Below are positions 1 to 64,000 of a stretch of DNA of 64,000 nucleotides, piece by piece. Each line of letters starts with the position of its first letter. Position 1 is the first letter of the stretch. The notes below the pieces were generated by a model, which saw nothing but the letters and a program-made list of their open reading frames with translations, searched no databases and was not told the DNA's origin. This DNA is from Epichloe hybrida (Eukaryota; Ascomycota; Sordariomycetes; Hypocreales; Clavicipitaceae): the NCBI GenBank assembly GCA_019022495.1, contig JAFEKR010000057.1, positions 124,001-188,000 on the forward strand. The letters run 5' to 3'. The position numbers and the translations under genes are program-made.

Positions 1-148
1 CTGCGCACAGAGGTCAGAGGTCGGAGCACTTGACGAAAGGCCAAACTGCTTTGATAATCGCCAAGTATTCAACGAGGCAGGATCGGTCAGACGATCAGAC
101 CAGACATCTTAGGGCTCGCCCGGTGCACCGCTGGCAGCGCGCTATCCG
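1..148. other. Upstream region of the first gene
   Basis: This is ordinary mixed-composition DNA ahead of the first start codon. I see no complete gene and no clear TATA box. It probably holds the 5' leader and part of the promoter of the methyltransferase gene. Confidence 0.4.
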
Positions 149-1480
149 GTGATCCTGGTGATGGCTTCGCTGTCATCTCGCGACCCGGCCAAGAGTGTCG
201 CAATCGATACCAGCGCCAACTCTGGTGCGAATGACGGATCTGGAGAACATGACGAGGAAAGCCCGAGAGCGTCTTCCGACTCTGCGACGGTTCATGCGAT
301 AGAGGCGCCAGCTATCGAAGCGGGCAGTGAAGCAGACGATGATTTCGATCTTGCCAGTGAAGTGCTGGGGGATGATACTACAGCAAGCCTATCTTCAAGC
401 ATCTTTTCCGCCTACGCTTATGAACGCGGTCGTCGCTATCAAATCTTTGGTGATGGCCGGTACCCTATCCCAAACGATGACTTGGAACAGAGCAGGGAGA
501 ACATGAAGCATGCCATGCTGATGATGCTTACGGGGTACAAACTGTTCTTCTCACCTATAGGGGATCACCCGCAGAAGATACTGGACATTGGGACGGGTAC
601 TGGTGAGTAGAGTAGCGAGTCTGGCTGGACACTTGTGCACCTGCAAGCTTACTGAGGGGATCCAAACAGGGATTTGGGCAGTAGAAGGTATGTTGGCATC
701 GTTTTATTGACAGCTTCAAGGAATTATCTCAAAGAGTTGGCTAACACGTTTGCCCGTAGTTGGAGACAGATACCCGAGTGCACATGTCTGTGGTATCGAT
801 CTCACGCCGATCCAACCTGAATGGGTGCCCGCCAATGTATCATTTTTAGTTGACAACTGCGAGCTGGATTGGATAGAGAGGGATGTCGACCTCGCCCATT
901 TCCGGTTCATGGTGATTATATTGAAGGATATTTCTACAGTTCTCGGGCATGCCTTTGAGTGCGTACTGTTACGTGAATGACTACCTGCTTGGTCCCGTCT
1001 GCACGATGGCGGCTAACGTGTCTTGTTCAATCAGGAGCCTTCGTCCCGGAGGGTGGATCGAGCTACAGGAACTACAAGGAGTACCACTCTGTGATGATGG
1101 AACCATGACCGACGATGACCCTGTCAAGTACTTGTACGACACGGCAGGGAAGGCTTACAGCAAGTTTGGCATGAGCACCACATTACCGGCGGAGCTCGAA
1201 CCCTATTTACGCAAGGCTGGATTCGAAAACATCCACTGCCAAATCATGAAGGTGCGGGTCGTGGGCAAAGGAAGCAACAATGAGAACTGTCGGCCTATAC
1301 CAAAAAATGGCAGTCTTGGACTTTCTGCCGACATTGCCAGGGCGACCATTCAAAGCATTGGGTATGTCAGAAGCAGAAGCCGAGGTGACTGTTGCCATGG
1401 CCAGGAAGGGCTTGGACGATGCCAATGTGCACCGTTATTTTAATTATTATTTCTGGTATGCGCAAAAACCAGGATCATGA
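149..1480 (+). CDS. LaeA-like SAM-dependent methyltransferase, four exons, apparent frameshift in the last exon
   Basis: The gene encodes a class I S-adenosylmethionine methyltransferase of the fungal LaeA/TAM type; relatives act in the cytosol or nucleus and some regulate secondary metabolism, but the substrate is unknown. Exons read 149-602, 670-687, 760-958 and 1035-1480; all three introns (67, 72 and 76 nt) have GT-AG ends and keep frame. Exon 1 has an acidic, Ser-rich low-complexity N-terminus, then the family block around YERGRRYQIF and motif I LDIGTGTG, completed across intron 1 as GIWAVE. Exon 3 holds YPSAHVCGIDLTPIQP; exon 4 holds LRPGGWIELQE. Near 1252-1262 the conserved reading passes from one frame to another: QIMKV lies in one frame, and SWAKEATMRTVGLYQ through the usual C-terminus NYYFWYAQKP in the next. 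No plausible intron repairs this, so either the gene is broken or the sequence has an indel error. The start could also be the ATG at 161 (MASLSSRD). Confidence 0.82.
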
Positions 1481-2402
1481 GGAGACGAGCATGATGTATG
1501 ATTTTCCCATCCTGCTGCCACCGGGATAGCGAGGGGCAGCTGGGAAATACGTTTCAGCATAATCCAGATTACAGCAAATCACGACTTCTGGTTGGGTGGG
1601 CATTGTATCAGAATTGACGAATAAACTGTACAACAGAGGCCGCGATGTCAAACATCAAGTACCCATCCAGTGCACGTTGCTTTGTACACAGTACATCATG
1701 CCGTTACCAAATCCGGGCAATTATTTCCCCAGCCCAGAGTGCTTGTATTATGTATGAGACGCCAACACGAACAAGAAGTGAGTCTTGAATGCAAACCACC
1801 CAGTGGTGTAGGGTAAGATCAAGATACTCACACAACTTGTCAACTTGACGACATGACGTCTGTGCACTAATTGGCAGACTGGTGGCGCTGGTCCCATTTT
1901 TAATTTTTTCAATGTTTTATTATTAAAGCAAAAAAACGGCGTTCATTGAGCACCGTCAGACCACCTGACACACCAGGCAGGCAGGCCATGGAGTCATACA
2001 CGTCGCAACGACAGAATATCCAACCGCTTTTCGTCTCCAGCCGACTTCCCCTCCTCCCCATCTCGCCTTGCGCCCACCAGGCCACCATCTTCTTCTCTCC
2101 CTTCCACCTTGGCCCCCGGCGACGTCTATTGAGAGGTGCAGTCGACGGGGCATCCTCTCATGACTGACGCTGTGCGTTTTGGTCGAGGTGCTGAGAGCTT
2201 TCCCCCCTACTGCGATTGTGCGAGCCGCTCTCTCCTCTTCCAGCCGCCGATCATCTAAAAAAGTCTGCTCCCGAAAGTCGGCTTCCCGCTGCTCGACCCA
2301 CGAACCCCCGTGCCCCGTCCCCCGTCCCCCGTTCGGAGATAGCAATACTCAAATCATCACGCATCCATTAGCTGCATTGTTGATCAACTTTGAACGACAA
2401 CC
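1481..2402. other. Intergenic region with pyrimidine-rich promoter of the BTB-like gene
   Basis: No gene is supported here. The first part is the likely 3' end of the methyltransferase gene; an AATAAA-like string occurs near 1618. From about 2030 to 2340 the plus strand is rich in C and T runs, typical of fungal promoters and 5' leaders, directly upstream of the ATG at 2403. Open frames here are short and lack recognisable domains. Confidence 0.5.
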
Positions 2403-5054
2403 ATGGCGCCGCCAAACGGCTCTGTCAAGGGCCGCAAGGCTCGCACCACTGCGCAACAGCCTAAGCCTGTTGTGCCCGCTTTGCCTCTGACCTACGTGAA
2501 CCGGAAAGCGGCGGCTACGGGGAGAGACGCATCCGTGACTACCAGTTCTGCGGCTTCTTCTGCGGCTTCTTCTGCGACCGAAGTGCACTCGCCAAGGTCT
2601 CAGGCTCCATCAAATCAACCTACTGTTACTGGCAATGCGCAAAGCGTATCTGCAGAGAGTAAAGGTACTTCGACTGCCTCCACCTCACAGGTCGACGTTC
2701 AGTCGCCGCCACGGTCCGGGGGCTCAACTAGTGAACCCGCGAATACAACTGGGCAAGTCTCAACCGGTGAGTTTGAATCATGATTCGTCTTCACTTAATA
2801 ATTCTGCCTTTACAAATCTAATTCGTGCCCCGCCCTCTCCCTCCTGCAAGATACGGTAAATCATGGACGCAAACCCTCCTCCCATGGCACAAGTAGCGGA
2901 ATGTCTCCCGTCACATTAGCAAAGAAACAAAACGGAAGTACGCACTTTGAACCAGCACCGGCTGTCGATCCTTCGATCCTACGAAGCAAATCCGAGGCAA
3001 CATCTGAGACATCAGTCTCTTCAAATGCGCCTGCATCGAAGGGTGAGCTAGACAATGAAGCCTGCTTTGGTCTGACAGGACCATGCATCTCCCAATTAAC
3101 GTGACTTTGGCTAACCCGAGGTCTAGCAACAGTTGAGCATGATCTTGCTGTCAAAACTGCTAAAGGTCGACCACCACCAGCGGTTTCACCCTCACGATAC
3201 CAGGTCCCACCTCCCTTCCAGCCTGCTAATCGTCCGTATGGGAACATGACTAATGGTGATATTGTCCGTGGTTCACGCCCCCCTGTGCCCAATGGTCCGG
3301 CTCGGATTCACCATCCTCATCCGAGCAACGGTAGCATTCATTTCGGGACCTTTCAGGACTCCCAAAACACTTCTCCGGCACCCCCTCATTCCGGTGGTAT
3401 TGTGCCCCCTGCCTCAATCCCCGCGGCGGATGGCCGTACAACATACATGCCACCTGCGGGTAATGTGTTTCCTCCCATGATGCCATATGGGGCAGATATT
3501 ATGCAGCCAGCGAACTTTGATAATTACGGCCGTCCAGCCATGGGCTTTGGTCCAATGGATGCCTTCCCCATGTACGGGAACAATTTTGGGCCCTCCACGC
3601 CGCACAGCTTTCACGACTCCCAATCGTCCGGCCAGCCTGAAGACAACGCCATCTACCACCAGTACCCGGCGAACGGACATCGAAACGGAGGAGGTGCAGG
3701 GCCCGGCGATCTGGACGGGCCTGCTCACAATCAGCATGGGAGGATGTTTGTGCCTCCAGAATACCCCAGAATGGTACAGGGCCACGGGCCCTATCCCCAT
3801 CTTGTTCCGCACGACGACAATACTGGGGATCGTCTCGTTGAGTACATGCGGCAGCAGTTCGGCGATCCCGAATTGGCGGACCATATTCTGGAACTCAGGT
3901 ACCTGGACGACAGAGCAGCTCCTGTTCGGATCCCCGGTCATCGCCTGGTGTTCGCTCGCAGTCGCGTGCTCGGTGCTCTTCTCAGAAAACAGACGCTACA
4001 GCTGACAACGGACCGAACGTTGCCTACACTTCTCCTTGAAACTGGGGACAAGTGGCTGAGGTCTGATGCGTTTTACATGAGTGTCCAGCGACTTTATGGA
4101 CTGCCACTTCTGCCGCTACCACCTCGTGACCGCCCCGAATCGCCCAGCATCGCCGATGCTGGAACCACTCACGACCAACTCGAGTTTGCTCTATCTTACG
4201 CCGCCGCTGGCCATCTTTTGGAATGGGCCCCGATCGTCCGACGTGGCTGCGAAGTGGCGACTCAGCTACTGAATTGGCATTCTATGGAAAAGATGATCGA
4301 GTTTGCTCTCGAGGGCTATGTTGACAATGGCTCTGGCGATTCGTTCAAGTTTGGTGATGGGTCCAAAATCCTCCTCAACGCGGTGGTGACTTTCATCGTC
4401 CACAATCTTCCCCCAACCTTCAAGCTCGATGTGTCATCAGAGGATCCGAAGCAGTATGCCCGACTGCCCGACTGCCCACCGCCCCCATCGCCACCACCGC
4501 CAAAGAATGCGAAGAAACCAGCCGCTGTGGTCGCACGAGGGTCTTCTGTTCAGTTCGGCAAGGGACGTCGATCCCAGCAGATCACAGGCATCCAGTTTGG
4601 CGATCTATCTTTGGGAGAAGAAGTTCCTGGACCCGAGTCACAGACGCCCAAGGCTGCTCACCAGGCCCAGCCTGTGGCAAACGCCGTTCTTTCTCGGGCC
4701 TTGATCAATCTTCCCTTCTCTCAAGTCAAGATGATTCTCGAATCGGCGGGCTCAGGCAACGTCGACGGATGGGCCAACGCGGAGTCACGCTACCGCATCA
4801 TCCGAAGTGCTGTTGAGGAGCGCGAGGCACGTCGCCTACGCGCTCTCGATGCCGTCCTTCGGGGGCGAGTCCCCGGATCTGACCGCATTCGGGCCGCCCT
4901 CAGCAGTCCTAACCCACAGAGCATGGGAGCTTGGAGTGCGTTGGGATGGCAGGAAGAGATTCTTCCCTACGGCAATGCTGACGGACCTGCTCTTGGACGA
5001 AAGTGGATCCCATGCATGGGAATACACAACGACGAAGCTGCCGCTTACCCATGA
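2403..5054 (+). CDS. Large low-complexity protein with a BTB/POZ-like domain (hypothetical)
   Basis: Three exons (2403-2766, 2851-3042, 3127-5054) joined by two GT-AG introns of 84 nt give about 827 residues; all junctions keep one frame. The ATG sits in the good context caaccATGG. The N-terminal 400 residues are Ser/Pro/Gly-rich and probably disordered. Around residues 420-580 a folded region begins with DRLVEYMRQQFGD and includes the VRIPGHRLVFARSRVLGALL stretch, which resembles the core of a BTB/POZ-like domain (substrate adaptors or oligomerisation), followed by a helical segment ending EKMIEFALEG. A Pro-rich linker (PPPPSPPPPK) and a charged C-terminal helical part follow. BTB assignment rests on pattern only. 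The second intron has two in-frame acceptors 6 nt apart (after 3126 and 3132). Function unknown; probably cytosolic or nuclear since no signal peptide or membrane segment is seen. Confidence 0.8.
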
Positions 5055-6076
5055 TTGCGCGCACATTTGCTTTGATGATTTTACGAAACGTTACCAGTAT
5101 TTGCACATGGCATTTGCACTGGAAATTGAAAAAAAGTTGACACATGCGTTCTCGCGAGAGATGCAATTACATTTCTCTGCCATACACATAAGGTCCGAGG
5201 CTTCTGATGACAGGCCGACTCGGCATGTGTCTCGAGCGGATCAATGTTTCTGTTTTTGAGCATGCTTCTTTTTGTTTTTTGCGATGGCGGATGAGGCGAA
5301 AGAAGGCACAGAGAGCGACGAAATAACAAGAAGACACTTTGGCATGTGGCTTGGAACATTGCCGCGGGTCTTTTTTTATCTTGCGAATGATGGTTATCAG
5401 AGGCACATGTCTGGCTCCATGTGTGTCGTCATGGGAGCTTTCAACGTGTCCGGGGAGGCAAATTTAGGATACGAATGTGAGAAGAATGTTACATGCGAGC
5501 ACTGTGTGATGCGGGGTGCGGTATGTAAACGAGGGAGAGTCGCGGGCGGGGCAAGGGCGATCAAGGTCGCCAGGGAATCGGGCAATCGGGAAATCGGGGG
5601 ATCGGGGGAGTTGCATTGATGCTGGTCGGTCGGCTGGTTGGGAGCGTTTGGAGCAGGAGCCTCTTGCAGGAAGACGTATACAGCTGAAAGAACATGTGTG
5701 AATATTTGGTCAATCCTCTGAGGCGCGTGTCGGTGAGTCGGTGAGTGTCGGCGCGTTTCGGCGCGTTTCGGCGCATGAAGAAGAACAAGGAGGAACAGAC
5801 AGAAACTCGATGATGAGAATTGTTGTTACGGAGTAATCCGTAATAATAGAGGGTGACAGCAGCGGAGATGCGGAAGTGGGCCCCAGGTAGTATGTATCCG
5901 TACTCGGTATGTAATTACACATTATGTACACACATTGTAGAGGCCGAGGTCCTGGGGCCAGACACGGGAGCATTTATTTACTTGTGCCTTGTCCTGTTGA
6001 ATGCATCTCCCCCCCCTTCACACGCACACCACGCATCTGCAACGTCGTCCTTCTTCGGTCCGCCATCGCCGCCGCC
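5055..6076. other. Intergenic region between the BTB-like and TMEM135-like genes
   Basis: I see no convincing gene in these 1022 bases. Open frames here overlap on both strands without domains or intron logic. Short degenerate repeats occur at 5575-5612 (CGGGAAT-like units) and 5749-5774 (10-bp unit CGGCGCGTTT). The last 80 bases are C-rich and lead into a near-ideal start context GCCGCCATGG. Confidence 0.5.
5749..5774. repeat. Short tandem repeat, unit GCGCGTTTCG
   Basis: The 10-bp unit GCGCGTTTCG occurs in direct tandem between the two genes. It is a short microsatellite with no evident function. Confidence 0.6.
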
Positions 6077-7810
6077 ATGGCTTCTTCACCAGGGCCGTCA
6101 TCGGCCAGCAAACCCGCATCAGTCGACCCGGTGCTGCGCAACACACTGCGCTACACCATCTCGGCGCGCGAATATGCCACGCTTCACAAGTACATCCTCT
6201 CGCGGTCAAAGACGCTGCGGAGGGCCGCCCCCACGCCCGCCTCGGTCGACAAGGCGCTGCGGCCGCAGCAGAAGGGCGCCGACGACTACAACGCCAAGGC
6301 CGTGCGGCACGCGCTGCGCGTCTTCCTGGCGACAATGGCCGGCATCAAGGGCTGGGAGGCCATCTCCAAGAGACTGGGCGACGGACACGGACACGGACAG
6401 GGACGCGGGCCCGGCAAGCAGCCGTCTCGCAGGTCCCCGGCCCTGAGACTGTCGGCGTCGCTCTCCTCCATCCTCCTGCTGTACAGGTTCCTCTTCCGCT
6501 TCTTCTCGCGGCTCCGAGCCCACCTGCTTGACCCCCAGGTCGAGCCGTTCCGGCGGCGGAACCCGCGCACTGTCGCCGCCCTGACGTCGGCCTCTGCCCC
6601 GGCCGTCGGCGCGTCCCTCGCCGGTGTCGCACTGGGCGTGCTTCCCTCGCAGCAGCTCCGGGCGTCCGTCGCCATCTACGCCATGTTCCGCGCTCTCGAG
6701 TTTGCCTGGAACATGTGCGAGGCGGGCGGCCTCGTCTGGGGCCTGAGGAACGGCAAGAAGCGCGAGCGGCCGTGGTGGTTCGGGAGCTGGTTGCTGCAGC
6801 CGCTGGCGTTTGGTCAGCTGCTGCATGCCGTGGTGTTGGACAGAGACTGCTTTCCCGCCGTGAGTGTTTTTTTTTTGTTTATTTTCTCCCCTCCCCTCTC
6901 TTCCGCTGCTGACACGGGGGTCCCTGATCATCATCATCATTAGGCCTACGGCAACTTCATCTTCAAACACTCGGACGGCTACCTCCACCCCTCCCCGCCA
7001 GAGCCGTGGTCCTTGAACGGCCAAGCCCGAGCCCGATGGCCGTCGACGACCGACGTCGTCGAGAGTCTCGCGCAGATGGCCCGCCTCAACTGGCCGCCGT
7101 ACATCTCGCCGACCATGTTCCCCGACAAGGAGGAGGTCCTCCCGGCCTCGGTCAAGGTCGTCTCGCCCCTGACTTCGCGGGCTCACCCGCTCATCACGTC
7201 GCTGTCCTGCGCGACGCTGCACCCGGACGACCCGTCCTGCTCGCGGACCTACCTCACCTTCTGGCTGGGCTCGTTCCCGTCCGTCGCGCGCTTCTTCCTC
7301 GTCGTCTACTCGGCCGCCACCATCGTCCCGCGGCCCAGGGCCCTCTACGACTTCCCCCTCACCACGGTGCGCAAGGTCATCTCGCGCGCCCTCCGCACCT
7401 CGACCTTTGCCACGGGCGCCATCTCCACGGCCTGGGCGTCCATCTGCTTCTTCCAGAACCATTTCCCCGGCCGGCTCCTCGCCACCCAGCGCTTCTTCCT
7501 GGGCGGCTTCCTCGCCGGCCTCTGGGCCTGGGTCGAGCGCCGCCACGGCCGTGCCATCTTCCTGTCCAGCGCGCGCGTCAGCGTCGACTCCCTGTGGAAG
7601 GTCGGCGTCAAGAGGCGCTGGTGGAGGGCCGTCAGGGGCGGCGACGTGTGCGTCTTCGTCCTGGCCCTCATGCTCACGGGCGTCGTGTACGAGCGCGACG
7701 CGGGCGCCATTCGCGGGGCCGGGTGGCGCAAGGGCTTCAGCTGGGTTCGCGGCGAGGGCTGGAGAGACTGGGCCATTGAGGAAGATGATGAGGATGAGGA
7801 CGAAGTATGA
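6077..7810 (+). CDS. TMEM135-like multi-pass membrane protein, two exons
   Basis: Exons 6077-6859 and 6944-7810 are joined in phase 0 by an 84-nt GT-AG intron, giving 549 residues. The ATG lies in the context GCCGCCATGG. Hydrophobic segments appear near residues 123-147, 173-190, 194-213, 366-390, 418-432, 445-460 and 495-508. Conserved-looking blocks include LITSLSCATLHPDDPSC, FLGGFLAGLWAWVERRHGR and VGVKRRWWRA; these match my recollection of fungal proteins of the TMEM135 family, linked in animals to peroxisomes and mitochondrial dynamics. Family membership is an inference from pattern; the exact function in fungi is not established. The C-terminus ends in an acidic run (EEDDEDEDEV). GC content is high, and the gene is the last one before the AT-rich repeats, which start only about 530 bp downstream. 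Confidence 0.85.
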
Positions 7811-8340
7811 GGAGAGAAAGAGGAACGAGGACGAATGAATCAGGGGAATCAAGCAAGGGGTCGTCTATTGCGCTCGCGAGTTTGTACTTGTCTGCGGGCT
7901 TGGCGATGAGATAGAGGGGTGTTGCACCAGTGCGGTGAATAACGGTCATGTTAAGTGATATACAATATATGTACATAATTATCAAATCTAGCTACAGATC
8001 TTCTGGGGGATATATTATTACAGTGGAGGGGCGAAACTGGATAAACAGACGCGACCTCACCTCACATCGCGAAAAATCGCGTTATATTCTGTCTATATTA
8101 CAAGACCCTTATGGCTGCCCGAATTTATTAGCATCATAGGCGCAGGGAAAGCGTCGGTATCCGCCTAGGCTAATTATTATCCGGTTTCGTATTCACTAAT
8201 AATATTAACGTTAAGTGCGTAAAAGGGCTTTTTTAGTTAATTTACTATAATACAAATTTATATATAACTATCCCTCTCTAGGGGCGTGTGCTTTTCCCTT
8301 TGCTAAGACATTACTTAGCAAATATTTAAGGAGAAGTAAT
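7811..8340. other. Transition from gene compartment to AT-rich repeat compartment
   Basis: Composition falls from GC-rich to AT-rich over about 200 bases. No gene is supported. A few CG-bearing patches survive near 8040-8180. The final 43 bases (from about 8298) are a partial copy of the palindromic minisatellite that continues after element A. Confidence 0.6.
8298..8340. repeat. Left fragment of the 93-bp palindromic minisatellite
   Basis: The sequence from TGCTAAGACATTAC to GGAGAAGTAAT matches the minisatellite at 14562-14775. Element A splits the array here. The last five bases GTAAT are the left copy of the target duplication. Confidence 0.75.
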
Positions 8341-8571
8341 TGTTAGTTACACCAAGGGGTTGGTATGCACTAGTGCAACGTAGGGTCAGGTTCAATGATA
8401 TAATAAGGTCTAAGGATTAAAGCTATCTACAGTGTTATATAGCCATAAGAAAAGGGGGACGCAAGTCACGTGTGTGCCTTGCGTATAGGTGCGGCTAATT
8501 ATAGTGCGGCGCTACCATATATACTCCACTTTCCTAGTGGTTAACCTAATATTAACCTAGTTATTATAACA
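8341..8571 (-). repeat. LTR of element A (left; 3' LTR of the minus-strand element)
   Basis: The LTR starts TGTTAGTTACACC and ends ATAACA (originally CGCAACA). It aligns along all 231 bases with 14331-14561. Its outer left part keeps C and G while its inner right part is mutated. Confidence 0.9.
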
Positions 8572-8592
8572 CTAGTAACTTCTCTTTTTAGG
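8572..8592 (-). other. Polypurine tract of element A
   Basis: Read on the minus strand, this is an A/G-rich run (AAAAAGAGAAG) directly before the 3' LTR, the usual place of the plus-strand primer in LTR elements. It supports the minus orientation. Confidence 0.6.
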
Positions 8593-11500
8593 AAGAAAGT
8601 AAGGCAGGATAGATCTAGTACTAAAAGAGGGAATTAGTAAGTATATAAATAAAATAAGCCTATGTAAGGATAAGTAAGTCTAATATTAAATTTAGACTCC
8701 CTATTAGTTAGCAATGAAATACAAGGAAAAATCGCTTAATTCGCGGATTAGAAAGCAGGCTTGATTAGGAGCTTCTAAAAGCTTGAAAAACATAATAAAA
8801 ATCAGGATTATTCAAAATAAACATAAGTGGATATAGGGAAATAAAATAAGGGCTTCTTATTAGCTTAGGCATAGTTAGATTAGGTTCTTATTAATCTTAT
8901 CTGGTCTCTAGTCTCTTCACCTAGCCTTTAACTTAAATTACAGCTTCGTTCAAGTTAATAAAGGTCTTAAGGCTCTTATTCGGAGATACCTTTATTATCA
9001 CGTTAGTAAGGTTATTATTACCGTTAATCCATCGTACTTTATAGATCTCTTGTCACTTATATGATTGCTAAAGTGCTATAATATTAATTATAAGGCGTTT
9101 CTCCTTTGTAGAACCTAGCTTTATAAGACACTTATATAACAAAAAAGAGTCTATATAGATAATCATAGGGATGCGGTTAATCTTTAATCAGTCCGTGATT
9201 ATATTAAGGGTTATGGTAATTATATAGGCTATATTAGCACCTTATACTATTAAGTATAGTTTGGAAGCAAGGGCGCTACGGGTTACACGCTTACTTTTTG
9301 TTAAGCTATATATAATAATATTACCTTTTAAGGTAAATATGTTATCTTTTGCCTCTTTATTACTAATTATAATTACGTATCCTATCTAGGAACTTAGATC
9401 TTTATTATTAGTAAGGGATCTATCCACAAACACAAATAACTTCATATTCTTAAGGTCTAGAGGGATGTAATATAAGCCTTAGTCTTAATGTTAGATCTGC
9501 TAGTTAAGTCGCTTATTTAATTGATTTATATTATTAGGAGTTAGATCTTAATGTTATACTGCGATTAAGAGGTTGTAAAGGGCTTCAGGTTAATAGACAG
9601 TTATAATATAACTTCCTTATGCTTGTTATTTAACATAATCTTATTTCATAGTTAGTAATTACAAGTCAATCTGCCTAATCTTCTTACTCTAGCCTTTTTA
9701 ACAAAGCTTTATTAAGTTATTAGCGTTCTAGGTAAGGATATAACTATTAAAGATAAGGGGATTCTTATCTAATAGCTTCTGCTTTAGCTTTACTAAGAAA
9801 TTCGCCTTCTACAGTTCCTTCTCTTCAAGGTTATAGAAATCCTAGTCACTAAGGCCTAGCGTATCATTAGTCTATATGCTAACTACTCTAAAGAGGTTAT
9901 TATTATTCTCTTCTATAATTAGTAAGCATAGGTTATAGGATAAAGTTATTATCTTAAGCATCTCTTTATAGTAATGGAAGTAAGTTATGAACTAGTAGGT
10001 TCTAGCTTCTGCGATTCCGTATAAAGGCTTAATAACTTCTATAATAGTTCCTTCGGGGAACAGATATACTATCTGCTTAGGTAACATAGCGATAATTAAT
10101 CTTATAAGCTACGTTTTTAATTATACGTAAGCTTATGTAATATCTTGAATCCATAGGATAATTCCTCTAGATCTAAGCGATAGTGTAATCATAATAATTA
10201 ATTATTAGCTTAATCTTTAGATTGTTAGGGATTAGGTTAGGATAAATTCCTTCCCTTTATTATTTATCCCTTAAATCATAAGTCATGACTTTTTATATAG
10301 CGTAGCTATTCCTTTACCTTTAATTTCTCTTACTATACAAGATTTAAAGAGTCTCTTATTACTATGTTTAGCAGGATTAAACAGTATAAATCTAAACATA
10401 TTACAGGCTTGCAAAGCATTAATCTTAATCTAATCTAATAGCTTAAAGGGCTTGCCTAGGGTTATAATCTTTCCCTCTTAATGTAACTAAAGGGCTAGAT
10501 CCTAATCAGCTTCTTCCTTTGCTATAATAAATACTATACTTAACTCGCTATTAGCTATAAGTTCCTCTATTAATACTTCCTCTTAGTCTTTATTTACTAA
10601 GTATATAGTTACTATATATTTAGTTTCTATAAGGTTAAATTAAACTATAAGCTTCTTTTATAGTCTTTTATGCTTTCTCTTAGGCTATAGTAATTCCTTA
10701 TTTATTTCTAAAGCTTTAGGGATAATCTCTTTAATTATTAGGGTCTTATTTATATCTATAGCTTAGTCTTTACCTCTAGGTATTAACTTGTAAAGTTCTT
10801 TAGTATAGTATAGGTTATAATAGTATAGTTTAATAATTATTAATTAGAATCTTATTAGTTTACAGGGTATTTAAAGGGTATAGGTTTCTCTATTAGTAGT
10901 AAGAAGCTTATAGGGGCTATACTATCTATCTTTCTCTCTCTATATACATACATCTAACTATAATAGAAGTTAGTGCGTTAGCAGCGTATCTAGGCTATTT
11001 TAGGTTCTTAGAGTATTATAAACTTATTGCTTTACTAGGAGTTATTAGACCTTATTAGTAGCTTTATGGATTGCTTTAGCTTATTAAATAATAAATACAC
11101 TTAGCAGTGACTTATTAGTTATCCGTAGATATGTACTAAAGATAAGAATTATAGGAATAAGACTATTAGGGCCTACTAAGTTGTTTATAGCTTTCATAGC
11201 TATCTAAAGTTATTGCTTAGGCGTGAGATCTTAACCTATAGAGTCTATAATAATTATATAAGCTTGCTATAATAGTTTATAATAGCGTTTAACTTTTCTA
11301 ATGCTATTATAGGCCTTAACTAGAACTTTATTAATCTTGATTAATAGTAATTATGTATAATACTTAAATTTTACTAATGTAAAGTTCTTTTTAGCATTAT
11401 AGATAATTTATTCTAGAGAACTAAGGTAGGTGTTAATCTAGTATTCATGTAAGGCATTCTAAATATTACGTGCCTTTTACTTATTTAAATTAAGGAATTA

Positions 11501-14330
11501 GGCTACTTAAAATAAGGTTATAGAATTAATAATATAAAGAATAGGTTATCTATTGATTTAAACGATATCAACTATAATCTTATAGTTAAACTTATAGTTA
11601 TCTTTAATTATAAACTTGAATTTACCTAGGGCCTTTCTATTTATTTAGTAATAGTAGCAAATTTCAGTTAATCGTTTAATGGCCTTTACTTTAATATCAT
11701 GTCCAGCTTAGTTTAGTATTTTCGTAAGCTATTTAACTAATAGGTGACTAAATTATTAATATAGTTAACGGAGTTCTATTTCTAATAGGTAAAAAGCTAC
11801 TATTTCTCTAGCTTCTAGGGTCCACTAAAGATGTCCCTATTTCCTAATAATAGGAACTATCTTATTATCTTAGATTAATATGTTTGCGAGGTTATTTACC
11901 TTAACACGTAACCTATCTATATTATCTAAAGAGAATAAGAAAGGCGTATGTATGTTAATTACATAGAAAGGGATGTCGCCTAGCTCTGTTAGTATATTAA
12001 CTACTCCTTTTATAATTGCGCTCCTAGCACTAAATTCGATTATCTTTTCCGGAGTTAGTTTAATCTTTAGTAATAGCATTAATCTTAGCAAAGCTTATAC
12101 TTATCTAATTCTAGCTATTAAGATACCTAAGGCTCCTATGTCAGGCATTATCCCTTAGAAAACTTCTTTAGAGTAATATTCCTTTAAAATATAAGAGGTT
12201 TTCATATTATTAAAGGGATTATGCTTAAGGTATGCGTGCTTAAATGATTTATCTCTTAGGATATTAATAATGTTACTATTAACTAGTTAAAATCCTAATA
12301 TAAAGAATTATATAATACTTAGCTAGTTAAACTTTAATATAGAAGTCTCTTTAGTGTTATTATCCTTATCTTTATTATTATTAGACTTAACAAAGGTTTT
12401 GGCTAATTCCCACGCTCTATTAGTAAGGTTATTAGCTTCTTTAAATACTTAGCCTTTGTAGGCCACGAGGAATGCCTAATACTTTTTCTCTATTAGCGGT
12501 AATTAGTGTCTTTTATTCTTTTACTAGCGCTCTTTTATCTCTTTCTAGTCTTTTTCTAGATAGTTTATTAACTAGTATTTATTCTTGTTATAGACATGGT
12601 ATTTACTATAGTTATAGCCTTAGTTATAGTAACCATAGCCTCTACCTTAACCTTGTTAATTATATAGTTAGTTATAATAGTAGTCTATGAACATTACTTC
12701 TAATTTATTAATATTAGTAGTACTAATAGTGCTTTAATTAAATTAGGTAGCTAATTTATTAGCTTTAGCAATATATATTTAGCTTACCTGCACTCTGGAA
12801 CACTAGAAATTATGCTTAGGGTCTAATAATAAAGTTCTATATTAACTATTAATAAGGGAAAGAGTCCTCTATAAACACGTTTAAGGGTTGTAAGTAAAAT
12901 CTTAAGATAATCTAGTTTGGATTTATCTAGATTAGTAGCGATAATATTCCTAAGCGTTATACTATTCTATTCTTAGTAATAGAACTATTAGTTACTTTCT
13001 GTTTTAAATCATTAATAAACATCATTAACCATTTATTTGTATGTGAAGCCTTTGTTTGCTAGATAATTAAGGTAATACTACTTAGCATCACCTAAAAGTA
13101 TAATAGGGAGAGCCTTGTGTATATATTCCTATAGGAGATTTAGCCTGTTGTATTTGTTCTAGAATAAGTTAACTTTTAGTATAAGGAAGTTATATATCTT
13201 CCTACTATAATAGTTATTATCCTTATAGCTCTTTATAAGTTCTAAGATCTTTCTTATAATTTAATCTTTAGATAGGATTATCACTATTTACACAGCTAGG
13301 GTCATCTATTAAATTAGTTAGTCTAGGATAATCGGCGGAATTATTAGATTTATTAGGGGTTTAGGTATATTTCTTCCTAAAGGTAGTTATATAGCTAGAG
13401 GGTTATTTAAAGCAGGATTATGAGGGTTATTAGTTAGGGGATTATATATAGGAGGATTGTATACTAAAGGGTAATGGATAGGGGCAGTGTGAATTAAAGG
13501 GCTTGTAATTAGAGGGCTTTTAAGGGCAGGATTATTTAAAGAGAGGAATTTGCCTATAGTAATTTGCTTCGTGATTTCGTTTTTAGGCCACTATAATATT
13601 ATTTCTTCTTCAAGGACTTAGATTAACGATTCGATAATCTTACTGCTTTAATTTCGAATAATATAGACGCTATTCTTACGTAAGCAGTCTTATAATTCGC
13701 GTACTAAAGGTTGTGAAGCTTAATCAAGTGTTTCTTTTGTCTAGCCATTAAGGTTATTATAGAAGATCTCCTAAAGGGTAAGATCTTTATATTAACCACT
13801 CTTATAAACATTAATTATCTAAGTAAGATAGTCATTAAGCTCCTATTTCTTAGTAGTCTAAGGATCTAGTTCTCTTAAGCTCTCCTAGTTAGTGGTAATA
13901 ACTAAGGTATATTTTTAAAGTTATAGAGGTAGGCTTACTTTATTAGGTCTTAACTAGGCAGGCTACTTTCCTTTAGTAGTCTAAGATAAAGCTTATTTAT
14001 TACTTAGGGGTGCTATTATTAATAGTCTTTAGCTAGTAAGGCTAAGGGATTTTTAACTAGTAAGGTTAAGGGGTTTTTAATCTCTAGTTTAAGAAGTTAT
14101 ACGTAGCTATAAACTCTTAGTTAGTTAATTGGTTTTCTTATAATAAATAATAGGATTAATTCTTCTATTAATAGTTAGAGACTTACTAATAGAAAAAGTT
14201 AAATCCCTAGGAAGCCTAATATCTAGTATCTGGAGTCTATTTTCCTTTAGCATACTTCCTTAGGTAGCTAAAGGAAGGCCTCTTCTTAAGTAATTCCTAG
14301 CTTATCTATGGTTTCTTAACCACTAATTAG

Positions 14331-14561
14331 TGTTAGTTACACTAAGGGGTTAGTATGCACTAGTGTAACGTAGGGTTAGGTTTAATAATATAATAAGGTC
14401 TAAGGATTAAAGCTATCTATAGTATTATATAGCCATAAGAAAAGGGGGACGCGAGTCACGTGTGTGCCTTGCGTACGGGTGCGGCCAATCACAGTGCGGC
14501 GCTGCCGCACGTGCTCCACTTTCCTAGTGGTCAACCCGATGTTAACCCGGTTGTCGCAACA
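14331..14561 (-). repeat. LTR of element A (right; 5' LTR of the minus-strand element)
   Basis: It starts TGTTAGTTACACTAAGG and ends GTCGCAACA, with TG...CA termini. Its outer right half keeps a GC-rich sequence including two CACGTG or GCACGTG motifs and a CCAAT box, while its inner left half is mutated. The base order before 14331, read on minus as CTAATTAGTGGTTAAG, is the putative primer-binding region shared with elements B and D. Confidence 0.9.
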
Positions 14562-14775
14562 GTAATATCTTAGTAGATAATAACACCTTTTCTCTTCTCC
14601 TTCTAAAATAATAGCTTTACTAAGATATTACTTAGTAAATATCTAAGGAGAAGTAATATCTTAGTAAATAATACCTTTTCTCTCCTTTTCTTCTCCTAAA
14701 ATAATAGCTTTACTAAGATATTACTTAGTAAATATCTAAGGAGAAGTAATATCTTAGTAAATAATAATACCTTTC
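14562..14775. repeat. 93-bp palindromic minisatellite, about two and a half units
   Basis: Units repeat every 93 bp. Each contains a 14-bp perfect inverted repeat, TACTAAGATATTAC against GTAATATCTTAGTA (14618-14631 with 14653-14666, and 14711-14724 with 14746-14759), separated by 21 bases. Element A inserted exactly within such an arm. Confidence 0.85.
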
Positions 14776-15643
14776 CCTCTATTATAATCTTGAATTAATT
14801 TATATTAAATTAATATAAATAGGAGATTTAATAACTAGGACTAGGCTATAAGATTCTTTTATTTAAGAAGTAAGAGGGATCTAAGCTAAATTAATATATA
14901 GAGGTAGCTTAATTACCTTATTATTATTAATAATAAAGCTAATAAAGCTCTTATTATCTAAACTTATTAAAATTTCTATATCTAATAAGATATATTAGCT
15001 TTATCTAGCTATTATATAGCGTAAAGTATTTCTACCTTTTATTACTATATATTAAGAGCCCTTAGGCTAGTATTTAGGTTAGTCTAGGAAGTAAGAGTAC
15101 TAAGATTAAAGGGAGTATTAAATATAATACCCTTAAGTGTTTTTACTCTTAAGATAGTAATATATATAAGGCTTATTATAAACTCCTTTATAGAGATATT
15201 AGCTACTATCTTATTAAGAGTAATACCCTATAACTTATATATAGTAATAGTATATATAATTATAAATAGGAATTAATACTAGCTATATAGGTTACTACCC
15301 TTAATAAACTTATAGTATACTTAGAAAATAGGAATAATAGTAGCTTTATTAGGCTTTATAAAGTAAGGTAGTCCTATATACTTATCTATTTATATAAATA
15401 TAATATTAGGAGCTTATTAGTAAGGATTAGTAATATCTTAATCCTTGTAAATATCTTTTATAATCCCTATAGCGCTATTAATAAGGCCTATAGGCGTCTA
15501 GATATTCTCTATTAGTATAACCCTTACTTTAATATAAACTAGTAAAGTGTAGTAAAGGTTTCCTACTATTTAAGAATTAGTATTATACCTAAATTCACTA
15601 ATATATATTATATAGACCTAAATAATTAGTAATATAAGCCTTT
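14776..15643. other. Unidentified RIP-degraded repeat, left part
   Basis: AT-rich DNA full of TA-bearing stops. It continues after element B1 at 18865, since B1 has a clean target duplication. I recognise no transposon domain in it and it holds no long open frame. Confidence 0.5.
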
Positions 15644-15909
15644 TGTTAGTTACACCAAGGTCCTACGCAGGTATAAGGGTAATCCCGTATAATTAAAGTC
15701 GATGATAGTTGATTAAATTAGCTAGGAAGGAAAGAGGGAAAAGAGAGGGAAAGTCTAGATGCTAGGAAAGTAGGCGAAACCTATATATAGGGTAAAAGAG
15801 GGGGTGGCAAATTAATATAGCTAATCGCATTGCATGTATTACGCTAGACCTATAATTTAGTCTAGTCTTTAGCTATAATTAAACTAATAAAAATCTAAAG
15901 GAATTAACA
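15644..15909 (-). repeat. LTR B, left copy of B1
   Basis: Begins TGTTAGTTACACCAAGGTCC and ends GGAATTAACA. Same length as the right copy. The outer left half is little mutated and the inner right half is strongly mutated. A TATATA box is present near 15790 (read on minus). Confidence 0.9.
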
Positions 15910-18598
15910 CTAGTAGTCTCTCTTTTTCCTTTATAGCTAAAGAGCTTAAAAATATAATAAAAAGCAAATTAAAGGAAAGTGTATATAAGTAAATCCCTTA
16001 ATAGGAATCCGCTACTTTAATTAGCTATTATAGTATTAGTTAATTAAATTAATTTATTAGTCCTTGCTTAAGCTTCTATCTCCTAATATTATAGGTCTCT
16101 TTACCTGTCCTTTAATATAAATCATTAATTTATTTAAATTAATTAAAGAGGAAAGTAATAAATTTAGTAATGCTTTTATTATTATATCCGCTAGATTATT
16201 ATTACTATTAATCTACCTAACTTTGTAGATCTCGTGCCTCTTGTATAATTAATAAAGAGCTATAATATTAATTATTAGTCTCTTCTCCTTTATAGTTCCT
16301 AGTTTTATAAGATATTTATATAATAAAAAGGAATTAGTATAGAGAATCATAGGAATTCGAGGCATTTTCAATTAATTCGTAATCTAATGTAAAGTTATGG
16401 AAATTACATAGGTAATATTTACGCCTTAAACTATACTATATAACTTAGAGGTAAGTACACTATAAGTGACTCTCTTGCTCTTTGTTAAGCTATATATAAT
16501 AATGTTGCCTTTTATAATAAAGGTATTATTATCTTGTATTATCTTATTACTAATCATAATCACGTATTTAATCTGTAAGCTTAAATCCTTGTTATTAGCA
16601 AGTAATTTATTTACAAACACAAAGAGCTTTGCCTCCTTAAGAACTAAAGGAATATATTATAGTTTATGTTATTAATTCTTAATCTATTACTTAAGGCGTT
16701 TATTAAGGTATATAATATTTTCCTTAGAGGGTTCTTAGTGTTAAGCTATAATTAATAAGTTATAGGAAGCCTCTAGTTAACACATAGTTACGATGTAGCT
16801 TCCTTAGGCTTATTATTTTACGTAGTCTTGCTTTACTATTAGGGATTAAGGATTAACTTCCTTAATTTTCTAACTCTAGCCTTTCTAGGTTAACATTAGC
16901 AAGTTGTTAGTGTTCTAGGTTAAGATGTAACTATTAAAGATGAGGGGATTCTTAGCGGTTAATCGTTGCTTTTCTTTGGCTGTGAAATTAGCCTTCTAGA
17001 GCTCTTTCTCTTCTTTTTGGAAGAAGTTATATAGCTTCCTACTGTAGCAGTCGCTATCCTTGTATATCTTCGTAAGCTCTAAGATCTTCTTTGTGATCTA
17101 ATCTTTAGAGGTGAATTGCTATAAAGGCACATTTTGTTATAAATAACAGTCCCCTAGTTGTTATTAATAACGATTATTAGGATGAAGCTATTGATTTAAT
17201 AGCAATCATTGTGAGGGCTCTTGTAAAGGTTTACGTAGTCTTTAGGGTTAGGGAAGGTGGATTTCTAGGGTAGGTTATTAGGGCTATTAATATTAAGGCT
17301 CTAGGGGTTCGGAAGATTATAGTCTCTTTTGTGATCTCTCCTATAACTAAAGAGGTATTAAAGTTTAATAAAGCACTTCTTTAAGGGATACTAGGATTAA
17401 ATATCCTAGGCCTTGCTTAATAAGAACGCTATAATCTCGTAGAGAATTACGTAATTCTCTAATAACTTCCTTTATAGCCCTTTTAAAGGTATCTTTAGAC
17501 TAGCCTTTAAAGTCTTCTTAGAATAATTCCTATAGGTTATTATCTCTCTAACCTTAATGTTTACTAAGGTTAATAAATCTTATAATCTAGTTATTAAGCT
17601 TAAGCTATGTAGTAGTCTCTAGATCTAGCTTAACGAATTCTTTCTAATTACTAGAGAAGTTATAAGTAAGCTATTAAAGGTATAAGGGTAACTTATACTC
17701 TTAGGGTCTTTTAGGGGTAATAGTTAAAGCCTTACTATTACTAGTAACCTTTGCTTTTATGAAAGGTTTAGATTCCTTTACTATCTTTAACTATAAAAGA
17801 AACATTACTAATTTATTATTTTTACTACTAATTAAGCTCCTATGTTTGCCTATTACTATTATAAGGTTTTTCTTTTGTACTTTAGGAGCGTTATTACTCT
17901 AATAAAATTAGAAGATTATAAAAACAGGAAAAACAGAAGAAAAAGCAGCAAAAATAGTAAAAGTAGTAATAAGAATAAATTAATAAAGATAAAGAAAGTA
18001 ATAGAAGTTCTAAAAGTAACTAGAAAATAATAGGAAAAGTAATAAGGGAATAATAGGAATTACCACTTCCTATTTTTTATAAAAAGGAGGGAAGGAGGTA
18101 ATCTCTCTCTCTTACTAATAAGCATAAGGTAAATAGCACTAAGAGTAAAGGGGGCAAAAACAAGTAGTAAATACTTATAGGGAGAGATTAAAAATCTATT
18201 AGAAGGTAATGTGTTAAAGGGAATTTATAGGTGTATTAGCTAGCTTAGCTAAGGTTATTTAACATCAGGTTCGAAATAAATACCTCGTAGCAATAGATTC
18301 GGTTAGTTAGTTAGTTTTCTCGTAATAGATAATAAAATTAATAATTAATAATAATATCCTAGATAGATATAATAAAGTTATATCCCTTAGCCTAAGGGGT
18401 AATAGATTAATTCCTTAGAAGCCTAATAAGCCTATAACTAGGATTCTAGTCTCTTCCTTTAGCACACTTATACAGTTATGCCTCTCTACCGTAATAACCA
18501 TTATAGTATAATAAGGGGTAGTAGTAGTGGTGTTTATAGAAATATCTCTTCTTATAATACCTAGCTTATTTATAGTTATAAAGTTAACTACTAATTAG

Positions 18599-18864
18599 TA
18601 TTAGTTATACTAAGGTCTTACGTAAGTATAAGGGTAATCCTATATAATTAAAGTTAATAATAGTTAATTAAATTAGCTAGGAAGGAAAGAGGGAAAAGAG
18701 AGGGAAAGTCTAGATACTAGGAAAGTAGGCGAAACCTATATATGGGGTAAAAGAGGGGGTGGCGAATTAATGCAGCTAATCGCATTACATACATCGCGCC
18801 AGACCCACAATTTAGTCCGGTCTTTGGCCACGATTGAACCGATGAAGATCCGAAGGAATTAACA
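18599..18864 (-). repeat. LTR B, right copy of B1
   Basis: Begins with mutated TATTAGTTATACTAAGG and ends GAAGGAATTAACA. The inner left half is mutated; the outer right half keeps GC-rich sequence such as CGCGCCAGACCC. Confidence 0.9.
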
Positions 18865-19904
18865 CCTTTCTATATAGTTATAGTTATATTCTTAGACCTA
18901 CTATCTTATATAGTAAATATAGACTGTATTTATAAAGGAATTAACCTCTAGAAGCAAGAGCTATAATTAAATTTATAAACAAAGAAGCTTCTAATAGTTA
19001 ATAGATAGCTAAGCTAAGTAAAGGCCCTAGAGAGCTTTATAAAAGGGTGCTTGTGTATTACCTTATTAGTAGATAACTTACTAAAGCATAATAGTCTTAT
19101 TAAAGGCCTAATAGGTATTACACCTAGCTAGATTTATGTTATTTATAAGTCTATTATTACTATAGAGAGGCTTCTTAAAGACTAGTAAAAGCTAGTAAAA
19201 GTTACTAAAGAGAATTATACTATAGCTACTAAAGTAATTCTCTAAATTAGAAAAGATCTAATAAAGTTATTAATTAATAAAGTAAAGCATCTTTAGCTTA
19301 ATTATAGACTTCTTATTAATAATAATATATTTGACCCTTTATAGGGTGCCTTATAAATTAGAAAGCTTATTAGTGAAAAGCTTAGGTAGGGTTATAATTT
19401 ACCTTAAGACTAGAAGATATAGTAGCGAATATAATATTATTCCGTTAATGCTATTAGTAGTAATTCTAGTAAGGGTAGCTTATATAATACATCCTAGGGC
19501 ACGGTATTCTAGTGCTATAGAAATAATATAAATAATAAATGATTTCCCTATGCCTCCCTAGCTATTAACCTAGAGAAAAAGTAATTTAAGTGTTTACTTA
19601 TTTAAATTAAGAGTATCCTTAAGGTAGTAAATATATATATTAAAAATAAGGCACTGCTCTAGATTAAGACTAGTGATGTTTTGGTTACTTATAGGATTCT
19701 AAGAAGTAATAGTAGTAGTAAAAGACTCCTTAAGGCTATTCTATCACTCTCTCTTTTATATAAGAAAATTAGGATAGGTTCTAATATAATTTTACTAATT
19801 ATAGGCTAAATTATAATTACGGTTCCTAAGCAATTTAACCTTATTAGTGTTAAGCTTAATATATAAAATCTAGTAAGCTATTTCCTACTAAGCCTCTAGC
19901 TTTT
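18865..19904. other. Unidentified RIP-degraded repeat, right part
   Basis: This continues the sequence interrupted by B1. A 66-codon open frame at 19331-19531 is the longest, but matches no domain I recognise and lies in the same degraded background, so I do not call a gene. Confidence 0.45.
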
Positions 19905-22250
19905 CTTAAAGATTAACTAATTAATTTATAATCTCCCTAATCCCCTTAACTATTATAACCACTCCTATTCTATTCCTAGATTTCGTTATATTAATCCCTA
20001 AGTATACTAAGTGTAAGGTAAAGGCATGATAATAAAAGCAATCCCCTTATTATAAGCCTTTAACTATAAGCCTAGACCCCCCTTACTTCCTCTCCTATAG
20101 TAAGGTATTATAATCCCTCTCTATAGTCTAGAACTATAATACCCTTTCTATAAGATTTAATTATCCCTATTCCCTCTTAAGAGATAAGCTAACCCTTATT
20201 AAAGTAACTACTTAATCTTAATAAGTTTTATAATAATAAGAGTATTAAGTATAGTACTAAGGAGTATAATATTCTTAATATTAAGCTTTTAACTTATTAA
20301 AGAAAGTATAAGATACTAGGTATTATATAAGAATAGTTAGGCTATAGCTTTAAGTTTATACTAAAAGGAAAACCTCTCTAGTACTTCCTAGAGAACCTTT
20401 TAGGCTAAAGAGACCCCTAAGATCTCCTAACTCTTATCTATAAGATTAAGTAAAAGTTTAAGATAGATAATATATATTAGAAAAACTATCTATTATAAGA
20501 AAAATTATAGCTACTTATAATTATCTAAGAGAACCCTAATAAATTAAAGATTAAATACTTTAAAGACCTTATAATAAAGCTTTTAAATTTATAAAGGGCA
20601 AATCCTTATAAATTATAGTTAGAATTAGATCTCCGTAGTTAAATTCTAAATGCTTATAAAGGAATCCTAGAATATAGGGCTTATATTATTAATCCTCCTA
20701 TTAACCTCTAACGCTTTTATAAATAGATAAGGATATTAATTAGTAAATCTAAAGCCTTAATTAATTAATAGTAATTCCTTATAAAAGCTAGTACTAAAGA
20801 ACACTTTTAGACTAACTATAGGTATAATAGAAAAGGTAAGAAAGCCTAACATAGTTAATTTATATTAAAAAGTAAGCCTTACTACTTAAAAAAGTATTAT
20901 ATATATAGCAAAGAAAGTTATTAGTTAATTAAGCACTTAGATAAGGACTAGAAGAAAGTATTCTAATACTTTAAGAATTACTCTTCTATAAGCTTAATAG
21001 CTTCTTTATATAATATATTCCCAATATAGTATAAAGGTAATAATAATTCTAAATTAGCTAAAGATAATAATATTAACTAGTACCTAATAAAACTTAGTTG
21101 TAGTAAAGAAGATAATAATAACTAAGTGCTTATAAGCTTCTTTACACATAGGACTACCTATAATAGCCATGTGACTACTAAGATTCTTACTAGTAACGTA
21201 ATGATTTATACTCTAGCTAAGAAGAATTTATTTAATCTTTAGGAACTAGATAAGGCACTAAGCGTATTTACACTTAAAGGATAATATTCATCCAGAACCT
21301 TTAAAGGTATTATAGCTAACATAGGTGCTATAGGATGTTTATTAGTAGGCTACCCTTAATTCTTAGCTTTATAAAGTGTAATACTAACTATTATACCTTA
21401 ATAATATAACCTACCTAAAGATCGATTTCTATATATTAGAGAACGTTTTATAGTAAGGGAATATTAAGGTTTCTATTATATACAAATAGGGGTATATGTA
21501 AATGCTTCTTTATAAAGAAGAAAGTGTTACTTAGAGTTATCTCACGGAAATTAAGCTTTATTAATTATATTAACGCTTTAGATACCCTTTAGTTTAATAT
21601 CTTTATAATTTACTATATAAATTAGGGCATAAGGTTAAGTTTAAAGCTATTAAGAAGCTAACTAAGGTTTACTAGTAATGCTAATTACACGCGGATAGCC
21701 TATATTAATTTAAATTTACTCTTTAGGATGAATGTGCTTATAATTACGAAATCGTTATAAACATTATGTATATGAATAGTAACCGCCCTGTTTTATAAGT
21801 TATTAATACGGCTATATCCTTTAATATAGCTAGATTTATTAAGGATATCTTTGCAAAGACTACATAGGAAGCACTCTATTTTAACTAGATTAATATCTAT
21901 CTAGGCCCCCTAGATTTAATTATTATAGATACTAGAATAACCTTTAGAGGTAAGGAATTTAAGCAGCTTATATTATTAATAGTAATTAAGATTAAAGATA
22001 TCCCTATTTAGGCTTACTATAGTATTAGTAAGGTTAAGTAATATTATAGGCCGCTCTAAAGAGCTTATAATATCATTAGATAAGAATGCCTAATAACGCT
22101 AGAGCCTGTGACATTATAAATAGTAGTTAAAGCTATAAATAACACCGTAGGATTAAATAGTCTTATGCTAATAGTCCTTATTTTTAGCGTATATTCTTAT
22201 ATAGTTAAGGAATTGCCTCTATTACTAGATATTATATAATAAGCCCTTAT
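19905..22250 (+). mobile_element. Copia relic E: gag to integrase, plus strand, cut by B3
   Basis: No frame is open, but translation with stops ignored shows the order of a fungal Ty1/copia polyprotein. A decayed zinc knuckle lies near 20880-20950 (Cys codons changed to Tyr, the expected C to T or G to A effect). An integrase core lies near 21800-22200, with YLGPLDLIIIDTR and the decayed equivalent of the usual VKAVNDTAGPDGL block near 22120-22160. The first 1.2 kb is repeated at 57641-58855. The relic stops exactly at the LTR of B3 (22251), which inserted into it. Confidence 0.75.
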
Positions 22251-22510
22251 TGTTAGTTACACCAAGGTCCTGCGCAGGTATAAGGGTAATCCCGTATGAT
22301 TAAAGTCAATGATAGTTAGTTAGCTAGCTAGGAAAGAGAGAGAAGAGAGGGAAAGTCTAGATGCTAGAAAAGTAAGCAAAATCCGTATATAGGGCAAAAG
22401 AGAGGGTAGCGAATTAATGCAGCCAATCGTATTGCGTGTATTGCGCCAGACCCACAATTAGTCTAGTCTTTGGCCACGATTAAACTAATGAAGATCCGAA
22501 GGAATTAACA
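22251..22510 (-). repeat. LTR B, left copy of B3
   Basis: Starts TGTTAGTTACACCAAGGTCC and ends GAATTAACA. Closely matches the B1 LTRs. A purine-rich tract (on minus) follows at 22511-22536. Confidence 0.85.
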
Positions 22511-25500
22511 CTAGCAGTCTCTCTTTTTCCTTTATAGCTAAAGAGCTTAAAAACGCAATAAAAATTAGATTAAAGGAAAGTATACACTAGTGAATCCCTT
22601 AATAGGAATCCGCTGCTTTAATTAGCCATTATAGCATTAGTTAATTAAATTAATCTATTATTCCTTACCTAAGCTCCTGTCTCCTAATATTATAGGTCTC
22701 TTTACCTATCCTTTAATACAAATCATTAATTCATTTAAATTAATTAAAGAGGAAAGTAATAAATTTAGCAATGCTTTTATTATTATATCCGCCGGATTAT
22801 CATTGCTATTAATCCATCTAACTTCGTAGATCTCATGCCTTTCGTATAATTAACAAAGAGCTATAATATTAATTATTAGTCTCTTCTCCTTTATAGTTCC
22901 TAGCTTTATAAGATATTTATATAATAAAAAAGAATTAGTATAGAGAATTATAGGAATTCAAGGTATCTTCAATTAATCCATAATCTAATGTAAAGTCATG
23001 GAAATCGCGTAGGTAATATCTACGCCTTAAACCATGCTATATAACTTAGAGGTAAGCGCGCTATAAGTAACTCTCTTACTCTTTATTAAGCTATACGTAA
23101 TAATATTACCTTTTATAATAAAAGTATTATCATCTTATATTATCTCGTTACTAATTATAATCACATATCCAATCTATAAGCTTAGATCCTTATTATTAGT
23201 AAGTAATCTATTTACAAACATAAAGAGCTTCGCCTCCTTAAGAACTAAAGGAATATATTATAGTTTATATTATTAATTCTTAATCTACTATTTAAGGTAT
23301 TTATTAAGGCATATAATATCTTCCCTAGAGAGTTCTTAGTATTAAGCTACAATTAACAAGTCATAGGAAGCTTCTAGTTAACACATAGTTATAATATAGC
23401 TTCCTTAGGCTTTTTATTTTATATAGTCTTGCTTTACTATTAGGGATTAAGGATTAACTTCCTTAATCTTCTAACTCTAGCCTTTCTAGGTTAATATTAG
23501 TAAGTTATTAGTGTTCTAGGTTAAGATATAACCGTTAAAAATAAGGGGATTCTTAGTGGTTAATTATTACTTTTCTTTAGCTATAAAATTAGCCTTCTAG
23601 AGCTCTTTCTCTTCTTTTTAGAAGAAATTATTATTACTTAGTCCTAATATATTATTAGTTTATATTCTAATAATACCAAAGAGATTCTTATTATTTAAGG
23701 CTATAATTAATAAGTAGGGATTGTAAGTTAAGGTTATTATATTAAGGTTATCCCTATAGTAATAGAAGTACATTGCTTACTAGTAGGTTCTAGCCTCTAT
23801 AATCCTATAAAGAGGTCTAATTAATTTAATTATAATCCCTTCTAGAAAGAGATATATAATTTACTTTAGTAACCTCACGATAATTAGCCTTATTAGCACT
23901 ATATGCGATTAAGTGTAAGCTTGTGTAATATCGCAAATCCAAAGGTAAATGCCTCTTTTTCTTAATAATAGAGCGATAGCTACAATAAGTCATTAGCTTG
24001 CTCGTTAAATTGTTAGTAATTACGTTAGGATAAATTCCTTTCCTTTGTTATTATAGCCTTATATAATAAGATAGGATTTCTTGTATAATAAGTCCGTCCC
24101 TTTGCCTTTAATCTCTCTAACTATATAAGAATTAAAGATTCTATAACCTCTGTGCTTTGCTAGGTTATACTTAACGAATTTAAACATATCATAGGCTTAT
24201 AAAGCGTTAATCTTAGCTTAATTAGATTACTTAAAGGGTTTTCCTAGGGTTATGATTTTCCCTTCTTAGCGGAGTTAAAAAGTAAGGTTCTAATTAGCCT
24301 CTTCCTTTACTATAAGGAATACTATATTTAGTATCCCTCTAGTTATAGCTTCTTAAATAAAGGCCTTCTCCTAATCTTCGTTTATAAGTATATAAAGCTA
24401 AATTAGGCTAATATATTTCTTAGGGCTATAAGGTCTTCTTTTCCTTGCTTTTATTCCTTTAGGGTAAGGTAGTAAGTCTTTAACTTAATAGCTTCCCTTT
24501 AGGGCCTTCTAGGCTTTATAAGCTTCTTCTTTAGACTCTTCTACGCTTATAAATTAAACTATAAGGGCCTTTCTTAGTCTCCCTTATCTTCTCTTAGCTA
24601 GTACCTATAGCTCTTTGCCTTCTTCTATTAGGGGATCTCTTTTAGTAGTAGTAGTTAGTTATATAGTTACTTCTTCCTTTATATTATTAAGCTCTATCTC
24701 CTACTTCTCTAGTCCCTTTATAATACATAAGTCTTTATAGTAAGGCTTCACTACTATAAAGCGGAACTTCACTAGGCCACAGGGTATATTAACTATATAA
24801 GTCTCTCTATTAGTAGTAAGCAGCTTATAAGGGCTATACTAGCTGCCCTTCTCTCTTTACACACGTATATTAGCCTATAAGAGTAGCTAATATATAGGCG
24901 CTATATCAAGGCCATTCTAGGCTTTAAGGGCATTATAGACCTGCTATAAAGCTAGATAGTAGTAGACTTTATTAGTAGCTTTGTAAATTACTTTAGTATA
25001 TTAAATAATAAAGACACTTAGTAGTAACTTATCTATTATTTATAGGTAGCCTCTAAAGACTAGTAAGGTTAGGATAATACTATTTAGGCCTATAAAGTTA
25101 TTAATTACTTTAATAGCTATTTAAAGGCATTACTCTAGCATAAGTTCTATCCTAATTAAGTCTATAATAATATCATAAGCTTAGCGTAAAAGTCCGTGAT
25201 ATCTCTTAACCTTTCTAATACTATTATAGGCTTTAATTAGCATCTTATTAGTCTTAATTAACATTAGTTAAGTATAGTGCTTAAACTTAGCGAAAGTAAA
25301 GTTATTACTAGCGTCATATATAATCCATTCTAGAGGTCCAAGATAAGTGTTAATCTAATATTCGTGGATAGTATCCTAAATATCTTAAGCCTTTTACTTC
25401 CTTAGATCAAGGAATTAGGCTACCTAGAACAATATTGCTAAATCAACAATATAAAGTACTAGTTAGCTATCAATCTGCATGATATTAATAATAATCTTAT

Positions 25501-28500
25501 AGTTAAATTTATAGTTATCTTTAATTATAAACTTAAATTAACTAGGGGCCTTTCCATATATCTAGTAATAGTAGCAGACTTTAGTTAATTTCTTAATTAC
25601 CTAGTGTTTAACTTTATAACTAGCTTAGTAAAGGATCTTTATAAGTTATTAAACAAAAAGGTAACTAAGTTAATAATATAATTAACAGATATCTCCTTCT
25701 AAAAGGTAAAAGGTAACTATTTCTCTTGCTTCTAGTAACCACTAAGGATAGCCCTATTATCACATAATAGGTATAGCCTTATTACCTTAGATAAGTACGT
25801 TAGCAAGGTTATTAATCTTAACTTATATTTTATCCATATTAGTAATTAAGAAGAGAAAGGGGGTATTTATATTAAGGACGTAGAATTTAAGCTCTCTAAG
25901 TTCTATAGGTATATAAAGGATTTCTCTTATAACTACTAATCTAGCGCTAAATATAATAATTTAGGGTTCGCAAGGGGTTACCTTTAATAAAGGCATTAAT
26001 CTTAATAGAGCCTTTACTTATACCTCTCCTATAGTTAACTTTCCTATAGCGCTAGTATTAGGCATAATCCCTCTAAAAACCTCTTTAGAATAGTATTCTT
26101 TAGAGATATAGCAAATTAAGCCTTTATTACACTCTTATAGCTTATAAAGCTCCTGCCTAAGGAATGTATATTAGAAAGCTTAATTATTTAGGGTTACAAG
26201 GATATTAACATTAGTAGCATTATAGTTAGTTTATAATCTAGAGTAGAAGAATTATGTAATACTTAGGTATACTATTAATAGTAGCTCCTCTATATTATTA
26301 TTATTATCTTTAGCTTCTATACAAGCCAAAAGATATAATTCCTAATTCTAACCCAAGCCTTTATTAGGCTTATTATTATCCTACCCTTTATAGGAGGCAA
26401 GGAATACCTAGAATCTCTTCTCTAAAGGGGGTATATAATATATTTTACTAGCCTACTAGTAGTCCTTTTCCTTTTAATATTCTTTAGTAAAGTAATTAGA
26501 GAACTAGCAGCCACTCTTACTATATATAAAGTAGCGCTTAGTGCTTAGCCTAGGGCTCTATCTATAATAACTTCCTTTACCGCAAGGGGATAATTACTAT
26601 CTATACTAATAATTAGTAAATATAGCCTCTAGAGGGTCTCCTTATTAGTACTAAAGGTATTAGAAGGGCCTCTTGTTTAATTCCGTAATAGTAATTACCT
26701 TATAGAGGTCTCTAGCAAGACTTTTAAAGCCTAGGGAGTGTATATATTCCACTATCTAACATTTAGGCACACTAGCTATAGTATTTAAGGCTTACTTATA
26801 AAGCTTAGTATTTACTGTTTTAGCAAGGTATAGTCCTTTATAAATCTTCTTAAGGGTTAATAACATAATCTTAAGGTAATTAAGCTTACTTTTATTAGGG
26901 TTCTTCTTAATTATATTCTTTAATATTATACTACTCTATTAGTAGTAATAGAATTACTAGTTACTTTCTATCTTAAAGCGCTAATAAATATAAGTAATTA
27001 TCTCTTTATAGGAATAGTTATTCCTAAAGAGATAATTAAGGTAGTATTACTTAGCATTACCTATTAACATAATAGGGAAAGCCTTCTAATAATATATTTA
27101 AGGAAGGTTAATTCTATTATACTTGTTTTCAAAGAGCGTAATCTTTAGCGTTAAGAAGTTATATAGCTTTTTACTATAGCGGTTGCTATCCTTATACATC
27201 TTTGTAAGCTCTAAGATCTTCTTTATAATCTAATCTTCAGAGGGGAATTGCTATAAAGGCACAATTTATTATAAATAATAGTCTACTAGTTATTCTTGAT
27301 AATAATTATCTAGATGGAGCTGTTAATATAATAGGGATTATTATAAGGGTTTTTATAAGGGTTTAAGTAATCTCTAGGGTTAGGGAAGGTTAATTTCTAG
27401 GGTAGGCTAGTGGGGCTATTAATATTAAGGTTCTAGGGGTTTAGAAGATTATAGTCTTTCTTATAATCTTTCCTATAACTAAAGGGGTATTAAGGTTTAA
27501 TAAAGCACTTCCTTAAGTAATACTAGGATTAAATATCCTAGGCCTTACCTAATAAGGACACTATAATCTTGTAAAGAATTACGTAATTCTCTAATAATAT
27601 CCTTAGATACCCTTTTAAAGGTGTCTTTAGACTAGCCTTTAATGTCTTCTTAGAATAATTCCTATAGGTTATTATCTCTCTATCCTTAATGCTTACTAAG
27701 GTTAATAAATCTTATAATCTAGTTATTAAGCTTAAGCTACGTAGCAGTCTCTAGATCTAGCTTAACAAATTCTTTCTAATTACTAGAGAAGTCATAAGTA
27801 AGCTATTAAAGGCATAAGGGTAACTTATACTCTTAGGGTCTTTTAGGGGTAATAGTTAAAGCCTTGCTATTACTAGTAGCCTTTGCTCTTATAGAAGGTC
27901 TAGATTCCTCTGCTATCTTTAACTATTAAAGGAAAAAGCAGCAATAGGAGTAAATCAATAGGGACAAAGAAAGCAATAGAAGTGCTAAAAGTAAGCAAAA
28001 GTAACAAGAAAAATAATAATAAATTAACAGGAATTATCCTTCCTATTTTTTATAAAAAGAAGGGAAGGAGGTAATCTCTCTTTCTTACTAATAAGTACAG
28101 GGCAAATAGCACTAATAATAAAGGGGGCAAAAAACAAGCTATAGATGCTTATACGAACAGATTAAAGGTCTATTGGATAAAGGGAATATTTATAAAGAAG
28201 TTATAGATATATTAGCTAGCTTAGCTAAGGTTATTTAACGTTAGGTTTGAAATAAATGCCTTACGGCAATAGATTCGGTTATTTGGTTAGTTTTCTTATA
28301 ATAGACAATAGAATTAACAATTAATAACAATATCCTAGATAGATATAACTAAGTTATATCCCTAAGCCTAAGGGTTAATAGATCAATTCCTTAGAAGCCT
28401 AATAAGCCTATAACTAGGATTCTAGTCTCTTCCTTTAGCACACTTATGTAGTTATACCTCTCTACCACAATAACCGTTACGGCATAATAAGGGGTAGTAG

Positions 28501-28581
28501 TAGTAGTATTTGTAAAAATGTCTTTTCTTGTGATACCTAGCTTATCTATAGTTATAAAGTCAACTACTAATTAGTATTAGT
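22251..28581 (-). mobile_element. Long copia-type element B3, minus strand, right LTR destroyed
   Basis: The left LTR (22251-22510) is of the B type. The interior of about 6 kb keeps the whole length that B1 lacks. Near 22770-22850 the minus strand reads EVRWINSNDNPADI, the C-terminal RNase H signature of fungal Ty1/copia elements, which fixes orientation. The right end shows the same pre-LTR sequence as B1 (CTAATTAG) and then only seven LTR bases (28575-28581) before the Copia at 28582. All frames are broken by RIP-type stops. Confidence 0.8.
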
Positions 28582-28656
28582 TGTTAAAAATAAGACCTAT
28601 TTTTAGCCCTTTTCTAGTTAAAGAACCTTCTTATTACTAGCTTGCTTTGCAAGTCT

Positions 28657-28732
28657 GACAGCTGCACTGCAGCTGTCAACGGTCGCGAGGGCAGCTGTCA
28701 ATGGCTGCGTCGCAGCTGTCAACAGCTGCGAC
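28657..28732 (+). promoter_or_regulatory. Palindromic CAGCTG cluster in the LTR
   Basis: Five CAGCTG hexamers fall within 76 bases. Two perfect inverted repeats stand out: arms GACAGCTGCA/TGCAGCTGTC around one base (28657-28677) and arms GTCGCAGCTG/CAGCTGCGAC around TCAA (28709-28732). CAGCTG is an E-box type (bHLH) site. A role in transcription is inferred. The same cluster is in the 3' LTR from 34867. Confidence 0.55.
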
Positions 28733-28818
28733 TGACCGTGTGGATGACTAATTAGTCAATTGCGTTGTGGCTGCAAGTGTGGCTACAACCACGCCACTAG
28801 TAATTAGGTAAGCTAGGG

Positions 28819-28841
28819 TGACGTAAGCTAGGGTGACGTAA
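28819..28841 (+). promoter_or_regulatory. Two tandem TGACGTAA sites in the LTR
   Basis: TGACGTAA occurs at 28819-28826 and 28834-28841 inside a 15-bp tandem repeat (GGGTGACGTAAGCTA). This is the core of ATF/CREB-type bZIP sites, common in stress-responsive promoters. Function is inferred. Confidence 0.5.
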
Positions 28842-29404
28842 GCAGGTTACCCTACACATAACTTACCCTATAGCTATATTTGACAACGATTTTCTCTTTA
28901 TCTAGAGGTCGTACAAAAGTTTCACATATAGCAAATTGAAGCTTGAAGATAGGGCTTTCTCTTTATGCAAGGTTATTTTTTGGACCAAAAGTTGGTGCAT
29001 ACGGGTTGCTAGCTAGTATGGTGGTGAGTCGATTTTTTGGTTTTTGCATACAAATGAATTTTGCGGAAAATCAAAAGTGGCCCGTAAGACCCCGTTGGCG
29101 GCCCGGATCCACCGATACGGTCGGTAGGTCTATGAGAGGAAGAAGATCTTTTCAACTAGCTAGATAGCTAGTCCTCTCAACTAACAACAGCCGCATTGCC
29201 CGTACAACGTATCTAAAATCAATTCTATTGCTCTATAAGATATCATAAAAGTGATCTAAATTGAATTCTATTAGTTGATAACTGCCACAACCTTCCGTTG
29301 CGTTGCGTTGATTGATTCAACGTTGCAGCCCTATTGGTCCCCGACCGTAGAGCTTGCACCTGTACAGCTGTTGCCAGCTGGCAACTAGCTCCCTACATTT
29401 CAAT

Positions 29405-29420
29405 AGGTTATGAGCCCGGC
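29405..29420 (+). other. Primer-binding site complementary to the anticodon arm of initiator tRNA-Met
   Basis: Two bases after the LTR comes AGGTTATGAGCCCGGC. Its complement holds GGGCUCAUAACC, the anticodon stem-loop of methionine tRNA with anticodon CAU. Copia itself is primed by an internal fragment of initiator tRNA-Met rather than by a tRNA 3' end, so this fits the family. The tRNA gene itself is not in the window. Confidence 0.65.
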
Positions 29421-29465
29421 TCTATCACTATAGATTCCTTTTAGGTCACTTTGTGTACGATTACA

Positions 29466-29617
29466 GAAGACTTCCCTTCTATAAAAAAGGAAGGACCTGC
29501 GAGAAAGAAGCTTTTCCCTTCTATAAAAAGGAATCAATTGTGGCTACAGAAGACTTCCCTTCTATAAAAAAGGAAGGACCCGCGAGATAGAAGCTTTTCC
29601 CTTCTATAAAAAGGAAA
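29466..29617 (+). repeat. Leader repeats with TATA-containing hairpin modules
   Basis: An 83-bp unit starting GAAGACTTCCCTTC repeats at 29466 and 29549. Each unit carries two modules of the form CCCTTCTATAAAAAGGAA, able to pair CCTTC with GAAGG or TTCC with GGAA around TATAAAA. The last module ends next to the gag ATG. The inverted copy has more modules (56162-56464). Confidence 0.8.
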
Positions 29618-32600
29618 ATGGATACCAAAGGAAAGGGAAAGGGACCTGTTATCCCTGACCCTAGTGCGCAAGAGGTTCTAAATAACCAGCTAAAAGAGCA
29701 GGCTATTAAGCAACAAGCAACTATAGACCAGTTATTAGAGAAGCTAGAAAGCCTATCTATAACTGTAAATAGTCGTATGGAGGGTGTGGAATCTGATAAG
29801 CCCGCTAGTCAGCAGCAAGATCAGCAGCCTGTTCAAGAAAATCAAGCTAAATCTAGCTCTGTACAAGCAACCTTTAATAATTCAATTATTAAGGAATTCA
29901 ATAAAAGGGTTTATAGTTTTCCAGAGACTGCTAGGCTTAAAGGAGCCGAAAATTTCGAACAATGGAAGCAAGCCCTAACTATCCAATTTAGAGCTTTAGG
30001 CATACCTAATTTTCTAGATAATCCGGAGAGTTCTAGGGCGCTAGGGGATCCAGATTAAGCTATTATCCTTATGTTACTAAGGGATAGTTGTACAGAAGGA
30101 CCCCAAGCCGCTATAACTTGGCAAAAATCACCTGAAGAAGCCTATAATTTACTTGTAAGGCAATATTCACATAGCGTTGAAATCCAGAGGGGGTCCCTAT
30201 ATTCAGAATTTCATAACCTGAATTTTCAAGAGTTTAAGGGGACTCTAGAGTCCTTTAATGCAGTCTTTAATAATCTACTAGCTAGATTATCGATTTCAGG
30301 GGTCCTGATTGCTCCGATAGATCAGGTTAATCAATATCTTCAATCCCTAAAATCAACCTTCCCTCAGTGGGCTGAGAGGCAACGATTCAGCATGCGCACG
30401 AATAGGGCTATAGGGGCTCCCCTAGAAGCCCTAAATCTTCAATTTTTGATGGCAGACCTTCTAGCAGAACAGAGGGATAAGTCATCTACGGTATCCAAAG
30501 CCCTGAATTATAGGGCTAAAAACCTTAAAAAGGGTGCCAAAGAAAAAGAAAAGGCCCCTAAGGATCAGAAGAAGAAAGGAGGCTCTGAAGAAAATAAGGG
30601 CTCTTCTAATTCTAATTCTTCTTCTAATAAGAAGAAGAAGAAGAAGCAAAAAGGTCAAAAATCAGATAAAAAGGATAATAAAGAGACCTCTGGAGAGGGA
30701 TCTTTTATGCTAGGAAATTACAACCTTTCTAACGGTGCTCTTAAACCGTACAAGAAGCCTAGCCTTCATAAGACTAGTTATAAGAGCTCTAGTGATAGCA
30801 GCTCTGATTCTAGCTCTAGTGAATCGGATAATGAAAATCAAGAAATTAAAACCTTAAATGGTTTTAATTATTACAGCAAAGACATGAAAAAGGCCCTATT
30901 ATATGATACAGGTTCGACTGTACATATTGTTAATTCTAGGGAGGTCTTTAGGGATTATACCCCCTATAAAAAGGGGGAATCCGACCCTATCATAACTGGT
31001 GGTGGCCCTATTTACGCTAAGGGTCACGGTAGTGCTGTTTTTGAGGTCCTATATCAGAAAAATCCAGCTAAATATAGGACCTTAGTGCTTAAAGATGCGC
31101 TATATTTTCCTCAGCTTGATGTTAATATAGTTAGTGGACTTACGCACTATATATCTGGTGGTTGCCTTATAAAAAACCTACTTTATCTTAAAGATAGGTC
31201 TCTTATTGCAACCTTAGATATAGAAAAACATGGTTTTTTCTTCCACGTTAAAAACCAATCTACGCCTAAGTTATCTAAAGGGCCCTGTAATAATTCGCAT
31301 TATATCCGACCTTTTACCTACGCCGCTTTTAAGGGTCATAGTTACCCTATAGAGGTTCAAATTCCCTCTAAAAAGCCGGATTAGGCTTCTGATTTAGACG
31401 AAATCGACGAAAATGATGATGATATTGAAGAAATCGTACGGGATGATTTAGGGGAATTAGTCCCTTCTTCTTCGCCTATAGCCCCAGGTTGGGTCCCTTA
31501 TAAATCTAAGGAAATAGATTTAGGGGTGTTAGAGGGCCCTAGTGGAGGAAAAGGGTCCCTAATACCTCTCCAAGAGGCCTGTGGTTCTCAAGGGGCCCAG
31601 CAGGGGACTAGTGAAGAGGGCCCTAGTCTAGATCCTAATTCAGACCCTAAGGATCTTCAATATCAACGGTTGTTAGAACTAGCTGGCCTATGGCATGTAC
31701 GATTAGGGCACCTAGGTCTTCCTTTGCTAAAGAAAACTAGCCTTATAACTAAAGGAATCCCTGATTTTTCTAAAATTAAGGATAAGGATTTTAGATGTAT
31801 TGCTTGTGATCAATCTAAGGCAGTTAGAAGACCCAGGAAATTAGCTATCCCTGACCCCCCAAGAGCTCTAGATCGAATAGAGGGGGATACGCTAAAAATC
31901 AGCCCCACGCCGTACAATAAGCAGTCAATTTGCTTATTTCTAGTTGATCGAAAGACTAGATATAAGTGGGTTATCTTATTACCTAATAAGGAAGGCCCAA
32001 CTGTTTATAAGGCTATCAAAGGCTTCTTCAGAGGGCTTAAAAATCAACTAGGTCAATATCCTAGGCACCTTCACTTCGATGGGGGCCAGGAAATCGATTC
32101 TAGTTGTCAAGCTTGGTTGAATTCTAAAGGGATCAAATTTACGACTTCTAGTCCCTATATCCATGAGCAAAATGGATTAGCAGAACGTTCAATTCGTACT
32201 ATTCTAGATCGATTAAGGGCTACTATCCAGTGGGCAAAATTACCGTTATTTTTATGGTGTTTTGTATTACCTGCAGTTGTTAACCTAGTTAATATAACTG
32301 CTAATACCACTAAGGATGAAAGCCCTGAACAGCTGCTATCTAGGGAGCTAAATCAGCCTTATACAACTGATATTAGCAGTATTAGAGCTATAGGATCTCA
32401 CTGTGAGATTCTAATCCCCCTGGAAAAACAACCTAAAGCCCAGAAGTTAGCAGCTAGGACTATCCCTGGAAGACTTTTAGCTACACTAGGTTCTAACACC
32501 TACCTAGTGTACATCCCCTCTAAAAGGCTAGTTACAAAGACTAGCTTTATTAAGATTATAGAACCTATAGGCCCTGTTTCTAAAGGCTTACCTAGGATTT

Positions 32601-34582
32601 CTATAGGGGATAACCCTTTAGAGGGGGAAAATGATCTAGAAAATGAAAATCAACAAAATCTAGACCAAGGTTCAAAGGATTATCCTATAGACAACATAGG
32701 TATCCCTGTAGGTCAAGAAAAACCACCTACAGGCCCCAAAGAACCCCCTAAAGGCTTAATTCCAGCGGATCCCATACAGGCGCAGCCTATAACTCAACCA
32801 GGAAATCAGATTTCGACTTCGGACCTCGATTTTGACAAAATTATCGATTTCGACCCTAATATCGACCCTATGGATGTTGATATTAGTTCCCCTTCTTCTC
32901 TAGATTTCATAAAAGAAATCTGCTTTAAGGTACGGGAGAAGCTAAAGGAAAAGAATCCTATTAGCCCCGAGCCTAAGACCTGGAAGCAGGCTATATCTAG
33001 CCCTGAAAGGGATAAATGGATAGAAGCCACGTACAAGGAATACGAACAGCTTCTAAAGGCTGGTACTTTTAAATTTATAGGGAAAGATCAAATCCCTAAG
33101 GGCCGAAAAGTACTAAAGAATAGGCTTGTTTATAAGCTTAAAAAGGATAAAGAAAATAATCCTTTAAAATATAAGGCTCGACTCGTTGCTAAGGGATTTA
33201 TGCAAATCGAAGGCCTAGATTACCTAGAGACCTTCGCTGCCACAAGCATTCCCCCTAGCTGGAGGATTTTACTAGCCCTAGCGGCTTGGAATAACTGGGA
33301 AATCGAACAAATCGATTTTATAGGAGCTTTTCTTAATAGTAAGCTACAACAACAGATTTATATGGTTATTCCAGAAGGGTTTATTGAATTCCTTGAGGCA
33401 AATCCTAAACTAGCTAAATTAGCTAGAAGTTTTGGCTGGAAACCTTCTAAAGATCAAGTAATTTTATTACAGAAGTCTTTATACGGCCTAAAACAAAGCT
33501 CAAGGGAATGGCAACAAGCGCTAATATTAGTGCTTAAATCCCTAGGATTTAACCCTTTAATATCTGACCCAGCTATCTTCTTTAATCCTTCAACCAAAAC
33601 CTTCGTCATTACGTACGTTGATGACTGTCTTCTAATTGGACCGGATTTATCTTATATCCAAAGGCTTAAAAAGGAACTTCATAAAGTCTATCCAATAGAA
33701 GATAGGGGGCCTGCTGAATTCTTCTTAGGGGTTTAAATCGTACGAGATAGGCCTAATAGAATACTGAAAATTCATCAATCTCAGTATATATTAGAAGCCT
33801 TAAAACGATTTAATATGCTAGATAGTAAGCCTATTAGCATACCTCTTCAGCCAGGCGTTTTAGCTACGCAGACAACTAAGCTTTTAATAGCTAGCGAAAT
33901 CAAGCTTTATCAGTGCATTATAGGGACTATAATGTACCTAATGTTGCTTACAAGGCCTGATACAGCTTTCACGCTACAGTGGTTATTTACTGCACTAGCT
34001 AGCCCTTATATAGAACACCTAAAAGCAGCTAAAAATCTGCTAAGGTATCTATTAGGGACTAGATTCCTTGCTATTATCTATAGGGGAGACCCTAAAGGTT
34101 TAGTTAGCAAAAGCCTAATAGGTTATTGTGATAGTGATTTTGCAGGGGATAAAAAGACCTCAAAATCAACCTATGCTTATCTATTCAAGCTAGCTGGCGG
34201 ACCTATTAGCTGGAAATCAAAGAAAGCTAGTACAATAGCTCTATCAACACTAGAAGCTGAAGCTGATGCTATCTGCGAGACCTTCCGGGAGCTTCAGTGG
34301 CTTCAGGGCTTATTTAAGGAGCTAAAAACCCCTATTTCTCCCCCTATCCAGATATATTGCGATAATCAAGGCGCTATAACTACTGCTTATAACCCTGCTT
34401 TACATAGTCGTACAAAGCATACATTGCTAAAGTTCAACTATATTAGGCAACAGGTTTTAGAGGGTTTAGCTAAGATTGAATATCTAGATACGAAGTCAAT
34501 GCCTGCAGATGGTCTTACGAAACCTCTTTCTAGACCTCTTCATCAGGCTTTTATTAAGCTTTTAGGGCTTAATAATTATTAA
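29618..34582 (+). pseudogene. Copia gag-pol polyprotein, one frame with three stop codons
   Basis: The frame spans 4965 nt (1654 sense codons plus the final TAA) and is broken only at 30056 (TAA), 31382 (TAG) and 33734 (TAA). Gag follows the ATG at 29618; it has no CCHC zinc knuckle but a Lys- and Ser-rich stretch (about 30517-30840). Protease shows DTGSTVHIVN at 30905. Integrase has a His/Cys finger (H at 31694 and in RLGHLG, then CIAC near 31796) and D, D, E positions at IEGDTLK (31877), HFDGGQE (32071) and NGLAERS (32170-32190). Reverse transcriptase runs from RLVYKLKK to YVDDCLLIG (33613). RNase H shows GYCDSDFAG near 34120 and ends at KPLSRPLHQAF. The inverted copy has CAA at the first and third stops and also TAG at the second. 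The protein would drive retrotransposition in cytoplasmic particles; as it stands full translation is blocked unless stops are read through. Confidence 0.92.
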
Positions 34583-34791
34583 ACCAACAACTAATTCCCT
34601 TCAACAGGGAACCAAAAAACAACGTTAAAAAGGGAGCTATATTTAACAATAGCTAGGAATTCAAAAAGGGGGCTTTTTTCATATTTTCCTGTTTTTCCCT
34701 TTTTATCTGTTATTAAAAGTTGTTGATTTTTCCCTATAGTCTTTTTGTACACTTCTAATTGCTTTTAAATGTAATTCTTTTGTAGAGGGGG
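34583..34791 (+). other. Copia 3' untranslated region and polypurine tract
   Basis: This short AT-rich stretch follows the gag-pol stop. It ends in GTAGAGGGGG directly before the 3' LTR, the expected primer for plus-strand DNA synthesis. No gene is present. Confidence 0.7.
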
Positions 34792-35612
34792 TGTTAAAAA
34801 TAAGACCTATTTTTAGCCCTTTTCTAGTTAAAGAACCTTCTTATTACTAGCTTGCTTTGCAAGTCTGACAGCTGCACTGCAGCTGTCAACGGTCGCGAGG
34901 GCAGCTGTCAATGGCTGCGTCGCAGCTGTCAACAGCTGCGACCGACCGTGTGGATGACTAATTAGTCAATTGCGTTGTGGCTGCAAGTGTGGCTACAACC
35001 ACGCCACTAGTAATTAGGTAAGCTAGGGTGACGTAAGCTAGGGTGACGTAAGCAGGTTACCCTACACATAACTTACCCTATAGCTATCTTTGACAACGAT
35101 TTTCTCTTTATCTAGAGGTCGTACAAAAGTTTCATATATAGCAAATTAAAGCTTGAAGATAGGGCTTTCTCTTTATGCAAGGTTATTTTTTGGACCAAAA
35201 GTTGGTGCATACGGGTTGCTAGCTAGTATGGTGGTGAGTCGATTTTTTGGTTTTTGCATACAAATGAATTTTGCGGAAAATCAAAAGTGGCCCGTAAGAC
35301 CCCGTTGGCGGCCCGGATCCACCGATACGGTCGGTAGGTCTATGAGAGGAAGAAGATCTTTTCAACTAGCTAGATAGCTAGTCCTCTCAACCAACAACAG
35401 CCGCATTGCCCGTACAACGTATCTAAAATCAATTCTATTGCTCTATAAGATATCATAAAAGTGATCTAAATTGAATTCTATTAGTTGATAACTGCCACAA
35501 CCTTCCGTTGCGTTGCGTTGATTGATTCAACGTTGCAGCCCTATTGGTCCCCGACCGTAGAGCTTGCACCTGTACAGCTGTTGCCAGCTGGCAACTAGCT
35601 CCCTACATTTCA
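34792..35612 (+). repeat. 3' LTR of the plus-strand Copia
   Basis: 821 bp, about 99% identical to the 5' LTR; the visible differences are near 28733, 28891, 28925, 28938 and 29202 of the 5' copy. Confidence 0.95.
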
Positions 35613-38600
35613 ATAATATAGCTATAGTGTTTAATATAGCAAAATTCCTTAATAATATCTCTGCAAAAATAACCTAGGAAGCCCTCTGTATGTGCTAGAT
35701 TAATGCTTACCTAGGCCCCCTAGACTTTATTATTATAGATACTAGAATAAACTTCTATAGCAATAAATTTAGATAATTCATAGCTTTAATGTTAATTTTA
35801 ATTAAGGAAGTCCCTATTAAGGCACACTATAGTATAGGGAAGGTTAAAAGGTATTATAGGCCGCTCTAAAGAGCCTATAATATAATTAGACGTAAATACC
35901 CTACAACGCTAGAACCTATTGCCCTTTAAATAGCAATTAAGGCCTTAAATAACACCATAGGCCCTAATAGCCTTATCCTAACCCTCCTTATCTTTAGAGC
36001 CTACCTATATATAACAAATAAGTCCCTACTATTGCCTAATATTACATAGTATGTGATTATAATATAGAAGGCTACTAAAGAGATTAAGAGACTTTACACT
36101 ATCTAGAAGGTTAATAAGGCCCTTACTAAACATAATAGCCTAGATACCTTAAAGACCCTTAGCCTGCTACTTAGATTAAAGGTTAAGGTCTAGTAAGAAG
36201 GTAAGGGATAGGTAGGTCTATATAAACTACTAGTGATTACTAAAGAAAGCTATACACTTAATATGCCTAGAGGCCTAAAGACCTTTAGGTTAATATCTAT
36301 TAAGCCTTACTATAATAATCCTAGTGCGAAGAAGATAGCAAAGCCTAGTAAAGAGGAAGGAGAGAAAGGGCAAGAGGCCTATAATAAGAATATAGTACTA
36401 CTAATACTATTAAAGTAAGGATATGGAAGGCTATAGAAGAACCCTCCTATAATGCCTTAAGGTGCTAATACCTTCCTGTTAGTAAAAGAACATAGTAACC
36501 TAGCCCTTATAATTAAGTTACGTAAGGAAGGAATTATTAAGACCCTAGGCAAACTATTTAAGCTGTTAATAAAAGCGGAGATTAATACTCTAATTAAGTA
36601 AGGTGTGTTTAAATTTATTATATTTAATAAGGAAGAATATAGTAGGATTCGAATCTTTAATTCCTGAATTATTAATAAGATTAAAGGTAAGATAACGAAA
36701 CCCTACGAAAAGTCATGCCTTATGATTTAAGGGTGTGAGAATAAAGGGAAATAGGCTATTCTCACACAGGCCCTAACGATTTAACGCGCGAGCTAACGTC
36801 TTATCCTTGTAATAGCCCTGTTAGTAAGATTAAGGAAATTCCTTATCTAGCTAAGAGATATCTATTAGGCTTATGTATAGGCTTGTATATTACTAGAGTA
36901 GCTAATCCTAGCGCGCTTGCTAATTTAAATACGGCATCTCTACCTGCCTAGTATAATCTTAAGGGTTATTAAACCTCTCTATAGGCTTATAGAAGTAGGA
37001 ACGCACTAGTAGGTTATATATTATAAGCATTATAGAGAGAACCTCTAGATGGAAACCTTTACATATAATCCCTGCTTACTTATGACTATAAAGGAAAGCC
37101 CTAACTTTACCTGCGTTAGAATGTAAACTAATAATATAATTAGCCTCTTAGATAAGAAGTTCTCTAAGAAGGAAGAGACCTAGCTTACTATAGTAGGCTT
37201 TAATATAAAGCTAAAGTAATTTCTAACTTAGGACTACCCTCTTATGTTTAATAGTAGCATTATCTTACTAGAGAATAATACTATTAAAATCTAGTAGAAA
37301 GAGTAAAGTAATAAGTTAGAGTTAGTTCTAATGACTAACTTAAAGCGTAAATACGTTAAGCAGAGGGCCTAAGGCGCTTACATTGCCTTGATTTACTAAC
37401 CAGAGGCTTGCTTTAACCTATCTGTTACTATATAACACTAGGAGCCAACCCTAGAGGATATGAAAGCCCTTAATTACTGCCTAAAGTGGTAGATAAATTA
37501 CCTAGAGAGAGGTCTAATATTTATCCTAATTAACCTTAAGAAAGTAAAGCTCTTTGCCTTTGTAAATAAATCCTTTGCTAATAACTAGGACCTATTCTTA
37601 TAACTAGGATATATACTTATCCTAGCAAACAAAGACTACACTAATAGTAAGTTTATAATTAAAGGTAATATTATACACTTTAGCTTAATAAAGAGTAAGA
37701 GAGTTATATAAAGTGTGCTTACCTTAGAAGTCTATAGTATAGTAGCTAGTGTTAATATAGCTTATATAATTATAATCACCCTAAACTTAGTTACTAACTA
37801 ACTAAAGCTCCTAAAGATCCTAGTTATTATATATACGGATTTATACTCCTTATATAAGTGCCTTATTAAGCTTAGTATAATAAAGGAGAAACGCCTAATA
37901 ATTAATATTATAGCCCTTTAATAGTTATATAAACGCTAAGAACTTTATGAGATCTAATGGATTAATAGAGAGAATAACCTAGCTAATGCCTTTATAAAGG
38001 TATTACCTAATAAGGCCCTTAAGAGCTTTATCTTAACTAACTAGATAACTATCTAAATAGAGGGATAGGTTACCTACGCGTAATATACGCGTAGTAAGAG
38101 GAAAATATAATCCTCTAGGAGGGTAGCTATAGGGATAAGATAGTAATACGCGGGGGATCTATGCCCTTATAGTTAATATCCCTAGTAGCTATAACTATGC
38201 TAGCTTACTAGGCCCTCCTAGTGGACTATAGAAATTAATAGAGGTACGTAGGAGAATAAAGGTGTTGCTAAGGAGGAGGAAGATATTATATATACACTAT
38301 AGTGTAGTATATATATTATTTTAAGGAAAAGAAGGGATTTGGAAGGACCCACTTATCCTTATATAGGCTTATAAGCTAAGCAAGATTATTATTTCCCTTT
38401 TATTAGTAACTATATGCCTAGATAGGCTATGAGTTCTTTTCCTTATATCTCTTATTAATTATATCCTTAATTTATTTATCTTTCTTTTTTATTTCTATAA
38501 TTAATATTACGCGTTGATAATTATGTTAAAAGAGAGAAGTTCTAGTGTTAGAATAAAGGTGATATTAATCACGCGTCGTAGCCATAATTACCTAGCAGAA

Positions 38601-38855
38601 GCTTAGGCCATGCGCGAACCTTACACATAACCTACAACCTGGCACGTTAATTAGCTAGGAAATATAGGGATATAAACGCGTAACCCCTTTTCCCTTTATA
38701 TATTGTAACTTCTAGCTTTTTACCTCTCTTTTTCCTACAACTTAATCAATCATGACAACAGATAACGCAGCCTAGAATAGATAATCGATGACAATACTAT
38801 TCTTCGGGCTCACGACTGTATTACACATTGAATTCAATACCCTGTGAATCCAACA
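35613..38855 (+). mobile_element. Copia relic F: integrase to RNase H plus 3' LTR, 5' half missing
   Basis: It starts inside an integrase gene (35613-36040 parallels 21805-22250). Reverse transcriptase-like reading lies near 36660-36900 (INKIKGKI...KPYEKSCLMI). RNase H lies near 37680-38050, with IIHFSLIKSKRV, IYTDLYSLYKCL and WINRENNLANAFIK. A purine tract ending in CTAG at about 38530-38545 precedes an LTR of 310 bp. Every domain carries stops of RIP type. A 61-codon frame at 36233-36418 is a linker fragment between integrase and reverse transcriptase, not a gene. The 5' LTR and gag are absent; the plus-strand Copia abuts the break. Confidence 0.8.
38546..38855 (+). repeat. LTR C, 3' LTR of relic F
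   Basis: Begins TGTTAGAATAAAGGTGATATT and ends GTGAATCCAACA. Inverted relatives lie at 46652-46937 and 48920-49220. The outer right half keeps the most C and G. Confidence 0.85.
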
Positions 38856-39564
38856 ATAATATATTTTCCTTTATTACTAAAATTAGAAAAAAAAGCTTTA
38901 AAAGTAAGCTAAAGAATATATACTATTTTTAGCTTACTTACTTAGCTATATATTATACTAAAAAGTAGGTTTAAAAGTAAACCTTATTAACTATACCTTT
39001 TATTTACTAACAGTTTCTATGCTTTTTCTATAATTTAGTCTAAAGAAAAAGATATATTAATAAAAGTGGGTCTAAAGTAAGTCCTTATAATTATACCTTT
39101 ACTTACTAATCACCTTTATGCTTTTTCTATAATCTAGTCTTAGAAAAAGGAGGTATTCATAAAAGTGGGTCTAAAGTGGGTCCTTATAATTATACCTCTA
39201 CTTCCTAATAACTTTTATGCTTTTTTCTATAATCTAGTCTTAGAAAAAGGAGGTATTAATAAAAGTGGGTCTAAAGTGGGTCCTTATAATTATACCTTTA
39301 CTTCCTAATAACTTTTGTGCTTTTTTCTATAATCTAGTCTTAGAAAAAGAAGGAATAAATAAAAGTGGGTCTAAAGTGGGTCCTTATAATTATACCTCTA
39401 CTTCCTAATAACTTTTATGCTTTTTTCTATAATCTAGTCTTAGAAAAAGAAGGAATTAATAAAAGTGGGTCTAAAGTGGGTCCTTATAGTTGCCTTTTAC
39501 TTAGAGTTTATACTTTTTTTTAATTAGTTATAGAATTATTTCTTAAAAAGAGATATTAAATTTA
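38856..39564. repeat. 100-bp minisatellite, about five units
   Basis: The string AAAAGTGGGTCTAAAGT recurs at 39062, 39161, 39261, 39361 and 39461, a 99-100 bp period. A more diverged unit precedes it near 38960. Each unit also carries a TCTAGTCTTAGAAAAAG segment. The first 100 bases and the last 50 are AT-rich without a clear unit. Confidence 0.9.
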
Positions 39565-39700
39565 TTATTACTATTACTACTATTACTACTACTACTACTA
39601 TTATTACTATTATTACTATTATTACTATTATTACTATTATTACTATTATTACTATTATTACTATTATTACTATTATTACTATTATTACTATTATTAATAT
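39565..39700. repeat. Triplet-type microsatellite (9-bp unit CTATTATTA)
   Basis: A long run of CTATTATTA units, preceded by CTA/TTA triplets. Simple sequence. Confidence 0.95.
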
Positions 39701-39900
39701 ATATAAGAAAGAAAAGTATTTTATTTTATTAATATATTTAAAAAGCTTAAAATACTAAGTAATTAAAAAGTATAGCTTTTTCTATAGTAATTTCCTTATA
39801 CTTATTTATATTTATATTTTAGTTACTTATTTACTATTTAATTTTAATTAAACTTTAACACTAATAATATTATAAGTTAATATAATTTATTATAGCTTAT
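39701..39900. other. AT-rich spacer
   Basis: Nothing recognisable between the two microsatellites. Confidence 0.5.
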
Positions 39901-40152
39901 AGTAGCTTATAAACTATAAGCTATTATAAGCTATTATAAGCTATTATAAGCTATAAGCTATTATAGCTATTATAAGCTATTATAAGCTATTATAAGCTAT
40001 TATAAGCTATTATAAGCTATTATAAGCTATTATAAGCTATTATAAGCTATTATAAGCTATTATAAGCTATTATAAGCTATTATAAGCTATTATAAGCTAT
40101 TATAAGCTATTATAAGCTATTATAAGCTATTATAAGCTATTATAAGCTATTA
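39901..40152. repeat. 10-bp microsatellite, unit TATAAGCTAT, about 24 units
   Basis: Near-perfect head-to-tail array. The first units are irregular (39901-39965), after which the units are identical, which suggests recent expansion. Confidence 0.95.
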
Positions 40153-40177
40153 TATTACTAAAAATTACAAATACTAC

Positions 40178-40320
40178 AAATACTACAAAATACTACATGT
40201 AGTGTAGTGTAGTAAAAAAATTCCCTTGTAGTGTAATGTGTAGTGTAGTGTAGTATGTAGTGTAGTGTAGTATACTACACTACACTACAAATACTACACA
40301 ATGTAGTGTAGTGTAGTGCA
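40178..40320. repeat. TAGTG/CACTA microsatellite with a 34-bp perfect palindrome
   Basis: Runs of TAGTG and of its complement CACTA alternate. Their meeting point gives a perfect palindrome at 40256-40289 centred between 40272 and 40273. A related stretch lies at 47850-47900. Confidence 0.9.
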
Positions 40321-43138
40321 AAGCTCTGATAAGGAGTATAAATCTATATATATAATAACTAGGATCTTTAGGAGCTTTAGTTATTTAGTAACTAGGTTTA
40401 GGGTTATTATAATTATATAAGCTATATTAATGCTAGCTACTATACTATAAACCTCCAAGGCAAGCATGCTTTGAATAACTCTTTTACTCTTTATTAAGCT
40501 AAAGTGTATAATATTACCTTTAATAGTGAATTTGCTATTAGTGTAGTCCTTATTAGCTAGGATAAGTATATATCCTAGTTATAAAGATAGGTCCTAGTTA
40601 TTAGTAAATAATTTATTTATAAAAGCAAAGAGCTTTACCTTCTTAAGGTTAATTAGGATAAATATTAGGCCTCTTTCTAGGTAATTTATTTACTACTTTA
40701 GGTAGTAATTAAGGGCTTTTATATCCTCTAGGGTTAGCTCTTAGTGCTATATAGTAATAAATAGATTAAAGTAAGCCTCTAGTTAGTATATTAAGGCAAT
40801 ATAAGCGCCTGAGGCCCTTTACTTAATGTATTTACACTTTAAATTAATTATTAGAACTAATTCTAACTTATTACTCTATCCCTTTTACTATATCTTAATA
40901 GTATTATTCTCTAGTATAATAATACCTTTATTAAACATAAGGGGATTATCCTAGGTTAGGAATTACTTTAGCTTTATATTAAAGCCTATAGTAACTAGTT
41001 AAGTCTTTTCCTTCTTAGAGAACTTCTTATCTAATAGGCTAAGAGTATTATTAGTCTATATTCTAATATATATAAAGTTAGGGCTTTCCTTTATAGTTAT
41101 AAGTAAGTAAGGATTATTTATAGAGGTTTCTATCTAGAGGTTCTCTTTATAATACTTATAATATATAACCTACTAATACGTTCTAGCCTTTATAAGCTTA
41201 TAGAGGGGCTTTATAACCCTAAAAATCATACTAGGTAAGTAAAGGTACTATATCTAAATTAGCAAGCGCGCTAGGATTAGCTACTCTAGGAATATATAGG
41301 CCTGTACATACGCCTAACAGATATCATATAGCTAGATAAGGAATTTCCTTAATCTCGCTAATAGGGCTATCACAAGGATAAGATATTAGCTTGCTTATTA
41401 AATTATTAGGGCCTGTGTAAGAATAGCTTGTTTCCCTTTATCCTTATATCCTTAGATTATAAGGCATGACTTTTTATAGGGTTCTATTATCTTACCTTTA
41501 ATCTTATTAATAATTTAAGAATTAAAGATTCGAATCCTACTATGCTTCTCCTTATTAAATATAATAAATTTAAACACACCTTACTTAATTAGGGCATTAA
41601 TTTCTACTTTTATTAATAGTTTAAAAGGTTCGCCTAGGGTCTTTATAATTCCTTCCTTTTATAGCTTAATTATAAGGGCTAAGTTACTATATTCTTTTAC
41701 TAATAGGAAGGTATTAGTCTCTTAAGGTATTATAGGAGGGTTCTTTTAGGGTCTTCTATACCTACGCTTTAGTAGTATTACTAGCACTATATTCTTATCT
41801 TAGGCCTCTTACCCTTTCTCCTTTTCCTCTTTACTAGGCTTTACTATTTTCTCTATACTAGGATTATTATAGTAAGGCTTAATAGAGGTTAACCTAAAGG
41901 TCTTTAGGCCCCTAGGTATATTAAGTATATAGCTCTCTCTAGTTATTACTAGTAGCTTATATAGGCCTGCTTATCCCTTACTTTCTTGCTAGACTTAGAC
42001 CTTTAATCTAAGTAGTAGGTTAAGGGTTTTTAAGGTATCTAGGCTATTATATTTAGTAAGGGCCTTATTAACCTTCCTAATAGTATAAAGCCTCTTAATC
42101 TCTTTAGTAGCCTTCTATACTATAATTATATACTATATAATATTAGGTAATAGTAAGGATTTATTTATTATATATAAGTAAGCTTTAAAGATAAGGAGGG
42201 TTAGAATAAGGCTATTAAGGCCTATAGTATTATTTAGGGCCTTTATTACTATTTATAAGGTAGTAGGTTTAGGTGTTATAGGATATTTATACCTAATTAT
42301 ATTATAGGCCCTTTAGAGCGGCTTATAATACCTTTTAACCTTCCTAATACTAGAGTATACCTTAATAAGGACTTCCTTAATTAAAATTAATATTAAAGCT
42401 ATAAATTATCTAAATTTATTACTATAGAAGTTTATTCTAGTGTCTATAGTAATAAAATCTAGAGGGCCTAGATAAGTATTAATCTAGTATATCTAGAGGG
42501 CTTCCTAGGTTGTTTTTATAGAGATATTATTAAGGAATTTCACTACGTTAAACACTATAGCTATATTTATAATATAGAGTATAAGGTAGTTACTATTAAG
42601 GTAAAAAACATTTACTATTACTTTATAGTTAAAGCTACACTTATCCTTAAGGGTGAATTTAAAGTAATTAAGGCTATTTATATATATCTAGTATTAGTAG
42701 CAAAGTCTTATTAGCTCCTTAATAGCTTTAATGTTAATATTATACCCTAATTTACAGAGAACCTTATGTAATTATTAGATTAATAGATGCCTAAAGCAAT
42801 AGTGTAATTACTATAACTTGCCTTCTATAAGATAGCTCTAAGCAACTACTTCCTCTTTTTATGTAAGTAATATCTAAGCATGCCCCTATTTATATATAAT
42901 AAGGACTTTAATATTTCCTTATTATAGTATATTTTTAAAGATATTAAAATTAATTCATAAGCAGTCTATATTATTAAGGGATAAGAGAAATAGAGTATTT
43001 ATTAGTATAACCTAAAAGAGAATATCTCTAAAAGGTATAAGTATATTAGCTAATCTAAGCGCGATAATTAGTTCTCCTACGCTAAATCTAACTAATGCCT
43101 TTTTTGCTATTAATTTATTAAGCTATAGTTTAGGCATT

Positions 43139-43988
43139 ATAGTAAAAACCTTCGCATAAACTTCCGCACCGCTCTAAAGGTCTAGAATCGCCTCTAAAAT
43201 ACAAACCATATTAATATTTGATTTCTTACCTCTATTTACCCCCCCCTATAATATTATATTACAATAAAGCTAGTGGTAGGAGTGCGAATATGCTAATAGT
43301 AATTAACTTAGGAGAAAGGGGGCTAGTATAAAGCTACTATTACCTAAATATAAGAATAGGATAGTTTAATGTTTAGAGCAGCAAGAATAACCCTATAATA
43401 GACCGGATCTAATTTAAACATCTAGATAATACAAAATACTATAATAAAATCACAAGCCTTATCCCTAGTAATAAAGTTACTTAGGTGTAGTGTATCACCA
43501 AAGCTGTCACTAAACAGGCAGCGGACCGCGCCCGAGCTAAAGCAAAGGCAACAAACCACAACAACAGCAACATCCGCACCACCAAAGGAGCCCTTAAACA
43601 AGCCCTCAAAGAGGCCATCAAAGAAGGAACCAAAGGAAGCAACACTTCAACCTAGGCAAGCATCGCCGCCAGCCCGGCTCCTAAGCGAATGCCCGGGGCA
43701 GGCGTGTTATCGCACCGGAATAGGATCAGAAGGGGCCTCCGAACACTCACTCCACATATTTTTCCTTTCTTTTCTTTTTAACGGGATAAGGCTAGCGTAA
43801 GCTAGTAATAAACACCTACAGCAGGAAACACACCAAGCAGCGCAGGCCTGTCATAGGGCTAGCGCTAGCCTATACATAGACGCAAGGGGGTTTTTCTTCC
43901 TAGTATAAGGTTTTCCCTTTTAACTTAGTAATAGGAGTACTAGCAATAGCTATCTATAGAGCTAACTAGTGTAAATAATATAAATATA
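43139..43988 (+). mobile_element. 850-bp insertion with 15-bp target duplication, possible 5'-truncated LINE
   Basis: The 15-bp string TATAGTTTAGGCATT stands on both sides (43124-43138 and 43989-44003), so this is a discrete insertion into element D. It has no LTRs or terminal inverted repeats. A long target duplication and a coding tail followed by a long 3' part fit a 5'-truncated non-LTR retrotransposon, but no diagnostic domain remains. Positions 43490-43870 are GC-rich while the rest is RIP-like. Confidence 0.6.
43491..43655 (+). pseudogene. C-terminal fragment of an unidentified transposon protein
   Basis: 54 codons are open in frame before the stop at 43653, behind a TAG at 43488. The reading is strongly basic and Ala-rich (KQAADRARAKAKAT, then KGALKQALKEAIKEG) with normal codon use. 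I do not recognise the family. It may be the end of a LINE or transposase reading frame. Confidence 0.45.
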
Positions 43989-46651
43989 TATAGTTTAGGC
44001 ATTTAATATTATAAAGTAAGGAATTAAGAATACCTTACTATAGAGAACTTTACGGCTCCTATATTAGGTATAATCCCTTAAAACGTTATATAAGAATAGT
44101 AATCTTCTAGTATAAATATTGTTAAAGCTTTGCTTAAGAGTTCTTGCTAAAAGAGGTCTTCTTTACTTAGACTATAATAAGCTACTTAACTTATTAGGAA
44201 TTAAAATATTCTTTTACTATTAAGTTATGTTCTGTAATTAAAGAAGCTTATAGGTACTAGCCTATCTGTACTATTAAGGCTATTATTAAATCTAATACTC
44301 TTTATATACTAGGCGATTTTGTTATTAATAAGGGATTAAGGTTTGTATTCCCCTTTATACTATATAAGAAATAAATTATATAAGTTATTAGCTAGATCCA
44401 TAAGGTAGTAGTTCTTAAAGTATTAATACGCTTTCTTATAGTTCTTTTCTAGGTGCTTTAATAACTAGTATCCTTCCTTACTATATATATAGTATTTCTT
44501 TATATAAGAATTTCCTCCTTTTCCTTATAGTTTTAAAAGGTATTAGGTCTCTTTTCCTTTCCTATTATATCTTTAGTTAGTCTAGAATTACTCTAGGGTT
44601 ATAGCTTTAGTTAGGAATTATTAGTAGTTCTTTTTCTCTTCCTTTATAAGTTAGATTATTATCTTAATCTATTTATAGAATTCTTATAGTCCCTTTAGTA
44701 AGTCTATAATAACTCCTTTATATTCTAGAATATTATTATAGGCTATTATAAGTTAATTCTAAAGTACCCTTTTACTTTAGCTTACCTTAGGTACTACTTA
44801 TTATAAGATAGCTAGCTTCTTTATAAGATTATTAAAGTAATTAATTATTAATTTACTTAGGTTATTATTTATTATTCCTTAAAAAGTAGAATTATTCTAT
44901 TCTAGGAGATATCTTTACTATATATTTTTAGTCTTAAATTATTCCCTTATATAGGTAATAAGTATAGGGAGGTCTTATAGTTTACTAGGTTTAGAGAGGT
45001 AGTTTATATAGTATTATAAAGCTTTACCTTTAAGTATAATCTTAAAGGTATAACTAGCTTATTTAGGTTAGATATTAAGTAATTTATACTTCCTATAGAA
45101 TATTTAAAGCTTTAATTTAAGAATATTATAGTTATTAGCACTATAGAGTTATTCTTTAGGGTATACCTTTAATAAGTCTATAATTTACTTTAGTAAAGGT
45201 CTCTAAGTCTATAGGGGTTTTCTAAATACTTCTCTTTATATTTATAAAAGAGGTAGTATAGTCTTTAGGAAGTAAGAGAGTAGCTTTATAAGGAGTAGCC
45301 TTAAGGTTTATTATTCCCTTTAATCTTTCTCTTCCCTATATTAGGGAGGAGAAAGTGTAGTTCTTTAGGCTATACTAATAAAGGTAATATTAGCCCTAGG
45401 TAGTTAAGGCTAACTCTATTAGTAATACCCTTACTTAGGGGTATTATTAGTAGTATTATTAAGGTAGTTTTACTAAATTATCTTAGGTAAAGGTATAGGT
45501 AAGGGGGTTACTTATAAATACTTATAAATAGCATCCTTTAGTGCCCTTAATTCTAGATTAATTAACTTTCTTATAGGAGATTAGCCTATTAATCCCTTTA
45601 ATAGTAATTATACTAATAAGCAAGGTAAAGGGGTTAGTTATTAGGATCTAATATTACTATTTTCTAATAGATTATAAAAGAATTCTTTATTCTATAGGTT
45701 CTTCTAAAACTATATATACTTCTTCCTAGCCTTTTTAATTTCTTTAAGAGTCTAAAATAAGAATTCTTTCTAGTTTACTACTTCTTTAAGGTTATTTACT
45801 ATCTTTATACCTTTTCTAATAGTTATATACACTCTATTATAAAGAAAATAGTCTTAAAGTCTATTCTAGGAAAGGTCTCTCTTATTTATAAACTTATCTC
45901 TTAACTATCTATAGAAGTTATTACTAAATTTAGAGAATAGTATTCTTTTAAATAACCTTTACTCCTTATATTATTTAGTCTTTATAAGGATATAGAGACT
46001 AATTTCCTTAGGTATTATTATCTCTTTGTATTTAAAGCTCTTTATTTATTAGAGTAGTTTCTTTATAATATATTATTTAAGTCTTATAAAGATATAGGGG
46101 TATAGATTAGTGTAAATAGAGGCTTTTCCTTTATTAGGGTATTTATTACTATCTCTAGCTTTAATACCTTCTATAGCATTATTATAGCTATTACTCTTAC
46201 TAGGAACTCTAAATTAACTAGAGGTCCTAGATAGTCTAGCTACTTCTAATATTCTAATTAATTAAAGGGGAGCAAATCTTTAATATAAGGGAATAGGAGA
46301 GGTATAAATATAAATTATATAACTTATATTTTTAATAGGAAGGATCGCAAGGTAAGGCAGTTAACTTTAAATATGTAATAAAATATATAATAAAGAAAGA
46401 TAAGGGAATAGCTTAGCTACTAGTATTAAACCTTTCTTTATTATTTTAAAATCCATATAAATATAGATATTAATACTAAAGTAAGAAGAGAGCTATATTA
46501 TACCTTTCCGTTAGTATAACTTATTATTAAACATAGCTCTCCTATTTTATAAGGTAAGTTATTATTAGGTAAGTTACCTTTTCTAATTAACCTTGCTAAT
46601 CTACGGTATTTAAAGACTACGTGGTTATCTGTGAAGGTAACCACTAATTAG

Positions 46652-46937
46652 TATTAGTTTCACAGGGTATTAAATTTAATATAATAAGGTTATAAGCCTA
46701 AAGAATAGTATTAATATTAATTATCTATTCTAGGCTGCGTTATATGTGTAAAAAAGAGAAGTTAAAAGCTAGAATCTACGATAATAGAAGGAAAGGGGGC
46801 TGCGTGTTTATAGCCTAACATTTCCTAGCTAATTAACAGGCTAGGTTACGGGTCACGTGTAGGGCCTGCGCGCGGCCTAAGCTTTTGCTAGGTAATTGCG
46901 GCTATGACGCGCGATTGATATCACCTTTGTTCTAACA
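46652..46937 (-). repeat. LTR C, 5' LTR of element D
   Basis: 286 bp, inverted relative to 38546-38855. It ends GATATCACCTTTGTTCTAACA-like on plus. Its outer right half keeps GC-rich strings such as GCCTGCGCGCGGCC. The bases to the left read CTAATTAGTGGTTACC on minus, the primer-binding-like sequence shared with A and B. Confidence 0.8.
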
Positions 46938-48019
46938 CTTACTTTAAACTTTATTTAAGTTTACTTCTTATTATAATACTTTATATACTAGGTTTATAAG
47001 TTACTTAAAAGCTACTTAATTACTATATATTTATTTCTTAGTATAATTACTTAAGTTTTTACTTAGTTATTTATTACTGAAATATTTATAATTACTTATT
47101 ATAAGCCTTTAAGGTTATAATCTTATAATAATTTTACTAAGGTATAGCTATAAGTTAAGCAAGTACTTATATTATATATAAACTATACTATTAATAAGTT
47201 ATTTACTTATTTATTTACTTATTTATTTATACGTAAAACATAATACTTAGTTATTACTTAGTTATAATAAGGTAATAAAAGGTTATTCAAAACTTACTAG
47301 TAAATATTAAACTATAGTTTATAATAATACTTTCTAAGGTATTGTAGTTCTTAAAAATATATTCTAAAAATATAGTAATTAACTTATTACTAGTTAGTTA
47401 TATTAAAATAAGAATATAAATACTATATTTTATAAAATAGTTTATAATAACTAAGATTATATTATAAGTCTAATTTATATCTTTTATAAGTAAAAGCCTT
47501 ATAATAAAGTCTATTAATAATTCTTAAAAAAGCTAATTAAGTACTAGTAATACTACTAGCTTATTATAAGGTATATAATACCTTAGTTTTAAAGTCTAAT
47601 AGCTTATATAAGTCTATATATATAACTTAGTGTTTTTCTTTATTAATAGCTAGTAATACTAGTTTATAATATAATAAAGGGTTTTACTAATTTCTTAGTA
47701 GCTTACTACTAGGTTATTATAAGTAAGCAAAGCATTATTTATAGTGTAGTTAGTGTAGGTTTTAGGAAAAATTTGTATTTGTAATATAGTTTTTTTTAGC
47801 TAGTATTTAGTGTAATATAGCTTTTTTTTTCTTCTAGTTAGTACAGTTACTAACTACACTAACTACACTACACTACAAAAACTATAAATGTAGTGTTAGG
47901 TAAATAAAAAGTAGGTCTTTTTATATAGTAGTATTAATATACTAATTAAAAGAAAGCTATGAATTTTATACTTATATTATTAGCTATTTTATTTAATTAG
48001 TTATTTAAGTTATAATATG
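46938..48019. other. AT-rich region without recognisable gene
   Basis: About 1.1 kb of very AT-rich DNA. Only the CACTA/TAGTG microsatellite patch near 47850-47900 stands out. No transposon domain is seen. Confidence 0.5.
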
Positions 48020-48033
48020 ATAACTTTTTATAG

Positions 48034-48809
48034 CCCTCCTAGGCACGAGGTAAAACTGCTTAAATTATTATAGATCTCTATTTTTCAATACCTTTTCTAA
48101 ATATCTAGCCTTTTTCTCTAGCTTTTATTTCCCTTCTTCTTCTTACTTTTCCTAAATTCCTTAATATTTGCTTCTAGTTTTTAAATTTCCTTTTTATCTA
48201 GAATTTCCTCGGATTTTTAGATAGCTATTAGGCTCTATAGCCTAGTGGTTATAGCCCCTAGCTTGTGGTTACCCTTAGCTATACTATCTTCTAATTAGTT
48301 AGTTATTAATTGGTTAATTAGTAGCCCTTAACCCTTACCTATTAATTATAATAGGTATAGTGTATTTATTACGAATTAGAGTGTAGTTAAGTGAGGATAA
48401 GTTATGTTTTTTTTTAGGGTTTAAGTTTGCCTTAGAGCTTTAAAGGACAAGTTATAACATAAAAGAGATATAAAGAGATAGAATAAATACAGTTGCAGAG
48501 GAAGGGGGAATTACGTTAATTTATGGTATAAGTAAAACTCGAATGGATTTAAGTAACTGCGGTGACGAATTATAACTCTTACATAATCACAGCTACAAAG
48601 TTTATCGTAAACTTTGTATTAACCTTTTAGCCCCTAAATTTATAGCTTAAAGCTTATTCCTTTATTTATATTTTACTTAACACTATAGTGATTATTAAAT
48701 TTAGTTATTAATTATTACACTAGCTAGGTATTGCTAGTAATTCCTTTTGTTCCTTAAAAGTTAGATGCATTAGCCACAGCCAATGACCCTAAAAAGAAAT
48801 TAAAAATCA
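48034..48809 (+). mobile_element. SINE-like element, copy 1 (776 bp, 14-bp target duplication)
   Basis: The 14-bp duplication ATAACTTTTTATAG flanks it (48020-48033 and 48810-48823). It starts CCCTCCTAGGCACGAGG and ends in an A-rich tail ATTAAAAATCA. No LTRs, terminal inverted repeats or open frame are present. TAGCCTAGTGG at 48238-48248 matches an RNA polymerase III A box. A hairpin (CATTAGC...GCCAATG, 48768-48785) lies just before the tail. An inverted copy at 62337-63081 has the same ends and its own 14-bp duplication. Confidence 0.75.
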
Positions 48810-48823
48810 ATAACTTTTTATAG

Positions 48824-48919
48824 ATTTTATTATAACTAGGGTTATATATAATATTATAAGTTTTTTATAAGACTATTATTCTTAATACTTTTTTTTACTA
48901 ATATAACTTTAAGAAAAAC
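48824..48919. other. AT-rich spacer
   Basis: Nothing recognisable. Confidence 0.4.
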
Positions 48920-49220
48920 TGTTGGATTCACAGGGTATTGAATTCAATATAATACAATCGTGAGCCCGAAGAATAGTATTATCATCGATTATTTATTCTA
49001 GGCTACGTTGTCTGTTCTGTTAATTAATTATATAAAAAGAGAAGTTAAAAGCTAGCAGCTGTAATCAAAGAGAGAAAAAGGGGGTTACGCGTTTATAGCC
49101 CTATATTTCCTAGCTAATTAATAGGCTAGGTTATAGGTTATGTGTGAGGTGCGCGTAGCCTAAGCTTTTGCTAGGTAATTATAGCTACAATACATAATTA
49201 ATATCACCTTTGTTCTAACA
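48920..49220 (-). repeat. LTR C, 3' LTR of relic C'
   Basis: 301 bp from TGTTGGATTCACAGGG to TTGTTCTAACA on plus, inverted relative to 38546-38855. The outer left half is better preserved than the inner right half. Confidence 0.85.
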
Positions 49221-49948
49221 CTAGAAACTCTCTCTTTTAATATAATTATTAATATGTAATATTAATTATAGAAATAAAAAAGAAAGGTAGATTAAGGATT
49301 TAATTAATAAGGGATGTAAGGAAAGGAACTTATAGCCTATCTAGGTATATAGTAGTTAATAAAAGAGAAATAATAATCTTACTTAGCTTATAAGCCTATA
49401 TAAGGATAAGTAAATCCCTTCTAAATTCTTTCTTTCCTTAAAATAATATATCTTCCACACTATAGTGCGTATATAATATCTTCCCCCTTCTAATATAATA
49501 CCTTCCTCCTCCTATATACTACTATTAATTTCTATAGTCTACTAGGAGGGCCTAGTAAGCTAGCGTAGCTATAGCCTCTAGGGATATTAACTATAAGGGT
49601 ATAAATCCCTTATATATTACTATCTTATCCTTATAGCTACCCTCCTAGAGTCTTACCTTTCCTCTTACTATGCATATATTATATATAAGTAACCTATCCC
49701 TCTATTTAGATAGTTATCTAGTTAGTTAAGATAAAGCTCTTAAGGGCCTTATTAAGTAATACCTTTATAAAGGTATTAGCTAGGTTATTCTCCCTATTAA
49801 TCTATTAGATCTTTTAAAGCTCTTTGCGCTTATATAATTATTAAAAAGCTATAATATTAATTATTAGGCATTTCTCTTTTATTATTCTAAGCTTAATAAG
49901 GTATTTATACAAGGAGTATAAATCTATATATATAATAACTAAGATCTT
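48920..49948 (-). mobile_element. Copia relic C': 3' LTR and RNase H end, minus strand
   Basis: An LTR C copy at 48920-49220 is followed, read leftwards on minus, by the same RNase H and 3' untranslated sequence as in F (37800-38545). It is an inverted partial copy of F's end. It is cut at 49948 by the SINE-like fragment. Confidence 0.75.
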
Positions 49949-50165
49949 CCCTCCTGAGTACGAGGTAAAACTACTTAGCTTACTACACCCTGACACCCTA
50001 TTCCTTTAACTTCTTTTTATTTACCTTGCAAAGCTTATTGTTAGGCTTACCCTTATTTTTTAGCATCTTCTCCCTCATATTATAGATACTATTAATTATC
50101 TTTAGGTTAGATTTATCTTCCCTTTCCTTTCCTTTGCTTTTCTTCTCTTCTACTATATTATTTAT
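49949..50165 (+). mobile_element. 5' fragment related to the SINE-like family, cut by Copia
   Basis: It starts CCCTCCTGAGTACGAGG and GTAAAACT, like the SINE-like elements, but diverges after about 35 bases. It is inserted in relic C' and is truncated by the Copia LTR at 50166. It may be a different subfamily. Confidence 0.5.
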
Positions 50166-50986
50166 TGAAATGTAGGGAGCTAGTTGCCAGCTGGCAACAG
50201 CTGTACGGGTGCAAGCTCTACGGTCAGGGACCGATAGGGCTGCAACGTTAAATCAATTAACACAACGCAACGGAAGGTTATAGTAGTTATTAACTAATAG
50301 AATTTAATTTAGATTACTTTTATGATATCTTATAGAGCAATAGAATTGATTTTAGATACATTATACGGGTAATACAGCTGTTATTAGTTAAGAGGACTAG
50401 CTATCTAGCTAGTTAAAAAGATTTTCTTCCTCCTATAGACCTACTAACTATATTAGTAGATCCAGGCCGCTAACAGGGTCTTACAGGCCACTTTTAATTT
50501 TCCGCAAAATTTATTTATATATAAAAACCAAAAAATCAACTCACTACCATACTAGCTAGTAACCTATATGCACTAACTTTTAGTCTAAAAAATAACCTTA
50601 TATAAAGAGAAAGCCCTATCTTTAAGCTTTAATTTGCTATATATAAAACTTTTGTATAACCTTTAGATAAAGAGAAAATCGTTATTAAAGATAGCTATAG
50701 GGTAAGTTATATGTAGGGTAACCTGCTTATGTCACCCTAGCTTACGTTACCCTAGCTTACCTAATTACTAGTAACGTGGTTATAGCTACACTTATAGCCA
50801 CAACGCAATTAACTAATTAGTTATCCATACGGTTAGTCGCAGCTGTTGACAGCTGCGACGTAGCCATTGACAGCTACCCTCGCGACTATTGACAGCTGCA
50901 GTGTAGCTGTCAGACTTGCAAAGCAAGCTAGTAATAAGAAGGTTCTTTAACTAGAAAAGGGCTAAAAATAGGTCTTATTTTTAACA
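50166..50986 (-). repeat. 3' LTR of the inverted Copia
   Basis: 821 bp, inverted relative to 28582-29402, with many C to T and G to A changes. The TGACGTAA sites are partly lost (near 50730-50760). Confidence 0.92.
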
Positions 50987-51196
50987 CCCCCTTTACAAAA
51001 GAATTACATTTAAAAGCAATTAGAAGTGTACAAAGAGACTATAAGGAAAAATCAATAACTTTTGATAATAACAGATAAAAGGGAAAAACAGGAAAATATG
51101 AAAAAAGCCCCCTTTTTGAATTCCTAGCTATTGTTAAATATAGCTCCCTTTTTAACGTTGTTTTTGGTTCCCTGTTGAAGGGAATTAGTTGTTAGT

Positions 51197-54100
51197 TTAA
51201 TAATTATTAAGCCCTAAAAGCTTAATAAAAGCCTAATAAAGAGGTCTAGAAAGAGGTTTCGTAAGACTATCTACAGGCATTGACTTTGTATCTAGATATT
51301 TAATCTTAGCTAAACCCTCTAAAACCTGTTACCTAATATAGTTAAACTTTAGTAATGTATGCTTTGTATAACTATGTAAAGCAGGGTTATAAGCAGTAGT
51401 TATAGCGCCTTAATTATCGCAATATATCTGGATAGGGGGAGAAATAGGGGTATTTAGCTCCTTAAATAAGCCCTGAAGCCACTAAAGCTCCCGGAAGGTC
51501 TCGCAGATAGCATTAGCTTCAGCTTCTAGTGTTAATAGAGCTATTATACTAGCTTTCTTTAATTTCCAGCTAATAGGTCCGCTAGCTAGCTTAAATAGAT
51601 AAGCATAGGTTAATTTTGAGGTCTTTTTATCCCCTGTAAAATCACTATTGTAATAACCTATTAGGCTTTTGCTAACTAAACCTTTAGGGTCTCCCCTATA
51701 GATAATAGTAAGGAATCTAGTCCCTAATAGATACCTTAGCAGATTTTTAGCTACTTTTAGGTATTCTATATAAGGGCTAGCTAGTGTAGTAAATAACCAC
51801 TATAGTGTAAAAGCTGTATCAGGCCTTGTAAGCAATATTAGGTACATTATAGTCCCTATAATGCACTAATAAAGCTTGATTTCGCTAGCTATTAAAAGCT
51901 TAGTTATTTGCGTAGCTAAAACACCTAGCTAAAGAGGTATACTAATAGGCTTACTATCTAGCATATTAAATCGTTTTAAGGCTTCTAATATATACTAAGA
52001 TTAATGAATTTTCAGTATTCTATTAGGCCTATCTCGTATAATTTGAACCCCTAAGAAGAATTTAGCAGGCCCCCTATCTTCTATTAGATAGACTTTATGA
52101 AGTTCCTTTTTAAGCCTTTGGATATAAGATAAATCCGGTCTAATTAGAAGATTATCATTAACGTACGTAATAATGAAGGTTTTGGTTAAAGGATTAAAGA
52201 AGATAGCTAGGTTAGATATTAAAGGGTTAAATCCTAGGGATTTAAGCACTAATATTAGCGCTTGTTGCTATTCCCTTGAGCTTTATTTTAGGCTGTATAA
52301 AGACTTCTGTAATAAAATTACTTGATCTTTAGAAGGTTTCTAGCTAAAACTTCTAGCTAATTTAGCTAGTTTAGGATTTGCCTCAAGGAATTCAATAAAC
52401 CCTTCTAGAATAACTATATAAATCTGTTGTTATAGCTTACTATTAAGAAAAGCTCCTATAAAATCAATTTATTTGATTTCCCAGTTATTCTAAGCCGCTA
52501 GGGCTAGTAAAATCCTCTAGCTAGGGGGAATGCTTGTGGTAGCGAAGGTCTCTAGGTAATCTAGGCCTTCGATTTGCATAAATCCCTTAGTAACGAGTCG
52601 AGCCTTATATTTTAAAGGATTATTTTCTTTATCCTTTTTAAGCTTATAAACAAGCCTATTCTTTAGTACTTTTCGGCCCTTAGGGATTTGATCTTTCCCT
52701 ATAAATTTAAAAGTACTAGCCTTTAGAAGCTATTCGTATTCTTTATACGTGGCTTCTATCCATTTATCCCTTTCAGGGCTAGATATAGCCTGCTTCCAGG
52801 TCTTAGGCTTAGGGCTAATAGGATTCTTTTCCTTTAGCTTCTCCTATACCTTAAAGCAGATTTCTTTTATGAAATCTAGAGAAGAAGGGGAACTAATATT
52901 AACATCCATAGGGTTAATATTAGGGTTGAAATCGATAATTTTGTCAAAATCGAGGTCCAAAGTTGAAATCTGATTTCCTAGTTAAGTTATAGGCTGCGCC
53001 TATATAGGATCCGCTAGAATTAAGCCTTTAGGGTGTTCTTCGGGGCCTATAAGTGGTTTTTCTTGACCTACAGGGATACCTATGTTATCTATAGGATAAT
53101 CCTTTGAACCTTAGTCTAGATATTATTGATTTTTATTTTCTAGATCATTTTCCCCCTCTAAAGGGTTATCCCCTATAGAAATCCTAGGTAAGCCTTTAGA
53201 AACAGGGCCTATAGGTTCTATAATCTTAATAAAGCTAGTCTTTGTAACTAGCCTTTTAGAGGGGATGTACACTAGGTAGGTGTTAGAACCTAGTGTAGCT
53301 AAAAGTCTTCTAGGGATAGTCCTAGCTGCTAACTTCTAGGCTTTAGGTTGTTTTTCCAGGGGGATTAGAACCTCATAATAAGATCCTATAGCTCTAATAC
53401 TACTAATATCAGTTATATAAGGCTGATTTAGCTCCCTAGATAATAGTTGTTCAGGGCTTTTATCCTTAGTGGTATTAGCAGTTATATTAATAAGGTTAAC
53501 AACTGCAGGTAATACAAAACACCATAAAAATAACGGTAATTTTGCCCACTGGATAGTAGCCCTTAATCGATCTAGAATAGTACGAATTGAACGCTTTGCT
53601 AATCTATTTTGCTCATAGATATAGGGACTAGAAGTCGTAAATTTAATCCCTTTAGAATTTAACCAAGCTTGACAACTAGAATCAATTTCCTAGCCCCCAT
53701 CAAAGTGAAGATGCCTAGGATATTGACCTAGTTGATTTTTAAGCCCTCTAAAGAAGCCTTTAATAGCCTTATAAACAGTTAGGCCTTCCTTATTAGGTAA
53801 TAAGATAACCCACTTATATCTAGTCTTTCAATTAACTAGAAATAAGTAAATTGACTGCTTATTGTACGGCGTGGGGCTGATTTTTAGCGTATCCCCCTCT
53901 ATTCAATCTAGAGCTCTTGGGGGGTTAGGGATAGCTAATTTCCTAGGTCTTCTAACTGCCTTAGATTGATTACAAGCAATACATCTAAAGTCCTTATCCT
54001 TAATTTTAGAAAAATCAGGGATTCCTTTAGTTATAAGGCTAGTTTTCTTTAGCAAAGGAAGACTTAGGTGCCCTAATCGTATATGCTATAGGCTAGCTAG

Positions 54101-56161
54101 TTCTAATAACCGTTGATATTAAAGATCCTTAGGGTCTAAATTAGGATCTAGACTAGGGCCCTCTTCACTAGTCCCCTGCTAGGCCCCTTAAGAACCACAG
54201 GCCTCTTGGAGAGGTATTAGGGACCCTTTTCCTTTACTAGGGCCCTCTAACACCCCTAAATCTATTTCCTTAGATTTATAAGGGACCTAACCTAGGGCTA
54301 TAGGCGAAGAAGAAGGGACTAATTCCTCTAAATCATCCCGTATGATTTCTTTAATATTATCATTATTTTCGTCGATTTCGTCTAAATCAGAAGCCTAATC
54401 CGGCTTTTTAGAGGGAATTTAAACCTCTATAGGGTAACTATGACCCTTAAAAGCGGCGTAGGTAAAAGGTTAGATGTAATAAGAGTTATTACAGGGCCCT
54501 TTAGATAACTTTGGCGTAGATTGGTTTTTAACGTGAAAGAAAAAACCATGTTTTTCTATATCTAAGGTTGCAATACAAGACCTATCTTTAAGATAAAGTA
54601 GGTTTTTTATAAGGCAACCACTAGATATATAGTGCGTAAGTCCACTAACTATATTAATATTAAGCTAAGGAAAATATAGCGCATCTTTAAGCACTAAGGT
54701 CCTATATTTATTAGGATTCTTTTAATATAAGACCTTAAAAATAGCACTACCATGACCCTTAGCGTAAATAGGGCCACCACTAGTTATAATAGGGTCGGAT
54801 TCCCCCTTTTTATAGGGGGTATAATCCCTAAAGACCTCCCTAGAATTAATAATATGTATAGTCAAACCTATATTATATAATAAGGCCTTTTTCATGTCTT
54901 TGCTATAATAATTAAAACCATTTAAGGTTTTAATTTCTTGATTTTCATTATCCAATTCACTAGAGCTAGAATTAGAGCTACTATCACTAGAGCTCTTATA
55001 ACTAGTCTTATAAAGGCTAGGCTTCTTGTACGGTTTAAGAGCACTATTAGAAAGGTTATAATTTCCTAGCATAAAAGATCCCTCTCTAGAGGTCTCTTTA
55101 TTATCCTTTTTATCTAATTTTTAACCTTTTTGCTTCTTCTTCTTCTTCTTATTAAAAGAAGAATTAGAATTAGAAGAGCCCTTATTTTCTTTAGAGCCTC
55201 CTTTCTTCTTCTAATCCTTAGGGGCTTTGTCTTTATCCTTAGCCCCTTTTTTAAGGTTTTTAGCCCTATAATTTAGGGCTTTGGATACCGTAGATAATTT
55301 ATCCCTCTGTTCTGCTAGAAGGTCTGCCATTAAAAATTGAAGATTTAGGGCTTCTAGGGGAGCCCCTATAGCCCTATTTGTGCGCATGCTAAATCGTTGC
55401 CTCTTAGCCCACTAAGGGAAGGTTGATTTTAGGGATTAAAGATATTAATTAACCTGATCTATCGGAGCAATCAGGACCCTAGAAATTAATAATCTAGCTA
55501 GTAAATTATTAAAGACTACATTAAAGGATTCTAAAGTCCCCTTAAACTCTTGAAAATTCAGGTTATGAAATTCTAAGTATAGGGACCCCCTCTGGATTTC
55601 AACGCTATGTGAATATTGCCTTACAAGTAAATTATAGGCTTCTTTAGGTGATTTTTGCTAAGTTATAGCGGCTTAAGGTCCTTCCGTATAACTATCCCTT
55701 AATAATATAAGGATAATAGCTTGATCCGGATCCCCTAGCGCCCTAGAACTCTCCGGATTATCTAGAAAATTAGGCATACCTAAAGCTCTAAATTAGATAG
55801 TTAGGGCTTGTTTCTATTGTTCGAAATTTTCGGCTCCTTTAAGCCTAGTAGTCTCTAGAAAACTATAAACCCTCTTATTAAATTCCTTAATAATTGAATT
55901 GTTAAAGGTTGCTTGTACAAAGCTAGATTCAGCTTGATTTTCTTGAATAGGCTGCTGATCTTGCTGCTGACTAGCGGGCTTATTAGATTTCACACTCTCT
56001 ATACAACTATTTACAGTTATAGATAGGCTTTCTAGCTTCTCTAATAACTAGTCTATAGTTGCTTATTGCTTAATAGCCTACTCTTTTAGCTAGTTATTAA
56101 GAACCTCTTGCGCACTAGGGTTAGGGATAATAGATCCCTTTCCCTTTCCTTTAGTATCCAT
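51197..56161 (-). pseudogene. Copia gag-pol, inverted copy, many stops
   Basis: From the ATG at 56161 to the stop at 51197 is 4965 nt, exactly as in the plus copy, so position p here equals 85779 minus the plus-copy position. Remaining open pieces include part of gag and protease (54722-55072) and the reverse transcriptase end with the active-site block mutated to YVND (52001-52249). Codons at 55721-55723 and 52043-52045 are CAA where the plus copy has TAA; 54395-54397 is TAG in both. Confidence 0.88.
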
Positions 56162-56464
56162 TTTTCCTTTTTTATAGAAGGGAAAAGCTTCTATGCTCGT
56201 ACTGAAATTCCTTTTATAGAAAAGAATTACTTCCTTTTTCGCACGTCCTTCCTTTTTTATAGAAGGGAAGTCTTCTATAACCACAATTAATTCCTTTTTA
56301 TAGAAGGGAAAAGCTTCTTTATTCGTAATTAATTCCTTTTTATAGGAGGGAAAAAGCTTCTATCTCGCGGGTCCTTCCTTTTTTATAGAAGGGAAGTCTT
56401 CTAAATTCGCACACAAAGTAACCTAAAAGGAATCTATAGTAATAGAGCTAGGCTTATAACCTAT
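56162..56464 (-). repeat. Expanded leader repeats of the inverted Copia
   Basis: This leader is 303 bp against 215 bp in the plus copy. It holds six CTATAAAA-type hairpin modules and one variant, against four in the plus copy. The difference is about one repeat unit. Confidence 0.75.
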
Positions 56465-57264
56465 TGAAATATAGGGAGCTAGTTGCTAGCTAGCAATAGC
56501 TGTACGGGTGCAAGCTCTATGGTCAGGGACTAATAGGGCTGTAACGTTAAATTAATTAACGCAACATAACGGAAGGTTATAGTAGTTATTAACTAATAGA
56601 ATTTAATTTAGATTACTTTTATAATATCTTATAGAGTAATAGAATTAATTTTAGATATGTTATACAGGTAATGCGGCTGTTATTAGTTAAGAGGACTAGC
56701 TATCTAGCTAGTTAAAAAGATCTTTTTTCTCTCATAGACTTACTAACCGTATTAGTGGATCCGGGCCGCTAACGAGGTCTTACAGGCCACTTTTGATTTT
56801 TTGCAAAATTCATTTATATGCAAAAACCAAAAAATCGACTCACCACTATACTAGCTAGCAACCCGTATACACTAACTTTTAGTCTAAAAAATAACCTTAT
56901 ATAAAGAGAAAGCCCTATCTTTAAGCTTTAATTTGCTATATGTGAAACTTTTGTATAACCTCTAGATAAAGAGAAAATCGTTGTTAAAGATAGCTATAGG
57001 GTAAGTTATGTGTAGGGTAACCTGCTTACGTCACCCTAGCTTACGTCACCCTAGCTTACCTAATTACTAGTGGCGTGGTTATAGCCACACTTGCAGCCAT
57101 AACGCAATTAACTAATTAGTTATCCACACGGTCAGTCGCAGCTGTTAACAGCTGCCCTCGCGACCGTTGACAGCTGCAGTGCAGCTGTCAGACTTGCAAA
57201 GCAAGCTAGTAATAAGAAGGTTCTTTAACTAGAAAAGGGCTAAAAATAGGTCTTATTTTTAACA
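56465..57264 (-). repeat. 5' LTR of the inverted Copia
   Basis: 800 bp. It keeps both TGACGT sites (57028-57052, on minus). It lacks 21 bases in the CAGCTG cluster. Confidence 0.9.
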
Positions 57265-57640
57265 TAACTTACCTCCTTAGGTATATTACCTCTGATTTAC
57301 ACTAATATATTATATAATAAGCACTAGAAAATAAGGAATTATTTAATCTTAAGGTAAACACTACCCCTAAGGAACTTATAGCTTAGATTCTTATTAAGAA
57401 AGTAACTTATAAATATAAGAACCTATACCTACAAACCCTGTTTACTATCTTTAATAATAACTTTAGAGAATAGAAGTAAGACATATTCTAAATAGCAAAT
57501 CCTAGAGCTATAAAGATTCTATAATAAGAAGAAAGAGAAGATATAGAAAGTTAAAAGGAAGTATTCTATATTTAAGAAGTAAATAGTAGAAAAAGACTTC
57601 TATAAAGACCTTCTCCCTATTATTATCCCTTTTCTTAAAG
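57265..57640. other. Unidentified degraded sequence
   Basis: AT-rich DNA between the inverted Copia and the E-like block. A Lys/Glu-rich reading with stops near 57520-57620 might be the end of a transposon protein, but no family is recognisable. Confidence 0.4.
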
Positions 57641-58855
57641 ATTAACTAATTAATTTATAATCTCCCTAATCCCCTTAACTATTATAACTACTCCTATTTT
57701 ATTCCTAGATTCTATTATATTAATCCCTAAGTATACTAAGTATAAGGCAAAGGTATAATAGTAAAGGTAATCCCCTTATTATAAGCCCTTAACTATAAGC
57801 CTAGACTCCCCTTACTTCCCCTCCTATAGTAAGGTATTATAATCCCCCTCTATAGCCTAAAACTATAGCACCCCTTCTATAATATTTATTTATCCCTATT
57901 CCCCCTTAAGAGATAGGCTAACCCTTATTAAAGTAATTACTTAATCTTAATAAGTTTTATAATAATAAGAGTATTAAGTATAGCGCTAAGGAGTATAATA
58001 TTCTTAATATTAAGCTCTTAACATATTAAAGAAAGTATAAGATACTAGGTATTATATAAGAATAGTTAGGCTATAGCTTTAAGTTTATACTAAAAGGAAG
58101 ACCTCTCTAGTACTTTCTAGAGAACCTTTTAGGCTAAAGAGACCCCTAAGATCTCCTAACTCTTATCTATAGGATTAGGTAGAAGTTTAAGATAGATAAT
58201 ATGTATTAGAAAAACTATTTATTATAAGGAAAATTATAGCTACTTATAATTATCTAAGAGAACCCTAATAAATTAAAGATTAAATGCTTTAAAGACCTTA
58301 TAATAAAGCTTTTAAATTTATAAAGGGCAAATCCTTATAGATTATAGTTAGAATTAGATCTCTATAGTTAGATTTTAAATGCTTATAAAGGAATCCTAGA
58401 ATATAGGGCCTATATTATTAATTCTCTTATTAACCTCTAATGCTTTTATGAATAAATAAGGATATTAATTAGCAAATCTAAAGCCTTAATTAATTAATAG
58501 TAGTTTCCTATAGAAGCTAGCACTAAAGAACACTTTTAGACTAACTATAGGTATAATAGGAAAGGTAAGGAAGCCTAATATAGTTAATTTATATTAAAGA
58601 GTAAGCCTTACTACTTAAAAAAGTGTTATATATATAGTAAAGAAGGTTATTAGTTAACTAAGCACTTAGATAAGGACTAGAAGAAGGCGTTCTAATGCTT
58701 TAAGAATCACTCCTGCACGGACTTAATAGCTTCTTTATATAATATATTCCTAATATAGTATAAAGGTAATAATGATTCTAAATTAGCTAAAGATAATAAT
58801 ATTAACTAGTACCTAATAGAACTTGGTTTTAGTAAAGAAAATAATAGTAGCTAAG
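57641..58855 (+). mobile_element. Second copy of copia relic E (gag), plus strand
   Basis: It parallels 19905-21126 almost base by base, including the decayed zinc-knuckle region near 58615-58690. It ends where the gypsy LTR begins (58856), so the gypsy element inserted in it. The rest should lie beyond the window. Confidence 0.75.
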
Positions 58856-59160
58856 TGTGAGGCCCCACTTACAACACAGGTGCACCCTGCTAGTGCACCA
58901 CGCTATAGGGCTAGGTCCACGTAACACTAGCAAGCCACTAGCTATAAGTTAGTGACTCGCACGTATAATATACTTAGACCTAGTAAGCTTTAGTTAATAT
59001 ATAAGCGCCCTTATATCTCTTACCTAGCTATCCCTTTATTCTTATAATTCTAAAGCTTCTCCTACTAGCTACCTAAGAGTAATATAAGAGGGAGAACTAC
59101 CTAATCTACTAGAGTAATACTATATATTCCCTAGGACTTATTAAATAAGGGTAACACTAT
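58856..59160 (+). repeat. 5' LTR of the gypsy element (right end uncertain)
   Basis: It begins TGTGAGGCCCC. A 7-bp inverted repeat, GGTGCAC and GTGCACC, lies at 58879-58899. The end is placed near GGTAACAC at about 59150 only by eye. Confidence 0.5.
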
Positions 59161-60089
59161 AGCTAGTAATATACTATATTTTATAAGAACCTTATCTAAG
59201 GCTAAATTCTCTATTATAAGGGTAAAAGAGGTATTAGTTAAAGAGTAAATTACCTAGCTTAAGTAACTTAAGGAACTATAGGAGTAAGAATAAAAGCTTA
59301 CTAACTTAATATAACTCTATAGAAAAGGGGAGCTAGTAAAAAGGGGCTAAAAGGATAGTATATCCTTAAGTCTTAGTAGCTAAGAGATTAAGGTCTAAAA
59401 TATTATAAAACTCTAATACCTTATAAACTTATAGAAGCATAAGATATAGCTTAATAACCTTAACTATACCTTTAAGGGAGTAAAGAAGAAGTATTATTAA
59501 GATAACTAGAAAATCCTCTTTACACTTAACTATATATATATAAACTATTAGGCTAGATAGGACTAATATATTAAAGAATAACTAGCTGATAGCTATAATT
59601 ACCCTAAGGATAATTAGGATAAGTTCTAGGAATAGACCCTTACATTACTTAAGGACTTTATAAGCTATAATACATAAATAGCTATATAACTAAAGAATAT
59701 AAAGCAAAAGGAAGGTTAGAGTTCTATTAAGTTTAGTATTTACCTAGATTCACTAGAGAAATACCTAAAGTAAGCTCTAGAGAAAACCTATACTCTTATA
59801 TTCTTTATAAAGTTAATTTCTAACTTAGAAAATTATATTAACCTACATATAAACATTACTAGCCTAACATAAGAAGATATTATATAACTCGCCTAGCGAT
59901 TCTAGGAGGTAATATTAAAGAATAAACAAAAGCTAAATAATTTAAAAGAGAAGGGCCTATATAAGGTAGCTTAACACTAAAGGCGTAATTCCCTATAAGG
60001 GTATTAGCTAAATAAGGACTAAAGAGATAAGAATAAGAATAAGGAGAGAACCCTAGCTACTTACCTAAATAATAATAGACCCTAAGGAA

Positions 60090-63000
60090 AAAGGTAGTGC
60101 TATAATTATAGTAATACTAAGTATTTTATTTATAATTATAATAAGCTAAGGAAAGACTAGTAAGAGAGTTAGGAAAACTCCTAGAGGTAAAAGTAAAAGC
60201 CCTTACCTTTACCTTAGACACTAGGGTACTAGTAGGACGCTAATTTCACACATTAGTTACTATTTATAGGTATAAAGATATTAAAACAGTAGTAAATCTT
60301 AATAGTTACGCTAAGATTAACATTATAAGCGCTTAATTTACATAGACTTATAAGCTTAATTAGGCTAAGGCCATAGCACCTATCTTAAAGGTAGTAAGGG
60401 CTTTAATAGTTCCCTAATATAGTATCTATAAGGTACTTATTATAATTAAAGATTTATAAGGTAAAGAGAAAAACCTTAAGTTACTATATATAGCTATTAA
60501 TAAAGACCTAAGAGCAAAGGGAAGCCTTATATTAATTAGAATACATACACTTATAAAAGAATATATATACCTATACTTATACTTATAAGAATAGTAGTTT
60601 AAAAAGAGAAGGGTAGCTTTTTTACTACTAACTCCCTATAAGTTTATAAAGGTAATATATAATAAGATAATAGTATATGCTATTATAGGTATTATAGAAG
60701 ATAAGTTTATACCCCTTAAAGATAAAGAGAAGGTAAAAGCATATAAAACTATTAAAAATATCCTAGAGGAACTACATAAGTTTAAAGACATATTTACATT
60801 AGATAAGGTAAGGAGTCTCCTATTAAAGAAGTTAACTAACTATATAATTAATTTTATACTAGGAGCTATACCCCTATATAAACTAATCTATTCTCTCTCC
60901 TAAGGTAAACTTAGGGAGCTCTAGGAATATATTAATAATAACCTAAAGAAAGGCTAGATAAGACCCTTAAAGAGCCTAGTAGGCGTGCTTATTTTATTTA
61001 TGCTAAAGAAGGATAGAACGCTTTAGCTATATATTAACTATTAAGGACTTAATAAGATAATGTAGAAGAATTACTACGCTCTCCCCCTAATTTTAAAGAT
61101 CCTTAATTAATACTAAGGGGCCTATTTCTTTTTAAAGATTAATATTAAGGATATATACTACTAGATTTATATAAAAGAGGGTAATAAGTAGAAGATAGCT
61201 TTTTATATATATTATAGGCACTATAAGTACCTTATAATACCTTTAAAATTAACTAATACCCTAGCTACTTTTTAAAGCTATATCTATAAGGTACTTTATA
61301 GGCTAGTTAACACTATTTATATAGTATATTTAGATAATATCTTAATTTTCTTTAAGATAGAAGAGAAGTATACTAAATATATTAAGTAAGTCTTAGAGTA
61401 TATAAGGTTAGTAAAGCTATATATAAAACCCTCTAAGTGCTCTTTCTATAAGGAGTTAGTAGAATTCCTAGGGTTTATTCTCTTTATTAATAGGATATTA
61501 ATAAATACTTGCTAAGTTAATATAATTAGGGAATAGAAGGAGCCTATAAGCTTTAAGAATATATAGTTATTACTTAGATTTTATAACTTCTATTAACAGT
61601 TTATCTATAAATACTCTAGGATTATAGCACCTCTTTATACACTAATAAAGGGTAGTTAAAATAGTATCAAGACTAGGAGGTTTATATTTAGAGAAAAGGA
61701 GTAGTTAGCATTTAACTAGCTAAAAGATACCTTTTAGCAAGCGCCTCTACTCTAACACTATAACCTAAGTTAAGCGGTATATATTAAGATAAATACCTTA
61801 ATTTTCATAATAGTAGGGATCATATCTTAGTAGGATAATAAGGGCTATTAGTATCTAGTAGCCTTTTAGTTAAGGAAGTTTATAGACACTAAATATAACT
61901 ATAGTATAGCTAATTAAGAGTTACTTACTATAGTAAAGTTATTTAAACACTAGTAATATTATATTAAAGGTATAGAGATACTTATAGAGGTCCTATTAGA
62001 CTATTATAACCTATAAACCTTTATAAGGTAGTAGAAGCTAAATAAAAGATAAGTATAATAGTATATATTCCTCTACCCTTTTTATTTTATAATTAAGCAT
62101 AGACTAGGGAAGAGTAACCTTATAAATACACTATTAAGAAGGTTTAATTATAAGGGTAAACCTATATTAAATAGGGTGCTCCTACTAGAGCTTTAAAGGA
62201 AAATAGTCAATATCTTTATAGTAAAAGAAAAAGTACTAATATATTAAAGAAGTTATAGCATAACACTAGTCTTAGAACTTACTAAGGCAAGAGTAGCCTA
62301 GGTAAAAGGCTAGTTAGCTGCTATAAATCTAGTAATTGATTTTTAATTTTTTTTGGGGTCATTGGCTGTGGCCAATGCATCTAATTTTCAAGGAACCAAA
62401 AGAATTACTAGTAATACCTAGCTAGTGCCACATATAACAACCAAATTCAATAATTACTATAGTGTTAGGTAAAACATAAAAGAAATAAGCTTTAAGCCAT
62501 AAATTTAGGGGCTGAAAAGTTAATACAAAGTTTATAACAAACTTTGTGGCTATAATTACGTAAGAGTTATAATTCACGACCGCAGTTAAACTTAAATCCA
62601 TTTAAGTTTTACTTATAGCATAAATTAATGTAATTCCCCCTTCCTTTACGACTGTGTTTGTTCTATCTCTTTATATCTTTTCCATCTTATAACTTATCCT
62701 TCAAAGCTCTAAGGCAAACTTAAACCCTAAAAAAACACAACTTATCCTCACTTGACTCCACTCTAATTCGAATTCATAGGTAAGTTAAGGGCTACTTATT
62801 AACTAATTAACAACTAACTAATCAGAAAAATAGTATAGCTAAGGGTAACTAGAAGCTAGGGGCTATAACCACTAGGCTATAGAACCTAATAGCTATCTAA
62901 AAATCTAAGGAAATTCTAGATAAAAAGGAAATTTAAAAAACCAAAGAAAATATTAAGGAATTTAGGAAAAGTGAGAAGAAGAAGGGAAATAAAAAGCTGG

Positions 63001-64000
63001 AGAAGAAGGCTAGATATTTGGAAAAGGTGTTAAAAAATAGAGATCTATAATTTAAGCAGTTTTACCTCGTGCCCGGGAGGGATAAATCTAGTAATAAGTT
63101 AGCTAAACAAGGGTGATTTTAAGGAGAAGGTAGCATATATCTAAGATATTAGCATAGCATAAGTAATTTAGGGGGCTATTATATTACTAAATCCATACTA
63201 ATCTATAGCAAATAAACCATTAGTATAACTACTATAGAAGGCATAGGACTAAGATCTAGATTTATAAAAGCGCAGAGGTAAGGTTAACTCCTAAGTAAAA
63301 GGGAGGGGAAAGGCTAGTCTATAGTTACGTAGTATAAGGGGCCTCCTAATATATAAAGACTAGGTAGTTATTTCACAAGAGCCTATCTTATAATAGGAGC
63401 TTTTATAGCTATACTATAATAATCTACTAGTAGGTTACTTTAGAACTAAACACACTCTTAAGCTACTAAAATATTACTATTAGTAGCTAGTAATAAGTAA
63501 AGCTATTTTAGACTATATATCTAGCTATAAAGTATACTAGTATATAGTAGCTAGGTAGCACTACCTATATAGAAGCCTTAAATTACTGCTAATACTAAAG
63601 TAACTATAAGTAAAGATCTTAATAGACTTTATTATAAGTTTACTACTAATACGGCTAGGTAAGCAAGAAACCAATGTAATTCTAGTAATTATAGACTAAT
63701 TTACTAAGTATACTATCTTCCTTCCTATAAAGACTATAATTAATATAATAGAATTAGTAAAGTTATTTTACAAGGAGATTAAGCTATAATTTAAAGCGCT
63801 AGAGGGTATTATATCTAATAAAGGGTTAGTATTTACAAGCTAATTCTAGTTAGAGGTATATTACTAGTTATATATAAAGCAAAGGCGTTTAATAGCGTTT
63901 TACCCCTAAACTAATAGGTAAATAAAGAGAATAAATTAGGTACTCAAACATTACCTATAATACTTTATTAAAGAAAACTAATAGCTATAGCTAAAGCTAC
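60090..64000 (+). pseudogene. Gypsy gag-pol remnant
   Basis: With stops ignored the plus strand gives protease-like NSYAKINIIS (near 60300), and reverse transcriptase with LYINY, GLNKI and ALPLI (61025-61090). DIYY and KEGNK follow, then VYLDNILIFF (61320-61355), the decayed YLDD site. RNase H follows, ending near 62090-62150 with KHRLGKSNL. After the SINE-like insertion comes integrase: the His-containing finger near 63420-63520, IIDFTKY-like near 63690-63715 and NKGLVFTS near 63815-63840. Almost every Arg, Gln and Trp codon is a stop or altered as RIP predicts. Confidence 0.8.
62337..63081 (-). mobile_element. SINE-like element, copy 2 (745 bp, inverted, 14-bp target duplication)
   Basis: The duplication ATAAATCTAGTAAT flanks it (62323-62336 and 63082-63095). 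Read on minus it starts CCCTCCCGGGCACGAGG, holds the A-box-like TAGCCTAGTGG, then a perfect 7-bp hairpin CATTGGC/GCCAATG (62360-62377 on plus) and an A-rich tail. It sits in the gypsy integrase/RNase H gap, so it is younger than that element. Confidence 0.78.

Follow-up and report, generated by a model that had tools for sequence, protein, structure and literature searches.

Repeat Elements at the Locus

The sequence examined comprises a window of 64,000 nucleotides from Epichloe hybrida (JAFEKR010000057.1:124,001-188,000; positions are counted from its first letter) together with stretches taken from the rest of the assembly (79.86 Mb in 156 contigs), and the values given are those of this sample. 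A GC-rich stretch at 1-8000 adjoins repeat DNA that is AT-rich (GC mostly 0.25-0.40) and includes LTR elements with both LTRs inside the window. Between 8000 and 8500, at the start of the first of these elements, GC content drops over a few hundred bases from about 0.6 to about 0.3, the GC-rich stretch abutting a long AT-rich repeat block. At each C/T or G/A difference between the two LTRs of an element, the copy bearing T or A was scored as the mutated one; the copy in which the site lies toward the outside of the element is termed outer and its partner inner.

Element A has its left LTR at 8341..8571 and its right LTR at 14331..14561, both on the forward strand, and the TSD GTAAT at 14562-14566 matches 8336-8340. 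The first-pass annotation of this DNA had described the two LTRs as mirror images, and this was indeed seen: the left LTR is spared in its outer (left) part and mutated in its right part, the right LTR is spared in its outer (right) part and mutated in its left part, and within 80 bp of the edge 25 sites are mutated in the inner copy and 0 in the outer. The polarity claimed for element B1 (forward strand; left LTR 15644..15909, right LTR 18599..18864, TSD CCTTT at 15639-15643 and 18865-18869) was likewise borne out, each LTR being spared in its outer part. The left half of the LTR differs at 13 sites, and at every one of them the right-hand, inner copy is the mutated one; of the differences in the right half, 23 fall to the left-hand, inner copy and 2 to the outer. 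B1 also carries an internal deletion junction (17021..17030, forward strand), where about 3.5 kb is missing relative to full B elements and where the flanks are spared. For three C-type LTRs the same claim held only in part. Those at 46652..46937 and 48920..49220, both on the reverse strand, have opposite polarity (left part spared in the former, right part in the latter; 5 vs 22 mutated sites in the left half and 14 vs 6 in the right), whereas the third, at 38546..38860 on the forward strand, is C/G-rich at both ends and not one-sided. The LTR that the annotation called gypsy, the start of which lies at 58857..59216 (forward strand), shows the expected gradient as an inward drop in RIP-target dinucleotides: successive 40-bp bins hold 10, 7, 4, 1, 0, 0, 0, 1 and 0 of them, the first empty bin beginning 160 bp from the edge, although its partner lies outside the window and a same-site control is thereby lacking.

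Two D elements complete the set. One, absent from the earlier list, spans 50163-57264 on the reverse strand, with its left LTR at 56462..57264 (outer edge 57264) and its right LTR at 50163..50986 (outer edge 50163); within 80 bp of the edge, 7 sites are mutated in the inner copy and 0 in the outer. The other, D1 (28582..35615, forward strand), is young: its LTRs are 99.4% identical, and their 5 differences, none near an edge, are too few to score. Neither D element of the window has a matching TSD (28577-28581 vs 35616-35620; 50158-50162 vs 57265-57269), and the two neighbours of D1 are a B element and repeat DNA of another kind; these features suggest later rearrangement.

LTR Pairs and the Nature of the Mutations

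B-family LTRs were located genome-wide (106 places) by a mid-LTR pattern free of RIP-target dinucleotides, so as to avoid choosing them by the state of their edges, and pairs were taken as same-strand places at element spacing among the matches listed (20 pairs, including B1). A similar target-free pattern found A-family LTRs at 156 places, from which 10 of about 25 pairs evident among the matches listed were used along with the pair of the window, giving 11. For the D family the pattern was a target-free stretch at the left end of the LTR (446 places); 10 of about 20 pairs evident among the matches listed were used together with the two pairs of the window, giving 12. No pair was excluded on its mutation pattern. 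Two further D elements (L116-L119), suspected of forming a tandem array, proved to be separate and stand outside the counts, and the B LTR L011 was not used as one of a pair, its second LTR belonging to the pair of L012. Exact 5-bp TSDs flank 17 of the 20 B pairs and, outside the window, 10/10 A pairs and 7/10 D pairs; most pairs are therefore single insertions.

Comparison of the two LTRs of these 43 elements (A 11, B 20, D 12) yielded 1300 C/T or G/A differences and only 12 transversions, change being almost exclusively from C:G to T:A. The 489 transitions of the B family fall mainly at CpA (288), followed by CpG (158), CpT (26) and CpC (17), these being raw counts and not rates per site, and both strands are affected (203 C/T, 286 G/A). 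With three LTR families and a LINE family all altered, the mutations carry the marks of RIP: transitions, CpA first, on both strands, in several classes of repeat. They resemble in this the RIP of Neurospora crassa as set out in the available portion of PMC4858203, in which C-to-T change on both strands favours CpA and strikes repeats of any kind. RIP is further marked by a RID-type methyltransferase and by its timing in the premeiotic part of the sexual cycle; as to the former, matches to the C5-methyltransferase domain (PF00145) without stops, candidates by domain only, were found at four loci (C91:186180, C69:4099109, C91:3045404 and C102:3562469). These form two pairs, of about 1200 and 650 codons, within each of which score and frame length are similar, and the genome may thus hold two related gene sets, as in a hybrid or two-haplotype assembly.

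Polarity Within LTR Pairs

The annotation had called for each LTR pair to be compared by distance from the outer edge, and the density of mutation proved to be far from equal. Within 60 bp of that edge the outer copy was the mutated one at only 18 of 536 differing sites in the 43 elements, and the inner copy at the remainder (binomial p ~1e-128, sites not being independent); finer cutting of the D LTR ends gave 17/535. Over 0-69 bp, with bins summed, the pooled value was 23/606 (A 7/224, B 11/330, D 5/52). Taken element by element, the majority of mutations was on the inner side in 11/11 A, 20/20 B and 11/12 D elements, the remaining D element (D1) having no scorable site. In the B family, mutations in the first 60 bp number 2 in left LTRs vs 127 in right LTRs, from position 200 to the end 166 vs 6, and in the middle (100-179) 64 vs 56. 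The A family showed 6 outer vs 203 inner mutations within 60 bp of the edge, and the D family 11 vs 61 within 80 bp. A column-wise table of 91 left and right B LTRs (85 distinct by comparison of flanks, a few being counted twice) displayed the same polarity. The polarity of LTR mutation is thus confirmed as real, both in the window and elsewhere in the genome, and chance is excluded as its source. The same-site contrast between left and right LTRs is shown in three families, the two LTRs of an element being identical at the start.

The spared look might have been expected if LTR ends were C/G-rich by nature, or if their sequence were kept by bound proteins or selection, and some end columns do rarely change in either copy. 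However, end columns take many mutations in the LTR that places them inward: column 13 of the B LTR is mutated at 0.12 in left vs 0.88 in right LTRs, and column 232 at 0.55 in left vs 0.03 in right. Protection tied to sequence would cover both copies. The contrast between left and right LTRs at identical columns accordingly disposes of ancestral composition, which the annotation had itself named as the reading that could undo its claim, and of sequence-specific protection, and an account on these lines is scarcely credible. At a few edge columns of the B LTR (5, 48 and 58 on the left, 261 on the right), outer copies are already T or A at 0.43-0.67, though the edge hardly mutates; this suggests retransposition of mutated copies, or old subfamilies.

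Width and Shape of the Spared Zone

The shape of the effect was obtained from a fit of Bradley-Terry type to the 43 elements, expressed as odds of mutation relative to 400 bp inside. At the edge itself and at 25, 50 and 75 bp, the fitted odds were 0.011, 0.006, 0.026 and 0.20, respectively, and for 100, 150, 200 and 300 bp they were 0.29, 0.49, 0.43 and 0.89; beyond about 130 bp, independent information comes from the D family only, with its 824-bp LTRs. In fits with a single step, the B family had its boundary at 73 bp (bootstrap 66-76) and the D family at 141 bp (120-174), and no sharp boundary emerged for A (best 154 bp, with 72-159 within 2 log-likelihood units). One step common to all families is thus unsupported; what all three share is near immunity over about 70 bp followed by a gradual rise. 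The earlier statement that the effect fades within about 100 bp of the edge holds as to the fading, and the distance is refined to about 70 bp of near immunity and a slow recovery reaching, in the D family, to about 300 bp.

The length of the immune zone recalls another explanation, in which it is the chromatin of the flanks, and not missing homology, that guards the outermost bases of an inserted repeat. Half a nucleosome spans about 73 bp, a length similar to that of the immune edge, and this offers a lead only. The outer flanks of B LTRs are, however, mostly AT-rich (median GC 0.27, 90th percentile 0.34), being old mutated DNA themselves, and the effect is therefore not simply one of a border with GC-rich unique DNA, which is unlikely as a cause. 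As to whether RIP leaves unique flanking DNA alone, the flanks of three B LTRs (L003, L037 and L058), taken in 50-bp bins as far as the LTR, have GC of 0.34-0.70, a statement about composition only. The B1 junction, moreover, sits inside an element. Guarding by border chromatin is on these grounds improbable.

Truncated LINE Copies as Edges Without an LTR

The point of 5'-truncation of a LINE is an edge of homology that has no LTR, and it therefore separates the end of an LTR from the edge of homology. From 744 candidates of a LINE family, 31 were scored; five truncated or broken copies came from that list and a sixth, L120, from a domain search. The counts cover the 100 bp next to the break and the columns that vary among the compared copies, with only two or three fuller copies as controls (L120 among them). 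At its own break L120 is mutated at 0/18 sites vs 31/36 in the fuller copies at the same columns, L123 at 1/15 vs 36/45, and L124 at 3/28 vs 58/84; at 200-420 bp none of the three departs from the controls. L125, which also has a foreign flank, is mutated right up to the break (12/16 vs 20/48). L126 is low at the edge (1/26 vs 66/78) but also at 200-420 bp (4/34 vs 61/102), and is therefore merely a less mutated copy and uninformative. Among the 5'-truncated copies with foreign flanks, then, three of five show sparing at the break, one shows none and one does not inform. The remaining copy, L122, is internally deleted, so that LINE sequence flanks its break left and right, and is not spared (11/14 vs 11/42).

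These copies bear on two further accounts of the polarity. In one, the LTR-internal-LTR layout acts as repeat-linker-repeat, and the DNA between the repeats is the target of a heterochromatin-linked mutator, in Neurospora of the DIM-2 type, whose action weakens across each LTR towards the outside. This account predicts the same mirror image in LTR pairs, and it has precedent in Neurospora, where single-copy DNA lying between close repeats is reported to be strongly mutated (PMC4858203), and in a separate Dim2 pathway for DNA between repeats (PMC12543289), as far as the accessible text of each source extends. The present pattern resembles those descriptions in that mutation is heavier on the inner side of a repeat pair, but departs from them in that LINE copies and the B1 junction are spared without a repeat-linker-repeat layout: the LINE copies have no such flanking repeats, and the B1 junction lies deep within its unit. 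As the sole cause this route is disfavoured, and we regard it as unlikely, although it could contribute in LTR elements.

In the other account, mutation would precede integration, with the integrase shielding both ends of the linear cDNA and only the inner parts of the LTRs exposed. Since such shielding would cover each LTR at its outer end only, the polarity would come out the same. It leaves the sparing at LINE truncations and at the B1 junction unexplained, and LINEs, whose insertion does not follow the integrase/linear-cDNA route, are struck by the mutator as well. Shielding by integrase is thus disfavoured as the sole cause and is very improbable. With sparing at LINE breaks and at the B1 junction, neither shielding of LTR ends nor a mechanism confined to the DNA between LTRs is sufficient alone.

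Internal Breaks in B Elements

Among 40 places scored, the deletion junction of B1 is spanned only by B1 itself. To its left, 2/20 sites within 150 bp are mutated vs 0.66, 0.90 and 0.63 per 50 bp in five full elements; to its right the values are 2/9 within 50 bp (controls 0.71) and 4/13 at 50-100 bp (0.65), and mutation stays below that of the controls out to 300 bp from the junction. Sparing is absent at breaks in four other B elements, namely L010 (its junction likewise spanned by itself only among the 40 places), L017, L018 and L021. In L018, a lone D-family LTR is inserted at element positions 1497-2312; the adjoining B sequence is fully mutated, and the D LTR may therefore have arrived after RIP. 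Including L122, five internal breaks are thus without sparing. They may postdate the mutations, a reading made after the fact for breaks that are undated, and a mixed outcome at breaks of unknown age is as expected if some arose after RIP. The ends of elements are necessarily older than the mutations, and there the scorable LTR pairs are spared in 42/42 cases.

Some other kinds of edge were also considered. Three B LTRs without a recognizable internal flank (L011 at 2932, L042 and L057) are mutated at their left end (7/10, 9/10 and 5/10) and spared at their right end (4/18, 3/18 and 3/18); their ends behave like those of right LTRs, and they were rejected as clean solo LTRs. Identical LTRs with identical 300-bp outer flanks occur on different contigs in three cases (L007/L029 on C122/C1, L008/L021 on C93/C88 and L034/L044 on C66/C35). 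The first pair agrees over all 1201 bp compared, and the last over the flank, the LTR and about 210 bp inside before diverging. These pairs are recent duplications or redundant contigs, free of mutation since, and so provide no test of edge sparing in segmental duplications. A search for DDE_1 transposons gave one match only.

Homology as the Probable Limit on Mutation

Taken together, these observations are probably best explained by RIP that acted after insertion and was unable to act close to the end of a stretch of homology. The proposal of the first-pass annotation, that a process acting on duplicated DNA fades at the edge of homology, gains support from sparing at three LINE truncations and at the private deletion junction of B1, none of which is an LTR end. 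From the sequences, we infer homology itself to be the cause: a cytosine would be mutated only if matching DNA reaches well beyond it on both sides, leaving the outermost 70 bp or so of a repeat, beside non-matching flanks, almost immune, with the rate climbing to a plateau over the next 100-250 bp. The outer part of each LTR would lie at the edge of homology and its inner part deep in the shared element, hence the mirror image between LTRs. The limit would thus be set by homology, perhaps through pairing of intact duplexes. Against this explanation stand L125, mutated up to its break beside a foreign flank, the unspared internal breaks of L122, L010, L017, L018 and L021, for which a later origin, if real, would account, and the width of the spared zone, which differs by family (73 bp in B vs 141 bp in D) and in B1 extends, as low mutation, to 300 bp.

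The matching DNA needed may amount to about 150 bp with the target base at its middle, some 70 bp to each side, with the full rate reached only deeper in. In N. crassa, the least perfect homology that triggers RIP is 155 bp, as stated in the available part of PMC4858203, and two immune edges of about 70 bp add up to nearly this minimum. It is conceivable, though on balance we would not assume it, that homology is read in a window of about 150 bp for each target base and that the immune edge of about 70 bp and the RIP minimum of about 155 bp are one number.

In other respects the pattern departs from what has been described. N. crassa RIP, in the account given in the same portion of PMC4858203, extends across the shared homology, whereas here mutation is nearly absent in the last 70 bp or so, a distinction that is drawn from the description; a partly homologous Neurospora construct in that source had few mutations in its distal ~130 bp, which may be related to edge sparing. 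Leakage of RIP into the flanks of duplications, as presented in the accessible part of PMC7296669, likewise concerns the border of a duplication but is directed outward and of opposite sign, the rate here being near zero already inside the border. In Podospora, solo LTRs of the element crapaud are largely passed over by RIP, an escape that the text available in PMC10787394 attributes to their small size. Here as in Podospora, short repeats or LTR sequence can evade RIP, but there whole solo LTRs escape, while here the LTRs of full elements are spared one-sidedly, by position. No report of RIP fading inside the edge of homology, or of polarity within LTRs, was found in the openly licensed literature of PubMed Central, although published mutation profiles may show it.

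Significance

RIP brings into view the unsettled question of how intact duplexes recognize homology without the aid of recombination proteins, and an immune edge of about 70 bp is a length scale that any model of pairing must explain. The edge can be measured in a sequenced RIP-competent genome from its LTR pairs, in which the same sites act as their own control. If the reading of homology in a window holds, mutation profiles at the edges of old repeats would constitute a genomic ruler for homology pairing without recombination proteins. In practical terms, position would bias both RIP indices and the dating of elements by LTR divergence. Repeat ends outlast RIP, and T residues that already stand in the immune zone may point to copies that were scarred by RIP and then moved once more.
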